Of a DNA stretch of 64,000 bases, positions 1 through 64,000 are shown in pieces. The notes beneath the pieces are model-generated. The model was given only the letters and a program-made list of their open reading frames with translations. It made no database searches and was not told the DNA's origin. This DNA comes from Pseudofrankia inefficax (GTDB lineage: Bacteria > Actinomycetota > Actinomycetes > Frankiales > Frankiaceae). A program made the translations under genes and the position numbers. How positions within the stretch are numbered: position 1 is the first letter of the stretch; each line of letters begins with the position of its first letter. The stretch is from the NCBI RefSeq assembly GCF_000166135.1, contig NC_014666.1:6696001-6760000 (forward strand). The letters run 5' to 3'.

Positions 1-465
1 CGGCTGCTTGTAGAGCTCGCCGTCGTACTCCAGCACCCCGGTCTCCAGGGCGTTCAGGAGGGCGGCGCTGTACTCCTTGAACCGGCGGCGGGACTCGCCC
101 ATCGGGACGCGGAAGCCGACGAACTCCTTCTGGCCGAGGCCACGGCCGAGGCCGAGGATCGCGCGGCCGTCGGAGAGGTGGTCGAGCACCGAGAAGCTCT
201 CGGCCACCCGCGCCGGGTCGTTCCACGGCAGGACGGTGACCATCGTGCCGAGCTTCAGCTTCGTGGTCCTGCTCGCCAGCCAGGCCAGCACCATCGACTG
301 CTGCGAGGTGAGCTGGTAGTCGGAGAAGTGGTGCTCCGAGAGCCAGACCGAATCGAAACCAACCTCTTCGGCCCGTGCTGCGAGGGCCATCTCCGACCGG
401 TAGACGTCCGCGTCGGTGACGTTGGGATCAAGATTGGCGAGTTGGAGGCCGAATCCGATGTGCAT
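1..465 (-). CDS. LLM-class F420/FMN-dependent oxidoreductase, 3' end missing
   Basis: The first 155 residues of a luciferase-like monooxygenase-fold enzyme; the C-terminal part lies beyond the window edge. It starts MHIGFGLQLANLD, continues with the family's WLSEHHF segment near residue 44 and a LGLGRGLGQKEF stretch, typical of actinomycete LLM oxidoreductases. Such proteins use F420H2 or FMNH2 as flavin cofactor to reduce or oxygenate small molecules; the substrate here is unknown. The ATG overlaps a TGAGCGCTCA palindrome, so the upstream TetR-like site could block transcription directly. It would be read after the CoA-transferase and thiolase on the same strand and may belong to that set, though the 50-nt gap and the palindrome suggest its own promoter. 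Confidence 0.85.
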   Translation of the reverse strand, partial: MHIGFGLQLANLDPNVTDADVYRSEMALAARAEEVGFDSVWLSEHHFSDYQLTSQQSMVLAWLASRTTKLKLGTMVTVLPWNDPARVAESFSVLDHLSDGRAILGLGRGLGQKEFVGFRVPMGESRRRFKEYSAALLNALETGVLEYDGELYKQP

Positions 466-476
466 GAGCGCTCACT
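463..476. promoter_or_regulatory. Class B operator-like palindrome
   Basis: CATGAGCGCTCACT contains a perfect 10-bp palindrome (TGAGCGCTCA) that overlaps the start codon of the luciferase-like gene. It matches the WGTGAG-NN-CTCACW pattern seen at five other places in the window. A repressor site is inferred. Confidence 0.45.
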
Positions 477-515
477 TTATACGTTGAGGACGGTGGGAGC
501 CAGCCCCGCTGCGGG

Positions 516-1634
516 CTACCGGACGGCGCCGGCAGCCCGCAGGCTGGTTACTTCTTCGGCCGAGAACCCCCAGTCGGACAGGGCCTCGTCGGTGTGCTGC
601 CCGGGGGCGGGCGGCGGGCCGGCAACCGCCGGCGGGGTCCGGCTGAACCGCGGGGCCGGAGCCGGCTGGACCACTCCGGCGACCTCCGTGAAGGTGCCGC
701 GGTGGCGGATGTGGGGATGGTCCGGAGCCTCGCCCGGGTCGAGAACCGGGGCGAAGCAGACGCTGGTGCCGTCGAACGTGGCGCACCACTCGTCGCGGGT
801 CCTGGTCCGGATCACCGCGGCGAGGCGCTCCTTCGTGGCCGGCCAGGACGACCGGTCGTCGGCGCCGGGATCGACGTCGGTCAGCTCCGCGAGCTGCCGG
901 CGGGCCTTGGGGTCGATCGCCCCGAGCGAGAGGTACCGGCCGTCGGCCGTCTCGTAGGCGTCGTAGAACCAGGCGCCGCCGTCGAGGAGGTTGGTGCCCC
1001 GCTCCCCCCAGTCGCCGGCCGCCCGCAGGCCGTGGATCATCCCGGACAGCAGCGCGGCACCGTCGACCATGGCGGCGTCGACGACCTGCCCCTGGCCGGA
1101 GCGGGCGGACTCGAGCAGGGCGCACACGATGCCGAAGGCGAGCAGCAGCCCGCCCCCACCGAAGTCGCCCACGATGTTGACCGGCGGCACCGGCGGGACG
1201 CCCGGCCGCCCGACCATGGCCAGGGTGCCGGCGAGAGCGACGTAGTTGATGTCGCGCCCCGGCGCCTGCGCGTACGGGCCGTCCTGGCCCCACCCGGTCA
1301 TCCGCCCGTAGACGAGTCCCGGCCGGCGGGCCAGGCAGTCGTCGGGCCCGAGCCCGAGCCGCTCGGTGACACCCGGGCGGAACCCCTCGATGAGCACCTC
1401 GGCGTGCTCGACCAGCCTGAGCACGGCCTCCCGCCCGTCGGCGTGCTTGAGGTCGATGCCCACCGACCGACGGCCGCGGGCGTTCACGTCCCAGGAGGGC
1501 GCCTCGGCACCGACGCTGTCGGCCCGGTCGACGCGGAGCACCTCGGCGCCCATGTCGGACAGCATCATGGCGGCGAACGGCCCGGGGCCGATGCCAGCCA
1601 GCTCGACGACGCGGTAGCCGCGCAGCACGCTCAT
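516..1634 (-). CDS. Class III CoA-transferase / alpha-methylacyl-CoA racemase-like protein
   Basis: A 372-aa CaiB/BaiF-family protein. The N-terminal VVELAGIGPGPFAAMMLSDM segment and the following GAEVLRVDR, the GDFGGGG motif and the YDAYETADGR segment are those of alpha-methylacyl-CoA racemase (AMACR), which inverts the C2 centre of 2-methylacyl-CoA before beta-oxidation. The motif that carries the racemase's catalytic His (GHDINY in the family) reads GRDINY here: Arg127 replaces His. The paralogue at 16688 keeps the His. The Asp of GDFGGG and the Glu of YETADG remain. The protein may therefore be a CoA-transferase or altered racemase. The start at MSVLRGYR was preferred over an ATG 39 nt upstream because the fold begins there and a class A palindrome covers the longer 5' end. 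Confidence 0.85.
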   Translation of the reverse strand: MSVLRGYRVVELAGIGPGPFAAMMLSDMGAEVLRVDRADSVGAEAPSWDVNARGRRSVGIDLKHADGREAVLRLVEHAEVLIEGFRPGVTERLGLGPDDCLARRPGLVYGRMTGWGQDGPYAQAPGRDINYVALAGTLAMVGRPGVPPVPPVNIVGDFGGGGLLLAFGIVCALLESARSGQGQVVDAAMVDGAALLSGMIHGLRAAGDWGERGTNLLDGGAWFYDAYETADGRYLSLGAIDPKARRQLAELTDVDPGADDRSSWPATKERLAAVIRTRTRDEWCATFDGTSVCFAPVLDPGEAPDHPHIRHRGTFTEVAGVVQPAPAPRFSRTPPAVAGPPPAPGQHTDEALSDWGFSAEEVTSLRAAGAVR

Positions 1635-1651
1635 ACCGCCGCCGCCTCTGA

Positions 1652-1665
1652 TAAGCGTGCGTTCA
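1652..1665. promoter_or_regulatory. Class A operator-like palindrome
   Basis: TAAGCGTGCGTTCA fits TRARCG-NN-CGYTYA in both arms and lies 17 nt upstream of the CoA-transferase start. A TetR-type repressor site is inferred. Confidence 0.5.
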
Positions 1666-1736
1666 CTCTGCAAGCCCTTCGATGCTCCGCCTCACGGGTC
1701 CCGACCTGGTCCTCGCCGGTGGGCCGACGCCCGGCC

Positions 1737-2927
1737 TCAGCTGCCCGCGGGCGCGGGGACGTCGAGGACGACGGCGGTGGCCATGCCGCCACCGGCGCAC
1801 ATCGCGGCGATCCCGATGCCGCCGCCGCGCCGGCGCAGCTCGTGGGTCATCGTGATGATCATCCGGGAGCCGCTCATGGCGACCGGGTGGCCGAGGCTGC
1901 ACCCGCTGCCGGAGACGTTCACGATCGTGTCGTCGAGGCCGAGGATGCGGGTCGTGCCCACGGCGACCGAGGCGAACGCCTCGTTGATCTCCCACAGCGC
2001 GACGTCGCCGATCGTCAGGCCGGCCCGGTCCAGCACCTTCGGGATCGCGAGCGTCGGGGCCAGGCCGGTCTCCTCCGGCAGGACGCCCACCGAGGCCCAG
2101 GCCCGGATGACGCCCAGCGGCTCAAGCCCCTGCCGCTCGGCGAACTGGCTGTCCGCGAGCACCATCGCCGCGGCGCCGTCGTTGACGCCGGACGCGTTGC
2201 CGGCCGTGATGCTGAAGCCGTCGATCTCCGGGTGGATGGGCTTCAGCGCGGCCAGCCGCTCCAGCGTGGTCGTCCGCCGCGGGTGCTCGTCGACGGCGAA
2301 CGTCAGCGTGGTGCCGTCGCGCCGCGCCACCTCCAGCGGGAAGATCTCCTCGGCGAAGCTGCCCGCGTCGATCGCCGCGACCGCCCGCTGGTGCGACCGC
2401 AGCGCCCAGGCGTCCATCTCCTCGCGGGTGAGGCCCGCCTGCACCGCCGCGTTCCAGCCGACGGTGATCGACATGTCCCGGCACGGCGCCTGGGGCGTCT
2501 CGGGGTGGCTGTAGGCGAGCCAGTCCTCGTCCCAGTCGTCGGTACCGGGAAACCGCCAGCGGACACGCGGCTTCGTGGAGGCCGACTGCACACCCCCGGC
2601 GATGACGACGCGGTCCATCCCGGAGCGGATCGACGCGGCAGCACTCTGCACGGCGGCGAGGCCGGAGGCGCAGTGCCGGTTGTGGGCGACGCCCGGTACC
2701 TGCGGGATGCCGGCGTTCACCGCCGCGTACCGGGCGATGTCGCCACCGCCGTACAGCGACTCGCCGAGCACCACGTCGTCTACGAGCGACGGGTCGACCC
2801 CGGACCGGTCGAGCGCCTCGGCCACCGCCCGGGTGCCGAGCTCGAACGCGCTCACCTCCGTGAGTGAGCCCTTGTACGCCGTCCCGATCGCCGTCCGCGC
2901 CGTCGCCACAATCACCGCCTCAGACAC
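1737..2927 (-). CDS. Thiolase family protein (acetyl-CoA acyltransferase)
   Basis: A 396-aa condensing enzyme of the degradative thiolase family, which cleaves 3-ketoacyl-CoA with CoA in the last step of beta-oxidation. Visible active-site parts are Cys86 in NRHCASGLAAVQ (acyl acceptor), EINEAFAS, His347 in SLGHPVAMSG and Cys377 in AAMCAGGGMA. The block before the His reads GSGCSLGHP rather than GGAIALGHP, which is common in actinomycete side-chain thiolases. The GTG start at VSEAVIVATARTAIG was chosen because homologues begin there; the frame stays open upstream but is low-complexity. The CoA-transferase follows on the same strand, with a 102-nt gap that holds a class A palindrome. Confidence 0.9.
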   Translation of the reverse strand: MSEAVIVATARTAIGTAYKGSLTEVSAFELGTRAVAEALDRSGVDPSLVDDVVLGESLYGGGDIARYAAVNAGIPQVPGVAHNRHCASGLAAVQSAAASIRSGMDRVVIAGGVQSASTKPRVRWRFPGTDDWDEDWLAYSHPETPQAPCRDMSITVGWNAAVQAGLTREEMDAWALRSHQRAVAAIDAGSFAEEIFPLEVARRDGTTLTFAVDEHPRRTTTLERLAALKPIHPEIDGFSITAGNASGVNDGAAAMVLADSQFAERQGLEPLGVIRAWASVGVLPEETGLAPTLAIPKVLDRAGLTIGDVALWEINEAFASVAVGTTRILGLDDTIVNVSGSGCSLGHPVAMSGSRMIITMTHELRRRGGGIGIAAMCAGGGMATAVVLDVPAPAGS

Positions 2928-3238
2928 CGCGGCTGCCCTCCTGGGTCTCGTGGCTCGGTCGCGTGACTGCCTACCGGCCGTTGGGTCGCTTCCCATCGAT
3001 CTGGGTCGCGTCGAGCTGCGTTGCGGCCAACCGTGTTGCGCCAACCGTGTAGGCGGCGAACCGAGTTGCGAAGTATCTGCTCACTCACGATAGGGACGGA
3101 GCGACCGGCGGCGCAACCGGGTCGTGGCCGCGACCGCTGTGGCCCCCCTGACACACTGCGACCGCGAGCTTGACGGGACGCCACCCTCCGCCATACTAAA
3201 TGAGTACTCGCTCATTAGCAGATCGAAGGTGACGGGCC
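2928..3238. other. Divergent intergenic region, thiolase / amidohydrolase
   Basis: About 310 nt between divergent starts. It holds a near-perfect tandem repeat (GTTGCGGCCAACCGT then GTTGCGCCAACCGT, 3020-3048), a CTCACTCAC segment at 3080-3088 and the class A palindrome at 3201-3214. No RNA gene or credible small gene was seen. Confidence 0.6.
3201..3214. promoter_or_regulatory. Class A operator-like palindrome
   Basis: TGAGTACTCGCTCA, extended by AA and TT to an 18-bp imperfect palindrome AATGAG...CTCATT, lies 24 nt before the amidohydrolase start. It is nearly identical to the site at 50544-50557. Confidence 0.55.
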
Positions 3239-4435
3239 GTGGACTACGCTCTGATCGACGCGGACGGGCACTACTACGAGCCGGACGACTGCTTCTCCCG
3301 GCACATCGAGGCCCGGTACAAGGACGCGACCATCCGGGTCGACCGGGCCGAGGACGGCCTGGGCCGGGTCTTCGTCGGCGACCGGCGCACCTTCATGAGC
3401 GTCATGCCGGGCGACTACGCCTCGGCCCCCGGCGCGTTGCAGGGACTGTTCGCCGGCGGGGTCGCGGACGGGTTCGCCCATCGCGAGGTGCTCAACGCCA
3501 GGGACTACCCGGCGTTCACCACGCGGGCCGAGCGGCTCACCCTGATGGACTCCCAGTCCGTCGAGGCCACGATCCTGCTGCCGACGCTCGGCATCTCCGT
3601 CGAGCGGGACCTGGAGCACGACGTCGAGCTCAGCTACGCGAGCCTGCGGGCCTTCAACCGTTGGCTGGAGGAGGACTGGGGCTACGCCGCGCAGGAGCGG
3701 ATCTTCGCGGTGCCACTGCTGTCACTGCTCGACATCGACCACGCGGTCGCCGAGCTGCGCCGGGTGATCGACGCCGGCGCGCGGCTGGTCCATCTGCGGC
3801 CCGGGCCCGTCGGCCACCGGTCCCCCGCCGACCCGGTCAACGACCCGTTCTGGGCGCTGTGCGCCGAGGCCGGGGTGCCGGTCGTGTTCCACACCTCGAA
3901 CTGCGGCTACGCCGACCTCTACGGGACGCACTGGTCGGAGGACCCGCGCAACCCGTCCCACCTGCAGTCGCCGTTGCAGTGGGCGCTGTGCAACACCGAG
4001 CGGCCGATCGTCGACACCATGATCGCGCTGACCCTGCACAACCTGTTCGGCCGCCACCCGGACCTGCGGATCCTCTCGATCGAGAACGGCAGCAGCTGGC
4101 TGCGCCCACTGCTCAAGACCGTCGACAAGGCCGCCTCCCTCGGCCGGCGCGGACCGATGATCGGTGGGAGGCTCCCGGCGAAGCCCAGCGAGGCGCTCAC
4201 CGATCACCTGTGGGTCGTCCCGTTCCCGGAGGACGACGTCGACGACCTGCTCGACGTCCTCGGGCCGGACCACGTCCTGTTCGGCTCCGACTTCCCGCAC
4301 CCCGAAGGCCTGCGGGAGCCGCTCGACTACGCGACGAGCCTGGGCCGCCAGGACCCCACCACCACCCGCAAGGTTCTGCGCGGCAACACCGCCCGGCTGC
4401 TCGGCATCCCGGACCGGGCGCCAGCGGCGGTCTGA
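3239..4435 (+). CDS. Amidohydrolase-2 (ACMSD/LigW-type) family protein
   Basis: A 398-aa TIM-barrel metal enzyme of the amidohydrolase-2 family, whose members include aminocarboxymuconate-semialdehyde and resorcylate decarboxylases and ring-opening hydrolases. Metal-site elements are D9-x-H11 in IDADGHYYEPDD, the strand His in VVFHTSNCGY and the terminal Asp in LFGSDFPHPEG. The substrate cannot be read from sequence. It starts with GTG just after the class A palindrome and is monocistronic, ending in a strong hairpin. Three paralogues lie at 21810, 34754 and 61869. Confidence 0.87.
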   Translation: MDYALIDADGHYYEPDDCFSRHIEARYKDATIRVDRAEDGLGRVFVGDRRTFMSVMPGDYASAPGALQGLFAGGVADGFAHREVLNARDYPAFTTRAERLTLMDSQSVEATILLPTLGISVERDLEHDVELSYASLRAFNRWLEEDWGYAAQERIFAVPLLSLLDIDHAVAELRRVIDAGARLVHLRPGPVGHRSPADPVNDPFWALCAEAGVPVVFHTSNCGYADLYGTHWSEDPRNPSHLQSPLQWALCNTERPIVDTMIALTLHNLFGRHPDLRILSIENGSSWLRPLLKTVDKAASLGRRGPMIGGRLPAKPSEALTDHLWVVPFPEDDVDDLLDVLGPDHVLFGSDFPHPEGLREPLDYATSLGRQDPTTTRKVLRGNTARLLGIPDRAPAAV

Positions 4436-4447
4436 GCTTCGACATCA

Positions 4448-4481
4448 CGAAGGCGGCGGCCCACCCGGGCCGCCGCCTTCG
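4448..4481. terminator. Bidirectional terminator hairpin
   Basis: A perfect 15-bp stem, CGAAGGCGGCGGCCC, with a 4-nt loop (ACCC) and its complement, between the convergent amidohydrolase and LivF genes. It lacks a clear U tract, as is usual in actinomycetes. Confidence 0.8.
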
Positions 4482-4498
4482 TCGTCTGCCTGGCCCAG

Positions 4499-5215
4499 TC
4501 AGGCGGCCTCGTCGACCCCGCCCAGGTAGAGGCGCTCGATCTCGGACTCCCGGGCGGCCAGCTCGGCGGCGGGGATCTCGGCCCGCACGAGACCCTCGTT
4601 CATGATCAGGGCGCGGTCGACGAAGCTCGCCGCGAAGTGGATGTGCTGCTCGACGAGCACGACCCCGGCGGACAGTGCCGTGGCCACGGCGCGCAGCCGC
4701 TCCAGGATGCGCTCGCTGACGGCCGGGGCCAGTCCGAACGACAGCTCGTCGATGAGCAGCACCGTCGGGTGACGCCCCACGGTCCTGGCGAGCGCCAGCA
4801 TCTGCTGCTCGCCGCCGGAGAGCACCCCGGCCTTCAGCGGCAGCTTGGTGCGCAGCTCGGGGAACAGCTCGACCGCCTCGTCGACGGGGGCGCCAGCCAG
4901 TTGGAGGTTCTGGCGGACGGTCAGCGACGGGAAGGTGCTGCGTCCCTCCAGCACGATGCCGACCTGGCCGCGGCTGCGCCGGTAGGCGGGGCCGACCAGC
5001 GGCGTCCCGTCGACGCGCACCTCGCCGCCGTACCTGCCCAGGAAGCCGGCGATCGCCATCAGCGTGGTGGTCTTGCCCGCGCCGTTGCGGCCGAGCAGAC
5101 CGACGATCTCGCCCCGTCCTACCGAGAACGACACGTCGTGGATCACCGCGAGCGAGCCGTACCCGGCCGTCAGCCCGCGGACCTCTAACGCCGCCCCTGC
5201 CGCGTCCTCGGCCAT
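4499..5215 (-). CDS. livF: Branched-chain amino acid-type ABC transporter ATPase, LivF-like
   Basis: A 238-aa ATP-binding subunit of the LivF type, which pairs with LivG to drive import of branched amino acids or other small carboxylates and amides. Walker A is GRNGAGKTT (42-50), the signature LSGGEQQ (132-138) and Walker B VLLIDE (152-157), followed by the LivF-like LSFGLAP. It is the last gene of the minus-strand operon that begins with the alcohol dehydrogenase at 12081. The partner permeases and LivG are not adjacent; a LivH-M-G fusion lies at 47465 and a LivK at 33287. Confidence 0.9.
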   Translation of the reverse strand: MAEDAAGAALEVRGLTAGYGSLAVIHDVSFSVGRGEIVGLLGRNGAGKTTTLMAIAGFLGRYGGEVRVDGTPLVGPAYRRSRGQVGIVLEGRSTFPSLTVRQNLQLAGAPVDEAVELFPELRTKLPLKAGVLSGGEQQMLALARTVGRHPTVLLIDELSFGLAPAVSERILERLRAVATALSAGVVLVEQHIHFAASFVDRALIMNEGLVRAEIPAAELAARESEIERLYLGGVDEAA

Positions 5216-5264
5216 CTGCGCTCCCTGCTCTCGTCGTGCTGTCGTGACGGTCTGCTAGTCGTGT

Positions 5265-5978
5265 TCAGCCCGCGTCGACGGTCGCGGCGGACGCCACGAC
5301 CACCTCGCGGACCGCCAGGTACTCCGACCGGCCGAACAGGCCGCCCGTGGGCGGGTTCTGCTGGAACCAGCCGACCCGGCCGCGCAGGCCGGCGAGATCG
5401 GCGAAGTAGACCTCGTTGACGGCGTCGTAGACCGGCTCGTCGCCCGTCGGGTGCGGATGGTTCTGGACGTAGGCCTGGCCACGGGCGGCCTCGGGGATCA
5501 CCGCGGCCGCGCCGGACGTCTGGACCACGCCGCCGTGCTCGGCCCACAGACGGGAGAACTCGGCCCGGGTGAGGCCATCGGCCCGCCGGGACAGGGCGAT
5601 GTGCTTGAAGGCGCCACCACCCGACGCGGCGTGGGCCGCGAGCCAGTCGGCCCCGCGCGCCACCCGTTCCCGCGCGACGACGCTGCTCGTGACGAGGCCG
5701 GCCGCCGGGGCGTCGGTGGCCGCCTGCCAGGCCTCGAAGCGGGCGAGGCACTCGGCGTCGGGAAACCACAGAAAGCTGACGACGTCGTGGCTGGTGCCCG
5801 AGCCGGGGCGCTCGGCCGGACCGGACAGGCCGGCCAGCACGGTGGCCAGCGTGACCCGGGCCGGCCGCGCGTCCGGCGGCGCCTCGGCCGCGCGCCGCGC
5901 CTCCCGCCGCCAGGCGGCCTCGAACGCGTCCGCCGACCACGCCGGGCCGGCCGCCCCGAACCGGATCAGCTTGATCAT
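5265..5978 (-). CDS. EthD-domain protein (dimeric alpha-beta barrel)
   Basis: A 237-aa protein with two ferredoxin-like halves: MIKLIRFGAAG at the N-terminus and, from about residue 130, the EthD-like unit GAFKHIALSRRADGLTRAEF followed by SRLWAEHGG. EthD proteins are small accessory factors or enzymes in oxidative degradation clusters; the reaction here is unknown. The ATG overlaps the stop of the ferredoxin oxidoreductase (ATGA), so the two are translationally coupled. This start is preferred over one 48 nt upstream because it matches the domain boundary. Confidence 0.75.
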   Translation of the reverse strand: MIKLIRFGAAGPAWSADAFEAAWRREARRAAEAPPDARPARVTLATVLAGLSGPAERPGSGTSHDVVSFLWFPDAECLARFEAWQAATDAPAAGLVTSSVVARERVARGADWLAAHAASGGGAFKHIALSRRADGLTRAEFSRLWAEHGGVVQTSGAAAVIPEAARGQAYVQNHPHPTGDEPVYDAVNEVYFADLAGLRGRVGWFQQNPPTGGLFGRSEYLAVREVVVASAATVDAG

Positions 5979-8900
5979 GCGCCGGTCGATCCCGCTGGCA
6001 GCAGGCCCGCGACGTCGGCGCGCCACCGCTCGACGGCCGCTTCCTTGATCGGCCCGTAGCCCTTGATCGCCATCGCCGACTCGGCGGCCCGCACCTGGTC
6101 GGCGTAGGGCAGCTCGCCCGCCAGGACGGTGCGCAGCAGCCGCTCGTACTCGACGACGACCGCCCGCTCGGTGCGCCGGTCCGGGTCGAGGCCGAACAGG
6201 TCGAACGGGGTCCCGCGCAGCCGGCGAGCCGCCCGCAGGCCCCGGAACGCGACCGCGTAGGGCCGGCCGGCCGGCAGCTTGTGCTTGAGCCCGAAGCGCC
6301 GCAGCGTCGGCGGATGCAGGTGGTAGGTGACGCGGTACGGGCCGTCGATGCCGAGCTCGGCCGCCGTCTCGGCGTGGTCCGCCAGCAGGTGCAACCGGGC
6401 GACCTCGTACTCGTCCTTGTAGGTCAGCACCTTGAACCAGCTCTCGGCGACGGCCCTGGTCAGGGCCCAGCCGTGGCCGGCGTCGTCACGTCCGGCGGCC
6501 TCGGCCACCAGCGCGAGGAACCGGCCGGCCCGGCGGGCGTCCTGGTAGTCGACCGTCTGCGCGGCGCGCCGGCCGAGCAGCTCGCTCAGGTCGGCCGGCA
6601 GGTCCGCGGGCAGTGCGGCCCCGTCAAGAAGCCCGGCGGCGGCCGCGAGCGCGTCCGGCGACGGGTCGAAGATGCTCGGCTTCGTCACCGTGGGAGTGTC
6701 CCCGCCGACGGCCGCGAGCGCGGCCTCGACGGCCGCCGGGTCGTGGACGGCCCAGCGGCCCCAGACGAAGGCGGCCCGGTTGTCGGTCGCGGCCCGACCG
6801 GTGCGGCTCATCGCCTTCTCCAGGTCGGCCGGCCCGAGCGGCAGGCCACCAAGCTGGAACGCGGCCCCGAGCAGCACGATGTTGGCCAGCAGCTGGTTGG
6901 CGAAGACCTGCTCGGCGATCCGCTTCGCGTCCAGGAACGCCGCCTGTCCACCCCCGACCCGCTCGGAGATCGCGGCGCGCATCGCCGCGTCGTCGGGCGA
7001 GGCGATGTCACGTTGGAGCATCGCGGCCGTCGGAACCACGGTCACGTCGACGACCGCCACGGTCTCCCCCGGCCGCACGGTCGCCAGGTGCTTGGCCGAC
7101 GCGGCCTGCAGGATGTCGCCCGACAGGTAGAGGTCGGCCCCGCCGGCGCCGACCGTCGGCGAGCCGAGCGCGCCGTCCTGGCCGGCCACGGACAGCTGCA
7201 GGTGCGAGACGACCGCGCCGGCCTTCTGCGAGAGCCCGGTCTGGTCGACACCCGCGACGGTCAGGCCGGCCGACTTCGCGGCGGTCGCGAGGATCCGGGC
7301 GGCGGTGATGACGCCGGTACCGCCGACGCCGGTGAAGTAGATGCCGAACCGGCCGTCCACGACGGGCCGCACCGGTTCCGGCAGCCCGCCCGACGGCAGC
7401 GCCGGGCGCGGGTGCGCCTTGGGCTTCGCCGCCTGCGTGCGCGGCGAGCGGCGCAACTTGCCGGGCTTGCGCGGGGTGATCGTCACGAACGACGGGCAGT
7501 CGCCCTCGAGGCAGGTGTAGTCGCGGTTGCAGGACAGGTCGTCCACCCGGCGCTTCTCGCCGAGCTCGGTCTGATGCGGCAGCACGGACAGGCAGTTGCT
7601 CTTCACCGAGCAGTCGCCGCAGCCCTCGCACACCGCCTCGTTGATGACCACGCGGCGCGGCGGCTCGGGCAGCAGGCCACGCTTGCGCAGCCGGCGTGAC
7701 TCGGCGGCGCAGCGCTGGTCGTAGATGACCACCGTCACGCCGGGCACCCCGCGCAGCTCCTCCTGCACCTCGTCCAGCCGGTCGCGGCCGAGCACCTTCA
7801 CGCCGGGGGCGAACCGGGCCCGGCGGCCGTAGTGCTTCGGCTCCTCGGCGCAGACGACGACCCGCTCGACGCCCTCGGCCTCCAACATCCGGGTCATCGC
7901 CGGGACGTCCATCAGGCCGACGACGTCCTGGCCGCCGGTCATCGCGACCGCCGCGTTGTAGAGGATCTTGAAGGTGACGTTGGCCCTGGCGGCGACGCTG
8001 GCGCGGATCGCCAGGATGCCGGAGTGGGAGAGCGTCCCGTCACCGAGGTTCTGGATCAGGTGTGGCTCGTCCACGAACGGCGCGAGGCCGATCCACGGCA
8101 CGCCCTCGGCGCCCATCGGCGTCGGTGGGAGGCTCTTCATGCCCTGGTGCCGGGCCTCGAAGTACATGATCCCGTGACAGCCGACGCCACCGCCGACCAG
8201 CGCACCGTCGGGGAACACCGTCGAGCGGTTGTGCGGGCAGCCGCTGCAGAAGCCCGGCGGCCGGGCCGGCAGGTCGAGCACCGGCAGCGCCAGACCGGGC
8301 GACGCGAGCAGCGGCAGCGACCGCCGCCGGGGTGACCCGCCCACCGAGGCGCCGTTGGCGGAAGCGCCCACGGCCGCGCCGACCGTGGCCAGCTCGGGCA
8401 GGACCCGGCGCAGGACGGCCGCGACCTTCGTCGCGTCCAGCTCGCCGGCGGCCCCGACGAGGGCGCGCCCGGCGCTGTCCCGCTTGCCGGCGAGCCGAGT
8501 GGCGTCGCCGGCCTCGTGCAGCACTGCGCGCAGCTGCGTCTCGACGAACGGCCGCTTCTCCTCGATGACGACCAGCTCGTCGACGGAGCGGGCGAACTCC
8601 AACGCCGTCTCGGCGACCAGCGGATAGGTCATCCCGAGGCGCAGGATCCGGACGCCGAGCGTCTCCAGCTCGGCGGCGCCGAGCCCGAGGTCGCCCAGCG
8701 CCTGCATCACGTCGAAGTAGGTCTTGCCTGCGCAGACGATGCCGAGGCGTGCGCCGGGCGCGGCCCCGCTGACCCGGTCGAGGCCGTTGTGCCGGGCGTA
8801 GGCCGCCGCGGCGCGCAGCCGCAGGTCGAGGACCTGCTCCTCCTGCGCGGGCGCGGTGTGCGGCCCGACCGCGGTCCCGGGCAGGTGCCGCCACGGCCGC

Positions 8901-9673
8901 GGCACGCCGGCCGCGTCGTCGATCGTGAAGCCGTCCGGGTCGCTCGGGGTGTGCCGGTCGAGGCCGGTGTCCACGGTGCCGATGCCGTCGGCCACCGCCG
9001 TGACGACCTTGAGGCCGACCCAGGCGCCGCTGTACCGCGACAGCCGGAACGCGTGCACGCCGAGGTCGAGGATGTCCTGCTGGTCGCCGGGGACGAGCAC
9101 CGGGACGCAGGCGTCCTCGAAGGTGTACTGGCTGTCGCAGGCGAGCGTCGAGGACTTGGCCGACGGGTCGTCGCCGCAGAACATCACGACGCCGCCGTTC
9201 GGGCCGGAGCCCATGGCGCCGGCGTGCTTCAGGACGTCGCCGCAGCGGTCCAGCCCGGGTGTCTTGCCGTACCAGGCGCCGACGACCCCGTCGAGGCTCT
9301 CGTCGGGCACCGCGTCGCTCGCCTGCTCGGGCGCGCCGGTCGATGGCGAGGACGCGGACCGCAGCTCGCGGCCGGTGCCCATCTGGCTGCCCCAGACCGT
9401 GGCCGCGGCCAGTTCCTCGTTCAGCCCGGGGCGGTGCAGGACGCGGTGCTCGGCCAAGGCCGACCCCGCGCCGTCGAGCGTCATGTCGAACGTGCCCAGC
9501 GGCGAGCCGGGGTAGCCGGAGACCATCGTCGCGGTCCGCAGGCCGTCCCGGCCGTCGACCTCGGTGCGCACGAGCAGCAGCCGGACCAGCGTCTCGACGC
9601 CCGACAGCAGCTCCCCCGCGGCCGGCGGCGCGACGCCGTTCGCGGAGCCCGTCACAGGTCCGGGGCCGGTCAC
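5975..9673 (-). CDS. Fused indolepyruvate-type 2-oxoacid ferredoxin oxidoreductase
   Basis: A 1232-aa single-chain enzyme that oxidatively decarboxylates a 2-oxoacid to an acyl-CoA, passing electrons to ferredoxin. In order: pyrimidine-binding domain with GYPGSPLGTFD; TPP domain with CSGCPHN (about residue 474) and NLGDGTLSHSG; an iron-sulfur insert with CEGCGDC (about 683) and CNRDYTCLEGDCP (about 714); the gamma domain with GVGGTGVITAA (about 781); and a C-terminal DUF6537-type domain. Length and order match the aerobic fused IOR enzymes of actinobacteria and proteobacteria. The GTG start overlaps the upstream amidohydrolase stop (GTGA). The true substrate may be an aryl or branched 2-oxoacid. 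Confidence 0.9.
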   Translation of the reverse strand: MTGPGPVTGSANGVAPPAAGELLSGVETLVRLLLVRTEVDGRDGLRTATMVSGYPGSPLGTFDMTLDGAGSALAEHRVLHRPGLNEELAAATVWGSQMGTGRELRSASSPSTGAPEQASDAVPDESLDGVVGAWYGKTPGLDRCGDVLKHAGAMGSGPNGGVVMFCGDDPSAKSSTLACDSQYTFEDACVPVLVPGDQQDILDLGVHAFRLSRYSGAWVGLKVVTAVADGIGTVDTGLDRHTPSDPDGFTIDDAAGVPRPWRHLPGTAVGPHTAPAQEEQVLDLRLRAAAAYARHNGLDRVSGAAPGARLGIVCAGKTYFDVMQALGDLGLGAAELETLGVRILRLGMTYPLVAETALEFARSVDELVVIEEKRPFVETQLRAVLHEAGDATRLAGKRDSAGRALVGAAGELDATKVAAVLRRVLPELATVGAAVGASANGASVGGSPRRRSLPLLASPGLALPVLDLPARPPGFCSGCPHNRSTVFPDGALVGGGVGCHGIMYFEARHQGMKSLPPTPMGAEGVPWIGLAPFVDEPHLIQNLGDGTLSHSGILAIRASVAARANVTFKILYNAAVAMTGGQDVVGLMDVPAMTRMLEAEGVERVVVCAEEPKHYGRRARFAPGVKVLGRDRLDEVQEELRGVPGVTVVIYDQRCAAESRRLRKRGLLPEPPRRVVINEAVCEGCGDCSVKSNCLSVLPHQTELGEKRRVDDLSCNRDYTCLEGDCPSFVTITPRKPGKLRRSPRTQAAKPKAHPRPALPSGGLPEPVRPVVDGRFGIYFTGVGGTGVITAARILATAAKSAGLTVAGVDQTGLSQKAGAVVSHLQLSVAGQDGALGSPTVGAGGADLYLSGDILQAASAKHLATVRPGETVAVVDVTVVPTAAMLQRDIASPDDAAMRAAISERVGGGQAAFLDAKRIAEQVFANQLLANIVLLGAAFQLGGLPLGPADLEKAMSRTGRAATDNRAAFVWGRWAVHDPAAVEAALAAVGGDTPTVTKPSIFDPSPDALAAAAGLLDGAALPADLPADLSELLGRRAAQTVDYQDARRAGRFLALVAEAAGRDDAGHGWALTRAVAESWFKVLTYKDEYEVARLHLLADHAETAAELGIDGPYRVTYHLHPPTLRRFGLKHKLPAGRPYAVAFRGLRAARRLRGTPFDLFGLDPDRRTERAVVVEYERLLRTVLAGELPYADQVRAAESAMAIKGYGPIKEAAVERWRADVAGLLPAGSTGA

Positions 9674-10935
9674 GCGTACACCGACGGGTTGACGTAGGCG
9701 AGCTCGCCGTTCTTGAAGACCGCGCGGCGCCGGGCCGGGTCCTTGAGGATCGAGACGTCCTCGGTCGGGTCGCCGTCCACCACGAGAAGGTCGGCCAGGT
9801 AGCCGGCGCGGACCTGCCCGGTCTCCAGGCCGGCCAGCGGGCCCAGCTCCCTGGTCGCGGAGTGGATCGCCTCGGCTGGCGTCATGCCGACGAGGTCGAC
9901 GTAGCGCTCCAGCTCGGCCGCGTACGTGCCGTGCCTCGTCCACTGGTGGCCGAAGTCGCCGCCGGCGGCGATCCGGATGCCGGCCTCGCGTAATCTCCGC
10001 AGCCCCTCAACCTGGGCCTTGAGCTCGTCCCGGTAGCCGGACAGCTCGATCTTCTCCGGCGTCATGCCCCACGGGTTGGCGTGGCCGTTGACCACCGCGT
10101 ACAGGTAGTGCAGCCCGGGGCAGACCCAGACGTCGTCGCGGCGGGCCTCCAGCTCACGCACCGCCTCGTCGTCAAGGAAGCAGGCGTGGTGGATGAGGCG
10201 GACGCCGGTGCGGGCGGCCATCGCGACGCTGGCCGAGCCACGGGCGTGCGTGGTGACGAACGCGCCGTACTTCGCCGCCTCGTCCACGGCCGCGGTGAGC
10301 ATCTCGTCGTTCATGTAGACGTCGTCGGACGGGAACTCGGGCACGATGCCGTCGCCCGAGATGAACAGCTTGATCGCCCGCGCGCCGGCCTCGCACTGGC
10401 GCGCGACGATGTCCCGCAGCTCATGCGCGTCGGCGGCGACCACGGACATCGGGGTGCCGTCGCTGATCGCGCCCGGCGACGTCACGAGCAGGTTGCCCGG
10501 CACGATGCGCGGCCCGGGGATCAGGCCGCGCTCGATGGCGTCCCGCGCGGTCACGTCGTCCAGCGGCTGCAGGACGCTCGCGCTGATGATGAGCGTGTAG
10601 CCGCTCTCCAGGAAGGTGCGGACGACCGCGGCGACGTCGAGCGCGTGCGGGGCCGGCGCGGACGCGGCGACGCCGGCATGGTCGAAGACGAAGTCCAGCG
10701 GCCAGCTGATGTGCGTGTGCGCGTCACCGAGCCCCGGCAGGACGGTCGCCCCCCGCACGTCGATCACCCGCACGTCGTCCGCGGGCCCCCCGACGGCCGC
10801 CGGGTCCAGCCGGCCGGCCGCGACCCGCTCGATCCGGTCGCCGTCCAGCAGGATGTCCCCGTCGACCGGGCGCTCGGCGGCGTCGCCCGTGCAGGCCAGC
10901 ACTCGGGCGTTCCTGATCAGTGTGCGCCGTTGCAT
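9670..10935 (-). CDS. Metal-dependent amidohydrolase (imidazolonepropionase/prolidase-like)
   Basis: A 421-aa amidohydrolase-1 family protein. It shows the N-terminal beta-sandwich (RNARVLACTG), the H-x-H metal motif in GDAHTHISWP, the AIKLFISGDG strand, the two-His region (THARGS and LIHHAC) and the catalytic Asp in AAGGDFGHQW. Members hydrolyse cyclic amides, imidazolones or acylated dipeptides; the substrate here is unknown. It overlaps the following ferredoxin oxidoreductase by 4 nt, so its product may be converted to a 2-oxoacid for that enzyme. Confidence 0.85.
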   Translation of the reverse strand: MQRRTLIRNARVLACTGDAAERPVDGDILLDGDRIERVAAGRLDPAAVGGPADDVRVIDVRGATVLPGLGDAHTHISWPLDFVFDHAGVAASAPAPHALDVAAVVRTFLESGYTLIISASVLQPLDDVTARDAIERGLIPGPRIVPGNLLVTSPGAISDGTPMSVVAADAHELRDIVARQCEAGARAIKLFISGDGIVPEFPSDDVYMNDEMLTAAVDEAAKYGAFVTTHARGSASVAMAARTGVRLIHHACFLDDEAVRELEARRDDVWVCPGLHYLYAVVNGHANPWGMTPEKIELSGYRDELKAQVEGLRRLREAGIRIAAGGDFGHQWTRHGTYAAELERYVDLVGMTPAEAIHSATRELGPLAGLETGQVRAGYLADLLVVDGDPTEDVSILKDPARRRAVFKNGELAYVNPSVYA

Positions 10936-11004
10936 CCGAGCGCTCCTTCCCGAAGAAGCCGGGGCCGTCGAAGGGCGGCCCGGCCGGCCGTGGCGATGGA
11001 GGGT

Positions 11005-12081
11005 CTAGACGATGACGGTGCGGATTCCCTCCGCCGCGTGGGTCAGCTCGACGCCCTCGTTCACGTCTTCCAGCTTGATACGGCGCGACACCATCTGCCC
11101 GAGATCGAGCCGGCCGGCCTCGGCCAGCCGGATGAAGCGGGGGAAGTCGCGCAGGATCTGCGAGCCGCCGACCGGCGAGCCGACCAGCTTCTTGCCGGAG
11201 AACACCGCCGGGATCGCGGGCAGCGTGACGGAGGCGCCCATGGCCGGCATGCCGACCAGCGTCACCGTCCCCTCCATCCTCGCCATCGCGTACGCCTGCG
11301 TCATCAGCTCGGGAAGGCCCACGACCTCGAAGCTGTAGTCGGCGCCCCGCCCGCCCGTCAGCGCGCGGACCTGCTCGACCGGGTCCGCCTCATCCGGGTC
11401 GACGGCGTGCGTCGCGCCGACCCGCAGCGCGGCCTCCCGGCGCGAGGTGGCCGGGTCGATGGCGATGATGACGGCCGCGCCGGCGATCCGGGCGCCCTGG
11501 ATGACCGACTGGCCGACGCCGCCGCACCCGATGACGGCCACCGTGGAGCCGGGGCTGACCTGGGCCGTGTTCAGCGCAGCGCCGACGCCCGTGGTGACCC
11601 CGCAGCCGAGCAGGGCCAGCTGCTCGTCGGGCAGGTCGGTCTGGACGGCGACGACGCTCGCCTCGTCCACGACCATCGCCTCGGCGAACGAGCCGCAGCC
11701 GCAGACCGCGCGGGCGGTGCGCCCGTCGTCCAGGGCGAACCGGGCGGCGGTCTGGACGAGCGGCCCGCGCTCGCAGTGGTTGGACATGCCGTTGACGCAC
11801 CACCAGCAGGAGCCGCAGGCCGGCGACACCGAGGCGAGCACCCGGTCGCCTGGCCGGACCCGCCGGACCTCGGCACCGACCTGCTCGACGAGGCCGGTGG
11901 CCTCGTGGCCGGGCACGATCGGCAGCTGCAGCGCCGAGCGGCCCTCGATGACGTTCAGGTCGGTGTGGCAGATCCCGCTCGCGGCGATCCGGACCAGCAC
12001 GTCGCGCGGCCCGACCGTGGGGATCGGGAGATCCTCAAGCACGAGCGGCTTACCGGCCTCGTAGGCGACGGCGACCCTCAT
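11005..12081 (-). CDS. Zinc-dependent alcohol dehydrogenase
   Basis: A 358-aa medium-chain dehydrogenase that oxidises an alcohol to an aldehyde or ketone with NAD+. The catalytic zinc ligand Cys38 (SGICHTDL), the PGHEATG motif at His59, the structural zinc Cys89/92/95/103 (ACGSCWWC...NHC) and the Rossmann motif GCGGVG are all present. ATG at MRVAVAYEAG follows a GAGAGG ribosome site, so the in-frame upstream extension is rejected. It is the first gene of a five-gene operon ending with LivF. Confidence 0.9.
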   Translation of the reverse strand: MRVAVAYEAGKPLVLEDLPIPTVGPRDVLVRIAASGICHTDLNVIEGRSALQLPIVPGHEATGLVEQVGAEVRRVRPGDRVLASVSPACGSCWWCVNGMSNHCERGPLVQTAARFALDDGRTARAVCGCGSFAEAMVVDEASVVAVQTDLPDEQLALLGCGVTTGVGAALNTAQVSPGSTVAVIGCGGVGQSVIQGARIAGAAVIIAIDPATSRREAALRVGATHAVDPDEADPVEQVRALTGGRGADYSFEVVGLPELMTQAYAMARMEGTVTLVGMPAMGASVTLPAIPAVFSGKKLVGSPVGGSQILRDFPRFIRLAEAGRLDLGQMVSRRIKLEDVNEGVELTHAAEGIRTVIV

Positions 12082-12257
12082 CGACGACCTCTCCCGTCTT
12101 CGTTGCCAGGCGTCTTCGTTGCGGCGCACAGCCCCTGCGGCGTCAGCTGCCCCGCTGCGTCCGGGACGCCCGCGAGCCAGGCCGCGGGGCGGCGGGCGCG
12201 AGCGTGACACCGGGCACGGCCGGCTGGTGGCTGGACCGGATCGCCCGACAGTAGCTC

Positions 12258-12271
12258 AGTAACCGCTCACT
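12258..12271. promoter_or_regulatory. Class B operator-like palindrome
   Basis: AGTAACCGCTCACT is symmetric at 12 of 14 positions and lies upstream of the alcohol dehydrogenase operon. Confidence 0.4.
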
Positions 12272-12390
12272 CCACAAGCGAGCCTAACCGCGCCTGGCCT
12301 CGGCCGCGAGGTGTCCGCGCGGGCACCGTCGAGCCGGACCGTGAGACCTCGATCGCGGCCCCGCGGCGGGCACATCGGAGCAGGTAAGTA

Positions 12391-12404
12391 TGTGAGCGCT
12401 CTGT
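12391..12404. promoter_or_regulatory. Class B operator-like site
   Basis: TGTGAGCGCTCTGT, an imperfect class B palindrome about 77 nt before the SDR start. Confidence 0.4.
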
Positions 12405-12480
12405 TAGTATCGGCGCGCTGGCAGCCGCCGGCGAGCCCGGCCGGTGCCGGTCGGTCCGACGAGTCGATCGCGAGGTAGCC

Positions 12481-13296
12481 GTGGGTTCGTTGGCCGGCCG
12501 CGTCGCGGTCGTCACCGGTGCGAGCCGGGGCATCGGCGCGCACATCGCCGAACTGCTCGCCGAACAGGGGGCGGCGGTCGCGCTCGTCGCCCGGACTCTC
12601 GACGCCGGTTCGTCGCCGCTTCCCGGCTCGATCTCCGAGCTGGCCGCCCGGATCACCGCGAACGGCGGCCGGGCGGCGGCGGTCCAGGCCGACCTGACGT
12701 CGCCCACCGACGTCGAGACGATCGTGGCCCGCGCGCAGGACGCGCTCGGCCCGGTCGACATCCTGGTGAACAACGCGGGCGTCAACTTCTACGGGCCGGC
12801 CCTCGACGTGACGCCCAGGCGTTTCGAGCTGATGTTCCGGATGATGGTGCACACGCCGTTCCGGCTCTGCCAGCTGGCCGTCCCCGGGATGGTCGAGCGC
12901 GGCCAGGGCTGGATCGTGAACATCACCTCCAAGCAGGCCCGCCACCCACTGGGCCCGCCCTATCCGGACTGGGCCCGCGACGGCTGCGTCCCCTACGGCA
13001 TGTGCAAGAGCGCGCTGGACCGGCTGACGACCGGCCTCGCCGCGGAGCTGGAGGGGACCGGCGTCAGCGTGAACGCGCTCGGCACGTCCGGACTCGTGCT
13101 GACGCCCGGCGTCGCCGTCGTCGCGCCGCACAACGCGGGCAACGCGCCGGTCGAGCCGGACGACGCCATGGCGCAGGCCACGCTGCGCCTGGTGAGCACG
13201 CCGGCGGGAACCGTCACCGGCCGGATCGTCTACAGCATGGATCTGCTCGGCCGCCCCTTCCCGGACGGTCCGTGGGCTTTGTCCGCTACGTTCTAG
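12481..13296 (+). CDS. SDR-family oxidoreductase
   Basis: A 271-aa short-chain dehydrogenase that interconverts an alcohol and a ketone with NAD(P). The cofactor loop is TGASRGIG, NNAG follows in VNNAGVNFYG, and the catalytic Tyr and Lys are in the YGMCK motif, with a preceding Ser in NITSKQ. GTG start. A 14-residue insert (ARHPLGPPYPDWAR) lies between the catalytic Ser and Tyr. A ferredoxin gene follows 47 nt downstream, so the two are probably co-transcribed. Confidence 0.9.
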   Translation: MGSLAGRVAVVTGASRGIGAHIAELLAEQGAAVALVARTLDAGSSPLPGSISELAARITANGGRAAAVQADLTSPTDVETIVARAQDALGPVDILVNNAGVNFYGPALDVTPRRFELMFRMMVHTPFRLCQLAVPGMVERGQGWIVNITSKQARHPLGPPYPDWARDGCVPYGMCKSALDRLTTGLAAELEGTGVSVNALGTSGLVLTPGVAVVAPHNAGNAPVEPDDAMAQATLRLVSTPAGTVTGRIVYSMDLLGRPFPDGPWALSATF

Positions 13297-13343
13297 CCTG
13301 CCCGGCCGCGTGGACGCGGCCCGATCGAAGGGATGGGGGCGCC

Positions 13344-13532
13344 ATGAAGGCCGAGGTCGACGCCGCCAAGTGCCAGGGACACGCGCGCTGCTGGGAGATC
13401 TGCCCCGAGGTGTTCGCGCTCGACGAGGAGGGCTTCGGGTCCGTCGTGGATCCCGAGGTGCCGGTCGAGCTGGAGGCCAAGGCCCGCGAGGCCGCCGACA
13501 ACTGCCCCGAACGCGCGATCGTCCTGGCCTAG
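13344..13532 (+). CDS. Small one-cluster ferredoxin of the P450-partner type
   Basis: A 62-aa ferredoxin. Cluster ligands follow the pattern C10-x-x-H13-x-x-C16 with a distal C54-P: the second Cys of the usual motif is His. Ferredoxins of this actinomycete type carry a 3Fe-4S or His-variant cluster and pass single electrons to P450s. An extra Cys20 precedes Pro21. A P450 lies convergently at 14229, and two more lie in the window with no ferredoxin of their own. Short, but start, ribosome site (GGGATGGGGGC) and length fit the family. Confidence 0.88.
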   Translation: MKAEVDAAKCQGHARCWEICPEVFALDEEGFGSVVDPEVPVELEAKAREAADNCPERAIVLA

Positions 13533-13538
13533 GCCGAA

Positions 13539-13561
13539 GGCGGGGCGCGTCGCGTCCCGCC
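13539..13561. terminator. Terminator-like hairpin
   Basis: GGCGGGGCG and CGTCCCGCC pair at 8 of 9 positions between the convergent ferredoxin and TetR genes. Confidence 0.5.
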
Positions 13562-13585
13562 GCCAGGAGCCCCCGCGGCTCGCGG

Positions 13586-14161
13586 CTACTCGCTGCCGCT
13601 GTCGCGGGGGCTGGTGAGCTCGACCAGGGTGCGCAGGAACTGGTCCTGGCCGACGCCGTTGAACGGGTGGCCCTGCATCGTCGAGAACAGGTGGTAGCCG
13701 CCGAGCGCGGCGACCGCGATCGCGTCGACGACGTCCTGGCCGCGCGGGTCGGCGAGGACCGGGCGCGCCAGCGCCGCCCAGATCGCCGTGCGAAGCTCCG
13801 GAACTCTGTCCCCCTCGTTGAGCATGAGGCGGAACAGCCGGTCGAAGCGGCGCAGGTCGTGCAGCAGTTGGTCGTACGTGCGCAGCCGGTGCTCGACCGG
13901 GTCGCCGGACGCCGGCAGCCCGGCCCTGGCCTGCGCCATCTCGTCGCGCAGCCGGCTGACCTCCCGGTCGACGGCCGCCGTGAGCAGCGCCTCCTTCGAC
14001 GGGAAGTGCCGGTAGAGGCTGCCGGTGCCGACGGCGAGGCCGACCCGGCGCTCGACCTCACTGATCGTGGCCCCGCTGAACCCGGACTCGGCGAAGACGT
14101 CCATCGCCGCTTCGAGAATGCGGTCCCGGGTCGTTCCGCGCGCGCCCTGCCGTGTGGTCAC
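13586..14161 (-). CDS. TetR-family transcriptional regulator
   Basis: A 191-aa repressor. The N-terminal helix-turn-helix is residues about 11-60 (ILEAAMDVFAESGFSGATI, then GSLYRHFPSKEALL). The C-terminal half is the ligand domain, of unknown ligand. It follows the P450 at 14229 on the same strand with a 67-nt gap. The P450 promoter carries a class C palindrome that also occurs at 16597 and 26825, so this protein is a candidate for binding class C; that link is inference. Confidence 0.88.
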   Translation of the reverse strand: MTTRQGARGTTRDRILEAAMDVFAESGFSGATISEVERRVGLAVGTGSLYRHFPSKEALLTAAVDREVSRLRDEMAQARAGLPASGDPVEHRLRTYDQLLHDLRRFDRLFRLMLNEGDRVPELRTAIWAALARPVLADPRGQDVVDAIAVAALGGYHLFSTMQGHPFNGVGQDQFLRTLVELTSPRDSGSE

Positions 14162-14228
14162 CCGGCCAGCGTAAGCAGCACGGCCGACGGCCCCCGCGGC
14201 GATGCGCCGCCGGCCGGGTCGGCCGTCA

Positions 14229-15443
14229 TCAGACGGGCTCGAAGACCAGCGGAACCGAGGCCGGTCCCCGGGCCTGCAGGCTGAAGTAGGTCACCTCGGC
14301 GCCGGCCGGAATGTGGAACGGCCCGAGCCGTTCGAGCAGCCGGCGGACCGCCACCCTGATCTGCAGCCGGGCCAGGTTGGAGCCGACGCAGCGGTGCGGG
14401 CCGGCGCCGAACGTCAGGTGGCGGTTGCGCGGCCGGTTCAGGACGACCTCGTCGGGCCGCTCGAACACGTTCGGGTCACGGTTGGCCGCGCCGAAGAACA
14501 GCCCCACCTTCTCGCCCTTCCTGATGAGGCGGCCGGCGATCTCGACGTCGCTCGTCGCCGTGCGGAACATCAGCGGCAGCGGGGTCTCCAGCCGGATGCA
14601 CTCCTCGACCAGCGCGGGGACGAGGGAGAGGTCCGCCCGGACCGCCGCCTGCAGGTCCGGGCGCTCGGCGAGAATGCGCATCGTCGCGCCGATGGCGCTC
14701 GCGGACGTGCCGATCCCGCCCTGGATGAGCAGTTGCAGGCCGGAGAGGAACTCGTGGTCGACGAACGGCTCGTCCGACCCCTCGTCCTGGCCGCCCCGGA
14801 AGCCGTCGTTCAGCCGCTGGACGGCGGTCACGACGTCGTCGCGGGTCGGCTCGGTGCCGCGGCTCGCGAACAGGCCGGCGACCCACTGGCGCAGAACGCC
14901 GGCGCCGGCCGCGGTCCGGTAGGGGTCCGACTCGAAGCTGATGGCGCGGGCCGCGGGCTCGGCGATCCGGAAGTCCTCGTCGGTGGTCTGGAACAGCAGG
15001 CGGAACATCACCGTGCCCGGGAACGGGCGGGCGAAGTCGACCGCCAGGTCGCAGGCCCCGGCGTCGGCGAACCCGTCGATCAGCTCGTCGGCGACCCCCC
15101 GGATCCGGTCCTCCAGGTCGGCGAGCGCCTTCACCGTCAGGTGTGGGTTGACCTGGCGGCGGTAGGCCCGCTGGCGCGGCGGGTCCAGCTCGATCGGGAC
15201 CAACTGGGGCATCAGGTCGAACCCAGGCCTGGTGATCGACACCCCCTGCGTCGAGGTGAACGACTCCCAGTCCTGGGCGAGGCGCAGCACCAGGTCCAAC
15301 GAGGTCGCGGCCCAGTAGCCGCCACTGCTGCTGACCCAGGTCAACGGCCCGAGGCTGGCCAGCTCGCGCACCGCGTCCCAGTACCGCGGGCCGGCGACCT
15401 CGGGCGCGAGGTGATCGAACGTGGACGTCTGGACCGTCGCCAT
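14229..15443 (-). CDS. Cytochrome P450
   Basis: A 404-aa bacterial P450 monooxygenase. Visible parts are the heme-binding FGAGPHRCVGSNLAR with the thiolate Cys near 352, the ExxR helix (ECIRLETPLP) and the I-helix GGIGTSASAIG. The usual acid-alcohol pair (D/E-T) is Gly-Thr here, so the acid is missing; the other two P450s of the window have DTT and ETT. The ATG at MATVQTSTFDH matches the family N-terminus and lies about 20 nt inside a class C palindrome, against a longer frame that would run through the operator. Confidence 0.9.
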   Translation of the reverse strand: MATVQTSTFDHLAPEVAGPRYWDAVRELASLGPLTWVSSSGGYWAATSLDLVLRLAQDWESFTSTQGVSITRPGFDLMPQLVPIELDPPRQRAYRRQVNPHLTVKALADLEDRIRGVADELIDGFADAGACDLAVDFARPFPGTVMFRLLFQTTDEDFRIAEPAARAISFESDPYRTAAGAGVLRQWVAGLFASRGTEPTRDDVVTAVQRLNDGFRGGQDEGSDEPFVDHEFLSGLQLLIQGGIGTSASAIGATMRILAERPDLQAAVRADLSLVPALVEECIRLETPLPLMFRTATSDVEIAGRLIRKGEKVGLFFGAANRDPNVFERPDEVVLNRPRNRHLTFGAGPHRCVGSNLARLQIRVAVRRLLERLGPFHIPAGAEVTYFSLQARGPASVPLVFEPV

Positions 15444-15464
15444 CTGACCCTCCCGCCGGGCGAA

Positions 15465-15480
15465 GCAAGGGTAGCCTTGC
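15465..15480. promoter_or_regulatory. Class C operator palindrome
   Basis: GCAAGGGTAGCCTTGC, with 6-bp perfect arms and a 4-nt centre, sits 21 nt before the P450 start, between it and the divergent VOC gene. The same arms recur at 26825. Confidence 0.6.
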
Positions 15481-15571
15481 ATTCGACGTGAGGAAGGTAA
15501 CGCCGGTCGTTCGCGATGGTCAACAACAGCGACGGTCAACAGCGGGCTCGCACCGGCAGAGCGGAGCTTTC

Positions 15572-16015
15572 ATGGACGCGGTGCCCTTTCACATCGGCGT
15601 CACCACCGACGATCTCGGCGCCGCGATGCGCGAGCTGGCCACCGCGCTGGGCCTGACCTGGACGACGCCCACCACGGGCGAGGGCCTGTTCCACACCGTC
15701 GACGGCGTCCCGAACCCCAGGCCGCGCTCCTGCGTCTCCCGCGAGGGCCCGATCCACCTCGACCTGATCGAGGGCCGACCCGGCACGATCTGGGCGACCA
15801 CCGGCCCCCGGGTCCACCACTTCGCCTACTGGACCGACGACCTCGCAGCCGACGTCACCCGGCTGGCCGCCGAGGGCTGGCGCCTGGAGATGACGAAGCC
15901 GGACGCCGACGGCCGGCCCACCCTGTTCGCCTACCTCGTCCGCGCCGACGGCTTCCGCCTGGAGCTCATCGACGCCGCCGGCCGCGCCGACTACGCCGCC
16001 CGCCTGCGCGAGTGA
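15572..16015 (+). CDS. VOC (glyoxalase/dioxygenase-fold) family protein
   Basis: A 147-aa protein of the vicinal oxygen chelate fold, with MDAVPFHIGVTTDDLGAAMR at the N-terminus, VHHFAYWTDD in the middle and FRLELIDAAG near the C-terminus. The motif order fits a metal-binding epimerase, lyase or isomerase; methylmalonyl-CoA epimerase-like proteins share it. The reaction is not determinable. An ATG after GGAGC was chosen over an upstream in-frame start. Divergent from the P450 at 14229 and probably sharing the class C site. Confidence 0.78.
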   Translation: MDAVPFHIGVTTDDLGAAMRELATALGLTWTTPTTGEGLFHTVDGVPNPRPRSCVSREGPIHLDLIEGRPGTIWATTGPRVHHFAYWTDDLAADVTRLAAEGWRLEMTKPDADGRPTLFAYLVRADGFRLELIDAAGRADYAARLRE

Positions 16016-16038
16016 CTCCCGCGCTGGCCTCCGGGGCA

Positions 16039-16072
16039 TGATCGCCGACTCGGGGTCCGGGTGGCGTGGTCG
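16039..16072. repeat. Decayed copy of the 75-nt inverted-repeat element
   Basis: TGATCGCCG at its left end and GGTCGT at nearly the usual offset match the four full elements (27656, 28964, 41607, 59708), but the right arm is not recognisable. Like three of the four full copies, it lies between convergent gene ends. Confidence 0.35.
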
Positions 16073-16092
16073 TCGGGATTCCGGCGGCGGGG

Positions 16093-16533
16093 TCAGTCGA
16101 GCTGGTAGGCCTTCGGGTGGCCGTCGTGGATCTCGATCCATTCGGCGCCCTCGGGGCCGGCGACCCAGGTGTACTTCTGGTTCGGGCTGAAGACGCCCTG
16201 CCCGGCCCTGGTGACCCGCCGGCCGTAGCGCAGCTCGCCGGCGAGCAGGTAGGTCAGCTGGTTGGTGCCGTGCCGGTGCGGCCGGACCAGGGCACCCGGG
16301 CCGACGCGTGACCGGACGACGGTCATCGTCGGCGAGTACAGGATCGTCGTCGACACCAGGTCACGACCCACCGAGTCGAGGAACTCGTCGCGCTGCTCCT
16401 CGGGTAACAGCTGCGCGACCTCCTCGTTGCTCCGGTAGGGCAGCGTGTTGGAGTCGAAGAAGAACATCTTTGCCCCGTCGCCCGGCACTCCCTCGTTCGA
16501 GTGCCCGGCCTGCGGCTCCGGCGTACCGGTCAT
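16093..16533 (-). CDS. Cupin-domain protein
   Basis: A 146-aa cupin. The first cupin motif is seen at RPHRHGTNQLTYLLAGELRY and the second at FSPNQKYTWVAGPEGAEWIE, suggesting a metal-binding beta-barrel such as a dioxygenase or a sensor for polyketide or aryl intermediates. Function is unknown. ATG start at MTGTPEPQAGH. Divergent from the CoA-transferase at 16688, with class C and class A palindromes between. Confidence 0.75.
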   Translation of the reverse strand: MTGTPEPQAGHSNEGVPGDGAKMFFFDSNTLPYRSNEEVAQLLPEEQRDEFLDSVGRDLVSTTILYSPTMTVVRSRVGPGALVRPHRHGTNQLTYLLAGELRYGRRVTRAGQGVFSPNQKYTWVAGPEGAEWIEIHDGHPKAYQLD

Positions 16534-16596
16534 GGCGACCTCCCGCGCGTCAGGCGGCTCCCGGCGACCATGGCGGTCCGGGCCGCGCCCACGAAA

Positions 16597-16612
16597 GCAA
16601 GGAAAGTCTTGC
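16597..16612. promoter_or_regulatory. Class C-like palindrome
   Basis: GCAAGGAAAGTCTTGC has arms GCAAGG and TCTTGC (5 of 6 paired) and the same 4-nt spacer as the sites at 15465 and 26825. It lies between the divergent cupin and CoA-transferase. Confidence 0.45.
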
Positions 16613-16666
16613 CACCCGCCGACCCGACGGGCAACCGAACCGACGATCCCGGCGCGCCGGAGTGAG

Positions 16667-16680
16667 TGAACGTACACTCC
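16667..16680. promoter_or_regulatory. Class A-like palindrome
   Basis: TGAACGTACACTCC fits the class A consensus at 12 of 14 positions. It can also be read as GAGTG-AACGTA-CACTC. It ends 7 nt before the GTG of the CoA-transferase, so a bound repressor would cover the start region. Confidence 0.45.
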
Positions 16681-16687
16681 TCTACCT

Positions 16688-17932
16688 GTGGAGACTGCTT
16701 TCGGAAGCGTGATCGACGGTGACGGTGGCCGGCCGCGGGGTGGGCCGCTCGCGGGAGTGCGGGTGGTGGAGCTGGCCGGACGAGGGCCAGGCCCGTTCGG
16801 GGTCATGGTGCTCGCGGATCTGGGCGCCGAGGTCGTGCGGGTGGCCCGCGTCGAGGACGTCTCGACTGGGGACGACGAGAGCGCCACCGAGCGAGCGTTG
16901 CGCGGGCATCGGCGTCACGACCTGGTGACCCGCGGGCGGCCGTCGGTAGCGCTCGATCTGAAGCATCCGGACGGGGCCGCGGCGGCCTTGCGGCTCATCG
17001 ACGGCGCCGACGTCGTGGTCGAGGGTTTCCGGCCCGGCGTCGCCGAGCGGCTCGGGCTGGGCCCGGATCTCTGCCTGGACCGCAACCCGCGCCTGGTGTA
17101 CACGCGGATGACCGGGTTCGGCCAGGACGGGCCGTATGCCCGCAGCCCCGGCCACGACATCAACTACGTGGCATTGGCGGGCGCGCTGGAACCGCTGCGC
17201 CGGTCCGGGCAGCCGCCGGCACCGCCGCTCAACCTGCTCGGTGACTACGGCGGCGGCGGCATGCTGCTGGTCGTCGGGGTGCTGGCCGCGCTGGTCGAGC
17301 GCGCCGTGTCGGGACGCGGCCAGGTCGTCGACGCGGCGATGGTCGACGGCGTCGCGCTGCTGACCACGCTGCTGCACGGGATGCGCGCCGAGGGCAGCTG
17401 GGCTGACGACCCGGGGCAGAACATCCTGGGTCTGGCCGCGCCGTTCTACAACGTCTACGAGACCGCCGACGGCCGGCACGTCGCGGTCGGCGCCGGCGAG
17501 CACCAGTTCTACTCCCGGCTCCTGGCGCTCATCGGCCTCGACGACGAAGCCGAGGCGGAGCTGGTCCGCGGGCAGAGCGACCCGGCCACCTGGCCGGCCG
17601 CGCGGGACCAACTCGCCGACGTCTTCCGGACCAGGACCCTGGACGAGTGGTCGAAGCTGCTCGAAAGCACCGACACCTGCTTCACGCCGATACTGACGCC
17701 CGCCGAGGCGGCCCAGCACCCGCACAACGTCGCCCGCGGGACCTTCGTCGACGTCGACGGCGTCGTGCAGCCCGCGCCGGCGCCGCGGTTCAGCCGCACG
17801 CCTTCCGGGCCGGTCAGCCCGCCGGCCGCGGCGGGCGAGCACACCCGCAAGGCCCTGCTGGCCTGGGGTTTCTCCGACACGGAGATCGCTGGACTGCTCA
17901 CCAGCGGTGCCGCGCGCCAGGCCCCGTCGTAG
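16688..17932 (+). CDS. Class III CoA-transferase / alpha-methylacyl-CoA racemase-like protein
   Basis: A 414-aa CaiB/BaiF-family protein. ELAGRGPGPFGVMVLADLGA, the GDYGGGG motif and YNVYETADGR are the racemase signatures, and the catalytic His is kept (SPGHDINYV, His156), unlike the paralogue at 516. It is the better candidate for a true racemase of the branched CoA esters that the acyl-CoA dehydrogenase block would use. No ribosome site is seen before the GTG at 16688, which comes 7 nt after a class A palindrome; a leaderless message or an in-frame start a few codons later is possible. Confidence 0.87.
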   Translation: METAFGSVIDGDGGRPRGGPLAGVRVVELAGRGPGPFGVMVLADLGAEVVRVARVEDVSTGDDESATERALRGHRRHDLVTRGRPSVALDLKHPDGAAAALRLIDGADVVVEGFRPGVAERLGLGPDLCLDRNPRLVYTRMTGFGQDGPYARSPGHDINYVALAGALEPLRRSGQPPAPPLNLLGDYGGGGMLLVVGVLAALVERAVSGRGQVVDAAMVDGVALLTTLLHGMRAEGSWADDPGQNILGLAAPFYNVYETADGRHVAVGAGEHQFYSRLLALIGLDDEAEAELVRGQSDPATWPAARDQLADVFRTRTLDEWSKLLESTDTCFTPILTPAEAAQHPHNVARGTFVDVDGVVQPAPAPRFSRTPSGPVSPPAAAGEHTRKALLAWGFSDTEIAGLLTSGAARQAPS

Positions 17933-17947
17933 GGCGAGGCCGCCGGT

Positions 17948-17983
17948 CCGGGCCGGGATTCGAGAGGCCCAATCCCGGCCCGG
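17948..17983. terminator. Bidirectional terminator hairpin
   Basis: CCGGGCCGGGATT pairs perfectly over 13 bp with AATCCCGGCCCGG across a 10-nt loop, between the convergent CoA-transferase and P450 genes. Confidence 0.8.
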
Positions 17984-17990
17984 CCCTTCG

Positions 17991-19226
17991 CTAGTCGACG
18001 GGCGAGAGCCGAGGGCCCGGGGTGAAGGTGATCGGGACCTCCAGCGGCGCTCGGTTGTAGGTCGAGTGCCAGTGGATGTCGGCGTCCGGCGCGAGCCTGA
18101 TGTCGCGCAGGCGGGTGACGATCTCCTCGACGGCGATGCGCAGGTTCATCCGGGCCAGGTTGGAGCCGGCGCAGCGGTGCGGGCCGGCTCCGAACGCGAT
18201 GTGCCGGTTGCGGGCGCGCTCGGGGTCGAACGTCTCCGGGTCCTCGAACTCGTTCTCGTCATGGTTGGCCGCGGCCCAGTACATGAGGACCTGCTCGCCC
18301 GCCTTGATCGGGCAGCCTCCGACCTCGGTGTCCTTCGTGGCGGTGCGGGCGACGCTGATGAACGAGCTGTCGAGGCGGATCAGCTCCTCGACCGCGTTGG
18401 TCAGCAGGTCGGGCCGGTCACGCAGCAGTTCCGGGATCTCCGGGTGCGCGCAGAACCGCAGCATCGCCATGCCGAGCACGCCGGCGGTGGTGTCGAGGCC
18501 GCCGAGGATGAGCAGGTGGATCGTGCCGATCGCCTCGATGTCGGTGATCGGCCGGCCCTCGATCTCGGCGGCCAGCACGGCGTCGACCACGTCGCCGCGC
18601 GGGCCGGTGCGGCGCCGCTCGGTGATCAGCTCAGAAATCCAGCCGGCCAGCTTGAACAGGGCGTCACGCGCCTCGGGAACCGGCTTGGAGGTCAGCATCG
18701 CCCATTCGTTGACCTGGGCGAGGTCCTCCTTCGGCGCGTGCAGGGCGAAGTCGAAGAACGACAGCCCCGGCAACTGGCGGGCGAATGCGTCCATGAACTC
18801 GCACTCGCCGCGCTCGATGAAATCGTCGATCAGCCGGTTGACCAGGTCGCGGGTGACCTTCTCCCATTCCGCGACGACTACCGGCCGGAAGTAAGGATTG
18901 ATGACGCGGCGGAACTCACGCTGCAGCGGCGGGTCGATCGTGACCGGAAGAATCGTGTGCTGCTCGGTCGCCGCGATCGTGATGCCCTGCGCGGAGGAGA
19001 ACGTCTCCCAGTCCTGCGCGACGCTGAGTACCTCTTCGTAGCCGGTCGCCACCCAGAACCCGCCGTGCTGGTCGCTGTGCGTGACAGGACAGCGGGACCG
19101 GGTCCGGGCCAGCGTCGGGTGGAAGTCGTTGGCCAGCTCGGTCGACTGGTGGTCGAAGTGGTGCTCGACCCAGGCATCGTCGATCGTCGTGCCGACCGGG
19201 CCGGCGGGCGCTGCCGTCGTGTCCAT
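17991..19226 (-). CDS. Cytochrome P450
   Basis: A 411-aa P450 with heme motif FGAGPHRCAGSNLARM (Cys near 352), ELIRLDSSFI as the ExxR-type segment and a classic I-helix GGLDTTAG. The P450 at 52478 is a close paralogue; both have the FMDxFARxxP segment near residue 125. The ATG at MDTTAAPAG follows a GTGAGG ribosome site; two upstream in-frame starts are less likely. It is last in the minus-strand run from 26804 but is preceded by a 108-nt gap with a class A palindrome, so it may have its own promoter. Confidence 0.92.
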   Translation of the reverse strand: MDTTAAPAGPVGTTIDDAWVEHHFDHQSTELANDFHPTLARTRSRCPVTHSDQHGGFWVATGYEEVLSVAQDWETFSSAQGITIAATEQHTILPVTIDPPLQREFRRVINPYFRPVVVAEWEKVTRDLVNRLIDDFIERGECEFMDAFARQLPGLSFFDFALHAPKEDLAQVNEWAMLTSKPVPEARDALFKLAGWISELITERRRTGPRGDVVDAVLAAEIEGRPITDIEAIGTIHLLILGGLDTTAGVLGMAMLRFCAHPEIPELLRDRPDLLTNAVEELIRLDSSFISVARTATKDTEVGGCPIKAGEQVLMYWAAANHDENEFEDPETFDPERARNRHIAFGAGPHRCAGSNLARMNLRIAVEEIVTRLRDIRLAPDADIHWHSTYNRAPLEVPITFTPGPRLSPVD

Positions 19227-19297
19227 CAGGTACCTCACGCTCACGTACGCGGTCATACCGACCGAGGCGGGCCATCTGGGCACAGAATACCAATAAG

Positions 19298-19311
19298 TGA
19301 GCCCTCGTTCA
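19298..19311. promoter_or_regulatory. Class A operator-like palindrome
   Basis: TGAGCCCTCGTTCA, with one mismatch to TRARCG-NN-CGYTYA, lies 72 nt before the P450 start. Confidence 0.5.
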
Positions 19312-19334
19312 TTTCTCGTCGCCGGGGCCCCGGG

Positions 19335-19790
19335 TTACCGTCCGGGCCCGGAGTTCATAGAGACCTCCTCGCCACGCGGGTCGAGCGTTTCGAGCAGGGC
19401 TTTGGTGTCGTGGACGTAGGCCTCGATCTCGAAGATCTGGCCGCCGCGAATCCGGATCATGTCGATCATGGGCAAGACCACCGAGCGGCCGGTGGCGCGG
19501 GCCGTCCACCGGATGACGATCCGCAGGGCGAACAGGTCCGGGGCGCACTGCCAGTACTCGGTGGCCTCGATGCGCTGGTCCCAGTGGGCCCGCATGCCGG
19601 CCTGGACGGCGTGGAAGGAGGCCAGGCCCCGGTGCACCCCGCCGTGCGGGAGTGATTCCGGCTCGACCAGCACGATGTCGTCGGCGAAAACCGTCGCCCA
19701 GCGCTCGGCAGTGCTCGGGTCACTCATCGCGTCCGGGCGCCAGGACGCGGCGAGCACCTCCATCACCTCGGCCGGCGTCAGCTCCGTCAT
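19335..19790 (-). CDS. SnoaL-like / NTF2-fold protein
   Basis: A 151-aa single-domain NTF2-fold protein with a start helix (ELTPAEVMEVLAASW), the LPHGGVHRG loop and a C-terminal sheet (IRIRGGQIFEIEAYVHD). SnoaL-like members act as cyclases, isomerases or dehydratases on small hydrophobic ring compounds. The 144-aa protein at 31537 shares the LPHGG loop, and a third SnoaL-like protein is at 23267. It follows the SDR at 19824 by 33 nt in the long minus-strand operon. No catalytic residue can be assigned with confidence. Confidence 0.75.
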   Translation of the reverse strand: MTELTPAEVMEVLAASWRPDAMSDPSTAERWATVFADDIVLVEPESLPHGGVHRGLASFHAVQAGMRAHWDQRIEATEYWQCAPDLFALRIVIRWTARATGRSVVLPMIDMIRIRGGQIFEIEAYVHDTKALLETLDPRGEEVSMNSGPGR

Positions 19791-19823
19791 GGGGACCTCC
19801 AGAAACGCGCGACAAAGCGTCGC

Positions 19824-20615
19824 TCAGCCCAGGAAGAACTTGCCGCCGTCGTAGGAGATGGTCTGGCCGGTCATGTAGCGGGAGGCCTCGCTCGCGAGGA
19901 AGACCACCGGGCCAGCCACGTCGTCCTCGGTCGCGACGCGCGGGATGAGCTGCAGGCCGAACTCCGGCGTCCCGGTCATCTGCTCCTCGCGCTCCAGCAC
20001 GCCCAGCGAGATCGCCTCGGCCGCCATCGAGCCGACCGACAGCGCGTTCACCCGGATGCCCAGCGGGGCCAGCTCCTTGGCCAGCGACTTCGTCATCGCG
20101 ATGACAGCCCCGCGGGCGGTCCCGTAGTCCAGCCAGTTGCGCACGCCGTACGCGGCCGACGAGGTGTGGTTGACGATGGCCGGCGCCGCCGACTTCGCGA
20201 GTTCGGGGACCGCCGCCTTGCACAGCAGGAACGTGCCGCGGACCATCACCGCCATCGTCGTGTCCCAGTGCTCGACGGTCATCTCCGCGAGTGGCGTGTA
20301 CTTCGTGTCCCGGTAGCGGTTCGGGTTGTTGACCAGCACGTCGAGGCGGCCGAACGTCTCGACGGCGAACGCGACGGCCGCCCGCGCGCTGGCCTCGTCC
20401 GTGACGTCGAGGAGAAAGAACCGGGCGACGCCACCGTCCTTCTCGACGAGGCCGACGGTCTCCTGGCCCGCGTCCGGAAACTGGTCGGCCACGACGACGT
20501 GCGCGCCCGCGGCGGCGAGTCCGCGGGCATAGCCACGACCGGCCGCCTGCGCCGCGCCGGTGACGAGCGCGACCCGCCCGGCGAGCGGGCCGGTCGGCCT
20601 GACCGCGTCGGTCAT
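19824..20615 (-). CDS. SDR-family protein with altered active site (YxxxR)
   Basis: A 263-aa short-chain dehydrogenase fold. The cofactor loop is TGAAQAAGRG. The NNAG motif reads NNPN. The catalytic segment reads DYGTARGA: Tyr164 is present but the conserved Lys is Arg168. The Ser-rich strand NHTSSAAYG is normal. It may be a low-activity or specialised reductase, or bind substrate without normal catalysis. Its ATG overlaps the stop of the Rieske gene (ATGA), so the two are coupled; the likely substrate is the Rieske product. Confidence 0.85.
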   Translation of the reverse strand: MTDAVRPTGPLAGRVALVTGAAQAAGRGYARGLAAAGAHVVVADQFPDAGQETVGLVEKDGGVARFFLLDVTDEASARAAVAFAVETFGRLDVLVNNPNRYRDTKYTPLAEMTVEHWDTTMAVMVRGTFLLCKAAVPELAKSAAPAIVNHTSSAAYGVRNWLDYGTARGAVIAMTKSLAKELAPLGIRVNALSVGSMAAEAISLGVLEREEQMTGTPEFGLQLIPRVATEDDVAGPVVFLASEASRYMTGQTISYDGGKFFLG

Positions 20616-21778
20616 TCCGGAGCCTCGGCGAGAACGCGGCGCAGCGTGCGCGCCATGTGCTGCATCACCGGCTCGTTGCGGCCGAACACCAGGGTCTTCG
20701 GGACGAACGGCGAGCGCAGCCCGAGGCCCGCGCGGGTGGCCATCTCGTAGTCCTCCTTGTCGACGACGGTCTGGCAGGCCCAGCGGACCGCCTCCTCCAG
20801 CTCCTTCGCCTCCTGGTCGGACGCGGGCAGCTCGCGGCGGTAGGCGTAGTGCAGCGCGACCGTCTCGTGCAGGCTCTCCCCCGGATAGATCGTGAAGATC
20901 TCCAGCCGGTCCCCGACCACCGAGAAGCTCAGGTTCGGGAAGAGCCGGTAGTTGAGGTTGATCTGACCGTCGTCGACCGGGCGCCAGTCCTCTTCCGGGA
21001 TCTCCCGCAGCCTGTCGACGGTGCGCATCGTCGACGTCATCAGCGCGTGGTCGCCGTAGAAGTCCGCGACCGAGGTGTTGCTGTAGACCAGCGGGCCGGC
21101 GGTCGCGCGGTGCAATTGGGCGAAGTGGTAGGTCTCGCAGTGGGTGCCCCAGACGACCTTCCAGTTCGTCGCCACGGGGTGCCGGTGGGTCGCGGCGATC
21201 GAGTGCCAGCTCTCGAAGCCGAAGGACGCGAAATGCTCGTCGAGACCGCCGAAGTACTCCTCCAGCGAGAACCGCGCGTCCGGATGCGCCGCCGCGAAGA
21301 TCAGGCCGTGGCGTTCCTGTACCGGCAGCTCGATCAGCCCACGGTCCTCCCGGCGCAGGTCGTTGAAGCCCTCCGACCCGGGCAGGCCGACGAGCTTTCC
21401 CTCAAGGCTGTACGACCAGGCGTGGAACGGGCAGGTGAACCGGCGGGCGGTGCCGCGCCCCGGTTCGACGACCCGGACACCGCGGTGCTGGCACATGTTC
21501 AGGAAGGCGCGAACCCGGCCGTCGTCGTCCCGCGTCAGGAGCATCGGCGTGCCGGTCGCGTCGAACGTCAGCCACGACTCCGGTTCGGGCAGGTCGCCGC
21601 TGAGCCCGACGAACATCGGGTACCGGCTGAACACCAGGCGCCGTTCCCGCTCGAACTGCTCCGGCGAGCGGTAACCGTCGAGCGGTTCCTCCATCGTGTG
21701 TTCGGCCAGGTCGGTGGTCCGCCGGTCGATCAGGTCCAGCGTGCGCCGGCCTAACTCCCGCTGCATCTCAGCATTCAT
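20612..21778 (-). CDS. Rieske non-heme iron oxygenase, alpha subunit
   Basis: A 388-aa oxygenase alpha subunit. The Rieske cluster ligands are C96-x-H98 (CQHRG) and C116-x-x-H119 (CPFHAW). The mononuclear iron ligands are in ETYHFAQLH: His218 and His223, with Glu215 where the bridging Asp usually sits, as in carnitine and choline monooxygenases. It hydroxylates or demethylates an unidentified substrate using electrons from a reductase that is not in this window. No beta subunit is present, so a homotrimer is likely. Paralogue at 31968 with the same ligand positions. Confidence 0.92.
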   Translation of the reverse strand: MNAEMQRELGRRTLDLIDRRTTDLAEHTMEEPLDGYRSPEQFERERRLVFSRYPMFVGLSGDLPEPESWLTFDATGTPMLLTRDDDGRVRAFLNMCQHRGVRVVEPGRGTARRFTCPFHAWSYSLEGKLVGLPGSEGFNDLRREDRGLIELPVQERHGLIFAAAHPDARFSLEEYFGGLDEHFASFGFESWHSIAATHRHPVATNWKVVWGTHCETYHFAQLHRATAGPLVYSNTSVADFYGDHALMTSTMRTVDRLREIPEEDWRPVDDGQINLNYRLFPNLSFSVVGDRLEIFTIYPGESLHETVALHYAYRRELPASDQEAKELEEAVRWACQTVVDKEDYEMATRAGLGLRSPFVPKTLVFGRNEPVMQHMARTLRRVLAEAPE

Positions 21779-21809
21779 TCCGTGTGTCCCGTCATGCCGT
21801 GTGCTCCGT

Positions 21810-23270
21810 TCAGGCCGACGCCAGTTGTGATGCGGCGACGCGGTCGGCCGCCTGGATGCGTTCCGCGTCCCCGGCGACGGCCGTCCCGGCGAAGAACGCG
21901 GTCGACGCGCCGCCGTAGAACCGCACCGCGTTCACACCCGCGAACTCCTCGAACTGGGCCGGCGTGAGAATGCCGTCCTCGACCAGCTCGTAGGCCTCCA
22001 GCAGCGGGTGGGTGAACGACGGGACGTCCCAGTGGCCGAGGTCGGAGCCCATCATCGGGCGCAGCTGGGCGCCGAGCGGGTTCACCCGCCGGTCGTAGGC
22101 GAGGCCGACGAGCGGGTCGTCACCCTCGCAGCCCCAGTAGAAGCTGCGGCAGAACTGGTCCCGGATCTCCTCGACGCTGCCGACCCCGCTGGCCGCGAAG
22201 TCGTCGACCTGGCCGTCGGGGGCGTTGACGCCGGGAATCAGCTGCTCCGGGGCGAACCGGGTGAGCGCCGGCGCGTGCTGCCGGGCCAGCCGGGCGAGCT
22301 GGGCGGCGTCGAACCTGGCCGGGTCGAGCCGGCCGAGGCCGTTCTTCCCGCGTTTCTCGAACCGGGAGACGAGGTCGCCGAAGACCCGGACCCCGCCGGC
22401 GACGCCGCCCTCCAGCAGGGCGATCCGCAGGTCGGGAAAGCGGCTGGTGACCCCGCCGAGGAACAGCGACTTCGCCGTGCCCTCGCCGACCGCCCCGAAA
22501 TGCCCGGCCGCGTAGGAGTAGTTCGACGGGGAGAAATGACCGGTGAACCGGAAACCCGACGAGTGGCAGGACAGCGGCACGTCGAGCTCGACGGCCTTCG
22601 CCCAGAACGGGTCGTAGTCGTGGTCGCTGTCCAGGCCGAAGTTGTCGATCCGCTGCAGCCGGGACCGGTACTCGGGCGGGGCGTCCGCGAAGGCCGGGAT
22701 CGGCCGCCACACGAACGACGGCATCAGCGCGGCCCGCAGGCCGAGCGACACGGCATGCTCCAGCGCCGCGATCCCCTCGTCCGGGGTGTGCGCGGGAATG
22801 AGCGCGACCGGGGCCAGCCTGTCCCGGTAGGGGGCATAGGCCTGCGCGACGTACTCGTTGTAGAGCCTGGCCAGCCCGACCCGGGTCTCCTCGCGTTCCA
22901 TTCCCAGCAGCACCATGCCGCGGGACGGATAGACCACCGCGAAGTCGATGCCGGCCTCACCGAGCCGTTCGTGGTACAGCGACGGCATCGCGACGGTCGC
23001 GTAGTCGAGGGTGTCGCTCGGCGTCCACCAGACCGGCCGCGCCGAGAGATGCAGCCGCCGGCGCTCGGCGAGCGCCGGGACGTGCTCGCCCGCGCCGTCC
23101 GCCAGGCCGACGGCCCGCACGGCCGGGTCATCCAGCAGCTGACCGCCTCCGTTGTCCCGGACGAACTCGGCGAACGCGACGCTGATCTCGACGTGGTGGG
23201 CGTCGGCGTCGATGACGACGTGCCCGAGCGACTCCCGGACCTTCCGGGCGCTGCCCTCGTGGCCGGTCAC
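21810..23270 (-). CDS. Amidohydrolase-2 family protein
   Basis: A 486-aa metal-dependent TIM-barrel enzyme, longer than its three paralogues here. The metal motif is D23-x-H25 in IDADAHHVEIS, the middle His is in LSCHSSGF and the late Asp in GSDLGHWDVPS. Possible roles are decarboxylation or hydrolytic ring opening. The GTG start overlaps the stop of the SnoaL-like gene (GTGA); a much longer in-frame upstream extension has no recognisable sequence. The Rieske oxygenase follows 31 nt later. Confidence 0.85.
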   Translation of the reverse strand: MTGHEGSARKVRESLGHVVIDADAHHVEISVAFAEFVRDNGGGQLLDDPAVRAVGLADGAGEHVPALAERRRLHLSARPVWWTPSDTLDYATVAMPSLYHERLGEAGIDFAVVYPSRGMVLLGMEREETRVGLARLYNEYVAQAYAPYRDRLAPVALIPAHTPDEGIAALEHAVSLGLRAALMPSFVWRPIPAFADAPPEYRSRLQRIDNFGLDSDHDYDPFWAKAVELDVPLSCHSSGFRFTGHFSPSNYSYAAGHFGAVGEGTAKSLFLGGVTSRFPDLRIALLEGGVAGGVRVFGDLVSRFEKRGKNGLGRLDPARFDAAQLARLARQHAPALTRFAPEQLIPGVNAPDGQVDDFAASGVGSVEEIRDQFCRSFYWGCEGDDPLVGLAYDRRVNPLGAQLRPMMGSDLGHWDVPSFTHPLLEAYELVEDGILTPAQFEEFAGVNAVRFYGGASTAFFAGTAVAGDAERIQAADRVAASQLASA

Positions 23271-23638
23271 TGCTCGGGGCTTTCGATGAACACGAGCATC
23301 GTGGCGATCTTCCCGTTCTCGATCCGGATGAGGTCGCAGCCGATCGCGACGGTGGTCGGGAACGTCCAGCGGACGAAGCCCCGGCTCCAGCCGTGGTGCG
23401 TATCGGGCGGGCGGGCAAGCGTGACGGTGACCCCGGCGGGCCAGTCGGCGGTGTAGGCGGTGACGTGCTCGGCGAGGGCCTGGCGGCCGCGGACCACCGG
23501 CCGCTCGTCCGGCGGGATGAACTCGACGTCGGCGGTACAGCAGGCGGTGAACCGGCGCAGCCGCTCGGCTGGGTCCCTGGTCACCCAGGCGGCGCCCCAC
23601 TCGGCGAACAGCTCCTGCGGCGTCAGCGACCCGGCCAT
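23267..23638 (-). CDS. SnoaL-like / NTF2-fold protein
   Basis: A 123-aa compact NTF2-fold protein: start helix MAGSLTPQELFAEWGAAWV, the DVEFIPPDERPVVRG loop and the C-terminal strand DLIRIENGKIATMLVFIESP. The family includes ring cyclases and isomerases. It sits between the SDR at 23643 (4-nt gap) and the amidohydrolase (4-nt overlap) and probably shares their pathway. Confidence 0.72.
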   Translation of the reverse strand: MAGSLTPQELFAEWGAAWVTRDPAERLRRFTACCTADVEFIPPDERPVVRGRQALAEHVTAYTADWPAGVTVTLARPPDTHHGWSRGFVRWTFPTTVAIGCDLIRIENGKIATMLVFIESPEQ

Positions 23639-23642
23639 GCCG

Positions 23643-24509
23643 TCAGCCCGCCTGGCGCTGACGAAGGGAGGCCAGCGCGACCGCGGGCAGCGTGACGCTG
23701 GCGCCGCCGTCCGCGGCGAGCACCTGGCCGGAGATCCAGCTCGACTCGTCGCTGGCGAAGAACAGCGCGGCGTAGGCGATGTCCCAGCCGGTGCCGTGGG
23801 TGACGGTCCCGAGCGGCAGGACGGCGGCCGCGGTCTTCTGGATCTCGCCGAGGTCCTGGCCGAGCTTCTCGGCGGCACCCTGGGTACGAGGCGTCTGCAC
23901 GGAGCCGGGGACGACGACGTTGACCCGGATGCCCTGCGGCCCGTGCGCGGCGGCCATCTCCTGGGACAGCGAGATCATGCCGCCCTTGGCCGCCGAGTAG
24001 GCGGCGAAGCCGATCGCCCGCAGCGCGCCGATCGAGGAGATGTTGACGACCGATCCGCCGCCCGTCGCGGCCATCGCCGGGATGGCGAACCGGGAGACCT
24101 GGTAGACCGACTTCAGGTTGATCCGCAGCAGGTCGTCCCAGCTGTCCTCGGTCGTGTCGAGGATGCTGCCCGGGCGGGAGACCCCGACGTTGTTGACCAG
24201 CACGTCGAGCCGGCCGAAGCTGTCGAGCGCCGCCTGGGTGAAGCGCTCCGCGTCGGCCGCGACCGTGACGTCGCCGGCGACGACGACCGCCGCCCCGCCG
24301 AGCTGCTCGATCTCCTTGCGGGTGACTTCGGCGCGGTCGGGCTCGTTGTCGACGAGCACGACCGAGGCGCCGTGGCGGGCCAGCAGCAGGGCGGTCGCCT
24401 TGCCGGTGCCGACGCCCGGCCCGGGCACCTGGCCGCCGCCGGTCACGATCGCCACCTTGCCGGCGACCCGGCCCTCGCCGCCGGTCGGGCGCCCTTCGGG
24501 AGCCGCCAT
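23643..24509 (-). CDS. SDR-family oxidoreductase with expanded cofactor loop
   Basis: A 288-aa short-chain dehydrogenase with VNISSIGALR, Tyr and Lys in YSAAKGG, and NNVG. The glycine loop is long: TGGGQVPGPGVGTGKAT in place of TGxxxGIG, with several extra residues. The dinucleotide site may therefore accept an unusual cofactor or orientation; this is inference. It lies directly after the lipoyl protein (2-nt gap). Confidence 0.88.
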   Translation of the reverse strand: MAAPEGRPTGGEGRVAGKVAIVTGGGQVPGPGVGTGKATALLLARHGASVVLVDNEPDRAEVTRKEIEQLGGAAVVVAGDVTVAADAERFTQAALDSFGRLDVLVNNVGVSRPGSILDTTEDSWDDLLRINLKSVYQVSRFAIPAMAATGGGSVVNISSIGALRAIGFAAYSAAKGGMISLSQEMAAAHGPQGIRVNVVVPGSVQTPRTQGAAEKLGQDLGEIQKTAAAVLPLGTVTHGTGWDIAYAALFFASDESSWISGQVLAADGGASVTLPAVALASLRQRQAG

Positions 24510-24511
24510 CG

Positions 24512-24751
24512 TCAGTCTCCTTCGATCAGCGCGAGCGCGGTGAAGACCGGCACGGTCTCCTCCGGCTGGACCAGGATCTTCGACAGCAGGCCGGTCGCCG
24601 GGGCGACGACGACGACGGTGGTCTTCTCCGCCTCGATCTCGGCGATCTCCTCGTCCTCCGTCACCGCGTCGCCCTCGTTCTTGAACCAGGCCAGCACGGT
24701 GCCCTCCGTCATCCCCATGCCGAACTGGGGCAGGTTCACCTCGGTGGTCAT
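24512..24751 (-). CDS. Stand-alone lipoyl (biotinyl/lipoyl-attachment) domain protein
   Basis: A 79-aa protein that is a single lipoyl domain: MTTEVNLPQFGMGM at the N-terminus and IEAEKTTVVVVAP in the hairpin, with Lys43 as the attachment site. In 2-oxoacid dehydrogenases this domain is the N-terminus of the E2 acyltransferase; here there is no E2 core. It overlaps the E1 beta stop (ATGA), so it is made with E1. It probably carries the acyl group from E1 and hands it to a separate acyltransferase or to CoA; this is inference. Confidence 0.82.
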   Translation of the reverse strand: MTTEVNLPQFGMGMTEGTVLAWFKNEGDAVTEDEEIAEIEAEKTTVVVVAPATGLLSKILVQPEETVPVFTALALIEGD

Positions 24752-25755
24752 CGGGTCGCGAGCTCCTTCGGCTGCGAGGCCGGCGCCGGGCCGGCGAGAA
24801 GGGCCCGGGCCGCGGCGGCGATCTTTTCGGGCGTCGGGTACATGAGCCGCTCCAGCGCGGGGCTGAAGGGCGGGTGGACGTCCGGCGCGACGACCCGGGC
24901 TATGGGCCCGCGCAAGAAGGCGAAGCCCTCCTCGGCGACGATCGCGGAGATCTCCGCGGCCGCGCCGCAGGTCTTGTGCGCGGGGTCGGCGATGACGAGG
25001 CGGCCCGTCTTCTCGACGGACGCGAGAATCGCGTCCTTGTCGAGCGGGACCAGGGTGCGCGGGTCGATGACCTCCAGCTGCGAGCCCTGTTTCGCGAGCT
25101 CGTCCGCCGCCCTGAGCGCGGCGGGCACCGCGTCGCCGATCGCGACGACCGTCAGGTCCCGGCCCTCCCGCCTGACAGCCGCCTTGCCGAGCGGGACCAG
25201 ATGGTCCCCGTCCGGCACCTCGCCCTTGGCGCCCCACAGCCGCAGCGGCTCGAAGAAGACCACCGGGTCGTCATCCCGGATCGCGGACTTCAACAGCCCG
25301 AGCGCGTCCGCCGGTGTCGTCGGCACGACGATCTTCAGCCCGGGAACGTTCATCAGCTGCGGGTACGGCCGGTCGGAGTGCTGGGCCGCGGTCGCGTTGG
25401 CGTACTTCATCGCGGCGCGGAAGACGATCGGGACGCTCGCCTGGCCGCCGAACAGATACCGGTTCTTCGCGGCGTGGTTCACGATCTGGTCCCACGCGAC
25501 GTACATGAGGTTCGCGATCGTGTAGTCGACGATCGGACGCAGGCCGGTCATCGCCGCGCCGATCGCGGCACCGGTGAAGCCCTCCTCCGAGATCGGCATC
25601 ACGGGCACCCGGTCCGGGCCGAACTCGTCGACGAAGCCGTTGGTCGGCATCGTCCAGAACCGGCCGTCCTCGCAGAAGACGACGACGGTCGGGTCGCGCC
25701 GCATCTCCTCCTGCATCGCGAGGCGCAGCGCCTCGCGGTAGCTCATCGTTCTCAT
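24748..25755 (-). CDS. Thiamine-diphosphate dehydrogenase E1 beta subunit
   Basis: A 335-aa protein of the pyruvate/acetoin/branched-chain E1 beta family. MPISEEGFTGAAIGAAMTGL holds the conserved TPP-activating Glu, and AAQHSDRPY and NVPGLKIVVP are subunit signatures. It acts with the alpha subunit encoded just upstream, which it overlaps by 4 nt. Acetoin dehydrogenase is the closest functional analogy, since the free lipoyl partner is small. Substrate unknown. Confidence 0.9.
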   Translation of the reverse strand: MRTMSYREALRLAMQEEMRRDPTVVVFCEDGRFWTMPTNGFVDEFGPDRVPVMPISEEGFTGAAIGAAMTGLRPIVDYTIANLMYVAWDQIVNHAAKNRYLFGGQASVPIVFRAAMKYANATAAQHSDRPYPQLMNVPGLKIVVPTTPADALGLLKSAIRDDDPVVFFEPLRLWGAKGEVPDGDHLVPLGKAAVRREGRDLTVVAIGDAVPAALRAADELAKQGSQLEVIDPRTLVPLDKDAILASVEKTGRLVIADPAHKTCGAAAEISAIVAEEGFAFLRGPIARVVAPDVHPPFSPALERLMYPTPEKIAAAARALLAGPAPASQPKELATR

Positions 25756-26804
25756 CGGGAAACCCCCGTTGCTGTCGTCTCCAGCGGGGTGGCCCACAGG
25801 TCGTCGAAAAGCTCCTCGGGGGCCGGCTGCGGGCTTTGTTTGGCGAACGCGACCGCGGCCCGGATCTCTTCGGCGACCGTTTCGGCAATCGCGGCCAGGT
25901 CGGTTTCGGCGACACCCTCGGAGAGCAGCCGGGCGCGTAACAGCTCGACCGGGTCGCGGGCCTTCCAGTGCTCGACCTCGTCGGCCGGGCGGTGCGAGAG
26001 GTCCATGTTTCCGTACTCGGCGTGGTCGCGGTACCGGTACGTCCTGGCCTCGACCAGCGTGGGGCCGCCCCCGCCGCGGCCACGCTCGACGGCGTCGCTC
26101 ACGACGTCGTACACGGCGGCGAGATCCTGACCGTCGACGATCACGCCCGGCATCCGGTAGGCGGCGGCCCGGTCGGCGATGCTGTCGCTGGCCATCGTGT
26201 CGGCCAGCGCCGTCGACATCGCGTACAGGTTGTTCTCGCAGACGAACACCACGCCGAGCCGCCAGGCGGCGGCCAGGTTGAGGCCCTCGTGGAACGAGCC
26301 GATGTTCGCCGCGCCGTCGCCGAAGAACGCGAGCGCGGTCTGATCGGTCCCGCGGACGCGGGCGCTGTAGGCGGCGCCGACGGCCTGCGGGATGCCCGCG
26401 CCGACGATCGCGGTCTCCCCCAGGCTGCCGACGCCGAAGTCGGCCAGGTGCATCGAGCCGCCCTTGCCGTGGCAGACCCCGGTGGACCGGCCCATCAGCT
26501 CGGCCATCAGCGGTCCGAGCGGGGCGCCCTTCGCGATCGGGTGCCCGTGCGACCGGTGGTAGCCGACCATGTAGTCGTCGTCCCGCAGCGCCAGGCAGGA
26601 CCCGACGATCGTGGCCTCCTGGCCGATGCAGATGTGCACCGAGCCGGCGATGCCCTGGCCCTTGCGCACGATGTCCATCGCCGATTCCTCGAAACGGCGG
26701 ATCCGCAGCATGCGGCGTAACGCCTCGAGGTCCCGCTCGCTGCTCGTCGTGAACCTGCTGCTCGTGAACCTGCTGGCTGGCGGACGTGTCACGCGCCACA
26801 TCAT
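25752..26804 (-). CDS. Thiamine-diphosphate dehydrogenase E1 alpha subunit
   Basis: A 350-aa E1 alpha protein of the pyruvate/acetoin dehydrogenase type. The TPP fold GDGAANIGSFHE begins at residue 162 and the motif ends with ENN at about residue 192; GHPIAKGAPLGPLM and HGKGGSMHL are normal family segments. The first about 20 residues (MMWRVTRPPASRFTSSRF) come from a short DNA repeat and are probably a weakly conserved extension. The ATG at 26804 is 17 nt inside a perfect 24-bp palindrome, so this is the first gene of the ten-gene run down to 17991. Confidence 0.9.
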   Translation of the reverse strand: MMWRVTRPPASRFTSSRFTTSSERDLEALRRMLRIRRFEESAMDIVRKGQGIAGSVHICIGQEATIVGSCLALRDDDYMVGYHRSHGHPIAKGAPLGPLMAELMGRSTGVCHGKGGSMHLADFGVGSLGETAIVGAGIPQAVGAAYSARVRGTDQTALAFFGDGAANIGSFHEGLNLAAAWRLGVVFVCENNLYAMSTALADTMASDSIADRAAAYRMPGVIVDGQDLAAVYDVVSDAVERGRGGGGPTLVEARTYRYRDHAEYGNMDLSHRPADEVEHWKARDPVELLRARLLSEGVAETDLAAIAETVAEEIRAAVAFAKQSPQPAPEELFDDLWATPLETTATGVSR

Positions 26805-26820
26805 CGCTTGCTGGCCCGAT

Positions 26821-26844
26821 TGATGCAAGGGTACCCTTGCATCA
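26821..26844. promoter_or_regulatory. Class C perfect palindrome between divergent operons
   Basis: A perfect 24-bp palindrome with half-site TGATGCAAGGGT, centred at 26832/26833. It lies 17 nt before the E1 alpha start and 29 nt before the divergent SDR start. The core GCAAGG-N4-CCTTGC is shared with 15465. It is the most symmetric operator candidate in the window. Confidence 0.7.
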
Positions 26845-26873
26845 CGGATCGGCCGGGCGCGAGAGGGGTTTTC

Positions 26874-27635
26874 ATGACTGACTTCGAGGGCCGGGTGGCG
26901 GTCATCACCGGCGCGGCGCACGGCATCGGCTCGGAGTACGCCCGGCACTTCGCCGGCCGCGGCGCGCACGTCGTCGTCGCCGACATCGACGGCGATGCCG
27001 CGGCGACCATGACCAAGGAGCTGACGGCCGCGGGCTTATCGGCCAGCACTCTCGTCCTGGACATCGCCGACGCCGCCGGCTGCGTCAACGCCGTCGACGG
27101 CGTCGTCAGCGAGCACGGGTCGCTCGACTTCCTGGTCAACAACGCGGCGCTCTACGCGAACCGGGACTTCGCCATCGCCGAGGAGATCAGCCTCGCCATG
27201 TGGCAGAAGATGATCGACATCAACGTGTCGGGCACGTTCTACATGTGCCGCGCGGCCATCCCGCACATGAAGCGCCAGGAGTTCGGCCGGATCGTCAACC
27301 AGAGCTCGGCCTCGGTCTACGCCACCGTTCCCCGCTCGCTGCACTACTCGATGTCGAAGGCGGCCGTCATCACGATGACCAAGACGCTGGCCCGCGAGCT
27401 CGGCCCGTTCGGCATCACGGTGAACGCGATCGCGCCCGGTGTCATCGACACCGAGGCGACGCTGAAGGTCGTACCGCGCGAGGTGCTCGAAAAGGGCCTC
27501 GGCAACGCGGCGCTGCGCCGCATCGGCCACCCGAGCGACCTCGCCCCGGTGGTCGGCTTCCTGTGCTCCGAGGGCGCCAGCTACATCACCGGCCAGACCG
27601 TCATCGTCGACGGCGGCATCAACATGCTCGGCTGA
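26874..27635 (+). CDS. SDR-family oxidoreductase
   Basis: A 253-aa classic short-chain dehydrogenase. Cofactor loop TGAAHGIG, NNAA (in VNNAALY), active-site Tyr/Lys in HYSMSKAAV, PGVIDTEA and a C-terminal ITGQTVIVDGGINMLG, typical of 3-hydroxyacyl or hydroxysteroid dehydrogenases. The ATG follows GAGAGGGG. Divergent from the E1 operon across the class C palindrome and probably under the same repressor. A 75-nt repeat lies 20 nt after its stop. Confidence 0.92.
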   Translation: MTDFEGRVAVITGAAHGIGSEYARHFAGRGAHVVVADIDGDAAATMTKELTAAGLSASTLVLDIADAAGCVNAVDGVVSEHGSLDFLVNNAALYANRDFAIAEEISLAMWQKMIDINVSGTFYMCRAAIPHMKRQEFGRIVNQSSASVYATVPRSLHYSMSKAAVITMTKTLARELGPFGITVNAIAPGVIDTEATLKVVPREVLEKGLGNAALRRIGHPSDLAPVVGFLCSEGASYITGQTVIVDGGINMLG

Positions 27636-27655
27636 GCACCACTCCGCCGCCGGCA

Positions 27656-27730
27656 TGATCGCCGTTTCGGCCCTCGTGTGGTCGTGAATCGGGCCTGGTT
27701 ACAGCCACTGGAGGGCGAAAACGGCGATCA
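27656..27730. repeat. 75-nt inverted-repeat element, copy 1
   Basis: Ends TGATCGCCGTTT and AAACGGCGATCA are perfect 12-bp inverted repeats, extended by GCCCTC/GAGGGC to 18 of 20 paired bases, around a 35-nt middle with GGTCGT. Located 20 nt after the SDR stop. Confidence 0.8.
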
Positions 27731-27905
27731 GGCCCGCGCCGCGGGCCATCGCTGGCGGGCCGGGCGACCGGCGGTGTCGTGAGGACCACCAGTCGCGGCG
27801 GTTTCGGGCCGCCGGCCGGCTGGAACGCCACAAGAACCGTGCACGTTCCTTCACGAGAGCGGCGGACCATCCGTCTGCTGAGCACGGTAATGATCGGGAG
27901 GTGCT

Positions 27906-28940
27906 GTGACCGTCGTCGTCTCCAGCCCGGCGATCTCCTACCGCTGCGCGCCCTGGACCCAGGCCCAGGGAGTCGACCCGATCGGCTCGGCGCTGACCTG
28001 CGACACGTTCGTCCTCATCGAGACGCCACCGCCGTGGCCCCAGGACATCGGCCAGCTCCCGGACTTCGCCGAGCTGTCGCAGCGCGGGCTGCGCAGGACC
28101 CGCCTGCTGGCCGTGCGCCCGCTGGACGATGGTTTGGCCTCGGGCTCTTCGGTCACCGGCGCCGTGGCGGACGGCGCCGCCGAAACCAGCCCTGAGGCCT
28201 CCAGCCCTGGCACGGCCGACGCTGCCGGAACCGGCGATCAGGTCGCGGTGACGATCTGGCGGCGTGCCGAGACCGGCCGTTTCCTTGGTACCGACCACCT
28301 CATCCCGGCGGACCGGGTCGTGGACGAGGCCGCCCGCCTCGCGACAGCACCGATCGAGAACGGCAGGCCGGCCGGAGAAGGACAGCCCGCGCCCCCCGAC
28401 ATGCTGCTCTGCGGGCACGGCTCCCGCGACGTCTGCTGCGGACGGCTGGGCACCCGGCTCGCGCTCGATGTGGCCGACACCTGGCCGGGAGTCCGGGTCC
28501 GGCGCTGCAGCCACACCGGCGGCCACCGGTACGCCCCGACCGGCTTCACGCTGCCCGACGGCCTGGCCTGGGGCTTCCTCGACACCGACACCCTCGACGG
28601 CGTGGTGCGCCGGTCCGGGACGCCGCCGGTTCGCGGCAACTACCGGGGCACGACCGCGCTCGACCAGTGGGGCCAGGTCGTCGAACGGGAGCTGTTCGAA
28701 CGCCACGGCTGGGCCTGGCTGGAGCACCGGCTGACGTCGGCGAGTAGCGACGTCGCGGCCGACCGCCGCTCCGCGACCGTCCACCTGGGCTGGGACGGCC
28801 CAACGGGCCCCGGCACCGCGACCGCGACCGTCGAGGTCGCCCGCGACGTCCCCGTCCTCGTCTGCGGTGAACCCCCCGAGAACGCCCGCAAGACCTCCCC
28901 CGAGCTGGGCCTCACCAGCCTGCACATCACCCCGAGCTAG
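27906..28940 (+). CDS. Suc/Fer-family protein, Apd1-like 2Fe-2S
   Basis: A 344-aa sucrase/ferredoxin-like (Apd1/Aim32-type) protein. Fungal Apd1 binds a 2Fe-2S cluster through two Cys and two His (C-x8-C, H-x3-H). Here Cys169-x8-Cys178 (CGHGSRDVCC) and His203-x3-His207 (HTGGH) fit exactly. The fold is thioredoxin-like and the function is a redox role not defined in bacteria. The GTG start follows GGGAGGTGCT. The gene is bounded by two 75-nt repeats. An Ala/Ser-rich insert of about 40 residues (residues 79-117) is unusual. Confidence 0.82.
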   Translation: MTVVVSSPAISYRCAPWTQAQGVDPIGSALTCDTFVLIETPPPWPQDIGQLPDFAELSQRGLRRTRLLAVRPLDDGLASGSSVTGAVADGAAETSPEASSPGTADAAGTGDQVAVTIWRRAETGRFLGTDHLIPADRVVDEAARLATAPIENGRPAGEGQPAPPDMLLCGHGSRDVCCGRLGTRLALDVADTWPGVRVRRCSHTGGHRYAPTGFTLPDGLAWGFLDTDTLDGVVRRSGTPPVRGNYRGTTALDQWGQVVERELFERHGWAWLEHRLTSASSDVAADRRSATVHLGWDGPTGPGTATATVEVARDVPVLVCGEPPENARKTSPELGLTSLHITPS

Positions 28941-28963
28941 GACGGCCGATCGGCCGGCCAGAG

Positions 28964-29038
28964 TGATCGCCGTTTCGACCCTCAAGCGGTCGTAAACCGA
29001 GCTCTGTCACAACCAGTTGAGGGCGAAAACGGCGATCA
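28964..29038. repeat. 75-nt inverted-repeat element, copy 2
   Basis: Same length and arms as copy 1 (12-bp ends, GAGGGC right shoulder, GGTCGT in the middle). Lies between the convergent Suc/Fer and luciferase-like genes, 23 nt after the former. Confidence 0.8.
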
Positions 29039-29057
29039 CCGGCCGCCGATCGAGCGC

Positions 29058-30044
29058 TTAGCGGGACGCGGCCTCGCGGAACGCGGTCACCCACGGGGTC
29101 AGGTAGTCCTCGGCGGCGTGGGCGTCGTCCGGGACCGGGAGCTGCAGGCGGACGTCGGTGACACCGGCCTCGACCAGGGCGGGCAGGCCGTCGATCGTCG
29201 CCGCCAGGTCAGGCGACCCGTCCGGCGCGGCGACGTTCGGGAGTTTGCCGGCGACGCCGAGCTCCAGCGGGTCGCGGCCGAGCGCGGCGACGGCGTCGCG
29301 CATCCGCGGGATCGTCTCGACCAGCGCGTCGGCCCGGTCGGAGGCCGGTCCCCACGGAATCCAGCCCGCGCCGAACCGGGCCAGCCGGCGCATCGGGCCC
29401 GGGTTCACCGTGCCGCTGACCCACACCGGGACGCCACCGGGCTGGACCGGCTTGGGGTTGAGGTGGATGTTCTCGAAGGACAGCTCGGCCGACGAGTACG
29501 TGGCCCGCTGCTCGCGCCACAGCAGCTGGCAGACCTCCAGGGTGTGGTCGAGCAGCCGGCCTCGGCGGGTGAAGTCGAGGCCCGCGGCCTCGTACTCCTC
29601 GCGCTGCCAGCCGATCCCGACGCCCAGGTCGAGCCGGCCGCCGGAGAGCACGTCCAGCGTCGCCGCGCTCTTGGCCAGCACGATCGGCCGGCGCAGGGCG
29701 GCCAGCAGGATGCTGTTGGTGAACCGCACCCGTGACGTCATCCCGGCCAGGAACGACATCGTCGTCAGCGGTTCGAGGAAGTGGCCGTCCGGGTCGGTGG
29801 GCTGCACCCCACCGACCCGGCCGCCTACCTCCGGCCGGGAGTAGTTGTCCAGGTGCTCGCCGAACACGACGTGCTCGCCGGAGAGAACCACCCGGTCGAC
29901 ACCGGCCCGGTCCGCGGCGACGACCCGGTTGAGCAGCGGCTGCCACGTCCCCGGGTCGCTCGGCGCGAGCGCGGTGTACCGGATGGAGAACTGCGCACTC
30001 GAGAACCGCGCACCCGAAAACCCTGCCCCTAATGACCCGGCCAT
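29058..30044 (-). CDS. LLM-class F420-dependent oxidoreductase
   Basis: A 328-aa luciferase-like enzyme. VLSGEHVVFGEHLDNYSRPE, the RLDLGVGIGWQREE segment and the PVWVSGTVNPG strand are those of F420-dependent LLM proteins. Its stop lies just after the repeat copy 2. Its ATG overlaps the stop of the aldehyde dehydrogenase by 1 nt (TGATG), so it is co-translated. The first 20 residues are Gly/Ser/Phe-rich and derive from a short imperfect DNA repeat; the fold starts near ALAPSDPGTW. Substrate unknown. Confidence 0.87.
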   Translation of the reverse strand: MAGSLGAGFSGARFSSAQFSIRYTALAPSDPGTWQPLLNRVVAADRAGVDRVVLSGEHVVFGEHLDNYSRPEVGGRVGGVQPTDPDGHFLEPLTTMSFLAGMTSRVRFTNSILLAALRRPIVLAKSAATLDVLSGGRLDLGVGIGWQREEYEAAGLDFTRRGRLLDHTLEVCQLLWREQRATYSSAELSFENIHLNPKPVQPGGVPVWVSGTVNPGPMRRLARFGAGWIPWGPASDRADALVETIPRMRDAVAALGRDPLELGVAGKLPNVAAPDGSPDLAATIDGLPALVEAGVTDVRLQLPVPDDAHAAEDYLTPWVTAFREAASR

Positions 30045-31522
30045 CAGGCGCCGCCGGCGAGACCCACCGGGATGCCGATGCTGCGCGTCTCCAGGTAGCC
30101 GGCCAGCCCCTCCGGCCCGAGCTCGCGGCCGAGCCCGGACTGCTTGAAGCCGCCGAACGGCACCAGTGGGAACGGCGGGAAGTCCGCGTTGATGTTGACG
30201 GCACCGGTCCGCAACTGGCGCGCGACGCCGAGCGCGCGCGCCGGGTCCGCGCTCCAGACCCCGCCGGCCAGGCCGAACGGCGAGTCGTTGGCGATGCGCA
30301 CCGCCTCGTCCTCGTCGTCGAACGGGATGAAGCTCAGCACCGGGCCGAAGATCTCCTCACGGGCCACCGGCATCCCGTTGTCGACGTCGCCCAGGATCGT
30401 CGCCTCGACGTACCAGCCCCGGTTCAGGTGCCCCGGCCGCTTCCCGCCGGCGACGACCTTGGCGCCGCTGGCGATGGCGCCGTCGATGTAGCCCTCAACC
30501 CGCTCGCGCTGCCGCTCGGCGACGAGCGGCCCGATGACGGTGGCCGGGTCGTGCGGGTCACCGAGCGGGATCCGCGCGGCGCTCGCGCCGGCGGCCTCCA
30601 GCGCCTCGGCGTACCGGGACCGGTGTACCAGGATCCGGGTCTGCGCCGCGCAGACCTGGCCGGAGCGGTTCATCCCGATGCCGACGACGGTCGGGACGAT
30701 CTTCGCGATGTCCGTGTCATCGAGCAGGATGCAGGCCGACTTGCCGCCCAGCTCCAGCGAGACCCGCTTCACCTGCTCGCCGCACAGGCTCATGATCCGC
30801 TTCCCGGCGCCGGTCGAGCCGGTGAAGGCGATCTTGTCGACGTCCGGGTGGGTGACGAGGTGCTCGCCGACCTCACGGCCGCCCGGCACGACGTTGACGA
30901 CGCCCGCCGGCACGCCCGCCTCGTGCAGCGCCTCGGCGAACGGGAAGGCCGACAGCGGCGCCTCGGGCGGCGGCTTCAGCACGACCGTGCACCCGGCGGC
31001 CAGCGCCGGCGCGATCTTCCACGCGGCCAGGGTGACGGGCGCGTTCCACGGCACGATCGCGCCGACGACGCCGACGGGCTCCTGGGTGACGAGGCCCGCC
31101 CGGGCGCCCTCAAGCACGGTCCGCTCGAACGGGTAGGTCCGCGCGAGCTTCCCGTAGTACTCGAACACCGGCGCGACGAGGCCGGTCTGCGACCCGGGGT
31201 TGCTGACCGGGCAGCCGATCTCGTCGACGGTCACCGCGGCGATGTCGGGTGCGCGCTTGGCGAGCATCTCGGCGGCCCGGATGAGGATCTCACCGCGCTC
31301 GGCCGGCGTCAGGCGGGGCCAGGGGCCGTGGTCGAACGCGGCCCTGGCGGCCGCGACCGCACGGTCGATGTCGCTGTTGGTCGCGAGCGGGACCTTGCCG
31401 ACGACCTCCTCGCTGGACGGGGAGATGACGCCGAACTCGTCCGGACCGGCGGGGGCGGTCCAGTCGCCGTCAATGAAGAACGCATCCCGATAGAGCAGTC
31501 GCTGATCCACGGTTACCTGCAT
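30044..31522 (-). CDS. Aldehyde dehydrogenase family protein
   Basis: A 492-aa NAD(P)-dependent aldehyde dehydrogenase. The general base Glu (about 256) is in VSLELGGKSA and the nucleophile Cys (about 290) in RSGQVCAAQT; the cofactor segment VVGAIVPWNAPVTLA and FGGFKQSGLGRE are normal. It oxidises an aldehyde to an acid and lies between a luciferase-like gene and a SnoaL-like gene in one operon. Paralogue at 50962, next to a P450. Confidence 0.93.
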   Translation of the reverse strand: MQVTVDQRLLYRDAFFIDGDWTAPAGPDEFGVISPSSEEVVGKVPLATNSDIDRAVAAARAAFDHGPWPRLTPAERGEILIRAAEMLAKRAPDIAAVTVDEIGCPVSNPGSQTGLVAPVFEYYGKLARTYPFERTVLEGARAGLVTQEPVGVVGAIVPWNAPVTLAAWKIAPALAAGCTVVLKPPPEAPLSAFPFAEALHEAGVPAGVVNVVPGGREVGEHLVTHPDVDKIAFTGSTGAGKRIMSLCGEQVKRVSLELGGKSACILLDDTDIAKIVPTVVGIGMNRSGQVCAAQTRILVHRSRYAEALEAAGASAARIPLGDPHDPATVIGPLVAERQRERVEGYIDGAIASGAKVVAGGKRPGHLNRGWYVEATILGDVDNGMPVAREEIFGPVLSFIPFDDEDEAVRIANDSPFGLAGGVWSADPARALGVARQLRTGAVNINADFPPFPLVPFGGFKQSGLGRELGPEGLAGYLETRSIGIPVGLAGGA

Positions 31523-31536
31523 TTCCTCGTGGTCGG

Positions 31537-31971
31537 TCAGTTGTCGAGCGTGCCCAGCAGGAGGTGGGTGTCCTGCTGGAAGACGCGGATCTCACGGATC
31601 GTGCCGTCGGCGACGGTGAACAGCTCGACGACGTCGACGGTCGCCGCCCGGCCGGTCGCCTTCGCCGTCCAGGTCTGGGTGGTGATCTGGACGGCCGTGG
31701 CACCGCTCCCGGTGATCCGCGGGTCGACGATCGCGCGGTCCCAGTGCGCGCCGGCCTCGACGTTCATCGCGGCCATGCCGTCCTGCCCGGTGTGCCAGCC
31801 GCCGTGCGGCAGCGAGGCCGGCTGCTGGACCCGGATCTCCGGATGCATCAGCGCCCGCGCCCCGGCAAGGTCGCCGGACTGGAAGCGCCGCGCCATCTCC
31901 TGGACGACCGCGACGGCGTCCGCGGTGTCCACGCCAGCCTCGGCACGGGTCCGCTCCGCCGCCGTGCTCAC
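31537..31971 (-). CDS. SnoaL-like / NTF2-fold protein
   Basis: A 144-aa NTF2-fold protein with GDLAGARALMHPEIRV, an SLPHGGWHTG loop like that of the protein at 19335, and a C-terminal strand ELFTVADGTIREIRVF. The GTG start overlaps the Rieske stop by 4 nt (GTGA). It again follows a Rieske oxygenase in the same order as 20612/19335, so it may act on the oxygenase product. No catalytic residue can be assigned. Confidence 0.73.
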   Translation of the reverse strand: MSTAAERTRAEAGVDTADAVAVVQEMARRFQSGDLAGARALMHPEIRVQQPASLPHGGWHTGQDGMAAMNVEAGAHWDRAIVDPRITGSGATAVQITTQTWTAKATGRAATVDVVELFTVADGTIREIRVFQQDTHLLLGTLDN

Positions 31972-33137
31972 GCGGAGGCCTTACGGGCCCGGTAGGCCGC
32001 GAGCGCGTCCTCGAAGCCACGGTGCAGGTGCTGCGGAGCGGGCTCGTTGCGGCCGAACACGACCGTGTCGATCAGGCCCAGGCGCACGCCGGGCTCGGTC
32101 CGCCCGGCGACCCAGAAGTCCTCACCGTCCACGACCGTGTCGCAGATCCACGGTGCCATGTCGACGGCCTTGGAGCGCTCCTCGTCGGTCAGGCCGGGGC
32201 GCAGGTAGACCGTGTGCACGACCTCGGAGTGGCTCTCGTCGACCGGGAGGATCTGCCAGAGCTCGATGTGGCGGGCGTCGAAGGTGAGGCTGACGTTCGG
32301 GAACAGCGCGTACTGGTAGCTGAAGTGCCCGGAGACGTCGCCCCAGTCCGGCTCGGAACGCTCGCGCAGCTCGACGATCGACTTCAGCGCCGAGGTGTTG
32401 CGCAGGTGGCGGCCGAACGCGTCGAAGGTCAGCACGCCGCCGATGGCGTAGCTGGCCAGGGTGTTCTTGTGCAGGTAGTTGAAGTGGTAGTTCTCCCGGA
32501 ACGTGTCCAGGGTGACCTTCCAGTTGCCCGCCACCTTGTGCACGTGCGGCTCGTTGTACGGCTGCCAGGTCGCGAAGTCGAGCATCGCCAGCTCCTCGGC
32601 CAGGCCGGGCCCGAGGTACTCGTCGATGTCGATCGGCGCGCCCGGCCGCAGCCGGCCCACGATCAGCCCGTACCCCTCGGCGACCTCCAGCCGGATCAGG
32701 CCCTTGCTCGACTTGTCCATGCCGGCGAAGCCCTCGGCGACCGGCATCCGGCCCAGCTTGCCGTCCAGGCCGTACGTCCAGGCGTGGAACGGGCACGTCA
32801 GCCGGATCGCCTCACCGGCCCCGTCACACAGCCGCACGCCTCGGTGCCGGCAGGCGTTGAGCATCGCGTGGACCTGGCCGTCGTTGTCCCGGGTGAGCAG
32901 CACGGGCGTGCCGAGCAGGTCCACGGTCCGGTAGGTGCCCGGCTCGGGCAGCGCGCCGGACAGGCACAGCACCAGGGGCTGGTCGAGGAACAGGCCCTCG
33001 ATCTCGGCGGCCTGGTGCTCGGCCGAGTAGGCGTCGACCGACAGCTCCATGACCTCGTCGGCCATGTCGGTGCTGCGGTTGTCGATGTGGTCGAGCAACC
33101 GGCGCACGATGCCGTGTTCCAGCGCTTCCCTGTCCAT
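31968..33137 (-). CDS. Rieske non-heme iron oxygenase, alpha subunit
   Basis: A 389-aa paralogue of the enzyme at 20612. Rieske ligands: C96-x-H98 (CRHRG) and C115-x-x-H118 (CPFHAW). Mononuclear iron: Glu215, His218, His223 in ENYHFNYLH, with Glu in place of the usual Asp. The ATG at MDREALEHG follows a GAAGGGA ribosome site; an upstream in-frame extension has no family sequence. No reductase or ferredoxin is adjacent. It heads the minus-strand group Rieske > SnoaL > ALDH > LLM. Confidence 0.92.
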   Translation of the reverse strand: MDREALEHGIVRRLLDHIDNRSTDMADEVMELSVDAYSAEHQAAEIEGLFLDQPLVLCLSGALPEPGTYRTVDLLGTPVLLTRDNDGQVHAMLNACRHRGVRLCDGAGEAIRLTCPFHAWTYGLDGKLGRMPVAEGFAGMDKSSKGLIRLEVAEGYGLIVGRLRPGAPIDIDEYLGPGLAEELAMLDFATWQPYNEPHVHKVAGNWKVTLDTFRENYHFNYLHKNTLASYAIGGVLTFDAFGRHLRNTSALKSIVELRERSEPDWGDVSGHFSYQYALFPNVSLTFDARHIELWQILPVDESHSEVVHTVYLRPGLTDEERSKAVDMAPWICDTVVDGEDFWVAGRTEPGVRLGLIDTVVFGRNEPAPQHLHRGFEDALAAYRARKASA

Positions 33138-33286
33138 CGTGGGTTCCCTTCGCCGGGGAGGCACTTCAACTTCGGGGTCCGGGCGGGACGTGCCGGTGGG
33201 CGGCCGGCTGGCAGGTCTCTCGACCATCCCAGCCGACCGCCCGCGGCGCTCGCGTTCGGCGATCTCTCGTTACGACCGATCTGGCG

Positions 33287-34531
33287 TTACGACAGGGGCT
33301 TTCCGACGAGGAACGGCTTCTGCACCGTCACCGTCAGCTTTCCGTCCTTGATCTCACCCTGCGAGGCTGACTGGTTCTTCACCCGCGGGATACCCGTGAC
33401 ACCGGCCGAGGTGAAGTCGATGGGTGCGGTCGCCCCGTGCGTGTCGAACGCGGTCTGCTGGTCGAGCCAGGCCTTGATCTTCACGGCGTCGACGGCGCCG
33501 ACCTTGGGAATGATGTCCGCGACCAGCTTGACGCCGAGCCAGGCGTTGATCGACGCGTCACCGATGGTGTTGGTGATGCCGCCGACCTGCTTGCCGTACT
33601 TGGCGACGTCGTCCGCGAACGAGCCGATGGCGCCCTGCCCGAAGGCCAGCACGATCAGGTTCGGCTGGTTGAGGCTCGAGATCGTCTGCACGACCTGCGG
33701 CGTCAGGATGATGCTCGGGATCGCCCAGAGCGTCTTGGTCAGGCCGAGCTGGTTGCAGGTCTGCATCAGCGGGGCCAGCTGGCTCGGGTTGATCGCCGGG
33801 ACGACGGTGTCGGCGCCGCTCTGCTTGATCTGCAGGCAGGTCGGCTGGAAGTCCGTCGCGGTCAGCCCGAGGCCGAGGTTGTCGACCTTGACCGACGGCG
33901 GGTAGTAGGTGGCCGAGACCTTGGCTGACGCCTGCGCGACCGCCGAGTCCGCCGAGATGTAGGCGACGTGCTTGGTGGTGGCCGGCAGCATCTGCGGCAG
34001 GATCCGGTAACCCACGAGCACCGGCTCGATCACGTAGACCCGCGGGTTCTGCAGGTCCGCGGACGCGGCGCCCAGGCTCGACCACGAGATCGTGTTCGCG
34101 GTGTCGAGCGTCGGGAGCAGGCTCGGCTCCTGGGTGCCGTCGTCGCCGGCCATCATGAGGACCTTGTCCTCGACCAGAAGCTTCTGGGCACAGACCGAGG
34201 CGCCCTGCGGCGTGCTGTGGTCGTCACAGACGTCGATCTCGACCGGGCGGCCGAGGATGCCGCCGTTCGCGTTGATCGACGCGGCCGCGATCTTGGCCGC
34301 CTGCGCGACATACGGCTGCGAGACCGCGTTGGTCTGGATGCCGGTCATCAGGCCAAGCTTGATCGGCGCGCCGGTGGGCTTCGGCGCCGTCGTGCCGCCG
34401 GAGCTGGTGGACCCACCGCCGGACGAGCCGCCGCAGGCCGCGGCGACGAGCGTGACGCCCAATAAGGCGGCGACCAGCTGGGTACGTGGAATTCGTTTCT
34501 GCCGGCCGCCGGCCCGCCCGATAACTGACAT
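33287..34531 (-). CDS. ABC transporter substrate-binding lipoprotein, LivK-like
   Basis: A 414-aa branched-chain amino acid-type binding protein. A signal peptide with lipobox VAAAC is at residues about 13-33 (TQLVAALLGVTLVAAAC), then a Gly/Ser linker and the periplasmic-binding fold from about residue 55 (APIKLGLMTGIQT). It would be lipid-anchored outside the membrane and deliver a small carboxylate or amide. Cognate permeases are not adjacent; candidates are the LivHMG fusion at 47465 and LivF at 4499. Confidence 0.88.
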   Translation of the reverse strand: MSVIGRAGGRQKRIPRTQLVAALLGVTLVAAACGGSSGGGSTSSGGTTAPKPTGAPIKLGLMTGIQTNAVSQPYVAQAAKIAAASINANGGILGRPVEIDVCDDHSTPQGASVCAQKLLVEDKVLMMAGDDGTQEPSLLPTLDTANTISWSSLGAASADLQNPRVYVIEPVLVGYRILPQMLPATTKHVAYISADSAVAQASAKVSATYYPPSVKVDNLGLGLTATDFQPTCLQIKQSGADTVVPAINPSQLAPLMQTCNQLGLTKTLWAIPSIILTPQVVQTISSLNQPNLIVLAFGQGAIGSFADDVAKYGKQVGGITNTIGDASINAWLGVKLVADIIPKVGAVDAVKIKAWLDQQTAFDTHGATAPIDFTSAGVTGIPRVKNQSASQGEIKDGKLTVTVQKPFLVGKPLS

Positions 34532-34663
34532 TCTCTATCCCCTCAACGGTTGACACGCGTGCGTGGAAAAGGCATCGGTTTCCGGACGCGCACGGTCAAG
34601 GTCGCCGGGGTGGTTCACTCGCCCGGGCGCGCGCCGAGATTCCGCCTCGTCGTGCGGCGGGAG

Positions 34664-34699
34664 CCCGTCGCCGGACCGGGTAGACGGCCCGGCGACGGG
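34664..34699. terminator. Terminator-like hairpin
   Basis: CCCGTCGCCGG pairs perfectly over 11 bp with CCGGCGACGGG across a 14-nt loop, 55 nt past the amidohydrolase stop on the minus strand. Confidence 0.6.
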
Positions 34700-34753
34700 T
34701 GAAGGACCAGCACCGGGCCGCGCCGCCCGGGTGAAAGGAGACCGCCGGCTGGC

Positions 34754-35956
34754 TCAGGCGATGGTCGCCGGGTCGGCCGGGGTGAAGTTGTAGACCCGGG
34801 CGGCGTTGCCGACCGTGATCTTGTGGACGACCTCGTCGGACAGGTGGCCGAGCCACTCGTTCGCGACCTTGGTCGTGTCCGGCCAGGTGGAGTCCGAGTG
34901 CGGGTAGTCGCACTCGAGCATCACGTTGTCCTCACCGATGATGTCGAGCAGCCGCAGGCCGGCCTGGTCCTCGATGAACGTGCCGAAGACGTGGTCGCGG
35001 AACAGCGCCCGAATGTCGGTGTCGAGGTCGAACGACGCCGCGCCCTTGGACTCGCCCCGCTCGTGCGAGGCGTTCATGTCGATGTCGAACCGGGACGCCC
35101 AGAACCGCTGCTTGTCGATGACCTGCTCGGCGCGCTCCAGGAAGTACGGAATCCAGCCGATCGACCCTTCGGAAAGGGCGATCTTCAGGTTCGGGTACTT
35201 CGGGAAGATGCCGCTGAACAGCCAGTCCAGCAGGGTGCCGGCCTGGTTCGCCGCCGCCGAGTAGGCCATGAAGGCCAGCGTCGGCATGTCCGCCGAGGTG
35301 CGGATCAGGTTCGACGACGAGCCGACGTGCATCGAGACGACGTAGCCGGTGTCGTTGCAGGCCCTGAACACCGGGTCCCAGAAGTCGGTGTGGATCGACG
35401 GGAGCCCGAGCTTGGTCGGGTTCTCCGAGAACGCGATCGTCTTGCCGCCGAGGGCGGCGGTGCGCTCGATCTCGGCGGCGGCCGCGACCGGGTCCCACAA
35501 CGGGATGATCATCATCGGGATGAAGCGGCCGGGGAACGCGGCGCCGAACTCCTCCAGGATGAAGTCGTTCCAGGCCTGGACACAGAGCAGCGCCAGTTCC
35601 TTGTCCTTGGCCTCGTGGAACACCTGGCCGCAGTAGCGGGGGAAGCTCGGGAACAGGAGCGAGGACAGCACGTTGCCCTGGTTCATGTCCGCGACCCGGG
35701 CGGTCGGGTCGTAGCAGCCGAGGCGCATGTCCTCGTAGGTGATCGGCTCGGGCGAGAACTCCTCGCGCGTCTTGCCGGCGACCGCGTTCAGACCGGTGGT
35801 GACGATCTGGCGGTCCTCGTACACCCAGAACTCGGAGTCACCGTCGCGGACGATGCGCGGGCCGGTGTCACGCCAGCGCTCGGGCAGCCGCTCCTGCCAG
35901 AGCCGAGCCGGCTCGATGAGGTGGTCGTCAACGGAGACGAACCAGGAGAACGACAC
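34754..35956 (-). CDS. Amidohydrolase-2 family protein
   Basis: A 400-aa metal-dependent TIM-barrel enzyme. D10-D-H12 in VDDHLIEPARLW, the strand His in VSMHVGSSSNL, and CDYPHSDSTWP carrying the late Asp. The segments ALSEGSIGWIPYFLERAEQV and GNAARVYNF are shared with the 61869 paralogue. It is followed by a hairpin and then the LivK lipoprotein. A class A palindrome lies 80 nt before its start. Confidence 0.87.
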   Translation of the reverse strand: MSFSWFVSVDDHLIEPARLWQERLPERWRDTGPRIVRDGDSEFWVYEDRQIVTTGLNAVAGKTREEFSPEPITYEDMRLGCYDPTARVADMNQGNVLSSLLFPSFPRYCGQVFHEAKDKELALLCVQAWNDFILEEFGAAFPGRFIPMMIIPLWDPVAAAAEIERTAALGGKTIAFSENPTKLGLPSIHTDFWDPVFRACNDTGYVVSMHVGSSSNLIRTSADMPTLAFMAYSAAANQAGTLLDWLFSGIFPKYPNLKIALSEGSIGWIPYFLERAEQVIDKQRFWASRFDIDMNASHERGESKGAASFDLDTDIRALFRDHVFGTFIEDQAGLRLLDIIGEDNVMLECDYPHSDSTWPDTTKVANEWLGHLSDEVVHKITVGNAARVYNFTPADPATIA

Positions 35957-36035
35957 GGGTGCCTCCCACGGCCGGATCTTTGGACTCGGGCCCCTGTGAA
36001 CACCGGGACCCTGCTACGAGCGTGGGCCCTCTAAG

Positions 36036-36049
36036 AGAGCGAACGCTCA
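36036..36049. promoter_or_regulatory. Class A operator-like palindrome
   Basis: AGAGCGAACGCTCA, symmetric at 12 of 14 positions (only the end pair fails), 80 nt before the amidohydrolase start at 35956. Confidence 0.5.
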
Positions 36050-36085
36050 CATGCTAACGGAGATGGACGCACCAGCGCCAGATCC

Positions 36086-37249
36086 TCAGGCGAACCTGTG
36101 CGCAAGCCGGGCCCGGTGGGCCGTCGGCGACCCGAACAGCGCGCGGTTGCACGCGGCCCGCTTCAGGAAGCGGTGCACACCGCTTTCCCACGTGTAGCCG
36201 ATACCGCCATGGAGCTGCATCGCTCGGCCGGCCACGTCGACGGCGGCCCCGCCCACGTGGGACTTGGCCCGCGAGACGGCGATCTCGGCCGCCGCCAGGT
36301 CCCCGTCGAGCCCGCCCGGCCCGAGCGCCGCCAGCGCGCCCACGGCGTCGGCGACCAGGCCCCGGCTCACCGAGACCTGCACGAACATGTCGGCGCACCC
36401 GTGCTTGACGGCCTGGAACGAGCCGATCGCCCGGCCGAACTGGTGGCGCACGCCGACGTAGGCGACGGTGGCGTCCAGCATGGCCTCGGCGACGCCCAGG
36501 CTGTCGACGGCCAGGGCCAGCGCGCCCCGGGCGAGCAACGTCCTGACCGCCGCCTGGCCGTCACCGCCGAACCGGTGGACCTCGCCCACCGTCGCGTCGG
36601 CGACCGTGACGGTGCCAAGCCCGCGGCTGACGTCGAGAACGGGCTGGTCGGCGATGCGCACGCCGGGCTGGCCCGGCTCGACGGCGACGAGCACCGGCTC
36701 GCCCTCCGGCGCCGCCGCGAGCAGCAGCACCGTTCCCGCCCCGGCCGCGTCCGGCACGAAGTCCGCGTGCCCACTCACCCGCCAGGCACCACCCGCCGCG
36801 GCGACGAGCTGGAACGGGAGCGCGCCGGGCGCGCCCACGGCCCCGTCGCCGGTGGGCAGCGCGAGCGCGAGGCGCGGCGCGCCGGTCGCGAGGGCGCGTA
36901 GCCAGCCGTCCCGCGTCTCCCCTGGCGCCAGCGCCAGCAGCGCGCCGGCACCGAGCACCGCGGTGCCCAGGTAGGGAGCCCGCGCCGCGGCGCGGCCGAG
37001 CTCCTGGCAGACGACGGCCGTCTCGGCGAAGCCCACGCCGGCGCCGTCGAGCTCGTCGGGCACCTCCAGCCCGAGCCAGCCCGCGTCCGCGAAACTCGCC
37101 CAGCCGTCGGCCGCGACGTCCTCGTCGCCGGCGGGCAGACCAGCCAGCAGGTCGCGGGCGACCGTCCGCAGCTCGGCGCGCAGCTCCTCGGCGGCGGCCC
37201 GCTCCTCGGCGGTCGCGGCGATCGCTGTCGTGTGAGTACTCACACTCAT
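36086..37249 (-). CDS. Acyl-CoA dehydrogenase-like subunit (lacks G-helix Glu)
   Basis: A 387-aa acyl-CoA dehydrogenase-fold protein, last of four in one operon. The FAD site (VCQELGRAAARAPYLG) and the C-terminal HGGIGYTWESGVHRFLKRA are normal. At the helix where the base sits in its partners it reads ALALAVDSLGVAEA, with no Glu. It is the beta-type chain of the alpha2beta2 heteromers known from actinomycete sterol catabolism (ChsE/FadE pairs); its partner would be the 404-aa protein, whose stop it overlaps (TGATG). A palindrome of class B type lies inside codons 2-7. Confidence 0.85.
   Translation of the reverse strand: MSVSTHTTAIAATAEERAAAEELRAELRTVARDLLAGLPAGDEDVAADGWASFADAGWLGLEVPDELDGAGVGFAETAVVCQELGRAAARAPYLGTAVLGAGALLALAPGETRDGWLRALATGAPRLALALPTGDGAVGAPGALPFQLVAAAGGAWRVSGHADFVPDAAGAGTVLLLAAAPEGEPVLVAVEPGQPGVRIADQPVLDVSRGLGTVTVADATVGEVHRFGGDGQAAVRTLLARGALALAVDSLGVAEAMLDATVAYVGVRHQFGRAIGSFQAVKHGCADMFVQVSVSRGLVADAVGALAALGPGGLDGDLAAAEIAVSRAKSHVGGAAVDVAGRAMQLHGGIGYTWESGVHRFLKRAACNRALFGSPTAHRARLAHRFA
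37231..37244. promoter_or_regulatory. Class B-like palindrome inside a gene start
   Basis: TGTGAGTACTCACA is a perfect palindrome, in codons 2-7 of the acyl-CoA dehydrogenase at 36086. It matches class B, but codon content (Ser-Thr-His-Thr) may make it by chance. Confidence 0.25.
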
Positions 37250-38463
37250 CACGGCTCCCTGGGCAGGCCGAGGCCGCGCTCGCCGATGATCGTCCGCTGG
37301 ATCTCGTTCGTACCGCCGGGGATCGTCCACTCCCAGGAGCCGATGAAGTCGAGCAGCCAGGCCCCCGACTCCCAGCCGCTGGAGGCCGGCTTGTGCAGCT
37401 CGGAGAGCGCGTCGAGCCCGGCCAGCTCCGCGGCGAAGCCGGTCATCCGCTGCAGCAGCTCGCTGTAGTACACCTTGACGACCGAGGCGTCGGCCGGCCC
37501 GACGCTGCCGGTGTCGTGGCGTTCGACCAGGTCGCGGCACAGCGCCCGCAGACCGGCTATCTCGGTGTCGAACCCGGCCAGCCGGTCGGCCACCCGGGAG
37601 TCGTCGATCGGCCGATGCCCGCGCTCGTCCGGGCGCCGGCAGGTCTCGACCAGCGCCCGCAGCCCGACGTTGCCGAGCCGTTCGGCCAGCTCCAGCATCG
37701 TCATCCCGCGCTCGGCGGACAGCGTCGCCTGGGCCACCTGCCAGCCGGCGTTCTCCGGACCGACGAGGTTCGCCGCCGGGATCTCGACGTCGTTGAGGAA
37801 GATCTCGCAGAAGTGCCCGTCGCCGACGGCGTTGCGGATCGGCCGCACGTCCAGGCCCGGACTGCGCATGTCCATCAGGAGGTAGGAGATGCCCCGCCGC
37901 TTGGGCGCGGCCGGGTCGCTGCGGGCGAGCAGCAGGCACCAGTCGGCGTGCAGCGCGCCGGACGCCCAGAGCTTCTGGCCGTTGACGACGAAGACGTCAC
38001 CGCCGTCACGCGGCTCACGCCGTGCGGTGGTGCGCAGGCTGGCGAGGTCGGAGCCCGCCTCCGGCTCGGAGAAGCCCTGCACCCAGATCTCACCGTCGAG
38101 GATCGCCGGCAGGTGACGGGCCCGCTGCTCGTCGGTGCCGGCGGTCAGCAGGGTGGCGGCGGCATGGTGAATCGAGACGAACGCGAGCACCAGCCGGGGC
38201 GCGTCGGCCGCCGCCAGCTCCTGGTAGAGCACCATCTGCTCGGCCGCCGACAGGCCACCGCCCCACTCGGCCGGCCAGTGCGGCACCGCCCAGCCGGCCG
38301 CGCGCAGCTCCTGGAACCAGGCCTGCTGGAAGGCGACGAACTCCGCATCGCCGACGCCGGTCTGCGCGCGCCGCCAGTCGGCCGGTACGTGGGCGCGGCA
38401 CCAGTCGTGTACGGACGCGCGCAGCTCGGCCAGGTCGTCGGTCCGCGTCGCCAGCGTGGTCAA
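37249..38463 (-). CDS. Acyl-CoA dehydrogenase (long chain, with G-helix Glu)
   Basis: A 404-aa acyl-CoA dehydrogenase of the FadE26-like group. The C-terminal IPGGTNEIQRTIIGERG has Gly where short-chain enzymes carry the catalytic Glu; the base is instead likely the Glu in SAERGMTMLE, as in isovaleryl-CoA dehydrogenase. NGQKLWASGA and FSEPEAGSDLASL are normal. TTG start overlapping the upstream stop (TTGA). Likely oxidises a branched or cyclic acyl-CoA together with the 387-aa subunit. Confidence 0.87.
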   Translation of the reverse strand: MTTLATRTDDLAELRASVHDWCRAHVPADWRRAQTGVGDAEFVAFQQAWFQELRAAGWAVPHWPAEWGGGLSAAEQMVLYQELAAADAPRLVLAFVSIHHAAATLLTAGTDEQRARHLPAILDGEIWVQGFSEPEAGSDLASLRTTARREPRDGGDVFVVNGQKLWASGALHADWCLLLARSDPAAPKRRGISYLLMDMRSPGLDVRPIRNAVGDGHFCEIFLNDVEIPAANLVGPENAGWQVAQATLSAERGMTMLELAERLGNVGLRALVETCRRPDERGHRPIDDSRVADRLAGFDTEIAGLRALCRDLVERHDTGSVGPADASVVKVYYSELLQRMTGFAAELAGLDALSELHKPASSGWESGAWLLDFIGSWEWTIPGGTNEIQRTIIGERGLGLPREP

Positions 38464-39440
38464 CGGGCACCCGCGTTCGGGCCGAAGATGCCGGTCAGGC
38501 CGCGGCGGCCCAGCCGGCGCGCCAACGCGTCCTGGGTGGCCGAGCGGCCGAGCGGGAGCCGGCGCGCCGGCTGGCTGTAGCGGGACAGCCAGGACAGCGT
38601 CGTCTCGTCGCAGAAGCCCATCGCGCCGTGCAACTGGTGGCAGACCCGGAAGACGACGTCCGCCGCCTCGATCGCCGCGAGCCGCAGCGCCAGCGCGTCG
38701 TCCAGCGCCTCGGGCCGGCCGGCCTCGATGCTCCAGAGCGCGTAGCCGGCGAGCTCCGCGACGCCCGCCCGCTCCACCTCGGCGTCGGTCAGCTGGAACT
38801 GCACGCCCTGGAAGCGGGCCAGCGGCTGGCCGAACTGCTCGCGCTCCAGGATGTACGTCCTGGTCAGGGCCATCGCCCGGTCGAGCAGGCCGAGCAGCGT
38901 CCAGCCGGACAGCACCAGGCCCAGCGCGACGTCGCCGTCGGGCGCCTGGTCGAGCGGGGTGAGGTCCAGGCCGGCGACGAACGCCGTCCGGCGCGGCCCC
39001 TCGGCCGGCTCGCGGGCCGTGGCGAGCGAGCGGCGCCCGTCGAGGGTGACCGCGGCCAGGCGCAGGTCGAGCGCCGCGACCGGGGCCGCGGGCGCGACGT
39101 CCGCGACGACCACCAGGGCGTCGACGTCGAGGTCGGCCGGACGGGCGAGCCGCTCCGCGACCGGGTAGGGCAGCGCCCACCAGCCGGCGGCCCGGCACAG
39201 CGCCGCGGCCGCTTCCAGCTCGTCGGCGCTGCCGCGCGGGTCGAGCTCCCAGGCGCCCAGCCCGGCCAGCAGCGGCGCGACCAGATCCCCGCGCCGTGCC
39301 GGCTCCCGCTCGGCGGTCTGGGTCAGCTCGTCGCCGCCGGCCGCCTCGATCGCCCGCTGCGCGGTGCGGCCGAACTCGGCGGCCTCCGCGGCGAGGTCCA
39401 GGTCGACGCCGGTGGTCAGGGTGTCCACGGTGTCGGTCAC
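38460..39440 (-). CDS. Acyl-CoA dehydrogenase-like short subunit
   Basis: A 326-aa acyl-CoA dehydrogenase-fold protein, shorter than the others. REQFGQPLARFQGVQFQL and CHQLHGAMGFCDE are the C-terminal domain signatures; the middle beta domain is reduced. It is the likely partner of the 400-aa enzyme just upstream, overlapping it by 4 nt (GTGA). Its base position reads GLLDRAMALTRTY, with no Glu. In known ChsE-type complexes one subunit supplies the base and the other FAD contacts, which fits. Confidence 0.82.
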   Translation of the reverse strand: MTDTVDTLTTGVDLDLAAEAAEFGRTAQRAIEAAGGDELTQTAEREPARRGDLVAPLLAGLGAWELDPRGSADELEAAAALCRAAGWWALPYPVAERLARPADLDVDALVVVADVAPAAPVAALDLRLAAVTLDGRRSLATAREPAEGPRRTAFVAGLDLTPLDQAPDGDVALGLVLSGWTLLGLLDRAMALTRTYILEREQFGQPLARFQGVQFQLTDAEVERAGVAELAGYALWSIEAGRPEALDDALALRLAAIEAADVVFRVCHQLHGAMGFCDETTLSWLSRYSQPARRLPLGRSATQDALARRLGRRGLTGIFGPNAGAR

Positions 39441-40639
39441 GCGGTCCCCCTTGAGGTCGAGGTCGGTGCGCTGGAGGCCGCGAGCAGGGCGCGAGAGAGC
39501 AGGATGCGCTGCATCTCGATGCTGCCGGAGGCGACCGTGGCCGAGACCGAGTAGCGGGCGTGGTCCTCCACCTCGCGGCGGTAGTACTCGCCGTCGGCAC
39601 CGGTCAGCGCTGCCTGCGCGATGATCTCCATCAGGACCTCGGCGCTGTCCTGGTCCAGCTTCGTCACCGCGATCCGGTAGGCGGCCGAGTCGACCGGGCT
39701 GACCTGGCCGGTGCCCTGGCGGGAGACGACGCGGTAGGCGAGCAACCGGGCCCGCCGGGCGTGCACCAGCAGCCGGGCCCAGCGGCCGTGCAGCTCGGGC
39801 GGCAGGTCCGCCCAGGCACCGCCGAGCACCTCGGGCGCGGCCTGCAGCAGCCGCTCGCAGCGGGCGTAGCGGGCGATGCCGACCCGTTCGAAGGCCAGCA
39901 CCTCCTGGACGACGGACCAGCCGTCGTCGACGGTGCCGAGCACGTCGGCCTCGGTCACCCGCACACCGTCGAAGAACACCTCGTTGAGGTGGTGCGGGCC
40001 CATCATGCAGTCGATCGGGCGGACCTCGATCCCCGGCGCGTCCATCGGCACCAGGAAGATCGTCAGGCCGGCCTGCTTACGGCCGCCGGTCGTGGTCCGG
40101 GCGAGCAGGAAACACCACTGCGCCATCGTCGCGTACGAGGTCCAGATCTTCTGGCCGTGCACGCGCCAGGCGCGGCCACCGGCGCCGTCGCCGTCCCGCT
40201 CCGGCCGGGCGGCGGTGCGCAGTGAGGCGAGGTCGGAGCCGGAGCCGGGCTCGGAGAAACCCTGACACCAGATCACCTCGCCGCGCGCGATCGGCGGCAG
40301 GTGCTGGGCCTGCTGCGCCGCGGTGCCGTGCCGCATGATCGTCGGCCCGACCCAGTTGACGCCCATGTACTGGGCGCCGCGCGGCTCGTGGGCGGCCCAC
40401 ATCTCCTCGCGGACGACGGTCTGCTCCCACAGCGACGCGCCGCTCCCGCCGAACTCCTCCGGCCAGGCCATGCACAGCAGGCCCTCGTCCGCGAGTGTCC
40501 GGCAGAACCGCTGCGCGACGTCGAGGTCGGCGGGATCGGGCGTGAAGGCGCCGAGATAGTCCACGGGCACATGCTCGGCGACGAGTGCGCGCAGGCGCTC
40601 GCGTAACCGGGCCGCGCCGGGACCGAGGTCGTACTCCAT
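39437..40639 (-). CDS. Acyl-CoA dehydrogenase (long chain, with G-helix Glu)
   Basis: A 400-aa acyl-CoA dehydrogenase, first gene of the four-gene operon. HGQKIWTSYA and FSEPGSGSDLASL are the FAD/substrate motifs; the likely base is the Glu in LAFERVGIARYA, and the C-terminal motif reads SGSIEMQRILLSRA in place of the short-chain YEGTSE. The ATG at MEYDLGPGA fits homologues. Divergent from the GntR regulator with 64 nt between. Confidence 0.9.
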   Translation of the reverse strand: MEYDLGPGAARLRERLRALVAEHVPVDYLGAFTPDPADLDVAQRFCRTLADEGLLCMAWPEEFGGSGASLWEQTVVREEMWAAHEPRGAQYMGVNWVGPTIMRHGTAAQQAQHLPPIARGEVIWCQGFSEPGSGSDLASLRTAARPERDGDGAGGRAWRVHGQKIWTSYATMAQWCFLLARTTTGGRKQAGLTIFLVPMDAPGIEVRPIDCMMGPHHLNEVFFDGVRVTEADVLGTVDDGWSVVQEVLAFERVGIARYARCERLLQAAPEVLGGAWADLPPELHGRWARLLVHARRARLLAYRVVSRQGTGQVSPVDSAAYRIAVTKLDQDSAEVLMEIIAQAALTGADGEYYRREVEDHARYSVSATVASGSIEMQRILLSRALLAASSAPTSTSRGTA

Positions 40640-40703
40640 GACTCGCGACGCTAGGACGTGGGCGAGCAAACAGTCAATACTTATAATGATGGTAGATTGA
40701 GGC
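40640..40703. promoter_or_regulatory. Divergent promoter region of acyl-CoA dehydrogenases and GntR
   Basis: 64 nt between the two starts. It is AT-richer than its surroundings (ACTTATAATGATGGTAGATT) and has TCAAT...ATTGA ends at 40673 and 40699. GntR autoregulation here is inference. Confidence 0.4.
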
Positions 40704-41528
40704 GTGCCGCCGAGCCGCCGCAGGCCCATCTCCGCGCCGCGGGTCGCCGAGACCATCGCGGCGACGCTGCGTGAGCGCATCCTGTCCAGCACCGCCGGCG
40801 ACGCCTACCGGCTGCCGACCCAGGAGCAGCTGGTCGAGGAGTTCGGGGTCAGCTACCCGTCCGTCCGGGAGGCGCTGCGGATCCTGGAGACCGAGGGCCT
40901 GGTGACCGTCCGGCGCGGGAACGTCGGCGGTGGCGAGGTGCACCGGCCGGACTCCGCGTCCTCGGCCTACCACCTCGGCCTGGTCCTGCAGGCCGAACGG
41001 GTGACCCTCGGCGACCTGGCCGGCGGGCTGCGGCTGTTCGAGCCGCTGTGCGCCGCGGAGTGCGCTCGCCGGCCCGACCGTCTCACGGCCGTCGTGCCCA
41101 TCCTGCGGGCCAACATCGAGACCTCCGTCCAGCTGGTCGGCACCGAGGTCGCCTTCACCCAGACCGCGCGGGAGTTCCACGAGCTCGTCGTCGCCCTCAC
41201 CCCGAACGCGACCGTCCGCACCGTCGTCAGCAGCCTGGTCGCGCTGTGGTCCGCGCAGGAGGTGCGGTGGGCCGAGCTGTTGACCAGCCAGGGCCGCTAC
41301 CCCGCGGAGCACAACGCCCAGGCGGTCGTCCGCACGCACCGGCGCATCCTGGCCGAGATCGAGGCCGGCCGGGCGGCCGAGGCCGAACGGATCGCCCGCG
41401 CCCACCTGGCCGCCACCCAGGCACTGCTGGTCGACCGCTTCGACGACGACGTCGTCAACGCCGCCTCAGCCAAACTCTGGCAGTCCGAGTCCCCCGGCAA
41501 CCCGACCCGCCCCACCAGCCGCATCTGA
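40704..41528 (+). CDS. GntR-family (FadR/FCD) transcriptional regulator
   Basis: A 274-aa regulator. The winged helix spans about residues 10-75 (LPTQEQLVEEFGVSYPSVRE then ALRILETEGLVTVRRG), followed by an all-helical FCD ligand domain. FCD regulators bind carboxylates or acyl groups. Placed divergently from the four acyl-CoA dehydrogenases, it most likely controls them. GTG start. Confidence 0.9.
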   Translation: MPPSRRRPISAPRVAETIAATLRERILSSTAGDAYRLPTQEQLVEEFGVSYPSVREALRILETEGLVTVRRGNVGGGEVHRPDSASSAYHLGLVLQAERVTLGDLAGGLRLFEPLCAAECARRPDRLTAVVPILRANIETSVQLVGTEVAFTQTAREFHELVVALTPNATVRTVVSSLVALWSAQEVRWAELLTSQGRYPAEHNAQAVVRTHRRILAEIEAGRAAEAERIARAHLAATQALLVDRFDDDVVNAASAKLWQSESPGNPTRPTSRI

Positions 41529-41606
41529 CCGAGCGGCCCAGCCTCGCAGCCCTCGCCACGTGACGCCGCAGAGTCTCGCCGCGGCCTAGCGGGGCCCGCC
41601 GCCGCC

Positions 41607-41681
41607 ATGATCGCCGTTTTGGCCCTGCGGTGGTCGTAATCCGGCTCCGCCAACAACCATTCGAGGGCCAAGGCGGCGATC
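41607..41681. repeat. 75-nt inverted-repeat element, copy 3
   Basis: TGATCGCCGTTT at the left end and GGCGGCGATCA at the right, GAGGGC shoulder and central GGTCGT, same 75-nt length as copies 1, 2 and 4. Lies between the convergent GntR and toxin genes. Confidence 0.78.
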
Positions 41682-41840
41682 AACGTGGCGCCGGGTGTGT
41701 TCCGACCTCCGGGGGCCGCCCCGCTGCCGGTCGCAGCCCGATGGCGGCTGGGTCAAGTCCTACCCGGTGGCTGCCGACTTCGCCCCATCCCCGACCCCCA
41801 GGTATGGCGCGTCCGGGCGGGTGAGCCTCGCCGGCGCCCG

Positions 41841-42322
41841 TCAGAGAACGAACCGTGCTTTCTCCTGCTTGAGCATCTGGAAGGAGTTCGTCCAGCGGAC
41901 GCCGACGGCGTTGCAGGCATCCGGGATCTTGATTTTCTTCCTGGACCCGGGCTCTGGCTTTTCGTTGGTGACGACGCTGCGGTTGAGGGTGAGGGCCTGG
42001 GAGACGAGGAAGAAGTCCGCGGACCCGAGAAACGTGGCAGCCGCTCCCTGCGCGTAGCCCGCGCCATTGGCCCACCGGGCCACCTTGGCCATCGACGGTG
42101 CGTCCGCGGTTCCCGGGGCGACCCGGAAAGAGGCGGGCTGCTGGCGCATCCAGGTGGCGAGTTCGTCGGCACCGGCCAGCACCTCCTCGGCGACCTTCTC
42201 TACGCGAACACCTGACCGGCGGCATGGGCGCGAGCCAGCCAGTCCCAGAACGCCGGCACGATGTCGAAGGCGTAGTAGGTGTTCTTCGCAGTGATCAACA
42301 CGTCGGAGTCGACGAGATACAT
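41841..42322 (-). pseudogene. DUF4411 PIN-type toxin, frameshifted
   Basis: A toxin gene of the DUF4411 (PIN-fold, RNase-like) group broken by a one-base deletion. The first frame reads MYLVDSDVLITAKNTYY..., ending in HAAGQVFA then TAG at about 42201. The second frame continues directly with VEKVAEEVLAGADELATWMR to FQMLKQEKARFVL. Joined, they give a normal-length DUF4411 protein of about 160 aa; one base is missing where the family reads VFSVEKV. The N-terminal Asp of the PIN site is kept. Its ATG overlaps the stop of the antitoxin (TGATG). It could be a real pseudogene, a site of ribosomal slippage or a sequence error. Confidence 0.75.
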
Positions 42323-43476
42323 CAGGCGATCCCGAGCCGGTGGCCCAGCTCCTCGAAGGTGGAGACCTTCTTGATGCCCAGCAGGCGGAGCGCGTCTCGA
42401 TGAGTGGTCCGGCCCTCGGCCGTGTCGGTGAGCAGTGCCCGGGCGAAGACCCGGCTCACCCGCATGGGCTTCGTCGCATAGAAATTGCCGCCGGGGGTGC
42501 CGCGCGCCGCGAGACTGAGCACGCGGCGCAGCTCCGTTTGGTAGGCGGCGCGGAAGTCGCCCCGGGTCATGAGGCCGGCGTCCCGGATGCGCCGCAGGAT
42601 CACTAGGGTGCTGACCTTGTAGAGACGAGCCAGGCGGTCGAGTTCCAGTGTGAGGTCGGCGCCGGACTCGTATTCGGCGCGAAGGGAACCGGCGGGGACG
42701 AGCAGCTCCGCGGCGACCTCGTTGCACCACCGTTCGACGTCGTTGCCCTCGTCGAGGCGGCCGAGATCCGGCTCCGACACGGCCGAGCCGCCGAGCGTGA
42801 CATGCGCGAGCTCATGGGCGAGCGTGAAGATCTGCGCGGCCTTGGTGTCCGCTCCGTTCACGAAGACGACGGGCGCGTACTCGTCGACCAGGCAGAAGCC
42901 GCGGAATTCGTCGGGGTTCAACTTCCGGTGGGTGTTGTTTCCGACGACACCGTTGATCATGACGAGAATGCCGGCCTGCTCGGCGTGTTCGCGCAGTCCG
43001 TCGAAGGCGCGCGCCCAGTTTGGGAAGTCGGCCCGGCGCGCGACGCTGAACCCGAGAACATCCCGGATGGCCGCAGCGGCGATCTCCGGAGCGACGCCGA
43101 TGGCCTGGCTGCCAACAAGCTTCACCGGCCTGTGGTCGCGTTCCTCGGCGTACTGGCGATACCACGCCTGGCGCTGCTCGCAGGCATAGATGGTGTCGAG
43201 TAGGTCGGGGCTCGGCGCGCGTACCGGCCCGTTCGCGACCGTCCGGAAGTCCGGGATGGGTAGCCGCTCGACCGGCGGTTCGGGCAGGAAGAAGTAGCCG
43301 AAGGGCGCGTAGGTCGCCTGCGCGTAGTCCTCGAGCTGGCGCATCGTGGGCGAGGCCGCGCCGGATTCCCACTCGGCCAGCCTGGGGAACCGCGCCGCCA
43401 GATCGTTCAGCGGTCGGCCGGAACGCTCACGGGCCCACCGCAGCATCGAGGGGGCGACGTCGATCTGGTCGGTCAT
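42322..43476 (-). CDS. ImmA/IrrE metallopeptidase with XRE helix-turn-helix (antitoxin)
   Basis: A 384-aa protein. An N-terminal XRE-like helix-turn-helix (APSMLRWARERSGRPLNDL) is followed by a zinc peptidase domain with HELAH near residue 218 and GFCLVDEYAPVVFVNG before it. This is the usual partner of DUF4411 toxins; it probably represses the pair and counters the toxin. The ATG at MTDQIDVAPSML is chosen against a longer upstream frame because the HTH starts there. The C-terminal about 100 residues (FRAAYQTELRRVLSL...) are family-typical. Confidence 0.87.
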   Translation of the reverse strand: MTDQIDVAPSMLRWARERSGRPLNDLAARFPRLAEWESGAASPTMRQLEDYAQATYAPFGYFFLPEPPVERLPIPDFRTVANGPVRAPSPDLLDTIYACEQRQAWYRQYAEERDHRPVKLVGSQAIGVAPEIAAAAIRDVLGFSVARRADFPNWARAFDGLREHAEQAGILVMINGVVGNNTHRKLNPDEFRGFCLVDEYAPVVFVNGADTKAAQIFTLAHELAHVTLGGSAVSEPDLGRLDEGNDVERWCNEVAAELLVPAGSLRAEYESGADLTLELDRLARLYKVSTLVILRRIRDAGLMTRGDFRAAYQTELRRVLSLAARGTPGGNFYATKPMRVSRVFARALLTDTAEGRTTHRDALRLLGIKKVSTFEELGHRLGIA

Positions 43477-43859
43477 CGCGCTCCTCTCAGGCCTGCTCCT
43501 GGCCAGGCGCGGCCCAAGCGCCACACCGCCGCCACCAGTGTGCGCGCCGGCCGCGCACTCGGTCGGCACAAAGCTTCTTCGGACCTGATGAGCACGCGCG
43601 GGACTTCGGTCACCGGCGGGGCATTCCGGCATGATCTGACCTTCCGTGCGTACGAAATCGAACCGGGTCACCCACACCGCGGGCACGTCAACGATGGACC
43701 AGGCGACGGTCAACCTGATGGCTCAACCAGTGTTGGGTCAGACAGTATCGTACGAGCCGGCGGACGACCAGGGCGACCGCCGGGCTTCGCGGCCAGCGGC
43801 GCTTGGTCACGCCTCGGGTGCCGACCGGGGCGGGGCGGGCGTCGGCGCGAGGCGCGGCG
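43477..43859. other. Intergenic region upstream of the ImmA/toxin pair
   Basis: About 380 nt. No gene with family resemblance, no palindrome of classes A-C and no repeat copy were seen. It should hold the promoter of the antitoxin. Confidence 0.5.
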
Positions 43860-44633
43860 CTAGCGGGCGGTCCAGCCGCCGTCGACGGCGATGGTCTGGC
43901 CGGTGACGAAGCGGGCGGCGTCGCCGGCCAGCCAGAGGACCGCGCCGACGATGTCCTCGGGGGTCGCGTCGTCGGGCAGCGGGGTGTTGCGGTGCAGCCA
44001 CTTCTGGCCGCTCTCCGTGTCGAACAGGTCTCCGGTGATCTCGCTGCGGAAGAAGCCGGGCGCCACGGTGTTCACCCGGATCCGGTGGCGGGCCCACTGG
44101 ACCGCGAGTTCGGAGGTCAGCCCAGACAGCCCGGCCTTGCTGGCCGCGTAGGACGCCTGCGGGATGGAACCGATGCCGACGAGCCCGCTGATCGACGAGA
44201 TGTGGACGATCGAGCCGCGCCCGGCCTCCCGCATGTGCGGGAACGCCTGCTGGCTCAGCCGGAACGGCGCGACCAGGTTCAGCGCCAGCGTCCGGGCGAG
44301 GGCGTCGGCGGACTCGTCCTCGGCGCGGGCCTGGCTGAAGATGTTGCCGGCGGCGTTGACCAGGATCTGCGGGCCCCCCAGCTCGGCCGCCACCCGCGGG
44401 ACGACTGTGTCGACCTGGTCCGCCTCCAGCAGGTCGGCGCCGACGGCGAGGCCGTCGATCTCCTTGGCGAGCGCGGCCAGCCGGTCCTCGCGCCGGGCCA
44501 CGATCGCGACCCGCGCCCCGACGGCGGCGAGCGCCCGCGCGACGGCGGCACCGAGCCCCGACGAGGCCCCGGTGACGATCGCGACCCGCCCGTCCAGCCG
44601 AAACCCGTCTCCCGGCAGCGTCATGTCGGTCAT
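43860..44633 (-). CDS. SDR-family oxidoreductase
   Basis: A 257-aa short-chain dehydrogenase. Loop TGASSGLG, NAAG in VNAAGNIF, Tyr/Lys in SYAASKAG and a C-terminal FVTGQTIAVDGGWTAR. The ATG at MTDMTLPGDG follows GGGAGACG. Located 52 nt after the D-aminoacylase on the same strand and probably in its operon. Confidence 0.9.
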   Translation of the reverse strand: MTDMTLPGDGFRLDGRVAIVTGASSGLGAAVARALAAVGARVAIVARREDRLAALAKEIDGLAVGADLLEADQVDTVVPRVAAELGGPQILVNAAGNIFSQARAEDESADALARTLALNLVAPFRLSQQAFPHMREAGRGSIVHISSISGLVGIGSIPQASYAASKAGLSGLTSELAVQWARHRIRVNTVAPGFFRSEITGDLFDTESGQKWLHRNTPLPDDATPEDIVGAVLWLAGDAARFVTGQTIAVDGGWTAR

Positions 44634-44685
44634 CGTCTCCCGTGTTCGCTTGTCGCCGCACTCCATCGTTTCTCCACCCACCTGG

Positions 44686-46395
44686 TCAGCTGGCCGTGAC
44701 GAGCTGGCCGGGGCGCGCGTCGGTCAGCTCGTCGTCCTCGACCAGGACGGCGCCGTTGACGAGGGTGTAGTCGTAGCCACGGGCCCGCTGCACGAACCGC
44801 TGGGCGCCGAGTGGAAGGTCGGCGCGCATCACCGGAGTGTCCAGGTCGAGCCGGTCCAGGTCGAGCACGTTGACGTCGGCGAACGCGCCGGGGACGAGCA
44901 CGCCACGGTCGTTGATCCCGAACAGCTGGGCGCCTTCGAGGGTCAGCTTGTGCACCGCGTGCTCGATGCCGAGCAGGCCGCGCTCGCGGACCCAGTGCTT
45001 GAGCAGGTAGGTGCTCTGGCCGGCGTCCATCGTCATCGCGACGTGCGCGCCGGCGTCCGCGACCCCGACGACCACGTCGGGGTTCGTGAGCATGGCGGCG
45101 ACGGCGTCGAGGTCCTGGTTGAGCACGGGGTAGTAGAGCAGCCCGTTCCCCGCGGTCTCGGTCAGGAAGGCGAGGAAGGCCGCCGCGGGCGAGACGCCGC
45201 GGCGGGCGGCGTCGGCGGCCAGGCTGTTCTCGGGTCGCACGTCGTAGCCGGCCGGGCCGGGCCGCAGCAGGTAGAGCCGGGCCGGGTCCTTGGGCGCGAG
45301 GGGGCCGGCGAGGTTGGCCGGCTCGTCCGCCGCCGCGACCAGGCGCGCGCGGACGGAGCCGTCGGCGATCGCGGCGAGCCGGTCGGCCAGCGGGCGCGAC
45401 CAGACCTCGGCCCAGACCGGCAGGTTCTCGTAGGGAGTCCGGGCCGCCAGGCCGTAGTGGATGCCGATGCCACGGGCGGACGTCTGCGGGCGCAGGTCGG
45501 CGCCCCGGGCCCGGGCGGCGCGGACCTGGTCCATCACCCAGGACCACAGGTCGGGCCGGCGGTCGCTCTGGGTGATCGCGAAGGTGAGGGGGCGACCGGA
45601 GGCACGGCTGACGTCCTCCATCCAGGCGAGCTCGGCGACCGAGTTCTGCCGGGTGGCGCCGTCGCGCTCACCGATGCGCGGGACGACCTCGATCGTGCCG
45701 CGGCCGCGGGCGGCGAGCGCCCCCGCGATCGCGGCCAGCTCCTCGGGGCGGGCGTAGGTGCCCGGCACCGGGCGGCCGTCGGGGACCGTGTGCAGGAAGC
45801 TGCGTGAGGTGGAGAAGCCCAGCGCGCCCGCGTCGATCGCCGCGCCGACGACGGCGGCCATCGCGGCCAGGTCGTCCTCGCCGGCCGGGGTGTCGTCGAG
45901 GCCGCGCTCGCCCATGACGTAGTACCGCAGCGCGCAGTGGCCGACGAGGCCGCCGACGTTCACCCCGAGATCGCGGCCGCCGAGGGCCCGCAGATAGTCG
46001 CCGTAGGTCTCCCAGCCCCAGTCGCCGAGGCCCTCCATGATCGTGTCGGCGGGGATGTCCTCGACGGCCTCCATCATCTCCGCGAGGTAGCGCTCCTGGC
46101 CGGCGCGGACCGGCGCGAACGTGACCCCGCAGTTGCCGAGAACGAGCGTCGTCACCCCGTGCCAGCTGGACGGGCTCGCGACGGGGTCCCAGAACAGCTG
46201 GGCGTCGAGGTGGGTGTGGATGTCGACGAAGCCGGGGGTCACCAGCCGGCCGGCGGCGTCGAGCTCCCGGCGGCCGCGCTCGACGACGGTGCCGACCGCG
46301 GTGACGCGGTCGCCGTCGATGGCGACGTCGGCCGGCCGGGCTGGGACCCCGGTGCCGTCGACGACCTCACCGCCGCGGATCACGACGTCATGCAT
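44686..46395 (-). CDS. D-aminoacylase / N-acyl-D-amino-acid deacylase-type amidohydrolase
   Basis: A 569-aa amidohydrolase-3 protein. The H60-x-H62 metal motif in DIHTHLDAQLFWDP, the bridging Cys89 in LGNCGVTFAP and FADVNVLDLD at the C-terminal sandwich are those of D-aminoacylases and dihydropyrimidinase-like enzymes. It would remove an acyl or amide group. ATG at MHDVVIRGG. A class B palindrome lies 38 nt before the start, and a divergent TetR is 250 nt away. Confidence 0.88.
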   Translation of the reverse strand: MHDVVIRGGEVVDGTGVPARPADVAIDGDRVTAVGTVVERGRRELDAAGRLVTPGFVDIHTHLDAQLFWDPVASPSSWHGVTTLVLGNCGVTFAPVRAGQERYLAEMMEAVEDIPADTIMEGLGDWGWETYGDYLRALGGRDLGVNVGGLVGHCALRYYVMGERGLDDTPAGEDDLAAMAAVVGAAIDAGALGFSTSRSFLHTVPDGRPVPGTYARPEELAAIAGALAARGRGTIEVVPRIGERDGATRQNSVAELAWMEDVSRASGRPLTFAITQSDRRPDLWSWVMDQVRAARARGADLRPQTSARGIGIHYGLAARTPYENLPVWAEVWSRPLADRLAAIADGSVRARLVAAADEPANLAGPLAPKDPARLYLLRPGPAGYDVRPENSLAADAARRGVSPAAAFLAFLTETAGNGLLYYPVLNQDLDAVAAMLTNPDVVVGVADAGAHVAMTMDAGQSTYLLKHWVRERGLLGIEHAVHKLTLEGAQLFGINDRGVLVPGAFADVNVLDLDRLDLDTPVMRADLPLGAQRFVQRARGYDYTLVNGAVLVEDDELTDARPGQLVTAS

Positions 46396-46432
46396 GGCTC
46401 TCGCTCGCGGTCGAAGTATAGGACCCAAAGTA

Positions 46433-46446
46433 AGTGAGTCCTCATT
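46433..46446. promoter_or_regulatory. Class B operator-like palindrome
   Basis: AGTGAGTCCTCATT, upstream of the D-aminoacylase. The 13-mer AAGTGAGTCCTCA recurs exactly upstream of the LivHMG gene at 50459. Confidence 0.55.
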
Positions 46447-46562
46447 TCATAACGAAGCCTAGGATTTCGGCTCCGCGCATGTCAAGCGACCGACATCGAT
46501 GTCGAGATCAGCGCGGTAGCGGTCGGGGCGCTTGCCAAAACTCTCATGATCGGGCGGGTAAG

Positions 46563-46576
46563 ATAGCGTACGTTCA
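46563..46576. promoter_or_regulatory. Class A-like palindrome
   Basis: ATAGCGTACGTTCA, with CGTTCA matching a class A arm and a GCGTACG core, lies 70 nt before the TetR start. Confidence 0.4.
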
Positions 46577-46646
46577 TTCACCTGCCGACTGGGCTCCGTA
46601 CTCGGAGGAGCTCCGTATCAGGAGAGCCACCGCTACTGGAGGACCG

Positions 46647-47348
46647 ATGGCCGAGCAGCCGACCGTGGAGCAGACGGCGGCGTCCGACGGCGCGAGCGAG
46701 GCCGCCGAGGCCAGGCCGCGGCCGCGACGGCTGACCGCCGAGGCCCGCAAGAGCTCCATTCTGAAGGCGGCCCGGCAGGCGTTCGTCGAGACCGGCGACA
46801 TGAACGGGACCACCATCAAGCAGATCGCCGAACGCGGCGGTATCAGCGAAGGTGTGATCTACCGGCACTTCGAGAGCAAGGACCAGCTCTTCTACGAGGC
46901 GATCTTCGAGCCGCTGCGCCAGGCGGTGGACGAGCTGGTCGCGGCCACCGAGGTGGTCGACCTCGACGAGCCGCTCACACCGGAACGCCAGCTGGAGACC
47001 CTCAACGGCCTGTACCGGCAGCTCATCGCCACCCTGGAGGAGATCCTCCCCCTGCTCGGGCTGGTGCTGTTCGGCGACCCGAAGGTGGCGCGCCGTTTCT
47101 ACCGCAAGCACTTCACCGTCGCGATGGACCGGCTGGCCGAGGCCTGGCGCGAGGTGGAGGACAGGTACGGCTTCGAGTTCGAGTCGCCGGACATCTCCGC
47201 CCGGGCCGTCATGGGCATCGCGCTCGTGCTCGCGCTGGAAAGCCGGCACAACGACCTGTTCAACAAGGACCGAGCCGTCACCCTGGTCTCCCAGAGCACG
47301 GTGAAGGGCTTTTTCCCGACCCTTGAGCCGACCCGCCGCCGCCGCTAA
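46647..47348 (+). CDS. TetR-family transcriptional regulator
   Basis: A 233-aa repressor with a 30-residue acidic N-terminal tail, then the helix-turn-helix at about 51-80 (TTIKQIAERGGISEGVIYRH) and a helical ligand domain. The start follows GGAGGA. A class A palindrome is just upstream and a class B site lies on the other side towards the D-aminoacylase, so it is the main candidate for recognising one of these. The ligand may be an acyl-CoA; inference. Confidence 0.9.
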   Translation: MAEQPTVEQTAASDGASEAAEARPRPRRLTAEARKSSILKAARQAFVETGDMNGTTIKQIAERGGISEGVIYRHFESKDQLFYEAIFEPLRQAVDELVAATEVVDLDEPLTPERQLETLNGLYRQLIATLEEILPLLGLVLFGDPKVARRFYRKHFTVAMDRLAEAWREVEDRYGFEFESPDISARAVMGIALVLALESRHNDLFNKDRAVTLVSQSTVKGFFPTLEPTRRRR

Positions 47349-47364
47349 CCCAGGCCGCCGGGGA

Positions 47365-47404
47365 ACGGGATAAGGATCGCCGCCAATGGTGCGATCCCGA
47401 TCCC
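47365..47404. terminator. Terminator-like hairpin
   Basis: GGGAT..GGATCG pairs with CGATCC..ATCCC, with a 2-nt internal loop, between the convergent TetR and LivHMG genes. The right edge is approximate. Confidence 0.5.
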
Positions 47405-47464
47405 ATTTCCTCCCCGCGGCAAGGTCGCGCCGGAAGCGCACGCGAACGAGCTTGGGCAATTCGG

Positions 47465-50338
47465 CTATCCCGCCACCGGAGCGATCGGGCCGCCGGCCTC
47501 CACGACCGTCTCGGCGGCCGGCTCCGGCTCGGCGGCTGGCTCGCCCTGCGCCTCGCCGCTGAGCTTGCCCAGATAGGCGGCGCGGACCGCCGGGTCACAC
47601 AGCACCTCGTCCGGCGAGCCCGACGCGATGACCCGGCCGAAGTCGAGCACCACCACGTGGTCGCAGGTCGCGGCCACCACGTCGATGTTGTGCTCGACCA
47701 GCAGCACGGCGGCGCCGGACTGGCGCGCGAGCAGGCGGAACAGCTCGCTGGCCGTGCGTCGCTCCGAGCCGTTCAGGCCCGCGGCCGGCTCGTCGAGCAG
47801 CACCGCCGCCGGCCGCTGCGCGACCAGACGGGCGATCGCCACCATCCGCCGCCGGCCCTGCGGCAGGTCGGCCACCACGGTGTCCAGCACGTCGTCGAGC
47901 CCGAGCAGGGTGACGGCCGCGGCCGCCGCGTCCGACAGCACCCCGCGGCGCGGCCAGAACAGGTCCCGCACGTAGGCCAGCGGGCCCCGGCCGTCCAGGC
48001 CGGTGAGGACGTTCTCGCGGACCGACAGGTCGTCGAACAGCTCCAGGTTCTGGAACGTGCGCCCAAGGCCGTGGCGGGCGCGGGCCGGTGCGCGCAGGGC
48101 GCTGATGTCCCGTCCGAGCAGCTCGACGGATCCGCCGGACGTCCTGGTGAAGCCCGTCACGGCGTCGATGAGGCTGGTCTTGCCGGCGCCGTTCGGCCCG
48201 ATCACCCCGACCACGCGGCCGGCGGCCAGCTCGAAGGACACCCCGTCGACGGCGACCGCTGTCCCGTAGGTCACCCGGATGTCGCGGGCGACGAGCACCG
48301 TCTCGCCGGCGGGAACGGGGCAGCTCGGCTCGAAGGACACCGGACCACCCGCCGTCGCGGCGGCGGCACCCGCGTGACCGCCGTCGCCGGCCGCCGGCGC
48401 CGGGCCGCGCCGCGCGGCGCGCGCCACCAGCCGGACGACGGCGTCCTTCAGCGCCGCCTGGGCCGGGACGATGCCGCTCGGCGAGCGCACCATCGCGTCG
48501 AGCACGACGAGCCCGGTCGCGATCGAGAGCCACGCGTCGATCGAGTCGACGCTCAGCAGGTCGGAGATGGCGGTCGCGACGACGCCGCCGACCGCGGTCG
48601 TCGCGGCGAACACCGCGCCGGCGACGAAGCCGACCCCGCCGACGACCGTGAAGGCGAGCACCGAGATCGACCGGAAGACCCCGAAGTCGGTGAAGTCCGC
48701 GAGCTGGAACTGGAAGGCCGACAGCGCGCCGGCGAGCCCGGCGATGCCGGCCGAGATGGCGAAGGCACCGAGCTTGGTGCCGGGCACCGACACGCCGAGG
48801 GCGGCCGCGCCCCGTTCGTTGGCCCGCACCGCGAGCAGCCGCCGTCCGGCCTCACCGCGACGTAGGTTCAGCACCGCCAGGCCGCACAGGACGAAGGCCG
48901 CGATGCACACGTAGGCGAACCGGTCGGGATGCGCGGACGGGCTGAGGTCGAGGCCGAACAGGTTCGGGCGGTGGATGTGCAGCCCGTCAAGGCCGCCGGT
49001 CATCTTCGGCTGGCTGAGCACCAGGTTCTCGACCGCGAGGGACAGGCCCAGCGTGACGATCGCCAGGTTGACGCCGCGGACCCGCACGGCGGGAGCACCG
49101 AAGACGACTCCCAGCAGCACGGCCGCCGCGGTGCCGACGATCAGGCAGACCAGGAACGGCAGGTGCAGGTCGCTGCTGGCCCGGGCGGCGGCGAACGACC
49201 CGAAGCCGGCGAGCGCCGCGCACGCGACGCTGATCTGCCCCGCGTAGCCGGTGACGACGACGACGGACAGACCCAGCAGACCGAACAGCGCGCTGTTGGT
49301 CATCGCCGCCGACCAGGACGGGGCGGCGAACAGCGGGATCGCCACGGCGGCGAGGACCCAGACCAGCCCGGTCACCGGGCGCAGCCGGCCGCTGCCCGCC
49401 CGCGGCAGCCGGCCGCTCAGGGCCTCGCCCCGCCCGGGCATCGCCGCGCCGCCGAGGACCACGGTCACGATGATCACGGCGAACGGGACGGAGGAGATGA
49501 CACCGTTGTTGATGCTGTAGCGACGCATCACCGACTCGGCGACACCGAGCGCGAGCCCGATGGCGACCGTCGTCCACACGGCGTTGAACCGACCGACGAG
49601 CGCCGCCGCCATCGCCGGGATCACCAGCAGGGTGAGCGCGTCCGGCGTCAGCCCGATGACCGGGATCAGCAGGATGCCGGCGAACGCGGCCATGGCGCCG
49701 CCGACGCCCCAGGTGATCAGGCCGGTGGGGTGCGGGGAGATGCCGATCCCGCTGGCGGCGGTCGGGTTCTCCCGCAGCGCGGTCGCGTTCATCCCGAGCT
49801 TCGTCCGCGAGAACATCAGCGACAGCCCGACGGCGAGCCCGATCGTGACGACCAGGATGGCCAGGGTGTCGTAGGTGACCAGCCCGCCCAGAATCTTGAT
49901 CTTGCCCCGGCCGAACAGCGGGGGCAGCAGGTGGGACTCGGTGCCGTACCGCTTCACGACCGCGCTCTGCAACAGCAGCATGAGGCCGAGCGTGGCGACC
50001 ACCTTGGCCATGTCCGGGACGTTGCGCAGCAGCCGGACCACGAGCAGATAGAACAGCAGCCCCAGCACCGCGCCGCTGGCCACGCCGATCAGCATCGCGG
50101 GCGCGACCGGCAGCGAGGCGACGGCGCCACTGCTGGTGGTGCCGCCATAGAGGCCGGCGCCGCCCTCGCTACCGGCGTGCAGGTCCCAGAAGACGTAGCT
50201 GCCGACCATGCCGATGGCGCCCTGGGCGAAGTTCAGGACGCCCGAGCCCCGGTAGACCGCGACGACGCCGAGCGCGACGAGCGCGTACGCGCCGCCGCCG
50301 GCTAATCCGATCAGGGCGAACTGCCAAAGCTGCGACAA
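47465..50338 (-). CDS. LivH-LivM-LivG three-domain fusion ABC transporter
   Basis: A 957-aa protein that joins three normally separate Liv subunits. Residues 1 to about 300 are a LivH-type permease (LVALGVVAVYRGSGVLNFAQ). Residues about 320-640 are a LivM-type permease (LFGLLGLSVVVVTGYAGQIS). From about 675 on there is a LivG-type ATPase, with Walker A GPNGAGKTS near 711, LPQGRRRM as signature near 823 and Walker B VLLDEP near 842. It would import branched-chain amino acids or related acids with a LivK (33287) and perhaps LivF (4499). TTG start after GGGAGGAA. Confidence 0.9.
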   Translation of the reverse strand: MSQLWQFALIGLAGGGAYALVALGVVAVYRGSGVLNFAQGAIGMVGSYVFWDLHAGSEGGAGLYGGTTSSGAVASLPVAPAMLIGVASGAVLGLLFYLLVVRLLRNVPDMAKVVATLGLMLLLQSAVVKRYGTESHLLPPLFGRGKIKILGGLVTYDTLAILVVTIGLAVGLSLMFSRTKLGMNATALRENPTAASGIGISPHPTGLITWGVGGAMAAFAGILLIPVIGLTPDALTLLVIPAMAAALVGRFNAVWTTVAIGLALGVAESVMRRYSINNGVISSVPFAVIIVTVVLGGAAMPGRGEALSGRLPRAGSGRLRPVTGLVWVLAAVAIPLFAAPSWSAAMTNSALFGLLGLSVVVVTGYAGQISVACAALAGFGSFAAARASSDLHLPFLVCLIVGTAAAVLLGVVFGAPAVRVRGVNLAIVTLGLSLAVENLVLSQPKMTGGLDGLHIHRPNLFGLDLSPSAHPDRFAYVCIAAFVLCGLAVLNLRRGEAGRRLLAVRANERGAAALGVSVPGTKLGAFAISAGIAGLAGALSAFQFQLADFTDFGVFRSISVLAFTVVGGVGFVAGAVFAATTAVGGVVATAISDLLSVDSIDAWLSIATGLVVLDAMVRSPSGIVPAQAALKDAVVRLVARAARRGPAPAAGDGGHAGAAAATAGGPVSFEPSCPVPAGETVLVARDIRVTYGTAVAVDGVSFELAAGRVVGVIGPNGAGKTSLIDAVTGFTRTSGGSVELLGRDISALRAPARARHGLGRTFQNLELFDDLSVRENVLTGLDGRGPLAYVRDLFWPRRGVLSDAAAAAVTLLGLDDVLDTVVADLPQGRRRMVAIARLVAQRPAAVLLDEPAAGLNGSERRTASELFRLLARQSGAAVLLVEHNIDVVAATCDHVVVLDFGRVIASGSPDEVLCDPAVRAAYLGKLSGEAQGEPAAEPEPAAETVVEAGGPIAPVAG

Positions 50339-50459
50339 CTGCTCTTCCTCCCGGCGGCACCCCCGCGGCGGGCGGGGGAAGGCTGGTGCGGTGACCCCGG
50401 CCAGGACCAGTGCCGGCGATCGCGGGACAGAGCGTAACCGTGGTCACAGGCCGTTCTCA

Positions 50460-50473
50460 AGTGAGTCCTCACT
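50460..50473. promoter_or_regulatory. Class B operator palindrome
   Basis: AGTGAGTCCTCACT, perfect 6-bp arms around TC, about 120 nt upstream of the LivHMG start. Confidence 0.6.
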
Positions 50474-50543
50474 AATTTATGGCCCCGGGCCAGGTCAGAA
50501 TGGCCCCGGTGGGCCGGCCGGTCGTCCCAACCGCGCAAGCTAG

Positions 50544-50557
50544 CGAGTACTCGCTCT
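50544..50557. promoter_or_regulatory. Class A operator-like palindrome
   Basis: CGAGTACTCGCTCT, with 12 of 14 positions as in 3201-3214, and a perfect AGCGAGTACTCGCT shifted by two. It lies 51 nt before the EthD start. Confidence 0.55.
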
Positions 50558-50608
50558 GTAGTGTTACGTTCGGCTCGACGCCCTGCCGGCCCACTGAGGG
50601 GACTCGTC

Positions 50609-50965
50609 ATGCCCAGAGGAATCATGGTCGTGCAGTCCAGCCCGGCGAGCCCGGAGCAGGACGCCGCCTTCAACAAGTGGTACGACGAGGACCACCTCCC
50701 GGAGATGCTGGCCGTCGCGGGTTTCACCGCCGCGCGCCGCTACCGGCTGCGCGCCACCGGCCCGATCAAGGCGCCGGACTCCGTGCAGGGCTACCTGGCC
50801 GTCTACGAGGTCGAGGCTGACGACCTGGACGCCGCCCTGGTCGCGATGCGGTCCCGGCCGCCGGGCACCGCCAGCGACGCGCTCTCCCTGAAGCCGCCGC
50901 CCGTCGTCCTGTTCTACGAGCTGCTCAGCGAGGTCACCGCCCCGCCAGCCGAGGAACCCGGGTGA
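50609..50965 (+). CDS. Small EthD-like dimeric alpha-beta barrel protein
   Basis: A 118-aa protein with ferredoxin-like repeats: GIMVVQSSPASPEQDAAF, then NKWYDEDHLPEMLAVAGFTA, a typical EthD-type beta-alpha-beta unit with a conserved Tyr-Asp-x-x-His cluster. Members bind hydrophobic ligands as dimers. The GTG of the aldehyde dehydrogenase overlaps its stop, so they are coupled. Function unknown. Confidence 0.72.
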   Translation: MPRGIMVVQSSPASPEQDAAFNKWYDEDHLPEMLAVAGFTAARRYRLRATGPIKAPDSVQGYLAVYEVEADDLDAALVAMRSRPPGTASDALSLKPPPVVLFYELLSEVTAPPAEEPG

Positions 50966-52470
50966 CGCCCGCCCTCACGGCACGCCCTCGGCCGACCCCG
51001 GACTTCCTGAAGACCGGCCCCAAGAAGCTGCTGATCGGCGGCGAGTGGGTCGACGCGGCCGGCGGGCGGACGTTCACCAGCGTCAACCCGTCGACCGGCG
51101 CGACGATCGCCGAGCTCGCCGAGGGCGACGCGACCGACGTCGACCGGGCCGTCGCGGCGGCCCGGGCCGCGTTCGACGGCGGGCCCTGGCCGCGGCTGAC
51201 CCCGCGCCACCGCCAGGACCTCCTGTGGGCCTTCGCCGATGCGGTCCAGCGCGAGTTCGAGGAGCTGCGCCTGCTGGAGACGCTCGACATGGGCGTCCCG
51301 ATCGGCCGGCCCCGGGCGAAGGCGCGTACCTCCTGGGAAGCCAGCGTGCTGCGCTACTTCGCCGGCTGGGCGACGAAGATCCAGGGTGAGACGATCCAGA
51401 GCTCGCTGCCCGGGTCGGTCTTCACCTACACGCAGAAGGAGCCGGTCGGTGTCGTGGCGGCGATCGTGCCGTGGAACCGGCCGATCAGCAACGCCATCTG
51501 GAAGATCGCGCCGGTGCTCGCCACCGGCTGCACGATGGTGCTCAAGCCCTCCGAGGAGGCGAGCCTCGTCGCCATCCGGCTCGGTGAGCTGCTCGTCGAG
51601 ATCGGGCTGCCGGCCGGAGTCGTCAACGTCGTCACCGGCCTCGGCGCCACCGTCGGCGCGGCCCTGGCCGAGCATCCGGGCGTGGACAAGGTCGCGTTCA
51701 CGGGTTCGACTGCCGTCGGGCAACAGATCATCCGGGCCTCCGCCGGCAACGTCAAACGGGTCACGGTGGAGCTCGGTGGCAAGTCGCCGGACGTCGTGTT
51801 CGCCGACGCCGACCTCGACCGCGCCGTCCCCGGCGTCGCGATGGGCGTCTTCCTGAACTCGGGGCAGATCTGCTGCGCGGGCAGCCGCGTGTACGTCGAA
51901 CGGCCGGTCTACGACGAGTTCGTCGAGCGGATGTCCACGTTCGCGGACGGCCTGCGAGTCGGCGACAGCCTGGACCCGGAGACCGTGATCGGCCCGGTCG
52001 TCTCGGCCCGCCAGCTCGACCGGGTGGTCGGCTACCTCGACCTGGGCAAGGCCGAGGGGGTCCGCACGACCGCGGGTGGGCGGCGGCTGGCCGACGGCGA
52101 CCTGGGTGACGGCTTCTTCGTCGCGCCGACGGTCTTCGCCGACGTCCGCGACGACATGCGGGTCGCCCGCGAGGAGATCTTCGGCCCGGTCGCCTGCGTC
52201 CTGCCGTTCGACACCCTCGAAGAGGCGACGACCCGGTCCAACGACAGCCCGTTCGGCCTGGCCGGCGGCGTGTGGACCCGCGACGTCGGCCGCGCGTTCC
52301 GGATGGCGAACGGCCTGCGGGTCGGCACCGTCTGGGTGAACACCATGCTGGACATGGACCCGGCCGTGCCCTTCGGCGGCTACAAGACCAGCGGGTACGG
52401 CCGCGAGATGGGCCAGAGCTCGCTGGAGAGCTACCTCAACGTGAAATCGGTCTGGATCAACACGGAGTGA
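50962..52470 (+). CDS. Aldehyde dehydrogenase family protein
   Basis: A 502-aa enzyme. Glu near 270 in TVELGGKSPDVVF and Cys near 304 in GQICCAGSR are the catalytic pair; an extra Cys is adjacent. GVVAAIVPWNRPISNAIWKI is the cofactor region. Middle gene of EthD > ALDH > P450, so the P450 or an alcohol dehydrogenase may feed it an aldehyde. Paralogue at 30044. Confidence 0.93.
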   Translation: MTPALTARPRPTPDFLKTGPKKLLIGGEWVDAAGGRTFTSVNPSTGATIAELAEGDATDVDRAVAAARAAFDGGPWPRLTPRHRQDLLWAFADAVQREFEELRLLETLDMGVPIGRPRAKARTSWEASVLRYFAGWATKIQGETIQSSLPGSVFTYTQKEPVGVVAAIVPWNRPISNAIWKIAPVLATGCTMVLKPSEEASLVAIRLGELLVEIGLPAGVVNVVTGLGATVGAALAEHPGVDKVAFTGSTAVGQQIIRASAGNVKRVTVELGGKSPDVVFADADLDRAVPGVAMGVFLNSGQICCAGSRVYVERPVYDEFVERMSTFADGLRVGDSLDPETVIGPVVSARQLDRVVGYLDLGKAEGVRTTAGGRRLADGDLGDGFFVAPTVFADVRDDMRVAREEIFGPVACVLPFDTLEEATTRSNDSPFGLAGGVWTRDVGRAFRMANGLRVGTVWVNTMLDMDPAVPFGGYKTSGYGREMGQSSLESYLNVKSVWINTE

Positions 52471-52477
52471 TGAGCAG

Positions 52478-53761
52478 ATGGACACGACAGCGTCGACACC
52501 GGCCGCCGGCTTAACGGACGTGTCCGCCGCGGTGCCGCAGCACCGGCTGCCAGACGGCCGGATGCCGGACGAGTGGTGCCTGCGGGAGTTCGACCACGTC
52601 GCGCCGGAGCTCGCCCCGGTGCTGCCGGAGACACTCAGCCGGATGCGGTCGCTCTGCCCGGTCGCGCACAGCGAGCTGCACGGCGGCTACTGGGTGGTGA
52701 CGAAGTACGAGGACGTGCTGCGGGTCGCGCAGGACTGGGAGACGTTCACCTCGACCGACGGCCTGAACATCCCGCCGAGCCGAGGCCACGTCCGCAACAT
52801 CCCGGTCGAGGTGGACCCGCCCGAGCAGCGCGTCTACAAGCGGCTGGTCAACCAGCACCTGACGCCACGGGCGATCGCCCACTGGGAGGCACCGGTCCGA
52901 GCGCTGGTGACCCGGCTGCTCGACGACATGATCGAGCGCGGCTCCTGCGAGTTCATGGACGACTTCGCCCGGCCGTTCCCCAGCATCGCCTTCTTCGACC
53001 TCGCCCTGCACGCGCCGCGGGAGGACCTGGAGAAGGTCTCCCTGCTGGCGTCGGCCGCGTCGGTGCCGAACCATCCGCAGGCACGGGAGTGCTGGGCCGG
53101 GCTCTCCGCCTGGATCACCGACCTCGTCGCGACCCGGCGGGCCGGCGAGCCCAAGGGCGACGTCGTCGACGCGATCCTCGCCGCCGAGTACGAGGGGCGC
53201 CCGCTGACCGAGGGCGAGACGACCGGCATCATCCAGCTGCTCATCCTCGGCGGGCTGGAGACCACCGCCGGGGCGCTGGGCCTGATGATGCTGCGGTTCG
53301 CCGCGCAGCCGGAGATCCCCGCGCAGCTGCGGGCCGACCCCGCGCTGATCCCGACCGCCGTCGAGGAGCTGTTGCGCCTCGACTCGCCCTTCATCGCCGT
53401 CGCCCGCACCGCCACCCGCGACGTCGAGCTCGGCGGCCGCCAGATCGCCAAGGGCGACAAGGTGCTCATGTACTGGGCGTCGGCCAACCACGACACGGCC
53501 GAGTTCCCGGGCGGCGAGCAGTTCGACGCCACCCGCTCCCCCAACCGTCACGTCGCCTTCGGCGCCGGGCCGCACCGCTGCCTGGGCTCCGCCGTCGCCC
53601 GGCTGAACCTCCGCGTCGCGCTGGAGGAGCTGACCCGCCGGCTGGACGACGTCCGGCTGGCCGACGGCGCGAGCGTGCACTTCCACAACACCCTCACCCG
53701 CGCCCCGCACAGCCTCCCACTCACGTTCCGCCCCGGCGCACGACTCGGCACCACGGAGTAA
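52478..53761 (+). CDS. Cytochrome P450
   Basis: A 427-aa P450 with heme motif FGAGPHRCLGSAVARL (Cys near 368), ELLRLDSPFI as the ExxR-type segment and I-helix GGLETTAG. It shares FMDDFARPFPSIAFFDLALH with the P450 at 17991. It starts 7 nt after the aldehyde dehydrogenase. No ferredoxin is encoded nearby; the one at 13344 is the only one in the window. Confidence 0.92.
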   Translation: MDTTASTPAAGLTDVSAAVPQHRLPDGRMPDEWCLREFDHVAPELAPVLPETLSRMRSLCPVAHSELHGGYWVVTKYEDVLRVAQDWETFTSTDGLNIPPSRGHVRNIPVEVDPPEQRVYKRLVNQHLTPRAIAHWEAPVRALVTRLLDDMIERGSCEFMDDFARPFPSIAFFDLALHAPREDLEKVSLLASAASVPNHPQARECWAGLSAWITDLVATRRAGEPKGDVVDAILAAEYEGRPLTEGETTGIIQLLILGGLETTAGALGLMMLRFAAQPEIPAQLRADPALIPTAVEELLRLDSPFIAVARTATRDVELGGRQIAKGDKVLMYWASANHDTAEFPGGEQFDATRSPNRHVAFGAGPHRCLGSAVARLNLRVALEELTRRLDDVRLADGASVHFHNTLTRAPHSLPLTFRPGARLGTTE

Positions 53762-53857
53762 CCGGCCCGGACCTGGGCCTCCCTCAGCGAGCGGTCGGCG
53801 GTCGGGCTACGCGTCGGGCGAGCCGGCCGTCGGCGGCTCCGCCCTGGTCGGCTCCCA

Positions 53858-54523
53858 CTACCCGCGCGCGCCCCGGCCCCCGGCGACCAGGTCGTCGAGG
53901 CCCGGGGCACCGGGAGGAAGGAGCTGCCCCGCCGTGGCGAGAAACATGTCGAGCGGAACGGCCGTCCGGCGGGCTTTGGCCGCCGTCTCGGCGAGGCGTC
54001 GCAGGGTGGAGGGCAAAGTCGTCACCCAGCCACCGACCTGGAGGCCGTCGCGGCCGTAGTCATGGACGAGGGCCGCCCGGTCGTCGAACAGCAGGAAATC
54101 GAAGTAGCTGTGGTTGGGCAGCGGGCGCGGATCGTCGTCCGGCACGACGGCAATCTCGATCGTCTCGCCCCGCCGGGCCCGCACCACGTAGTTCCACATC
54201 TCGAAAGTCAGGTATTCGGTCAGCGGAAAGCGGACCAGCCGCATCCGCACGAACGGCGTGCCGTTCCGCACCGCCGCGTCGTAGATCGACTGGTCGCCGG
54301 CGGCCTCGGCCTCGAGCAGCCCCGGAACGGCGGAGTGGTCCCCCCGCTGGTAGGCCAGCCAGGACCGCGTCTCGGGCTCCTGGTAGGCCTGCCAGCACTC
54401 GGACTTCACCAGCTCGCGCTCAACCGTCCCCCACCATTTCCCGAACTCGGCTCCGAACTCGGCCAGCGAAAGCCGCCGGGCCTCCCGGAGAGCCCACTCG
54501 GGTGGCCGAATCTCGTCACGCAT
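53858..54523 (-). CDS. DUF6879-family protein
   Basis: A 221-aa protein. FGAEFGKWWGTVERELVK at the N-terminus, LVRFPLTEYLTFEMWNY in the middle and SYFDFLLFDDRAALVHDYG near residue 150 fit actinomycete DUF6879 proteins, usually found next to XRE or DUF397 genes. The function is unknown. The ATG at MRDEIRPPEW was chosen over one 42 nt upstream because the upstream gene (54516-54758) would otherwise overlap it more; it still overlaps by 8 nt. Confidence 0.7.
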   Translation of the reverse strand: MRDEIRPPEWALREARRLSLAEFGAEFGKWWGTVERELVKSECWQAYQEPETRSWLAYQRGDHSAVPGLLEAEAAGDQSIYDAAVRNGTPFVRMRLVRFPLTEYLTFEMWNYVVRARRGETIEIAVVPDDDPRPLPNHSYFDFLLFDDRAALVHDYGRDGLQVGGWVTTLPSTLRRLAETAAKARRTAVPLDMFLATAGQLLPPGAPGLDDLVAGGRGARG

Positions 54524-54758
54524 CAGGAATGTCTCCTCTCGCCGCGAGGAGGACCGAGCGGTCAATTCTTACCACGCGCTCCCCAGGGGCGCAGTGGACG
54601 CCTGGAAGCATCGAAAGATCGATCTCTCCCGTAATATCCCACCCGACGACGGCAAAGTCACCGCCAGCGAGTTCCACAATATCCGGGGAACCGGTCGCGC
54701 CGGTCGTCTCCTCGGCAGCCGGACGACCCAGTCTGCGGACGGCTCGCATTTCAGACAC
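54516..54758 (-). CDS. Small hypothetical protein, partner of the DUF6879 gene
   Basis: An 80-aa protein beginning at a GTG (VSEMRAVRRLG), with a strand-rich middle PDIVELAGGDFAVVGWDITG and an Arg/Asp-rich C-terminus. It fits the small genes that often precede DUF6879 in actinomycetes; I do not recognise a domain. The stop overlaps the next gene by 8 nt. Confidence 0.5.
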   Translation of the reverse strand: MSEMRAVRRLGRPAAEETTGATGSPDIVELAGGDFAVVGWDITGEIDLSMLPGVHCAPGERVVRIDRSVLLAARGDIPDA

Positions 54759-55084
54759 GACGCACCCCTACCAGGAGCGGATCAACGACAAAGGTCACGG
54801 TAACACGGAAAAGCGCCCCGCCAACGACGTCCACGAAAGGCCGACCGGTCCTGGAAAGTCGGCGGCTCGGTGAGGGCCGCCGAGCGCCCGGCTGTCGCTG
54901 GTGGCATCCAGCCGCGGCCGGTCCGGGCGCGCGCTATGGCCCAGAGGACCTGCCGGCCACCCGCGAACGCCTGTTCCTTCGGGTACGTCCGTCGCGCCTC
55001 CGCAACATCACGCTGCCGCACGGACTACGTTGTTGCTCGGTGGCGTAAGGGATCCCGTGCGGGTGACAGGGGGCGAACGTTCGC
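54759..55084. other. Divergent intergenic region
   Basis: About 325 nt before the DUF6879 pair and the DUF6082 gene. A 12-bp palindrome GCGAACGTTCGC (55073-55084) ends exactly before the DUF6082 ATG. No RNA gene was seen. Confidence 0.5.
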
Positions 55085-55717
55085 ATGTCGGCAGGACGGG
55101 ACAGTCGTCGCCCGATCGTCGTCTCCCTCGTGATCGCGATGGCCACGCTGGCGGTCGCCGCCTCCGTGACCGTTCCGCTGGTCGTGCTGACCGCCTTGGA
55201 CGATCGGTCGTTGAACCGGTGGTCGCTGATCGGGCAAGCCATGGCTCCGGTCGGGCTGGTGTATTCCGCAGCCGCGCTGTTCGGAATCGTCTTCACGCTC
55301 GTGCTGCAGCAGCGCGACCTATCCAACCAGCGGGAATCTCTGAATGTGGCGCTTGACGAGCAACGCCGAAGCAGCGAGATCGCGCTGCGAGCGCTGCACG
55401 TCGACCTCATCAAGATGGCTCTGGACGACAACGAACTGGCGGAAGTCTGGCCACCACTTTCGCCTGGGGTTCCAGAGACGAGGAAGGATCATTACTGCAA
55501 CCTGATCCTCAACCTCCAGAAGGTTGCCTTCGAGGCGAAGACCATCGAGGTAGACGAGTTGCGGGGAGCACTCGCCTACCTGATGCACAGCCCCGACATG
55601 TACCAGTTCTGGACCAAGGTCCGCGCGACCCGGGTCGAAATCACCGAAGGTGATGCCGGCGAAGACGTCTTCACCGCCCTCGTCGACCAGGCCTACGTCG
55701 GCGCCTCGCCGGCCTGA
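55085..55717 (+). CDS. DUF6082-family membrane protein
   Basis: A 210-aa protein with two membrane helices (about 11-36 and 49-72) and a cytoplasmic helical C-terminus (NVALDEQRRSSEIALRALH; DLIKMALDDNELAEVW). This layout is the DUF6082 family of streptomycetes and relatives, of unknown role. GGGGG lies upstream; the ATG is directly at the end of the GCGAACGTTCGC palindrome, which could be its operator. Confidence 0.7.
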   Translation: MSAGRDSRRPIVVSLVIAMATLAVAASVTVPLVVLTALDDRSLNRWSLIGQAMAPVGLVYSAAALFGIVFTLVLQQRDLSNQRESLNVALDEQRRSSEIALRALHVDLIKMALDDNELAEVWPPLSPGVPETRKDHYCNLILNLQKVAFEAKTIEVDELRGALAYLMHSPDMYQFWTKVRATRVEITEGDAGEDVFTALVDQAYVGASPA

Positions 55718-55733
55718 CCTCGGCGCCGCGCAG

Positions 55734-55769
55734 AGCGGCGACGCCACCGCTGGTGGTGGCGCCGCCGCT
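55734..55769. terminator. Terminator-like hairpin
   Basis: AGCGGCG-A-CGCCACC pairs with GGTGGCG-C-CGCCGCT (one mismatch) across a 6-nt loop, between the convergent DUF6082 and XRE genes. Confidence 0.6.
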
Positions 55770-55844
55770 GAATATCAGGCCGGGAGCCGTCGCCAAACGG
55801 CGGGATAGTTCCGTACTCTCCCGGCTGACCGCCGAGCGAGCCGG

Positions 55845-56465
55845 TCAGCTGTCGGTCCGGGTCGCCGGGCGGGCGCGTAGGTGGAGGCGTTCGCCCTGTG
55901 GGCCGAAGAGGCTGAGGATCTCGGTTGGCTGGGCGGTCGGGTTCGCGAAGGCGTGCGGCACGTGGGTGTCGAACTCGGCCGCCTCGCCGGCGCCGAGCAG
56001 GAGGTCGTGCTCGCCCAGCAGCAGCCGTAGTCGGCCGGAGAGCACGTAGAGCCACTCGTAACCCTCGTGGACCTGCGGCTGAGGCTCGCTCGCCGGCCAG
56101 TGGGCCGGAATGAGCATCTTGAACGCCTGCAGGCCACCGGGGCGGCGGGTCAGCGGGATGAACGTCATGCCGTTGCGCTGGAACGGACGCGGATGAATCC
56201 GCGGGTCGGCGGTCGGCGGGTGCCCTACCAGCTCGTCGAGCGGGACCTGATGGGCCCGGGCCAACGGCAGCAACAGCTCCAGGGTGAGCTTCCGCTGCCC
56301 GGACTCCAGCCGCGACAGCGTGCTGACGGAGATACCGGTCGCCTGGGACAGCTGCGGCAGGGTCACCTCGCGCTCGTGCCGCAGCGCCCGCAGCCTCGGC
56401 CCCACCGCGGCCAGCACGTCGTCGAAGGCGGGCTCGGACGCGTCGTCCAGTCGTTGGTCCACCAC
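55845..56465 (-). CDS. XRE-family regulator with C-terminal cupin domain
   Basis: A 206-aa protein. An XRE helix-turn-helix is at about residues 23-75 (LPQLSQATGISVSTLSRLES) and a small-molecule-binding cupin follows at 110-200 (HEGYEWLYVLSGRLRLLLGE). Proteins of this type often regulate the adjacent divergent gene; here that is the FAD/methyltransferase fusion. GTG start. A TTTGCC-N5-GGCAAA inverted repeat lies 9 nt before its start. Confidence 0.87.
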   Translation of the reverse strand: MVDQRLDDASEPAFDDVLAAVGPRLRALRHEREVTLPQLSQATGISVSTLSRLESGQRKLTLELLLPLARAHQVPLDELVGHPPTADPRIHPRPFQRNGMTFIPLTRRPGGLQAFKMLIPAHWPASEPQPQVHEGYEWLYVLSGRLRLLLGEHDLLLGAGEAAEFDTHVPHAFANPTAQPTEILSLFGPQGERLHLRARPATRTDS

Positions 56466-56474
56466 GCCATCTAG

Positions 56475-56491
56475 TTTGCCATCTTGGCAAA
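56475..56491. promoter_or_regulatory. Inverted repeat, possible XRE operator
   Basis: TTTGCC-ATCTT-GGCAAA, perfect 6-bp arms with a 5-nt centre, between divergent genes. Different from classes A-C. Confidence 0.55.
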
Positions 56492-56602
56492 GGAATTTGT
56501 CAAACTCGGCCAGGCCGGTGCACTGTCACCCCCGAGTGAAGAGGCACCCGAGCCCGCGGCCACGGACAGACCGGCCGCGGGCGGCGCACACAGGAGGCAG
56601 GC

Positions 56603-58285
56603 ATGGCGATCCGGACAGCCGACCGGGTGAGCGGTGGCGACAGCTACGACGTGGTGGTCGTCGGCGGCGGGGCGGCCGGGCTCTCGGGGGCGCTGACGCT
56701 CGCCCGGGCACGCCGGTCGGTGCTGGTGGTCGACGCGGGGGCACCCCGTAACGCCCCCGCGGACGGCGTGCACAACTACCTCGGTCGAGAGGGCGTTCCC
56801 CCGGCAGAGCTGCTGGCGGCGGGCCGCGCCGAGGTGGCCAGCTACGGAGGCCAGGTGATATCCGGGGGGGTCACCACGCTCGCGCGGATCGACGGCGCCG
56901 GCCTCCCGCCGGACGGTGGCCCGAGGTTCAAGGTCGGGCTGGCGGACGGCCGGACGGTGCTGGCCCGCCGGCTGCTCGTGGCGACGGGCCTCGTCGACGA
57001 GCTTCCCGACGTGCCCGGTCTGGCCGACCGGTGGGGGCGCGACGTGGTGCACTGCCCGTACTGCCACGGCTGGGAGCTGCGCGACGAGCCGATCGGCATC
57101 CTGGCCACCGGGCCGTTGGCCGTCCATCAGGCCCTGCTGTGGCGGCAGCTGACCGCCGACGTCGTCCTGTTCCGGCACACCACGCCGCCGCTCGCCGACG
57201 AGCAGGCCGAGCAGCTCGCGGCGCGCGGGATCCGGGTCGTCGACGGCGAGGTCGCCGGGCTGGAGGTCACCGACGACCGGCTCACCGGCATCCGGTTGCG
57301 CTCCGGCGAGGTCGTCGCACGCCGGGCGGTCGCCGTCGGGTCCAGGATGGTGAGCCGGGCCGACCTGCTCGCGCCGCTGGGCCTGGCACCCGCCGAGCTG
57401 CGGCTCGGCGAGTTCGTCATCGGCTCCCAGATCGAGGCCGACCCGATGGGCGCGACGGCCGCGCCCGGCGTGTGGGTCGCGGGCAACGTCGCCAGCGCCC
57501 AGGCCCAGGTCCTGGTGTCCGCCGCCGCCGGCCTGACCGCAGGTGCCGCGATCAACATGGACCTGGTCACCGAGGACACGCAACTGGCAGTCGACGCCCA
57601 CCGCAAGGACCTGGTCTTCGGCCCGGGCGCCTGGGACGCGCGGCACCGGGCGCACGCCGAGGCGCACCCGGGCCCCGACCGGCCCAACCCGGTGCTGGTC
57701 GAGCAGATCGCGGGCCTGCCGGCCGGGACGGCCCTCGACGCGGGAGCGGGCACAGGCGCGGACGCGGGCTGGCTGGCCGACCGCGGCTGGAAGGTCACCG
57801 CCGTCGACCTCTCACCCGCGGCCCTGGAGGCCGCCGCGCGCCACACCGCCCGCCACGGCCACGACATCACCTGGCGACGGGCTGATCTCGCGGCCGAGCC
57901 GGCGCCGGGGACGTTCGACCTGGTCGTCTCCCACTACCTGTGCGTCCCACCGGGCCCGCGTCGCACCCTGTTCGCGAACCTGGCGGCGGCCGTCGCTCCG
58001 GGCGGCACGCTCCTGCTCGTCGGCCACGCCCCCGCCGACGTTGACTCGTCCACGCAGGCTGGTGCCGGCCACGGGCACGGCGGCCGGCACACCGCGCCCG
58101 ATCCGCACCCGGCCGAGGTGGCCTGGAGCGCTCCCGAGGTCGCCTCCACCCTGGGCCCCGACTGGACGATCGAGATCGCCGAGACCCGTCCGGTCATGGC
58201 CCACGAGCACCATGGCGCGGCGACCCACGACTCGGTCCTGCGCGCCCGCCGCAGCCCGTCGGCGGCATCACTCACCGACGGCTGA
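56603..58285 (+). CDS. NAD(P)/FAD oxidoreductase-SAM methyltransferase fusion
   Basis: A 560-aa two-domain protein. Residues 1 to about 330 are a thioredoxin reductase-like flavoprotein: GGGAAG at 21-26 and a C151-x-x-C154 redox pair in CPYCHGWE. From about residue 365 a class I SAM methyltransferase follows: LDAGAGTGAD near 378 and ADLAAEPAPGTFDLVVSHYL. Such fused or paired genes occur in actinomycetes next to an XRE-cupin regulator, as here; the substrate is unknown. It may detoxify an oxidised or metalloid compound by reduction and methylation; inference. Confidence 0.88.
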   Translation: MAIRTADRVSGGDSYDVVVVGGGAAGLSGALTLARARRSVLVVDAGAPRNAPADGVHNYLGREGVPPAELLAAGRAEVASYGGQVISGGVTTLARIDGAGLPPDGGPRFKVGLADGRTVLARRLLVATGLVDELPDVPGLADRWGRDVVHCPYCHGWELRDEPIGILATGPLAVHQALLWRQLTADVVLFRHTTPPLADEQAEQLAARGIRVVDGEVAGLEVTDDRLTGIRLRSGEVVARRAVAVGSRMVSRADLLAPLGLAPAELRLGEFVIGSQIEADPMGATAAPGVWVAGNVASAQAQVLVSAAAGLTAGAAINMDLVTEDTQLAVDAHRKDLVFGPGAWDARHRAHAEAHPGPDRPNPVLVEQIAGLPAGTALDAGAGTGADAGWLADRGWKVTAVDLSPAALEAAARHTARHGHDITWRRADLAAEPAPGTFDLVVSHYLCVPPGPRRTLFANLAAAVAPGGTLLLVGHAPADVDSSTQAGAGHGHGGRHTAPDPHPAEVAWSAPEVASTLGPDWTIEIAETRPVMAHEHHGAATHDSVLRARRSPSAASLTDG

Positions 58286-58658
58286 TCAATGCCTGGACCC
58301 TCGGCTGGCCGCAGAACTGATCACGACCAGCCGAGGGTCGTGCTCGCGATCACGGACGGGTGGCGGTGGCGAGTCGAGCGAGGCTGGGCCGCGCGGTGGG
58401 TGTCACTGTTCGCAGCGGGCCGACCGATGACGGATGCGCCGGGTAGCAGGGAGCCGGTATGAGGGCACCAACGGTGCTGGGGGGTCGGCGCATCTGTGGC
58501 GTTTGACATGTCTTGTCGTTACTGTCCGGTCCGTAGTCGCCGTCGGTCCTGGGGTGGGGCCGGCCCGAGCGCCGCCGTGTGGTCGGGTCGACGATCGGCG
58601 CGCAGGTCGAACCGTCGCAGCGGAACTGCCGCGTGCGACCGCACCTGGGCGGGGTCAG
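58286..58658. other. Intergenic region with terminator
   Basis: About 370 nt. The first part holds the hairpin at 58296-58339; the rest is the upstream region of the membrane protein. A TTGACA at 58503 has no convincing -10 element after it. No RNA gene was seen. Confidence 0.5.
58296..58339. terminator. Terminator-like hairpin
   Basis: GACCCTCGGCTGG and CCAGCCGAGGGTC form a perfect 13-bp stem across an 18-nt loop, just after the fusion gene. Confidence 0.65.
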
Positions 58659-59639
58659 ATGCAGAACTCGGAAGATCCGGTATTAGCCGCGGAAGCCGCG
58701 GCGTCGGCCGGTGACGGCACCGCCGGCAGCGAGCCCGCCGCCGCCGAGACCCACGGCGCCGAGGCCGCCGACAGCCAGCCTCCCGATCCGCCAGTCGCCG
58801 ACGCCGAGCCACCCAAGATCGACCCACTCGACACCGAGCTTCAGAACAGCGAGCCTCAGTACACCGAACCGCTCAACCCCGAACCGCTCAACCCCGAGCC
58901 GGCCGACGCCACGACGGCCGCCGCCGAACCAGCCGACACCGACGACGCCGAACCAGCCGCCGGGCCAGCCGCCGACGCTGAGCCATTCGACACCGATGAC
59001 GGCGGGCTAGCCGACCTTGGGCTAGCCGATATCGAGCCGGGCAACGCGGCCGGTCTCGCACCGCTGGACGCCGACGAGGACGACGAGGACGACCCGGCGG
59101 ACCGGCCGGCGCGGGTGGTATCGCGGTCGGTGGTCGTCGCGATGCTGGCGCTGCTGTTCATGCTGATCGCCGGTGTCGTGGTGACGGCGATCGGCCAGCA
59201 CGGCGGCAGCAGGGCCAGCGGGTCCGCGGAACGGCCGATCGCCTTCCCGAGCGCGCTCGGCTCGGCCGACACGACGGCCCCGGAGCCGGGCGACACGAGC
59301 CCGGCTCCCGTCGACGCCGCGCCGACGCCCACCGAGCCGACCCCGACCGATACCGAGTTCCCGGCACCAACGGACACCACGGCGCCCGCTCCCCCGCCGG
59401 CCGCCCAACCGATCTCGGCCGCGGCCGGGCCGGGCGCCAACCAGGGCGGGGCCGTCCGCGCCCAGGCCTCCCCCGCGCCGGCCCGCACGTCGGCTCCCCA
59501 GAGCGGCCCCCGACCGAACGCCGAGTCGTCGGCCAGCTCCGCACCGACCAGGAAGCCGAGCAGGTCCCAGTCGCGCTGCGGCCCCGTGGCGGCGTTCCTG
59601 TTCCTGTTCTGGACCGTGCTCGGCGTCGGTCCCTGCTGA
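58659..59639 (+). CDS. Single-pass membrane protein with acidic repeats
   Basis: A 326-aa protein with no recognised domain. The N-terminal about 150 residues are acidic and Ala/Pro/Glu-rich, with a repeated EPLNP unit (about residues 67-78) and many EPAD/EPA elements. One helix follows (about 155-178, VVAMLALLFMLIAGVVVTAI). The C-terminal half is Pro/Thr/Ala-rich and ends in a hydrophobic CGPVAAFLFLFWTVLGVGPC. The ATG at MQNSEDPVLAAEAAA is chosen because upstream codons differ in composition. Location across the membrane is inferred. Confidence 0.6.
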   Translation: MQNSEDPVLAAEAAASAGDGTAGSEPAAAETHGAEAADSQPPDPPVADAEPPKIDPLDTELQNSEPQYTEPLNPEPLNPEPADATTAAAEPADTDDAEPAAGPAADAEPFDTDDGGLADLGLADIEPGNAAGLAPLDADEDDEDDPADRPARVVSRSVVVAMLALLFMLIAGVVVTAIGQHGGSRASGSAERPIAFPSALGSADTTAPEPGDTSPAPVDAAPTPTEPTPTDTEFPAPTDTTAPAPPPAAQPISAAAGPGANQGGAVRAQASPAPARTSAPQSGPRPNAESSASSAPTRKPSRSQSRCGPVAAFLFLFWTVLGVGPC

Positions 59640-59707
59640 CACGGCTCGGAGCCGGTCCCAACGCCCAATGCGGCCTCCGGCGCCATTCGCCCGCTCCGGC
59701 GTCCCCA

Positions 59708-59782
59708 TGATCGCCGTTTCAGCCCTCCGGCGGTCGTCGGCGGGCCTGTTTCGTAGCCACCAGCGGGCGAGAACGGAGATCA
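59708..59782. repeat. 75-nt inverted-repeat element, copy 4
   Basis: TGATCGCCGTTT left end, GGTCGT middle, AACGGAGATCA right end; same 75-nt length. Lies between the convergent membrane protein and binding protein genes. Confidence 0.75.
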
Positions 59783-59813
59783 AGGCGACGGGCGGGCGCC
59801 GGTGGTCGCGGCG

Positions 59814-60857
59814 CTAGACCTGGACGGACTCGCCGTCCTGCCAGCGGCGCAGGACGAGATAGCGGCCGTGCAGCGCGCCGCGGTCGCGGTGGCCGAAGCC
59901 CAGCTGGGTGCCGTCGTGGCCCTCCGTCGCGGGCAGCCACTTGATCAGCTCCAGCCCTGCGCGGACGCCGTCGCGGGTCAGCTCGGTGGCGCGAGCCAGG
60001 CCCTCGACGGCGAGCCGGGCCAGGTCGTAGCCCTTGGCCGCGGCGGCGGCCCGGGCCGGCGGGACCTCCAGCCGCTCGCGCAGCGCGGCCAGAGCGGTGT
60101 TGGCGTCGGAGTAGATGTCGACGTACGCCCAGCCCTCCAGGGCCCGGCCGATCTCCGGCTGGCGGCCGAACATGCCGGCGGAGTTCATCAGCCGCGGCCC
60201 GCCGAAGCCCGCCGTGGCGACCGCCCGCGCCACCGGGGTCGCCGTCCGGCCGAGCCCCAGGTAGACGAGGGCGTCGGGCCCGGCCGCCAGCACCCGCGCG
60301 ACCTGCGCCGTGGCGTCCTCGGCCAGCGGCGTCAGGCCGGCCGTCGCCGTCACCACCGCGCCGTGCAGTTCCGCCTCGGTGGTCAGGTAGTGCAGGTAAC
60401 GCCGCCCGATGGGCGACCGGTCGTGGACGACGCCGACCCTGCTGGCGCCGAGTGACGCCAGGTGCTGGGCGAGCACCGCGCCCTCGTCCTCGTGCGAGCC
60501 GACCTGCAGGTGGAACATCCAGGCGCCACGGGCCCGCTCCGTGCCGGCCCAGTTGATCGTCGGAAGGTGGAACCGCTCGGCCAGAGGGGTGGCGACGAGC
60601 GCGTTGTCGCCGACAGCCGGCCCGACGACGAGCAGCGCGTCCGCCGCGTCCAGCCGGGCGAACGCGTGCTCGACGGCCGCCGCCGTGCCGGCTGGCAGCC
60701 CGAGGCCGAACGAGGCGACGATCTCCACCTCCCGGTCCAGCCGGCCGGCCGCGAGGTACTCGTCGGCTACCAGACGTAACCACTGCTCGATGTCGGTCGG
60801 GCTCGGCGGGCCGTCCGTCAGGTCGTCCAGGAACCCCACCCGCAACGGTGCCGCCAT
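59814..60857 (-). CDS. Periplasmic-binding-protein-like (LivK-type) protein without signal peptide
   Basis: A 347-aa protein with the type I binding fold: LRVGFLDDLTDGPPS, VVGPAVGDNALVATPLAERF and GRRYLHYLTTEAELHG. It has no signal peptide or lipobox, unlike the LivK-like protein at 33287, so it may sense a ligand in the cytoplasm or be mis-started. The start at MAAPLRVGF fits the fold; an upstream ATG adds only low-complexity sequence. It is 117 nt from the hydrolase, with a hairpin between. Confidence 0.75.
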   Translation of the reverse strand: MAAPLRVGFLDDLTDGPPSPTDIEQWLRLVADEYLAAGRLDREVEIVASFGLGLPAGTAAAVEHAFARLDAADALLVVGPAVGDNALVATPLAERFHLPTINWAGTERARGAWMFHLQVGSHEDEGAVLAQHLASLGASRVGVVHDRSPIGRRYLHYLTTEAELHGAVVTATAGLTPLAEDATAQVARVLAAGPDALVYLGLGRTATPVARAVATAGFGGPRLMNSAGMFGRQPEIGRALEGWAYVDIYSDANTALAALRERLEVPPARAAAAAKGYDLARLAVEGLARATELTRDGVRAGLELIKWLPATEGHDGTQLGFGHRDRGALHGRYLVLRRWQDGESVQV

Positions 60858-60932
60858 CCGTCTCCCCGCCTCACGCCCGTTCGCCGGTCCAGGCCGGCGA
60901 GTACCCACTCACTTGGCAGATGTGGCCTCGCA

Positions 60933-60965
60933 CCGTGGGCCGGCCCGGCAGGAGCCGGCCCACGG
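60933..60965. terminator. Terminator hairpin
   Basis: CCGTGGGCCGGC and GCCGGCCCACGG pair perfectly over 12 bp across a 9-nt loop, just past the hydrolase stop on the minus strand. Confidence 0.75.
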
Positions 60966-60974
60966 AGGCGGCGG

Positions 60975-61844
60975 TCAGGCGCCGTTCTCGCCCCACCAGG
61001 AGAGCAGGTCGGGCGCCAGCAGCGGCCAGTGAGCGAACAGGCCTTCCTTGGCGGCCTCGGGGGTGTGGCGGTCGGCCCACTCGGTGTCCGACCACGGTGG
61101 CTCGCGCAGGACCGCGTTCGGCAACGCGGCGGCGATCTTCTCGGACGTCTCGCGACGGTGGTGCATGTCGCTCACGCCGCTGCGGAAGACCAGGGTCGGC
61201 AGGTCGAGCTTGGCCGCCTCGTCGTCCGACAGGCCAGGGACCAGCGCCTCGTCGTCGACGCAGTAGACCGCCATCCAGCGTTCCATGGTCTCGAGGAACG
61301 TCGCCCGGTCCTGGTCGAGGATGCGCTGGCGGTTGCCCTCGTTGCGCTCGATGACCTCGGCCCACTCGGGCAGCGCGGCGACCGCCGGCATGCCGTCGTC
61401 CCAGGCCGCGCGGAAGGAGCCCGACCCGTAGTGCACGCCGATGCTCATCAGGCCGAACACCCCGCCGCTGATCCACCAGATCGCGAGGCCGGCGGACAGG
61501 TCCCGGTGACGGGCGGCGGTCAGCATGGACACCCGCGAGCCGCCCGATCCGCCGGCGATGATGGTCGGCCCCAGGTCGAGTCGCCGAATGAGGCCGCCGA
61601 GCGCGTCGGCCTGCATCTGGGACTCGGACTCCCCGGTGAAGCAGACATCAGAGGCGCCCGTGTTGGGGCGGTCCCAGATAAGCGCCTTGCCCCCGGTGCC
61701 CTCGGCAAGGGCGGCCGCCAACTCACGGATACCCGGCGTGTCCTTGCTGTAACGGCCACCGGGCGTGATCGCCCAGGCCTGGCCATCACCCGTGCCGATC
61801 AGCTCGTAGGAGATCGATAAACCGTCTACGGTTGCATACGCCAT
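60975..61844 (-). CDS. Alpha/beta-fold hydrolase
   Basis: A 289-aa hydrolase. The nucleophile Ser100 is in GGSGG and TLVFRSGVSDMHHRRETSE carries the usual acid region; the His of the triad is not certain. It could cleave an ester, lactone or a carbon-carbon bond after ring opening (meta-cleavage type). Divergent from the amidohydrolase at 61869 with only 24 nt between the two start codons. Confidence 0.85.
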   Translation of the reverse strand: MAYATVDGLSISYELIGTGDGQAWAITPGGRYSKDTPGIRELAAALAEGTGGKALIWDRPNTGASDVCFTGESESQMQADALGGLIRRLDLGPTIIAGGSGGSRVSMLTAARHRDLSAGLAIWWISGGVFGLMSIGVHYGSGSFRAAWDDGMPAVAALPEWAEVIERNEGNRQRILDQDRATFLETMERWMAVYCVDDEALVPGLSDDEAAKLDLPTLVFRSGVSDMHHRRETSEKIAAALPNAVLREPPWSDTEWADRHTPEAAKEGLFAHWPLLAPDLLSWWGENGA

Positions 61845-61868
61845 GACACGAATCTAACATTGATATCT
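61845..61868. promoter_or_regulatory. Very short divergent start region
   Basis: Only 24 nt separate the two start codons (hydrolase, amidohydrolase). No ribosome site fits either side, so leaderless messages and promoters inside the opposite genes are likely. Confidence 0.5.
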
Positions 61869-63032
61869 ATGTCAAAGAATGGCTTATTCATCGTCGACGC
61901 GGACTCGCACTGGGCCGAACCAGCCGATCTTTTCACCAAGCGCGCCCCCGCGGCCTACAAGGACCGGGTCCCCCAGCCACGGATCGTCGACGGCGAGCCG
62001 ACGTGGGTCATGGACGGGCACCCGCTGGGCCGGTTCAGCCCGGGCGGGGTGATCGGCCGCGACGGGACGAAGGAAGAAGCCGACAAGGCCCTGTTCCACT
62101 GGACGCACGACCAGATCCACGTCGGGGCCTACGACCCCGCGGTCCGCATCGGCGTCCTGGACGAGCTCGGCATCGACGCACAGATCATCTTCCCCAGCAC
62201 GATCGGCCTCGGTGGCCAGGACCTGGGACTCGTCGACGACCCGGCGCTGACCCGGCTGACGATCGAGATCTACAACGACGCCATGGCCGAGATCCAGGCG
62301 GAGTCGGGCAACCGCCTGCTGCCGCTCCCGCTGATGCCGGCCTGGGACATCGACCTGTGCGTCACCGAGGCGAGGCGGGTGGCCGCGCTCGGTGCCCGCG
62401 GCGTGAACATGACGTCGGACCCGCAGGACCTCGGCTCCCCCGACCTCGCGGACCCGGCCTGGGACCCGTTCTGGGCGGCCGTGTCCGAGCTGAGGCTCCC
62501 GGTACATTTCCACATCGGCGCCTCCGTCACCGGAATGACGTTCTACGGCAAGTACCCGTGGCCGTCGCACGCGGCCAACACCCGGCTCGCCATCGGCGGC
62601 ACCCTGCTGTTCATCGGCAATGCCCGCGTCGTGACGAACCTGATTCTCTCCGGCATTTTCGACCGCTACCCGGAGCTTCAGACGGTTTCGGTCGAAAGCG
62701 GTGTCGGCTGGATTCCTTTTATTCTCGAGACGCTTGACTACGAGATGAACGAGAACGCCCCCCGCGAGCTGGCCGCGATGAAGAAGCTGCCCTCGGAGTA
62801 CTTCAGGAGCAACATCTACGCGACGTTCTGGTTCGAGAAGAACCAGGGCAAGCTGCCGGCACTCGTCGAGGCCGTCGGCGCGGACCGGATCCTGTTCGAG
62901 ACCGACTTCCCGCACCCGACCTGCCTCTACCCGCACCCGCTGGAGACAGTCGAGGAGAAGATGGCGACGCTCTCGCCGGAGGTCCGCGCCAAGATTCTGG
63001 GCGAGAACGCCCGCAAGCTCTACCGCCTGTAG
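61869..63032 (+). CDS. Amidohydrolase-2 family protein
   Basis: A 387-aa metal-dependent TIM-barrel enzyme. D12-x-H14 in VDADSHWAEP, the strand His in VHFHIGASV and FETDFPHPTCLYPHP carrying the late Asp. SVESGVGWIPFILETLDYEM is shared with the 34754 paralogue. The ATG at MSKNGLFIVD is preferred over a TTG 9 nt upstream. With the divergent hydrolase it forms a natural pair for ring cleavage followed by hydrolysis or decarboxylation; inference. Confidence 0.87.
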   Translation: MSKNGLFIVDADSHWAEPADLFTKRAPAAYKDRVPQPRIVDGEPTWVMDGHPLGRFSPGGVIGRDGTKEEADKALFHWTHDQIHVGAYDPAVRIGVLDELGIDAQIIFPSTIGLGGQDLGLVDDPALTRLTIEIYNDAMAEIQAESGNRLLPLPLMPAWDIDLCVTEARRVAALGARGVNMTSDPQDLGSPDLADPAWDPFWAAVSELRLPVHFHIGASVTGMTFYGKYPWPSHAANTRLAIGGTLLFIGNARVVTNLILSGIFDRYPELQTVSVESGVGWIPFILETLDYEMNENAPRELAAMKKLPSEYFRSNIYATFWFEKNQGKLPALVEAVGADRILFETDFPHPTCLYPHPLETVEEKMATLSPEVRAKILGENARKLYRL

Positions 63033-63104
63033 CCGGCAGGCCGAGGCGTCGACAAGCCGCGACGCCGGCAGGCGGATCCTCGGCGGCCTCCCGGATATGC
63101 CCAG

Positions 63105-63142
63105 CTCAGGTGTCGGGGCTTCCGAGCTCCCCGACACCTGAG
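63105..63142. terminator. Bidirectional terminator hairpin
   Basis: CTCAGGTGTCGGGG and CCCCGACACCTGAG pair perfectly over 14 bp across a 10-nt loop, between the convergent amidohydrolase and thioesterase genes. Confidence 0.8.
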
Positions 63143-63182
63143 TGGGCGTTCACCAACCGTTCTTTCGGGCCCGGTGGGCCGG

Positions 63183-64000
63183 CTAGAAACTTCTCGTGAC
63201 CGCCCGGACGGCATGCCTTCCGTCGGCGCCCGCGTCCCGGACCTCGACCGTCGTCATCCCGCCGTGGGCCGTCGCCGTCGCCACGGCCGGCCCGATTCGG
63301 ACCGGCCGCAGATAACGCAACGTGATTGATGCCAGCGGCACGCCCGGGTTCAGCGACAGTGCAGCCTGCTCGACCGCGAGCGCGATCAGCCCGCCGTTGA
63401 CGGTGTTCGACGAGTTCAGTCCGTGCACGGTCCGGTAGACGGCCGCGACACCGGGCTCCCTGAGCTCGCAGCCGACGTGCTCGGCGAGGCTCGTCAGCAG
63501 CGGCGGGCGCGGCGGGGCCTCGTCCGGGTCCTCCCAGACGATCGGCGGCATCACGAGCGACGGATCACCCGCCGCCATGAAAGCGGCCGCTCCCACGCCG
63601 AGGAGCTCACCCGCGTCGTCGGTGAACTCCACGCCGAGGACGACGACGGAACGCCCGGTCTTGATCACCCGCCCGGTCGCGTTGATCTGGCTGGTCGGCC
63701 GGGGCGGGACGGTGAGCTGCACGTCCAGGTCGAGGGTGACCGGCACCCGCGGCGCGAGCTCGCCGACCGCCAGCCGACCGCCGATGACATCGGTCCAGAC
63801 CACGAGCGGGGCGAGCTGGACGGTGCCCGTCCCCGGCACGCACATTCCGGGCGAGACCGGGCAGGAGCCGCGCAGCTCGTCGCCGACCCTGCGCGTCGCC
63901 ATCATGATCGGGCCGAGGGCGTGTCCGTCCCGCGCGCTGTGGCGGACCTGGCGGGCGTTGGGGATGCCCGGCACGTCGACCGTCTCGATCTCGAGCGACG
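63183..64000 (-). CDS. Acyl-CoA thioesterase-like (hotdog-fold) protein, 5' end missing
   Basis: At least 272 aa, open to the window edge; the frame continues upstream of the first internal GTG (...SLEIETVDVPGIPNA), so the true start is outside. Two hotdog halves are visible: VQLTVPPRPTSQINATGRV with VVVLGVEFTDDAGELLGVG, then NTVNGGLIALAVEQAALSL with ITLRYLRPVRIG. Such proteins cleave or bind acyl-CoA. It ends at 63183 after a terminator hairpin. Confidence 0.7.
   Translation of the reverse strand, partial: SLEIETVDVPGIPNARQVRHSARDGHALGPIMMATRRVGDELRGSCPVSPGMCVPGTGTVQLAPLVVWTDVIGGRLAVGELAPRVPVTLDLDVQLTVPPRPTSQINATGRVIKTGRSVVVLGVEFTDDAGELLGVGAAAFMAAGDPSLVMPPIVWEDPDEAPPRPPLLTSLAEHVGCELREPGVAAVYRTVHGLNSSNTVNGGLIALAVEQAALSLNPGVPLASITLRYLRPVRIGPAVATATAHGGMTTVEVRDAGADGRHAVRAVTRSF

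Follow-up and report, generated by a model that had tools for sequence, protein, structure and literature searches.

KstR is a TetR-family repressor of lipid and cholesterol catabolism in mycobacteria (PMC1995591). In the accessible parts of that report, KstR is autoregulated, recognizes a 14-bp palindrome and controls many catabolic operons clustered with its own gene, plus scattered ones elsewhere. Its sites lie between divergent genes, some of them in pairs and a few overlapping coding sequence, and from those overlapping or inside coding regions it was suggested that polymerase is blocked in its progression (PMC1995591). BkaR, another mycobacterial TetR protein, is autoregulated as well and has two palindromes in a divergent promoter, according to the available portion of its description (PMC3920632). 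SlmA of E. coli also has a TetR fold, and it binds the consensus probe AAGTAAGTGAGCGCTCACTTACGT as a dimer of dimers, as far as its partly accessible account goes (PMC4423959). In the sections available to us, SlmA prevents FtsZ from assembling and, by that description, does not appear to control gene expression (PMC4423959, PMC3116907); its sites, of which the E. coli chromosome has about 50, all outside Ter, are mainly in coding regions (PMC3116907).

We examined a window of 64,000 nucleotides of Pseudofrankia inefficax DNA (bases 6,696,001–6,760,000 of a single 8.8-Mb contig) in which two classes of short palindrome, A and B, had been predicted at 13 positions before most catabolic operons. 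Genes are named here by their first position in the window. The sequence contains all 13 sites, none more than 2 bp away from its originally given position. The 13-mer said to be common to 46432 and 50459 and the agreement of 3201 with 50544 at 12 of 14 positions were both correct. By contrast, the division into two classes did not hold, and there is one motif instead, the 14-bp palindrome AGTGARYRYTCACT. Class A represents this site in a shifted register. The class A consensus as originally written is not enriched; allowing up to two mismatches, it has 19 matches against 18.6 expected, with 49 of 100 shuffles reaching 19, and the site at 50544 is absent from these 19. We rejected two separate classes because the class A consensus does no better than chance while the sites assigned to it agree with the single palindrome. 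The class B consensus is mildly enriched (10 matches versus 4.0 expected, with 2 of 100 shuffles reaching 10), yet it does not form a separate class.

To score the sites, each was compared with a model built from the other 12, and E was expressed as chance matches per 64 kb. The values were 0.00–0.10 for ten sites, two sites were marginal alone and 12391 had no support by itself (Table 1). This confirms that palindromes recur before operons, with ten of the 13 sites clear as AGTGARYRYTCACT. Across 95 distinct sites of relatives scoring above 14.5, with both strands counted, the core consensus is A-G-T-G-A-[GA]-[CT] followed by its mirror, and the flanks are A/T-rich.

Table 1. Predicted operators and regulator genes. 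Positions are those of the window. Operators, here and throughout, are predicted from sequence; enzymes are named by their Pfam, NCBIfam or PDB title. Fractions are relatives with a site before the orthologue unless stated otherwise.
Feature	Position	Originally given as	Strand	Evidence
TetR-family regulator, 233 aa, proposed autoregulated repressor	46647..47348		+	TetR_N, orthologues, two own-promoter sites
Second TetR gene, not assigned as regulator	13586..14161		-	6/35 Frankiaceae genomes, all Pseudofrankia
Operator, luciferase-like gene	463..476			E 0.10; 2/2 (G030 and L079)
Operator before CoA-transferase III 516-1634 (minus)	1654..1667	1652		E 0.10; kept in G030, 1/1
Weak operator between thiolase 1737-2927 (minus) and amidohydrolase 3239-4435 (plus)	3072..3085			Score 13.6; same place in G030; additional to the 13 predicted
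Operator before Amidohydro_2 gene 3239-4435 (plus)	3199..3212	3201		E <0.03; 4/6
Operator between ADH 11005-12081 (minus) and SDR 12481-13296 (plus)	12258..12271			Marginal alone, E 0.77; kept in G030, G019
Possible second operator, ADH/SDR promoter region	12391..12404			Not significant alone, E 6.9
Operator before alpha-methylacyl-CoA racemase-like CoA-transferase 16763-17932 (plus)	16665..16678	16667		E 0.03; 1/2
Operator before P450 17991-19226 (minus)	19296..19309	19298		E 0.03; 2/2
Operator before DitZ-like Amidohydro_2 gene 34754-35956 (minus)	36038..36051	36036		E 0.06; 13/13
Operator in first codons of acyl-CoA dehydrogenase 36086-37249 (minus)	37231..37244			E 0.10
Operator between Amidohydro_3 44686-46395 (minus) and TetR gene	46433..46446			E <0.03; Amidohydro_3 site 11/11
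Operator adjoining TetR gene start	46565..46578	46563		Marginal alone, E 0.58; 13/18
Operator of LivHMG fusion 47465-50338 (minus)	50460..50473			E <0.03; 4/4
Operator of divergent ORF/ALDH/P450 operon 50624-53761 (plus)	50542..50555	50544		E 0.03
Left-flank position between amidohydrolase and LivHMG fusion				Two sites
Left-flank position between thiolase and hydroxyisobutyrate-dehydrogenase-like gene				
Left-flank position between ChsH2-like and luciferase-like gene				
Left-flank position before an Amidohydro_3 gene				

Some sites require comment. The site at 463 touches the start codon of the luciferase-like gene, because the called start is 465 on the minus strand. The one at 37231, originally listed only as a possible site, sits within its gene and not before an operon; in Pseudofrankia G030, L064 and L065, three of four relatives, the start codon of the orthologous acyl-CoA dehydrogenase gene is overlapped by a palindrome of different sequence. 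Sites occur before the SDR 12481 orthologue in seven of eight relatives and before the ADH 11005 orthologue in five of eight, and the equivalent of 12391 between the SDR and ADH genes of G019 scores 13.1. An ALDH gene stands about 50 bp behind a site in 9 of 11 relatives. No Pfam family was found for the EthD gene expected at 50561-50965.

Motif weights were applied to about 0.6 Mb of stretches plus the window, and the whole genome was covered by pattern and profile scans. In 364 kb of contiguous chromosome there are 20 matches scoring above 13 versus 2 in the reversed sequence. Nineteen of the 20 lie between 6,653,059 and 6,746,555, a 94-kb island, and the remaining one is at 6,575,345; the 133 kb to the right of the island contain no match above 13. 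Thirteen matches are in the window (12 of the predicted sites and 3072) and six are in the left flank at five positions, all within 43 kb of the window, so the original prediction saw the right half of the island. The proposed palindrome-marked regulon is well supported and extends beyond the window. Site 63139, added from a mismatch scan, was dropped since it is not among the 20 matches. By Pfam, the catabolic enzymes of the window are luciferase-like monooxygenases, CoA-transferases, thiolases, amidohydrolases, acyl-CoA dehydrogenases and P450s; Rieske oxygenases, aldehyde and alcohol dehydrogenases and Liv-type transporters are also encoded there.

Sites also occur elsewhere in the chromosome. 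Whole-genome pattern scans gave 85 rows versus 34 in a backward control and, with another pattern, 110 versus 75. A sequence-only profile model of low power returned five matches at E ≤ 10 (1.04–9.52), all inside the island. When 26 stretches of the genome, mostly picked for holding pattern matches, were scored, 28 sites exceeded 13; 22 were intergenic and six were inside genes, these six probably by chance. Nine of the 22 intergenic distal sites adjoin genes with BLAST matches to island proteins, among them an ALDH (74%), a P450 (68%), an SDR (63%), an amidohydrolase (56%), a Liv-type transporter and others. No relatives of TetR 46647 were found in the loci of these nine sites (phmmer, E ≤ 0.001). 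Two of the nine, 1,901,908 and 7,382,307, are near a GntR/FCD regulator gene that could be a local regulator there. A pair at 530806/530981 was left out of the regulon because only the first passes the threshold of the 14-bp model and the pair shares longer common flanks unlike the motif.

Since the model used for the 364-kb scan was trained on the 13 window sites, relatives serve as the independent tests. Loci were fetched by similarity to TetR 46647 alone, and the motif played no part in their selection. The 32 loci obtained (from 23 genomes, nine loci being second copies of the same contigs) contain 146 matches above 11.5 versus 13 in reversed sequence, with at least one in each locus. In nine loci outside Frankiaceae there are 43 matches above 13 versus 2 reversed; 40 are at -10 to 250 bp from a start codon and one is intragenic. 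In a few places overlapping registers were counted twice in these match counts. An EM search without prior in the intergenic DNA of TetR loci outside Frankiaceae recovered AGTgAacGCTCACTcA with a log-likelihood ratio of 229 (42 and 44 in two shuffles). The same search in the island itself gave the partial version gagTGAtcGCtgacTT at 119 (45 and 45 in shuffles). Only the two shuffles count as controls here, because the reversed motif was recovered from the reversed sequence.

Although gene order is reshuffled in the relatives, sites are found before the same families. In 19 relatives, which are kin and not mutually independent, a site lies within 260 bp upstream of 90 of 118 target orthologues versus 13 of 143 other genes. 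The 90/118 includes 0/10 for matches to ALDH 50962 and 9/11 for row g30044, the ALDH behind the operator in relatives, entered under its best match; without g30044 it is 81/107. With g30044 left out, targets exceed other genes outside Frankiaceae (26/39 versus 11/37), in other Frankiaceae genera (32/40 versus 0/39) and in Pseudofrankia (23/32 versus 2/63). Leaving out both the TetR gene and this ALDH stand-in, the respective values are 23/31 versus 11/37 (p 3e-4), 26/34 versus 0/39 and 19/28 versus 2/63. The start of the TetR gene has no site within 260 bp in 5 of 18 relatives. G031 keeps the TetR gene and both its sites and has no DitZ-like target.

The gene at 46647-47348 encodes a TetR protein, TetR 46647, with an N-terminal TetR_N helix-turn-helix (PF00440, 49 bits versus a gathering threshold of 24). 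An AlphaFold model has an all-helical C-terminal ligand/dimer domain (eight helices, mean pLDDT 77), and its best Foldseek matches, among the best 50 rows, are TetR-family regulators. There are 18 orthologues with 69–99% identity and a nearly unchanged recognition helix; the nearest named relatives (90–99% identity) are isolates labelled Pseudofrankia and Frankia. Palindromes were found both in the promoter of this gene, at 46433 and 46565, and before many catabolic operons. No paper on TetR 46647 was among the matches listed in sequence and topic searches of the open-access literature.

We compared motif counts in 35 Frankiaceae genomes, 15 of which encode TetR 46647. Strict matches average 7.5 in these 15 and 1.65 in the 20 genomes lacking it, with controls of 1.07 and 0.60 (Mann–Whitney p 1e-6, not corrected for phylogeny). 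Fourteen of the 15, and none of the 20, have the DitZ-like target (at least 87% identity). One exception, G009, has five strict matches without TetR 46647. In a wider sample of 246 genomes of the class, TetR 46647 is in 1 of 225 outside the family, and that genome, with 8 strict matches (control 2), leads the 21 genomes of its own family, where the next has 6 (control 2). Genomes of other families without the regulator and with as many matches, such as G096 with 10 (control 12) and G143 with 8 (control 4), mostly have high controls. The motif accompanies TetR 46647 in Parafrankia, Frankia and more distant actinobacteria. What we observed is a single motif that co-occurs with TetR 46647 and precedes members of the same gene families even where genomes are rearranged.

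These results very probably mean that a single TetR-family repressor, the product of the gene at 46647-47348, has the palindromes as its operators. The most likely reading of the comparisons is that they act as one shared switch over a breakdown gene set of about 94 kb in Pseudofrankia and relatives, with TetR 46647 as the binder. Comparative evidence supports the earlier suggestion that scattered genes answer to a palindrome-linked TetR protein, and from it we infer binding and repression. Of the "one or two" such proteins suggested, one, TetR 46647, accompanies the motif; the second, TetR 13586, was rejected as a shared regulator on its distribution.

It is unlikely that the sites form one regulon bound by some other regulator, a different TetR protein or a GntR protein such as 40704, with TetR 46647 merely a target. 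The genome does hold 66 TetR-like matches at E ≤ 0.001, TetR 46647 included, and GntR/FCD genes are located in the island at 40704 and at chromosomal position 6,659,728 (in its left part), as well as near two distal sites. However, loci chosen for similarity to TetR 46647 alone proved to carry the motif, genome counts track that protein, and TetR 13586 is confined to Pseudofrankia. Both GntR candidates are weakened by their distribution. Seven of 19 relative loci, all from Frankiaceae, hold a relative of GntR 40704, in no case with an upstream site, and the protein at 6,659,728 has no relative in the 19 loci, most of which span only about 20 kb. Chance, or young intergenic DNA that has not yet diverged, is a very improbable source of the palindromes. 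In its favor are the chance-level class A consensus and the strict 5-mer palindrome count, which did not recover the motif because the sites are imperfect. Yet the motif was recovered de novo outside the family, site-gene pairs were kept through rearrangement, and altered sites around the same start codon are still palindromic.

The resemblance to SlmA raises the idea that the sites are targets of a nucleoid-occlusion protein. In the accessible parts of the reports, SlmA binds GTGAGTACTCAC and the printed consensus is nearly the motif plus flanks; the letters are nearly the same with the flank included, TAAGTGAG (PMC4423959, PMC3116907). The SlmA probe matches the motif and flanks here. TetR 46647 and SlmA share 31% identity over 49 amino acids, including SE..[IL]YRHF.SK of the recognition helix, and their recognition helices are similar (ISEGVIYRHFESK versus VSEAALYRHFPSK). 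Among nine pattern-matched helices in the fetched part of the genome, only TetR 46647 has SE at these positions, which is compatible with it reading a SlmA-like word and is not proof. Nonetheless, we regard a nucleoid-occlusion role as extremely improbable. No protein of the genome reaches the family cut-off of 120 bits (NCBIfam NF007015), with TetR 46647 at 30.8 bits and the genome best at 47.6, and the sites here are concentrated in a single island and in promoters, unlike SlmA sites as far as described (PMC3116907).

As a comparison, the arrangement around TetR 46647 shares the design of KstR and BkaR, and the best reading of it is an autoregulated TetR repressor of a large catabolic regulon that would bind and repress in a KstR-like manner. 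The operator cores differ (KstR TnnAACnnGTTnnA versus AGTGARYRYTCACT here), as do the gene set and substrate, judging from the part of the report at hand (PMC1995591), and the KstR NCBIfam model is not among the 12 families found at E ≤ 1e-5 for TetR 46647. BkaR differs in its core, GTTA(N)T(N4)A(N)TAAC, in its set of about 10 to 12 genes and in its link to branched-chain keto acids, as given in the accessible text (PMC3920632).

Promoter architecture is consistent with repression. A promoter-like TTGACA-N18-TAGGCT at 46485 to 46456 (minus) lies just before the operator at 46433, with nine bases from the -10 to the operator, which would place the operator over the likely transcription start and so fits repression. 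In a nine-row upstream alignment of the TetR gene, the TetR-side operator is a conserved block in all nine; the amidohydrolase-side operator and a TTGACA-N18-TAGNNT pair are conserved in eight and absent in L071. The site center is 30–90 bp before the start codon in 91 of 198 site-gene pairs, a site between divergent genes being counted for both. Promoter-like hexamers are near only 15 of the 198 (1.2 in shuffled flanks), so the operator position relative to the transcription start is mostly estimated from distance.

In the mechanism that we propose, TetR 46647 would occupy AGTGARYRYTCACT as one dimer, possibly as two, around the points where transcription begins in about a dozen island operons, in satellite operons at other loci and in its own gene, and would block RNA polymerase there. 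The inducer would be a small molecule, by analogy perhaps one of the acyl-CoA intermediates of the pathway; with the repressor released, uptake by Liv-type ABC transporters and the breakdown enzymes would be induced jointly. FasR, FadR and PfmR type folds, some of them acyl-CoA complexes by title, are among the nearest solved folds of the TetR 46647 model, at query-normalised TM-scores of about 0.55–0.61 and 14–21% identity, from which the ligand is not predictable.

The target enzymes provide a lead, and only a lead, to the substrate. Amidohydrolase 34754 has DitZ and PtmU3 as best solved relatives; we take the Dit and Ptm names to denote diterpenoid metabolism. The best solved relative of CoA-transferase 16763 is alpha-methylacyl-CoA racemase, and that of two P450s is CYP125 (chain title CYP125MRCA), one of the two also being close to P450cin. 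Because of these relatives, together with the ChsH2-like and thiolase genes, the substrate may be a terpenoid or other methyl-branched ring compound. DitZ did not occur among the matches listed in an open-access literature search on DitZ and diterpenes.

If TetR 46647 controls these genes, a large catabolic island of Frankia-type actinobacteria that we did not find described in the searched literature would become accessible through a single handle: one regulator gene, one operator for sensors and a defined gene list for seeking the substrate. More tentatively, and as a possibility that we do not favor, one TetR lineage could constitute a transferable regulon for terpenoid-like substrates in Frankiaceae, Thermomonospora, Actinomadura, Trujillonella and Acidimicrobiales, using the DNA word of SlmA. 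If true, a similar recognition helix and a near-identical operator would serve gene control in one case and chromosome-coupled division control in the other, and the operator may, as in SlmA, be held by two dimers. The match to the SlmA operator offers a clean case for studying how TetR proteins with the same DNA word reached different jobs.

The predicted operator of the TetR encoded at 46647–47348, a 14-bp palindrome, adjoins each of three proteins in which LivH-, LivM- and LivG-type parts are fused in a single chain (table). The catabolic island includes a 1226-aa indolepyruvate ferredoxin oxidoreductase homologue (window 5975–9655) that passes the cut-offs of two NCBIfam subfamilies, and a single ORF at window 56603–58285 has both pyridine-nucleotide-disulphide oxidoreductase and methyltransferase domains.

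Features associated with the motif and its regulators.
Feature	Location	Remark
LivH-/LivM-/LivG-type fusion, 957 aa	window 47465-50338	domain scan
LivH-/LivM-/LivG-type fusion, 988 aa	own chromosome 6,653,339-6,656,305	domain scan of first 887 residues
LivH-/LivM-/LivG-type fusion, 893 aa	locus L029, 1827-4508	domain scan
GntR/FCD regulator gene	L025 (own chromosome), near record 1,901,908	
GntR/FCD regulator gene	L034 (own chromosome), near record 7,382,307	
GntR/FCD regulator gene	own chromosome 6,659,728-6,660,384	
TetR orthologue, 96% identity	L050, G031:C1:1143154-1143852	6.9-Mb genome, same genus

The three GntR/FCD regulators are related to one another, and two of them (L025 and L034) lie near motif sites outside the island. 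Elsewhere on the chromosome, two strong sites in stretch L020 (record 1,935,888 and 1,936,131), accompanied by a weaker one at 1,936,113, lie more than 600 bp from the nearest called gene. In stretch L019, two palindromes (record 530,806 and 530,981) are related to each other and have longer flanks in common; they are probably sites of another regulator.

In the same-genus genome G031, both predicted operators of the TetR are retained along with its orthologue, but that genome lacks the DitZ-like target, an amidohydrolase-family gene.

A similar sequence occurs in a mycobacterium. The table of BkaR motifs in PMC3920632 includes the Rv0575c–Rv0576 intergenic sequence, which is not bound by BkaR and contains AGTGAGCGCTAAC. 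According to the authors, this may be the motif of a regulator not yet identified; as given in that table, it closely resembles the Pseudofrankia motif.
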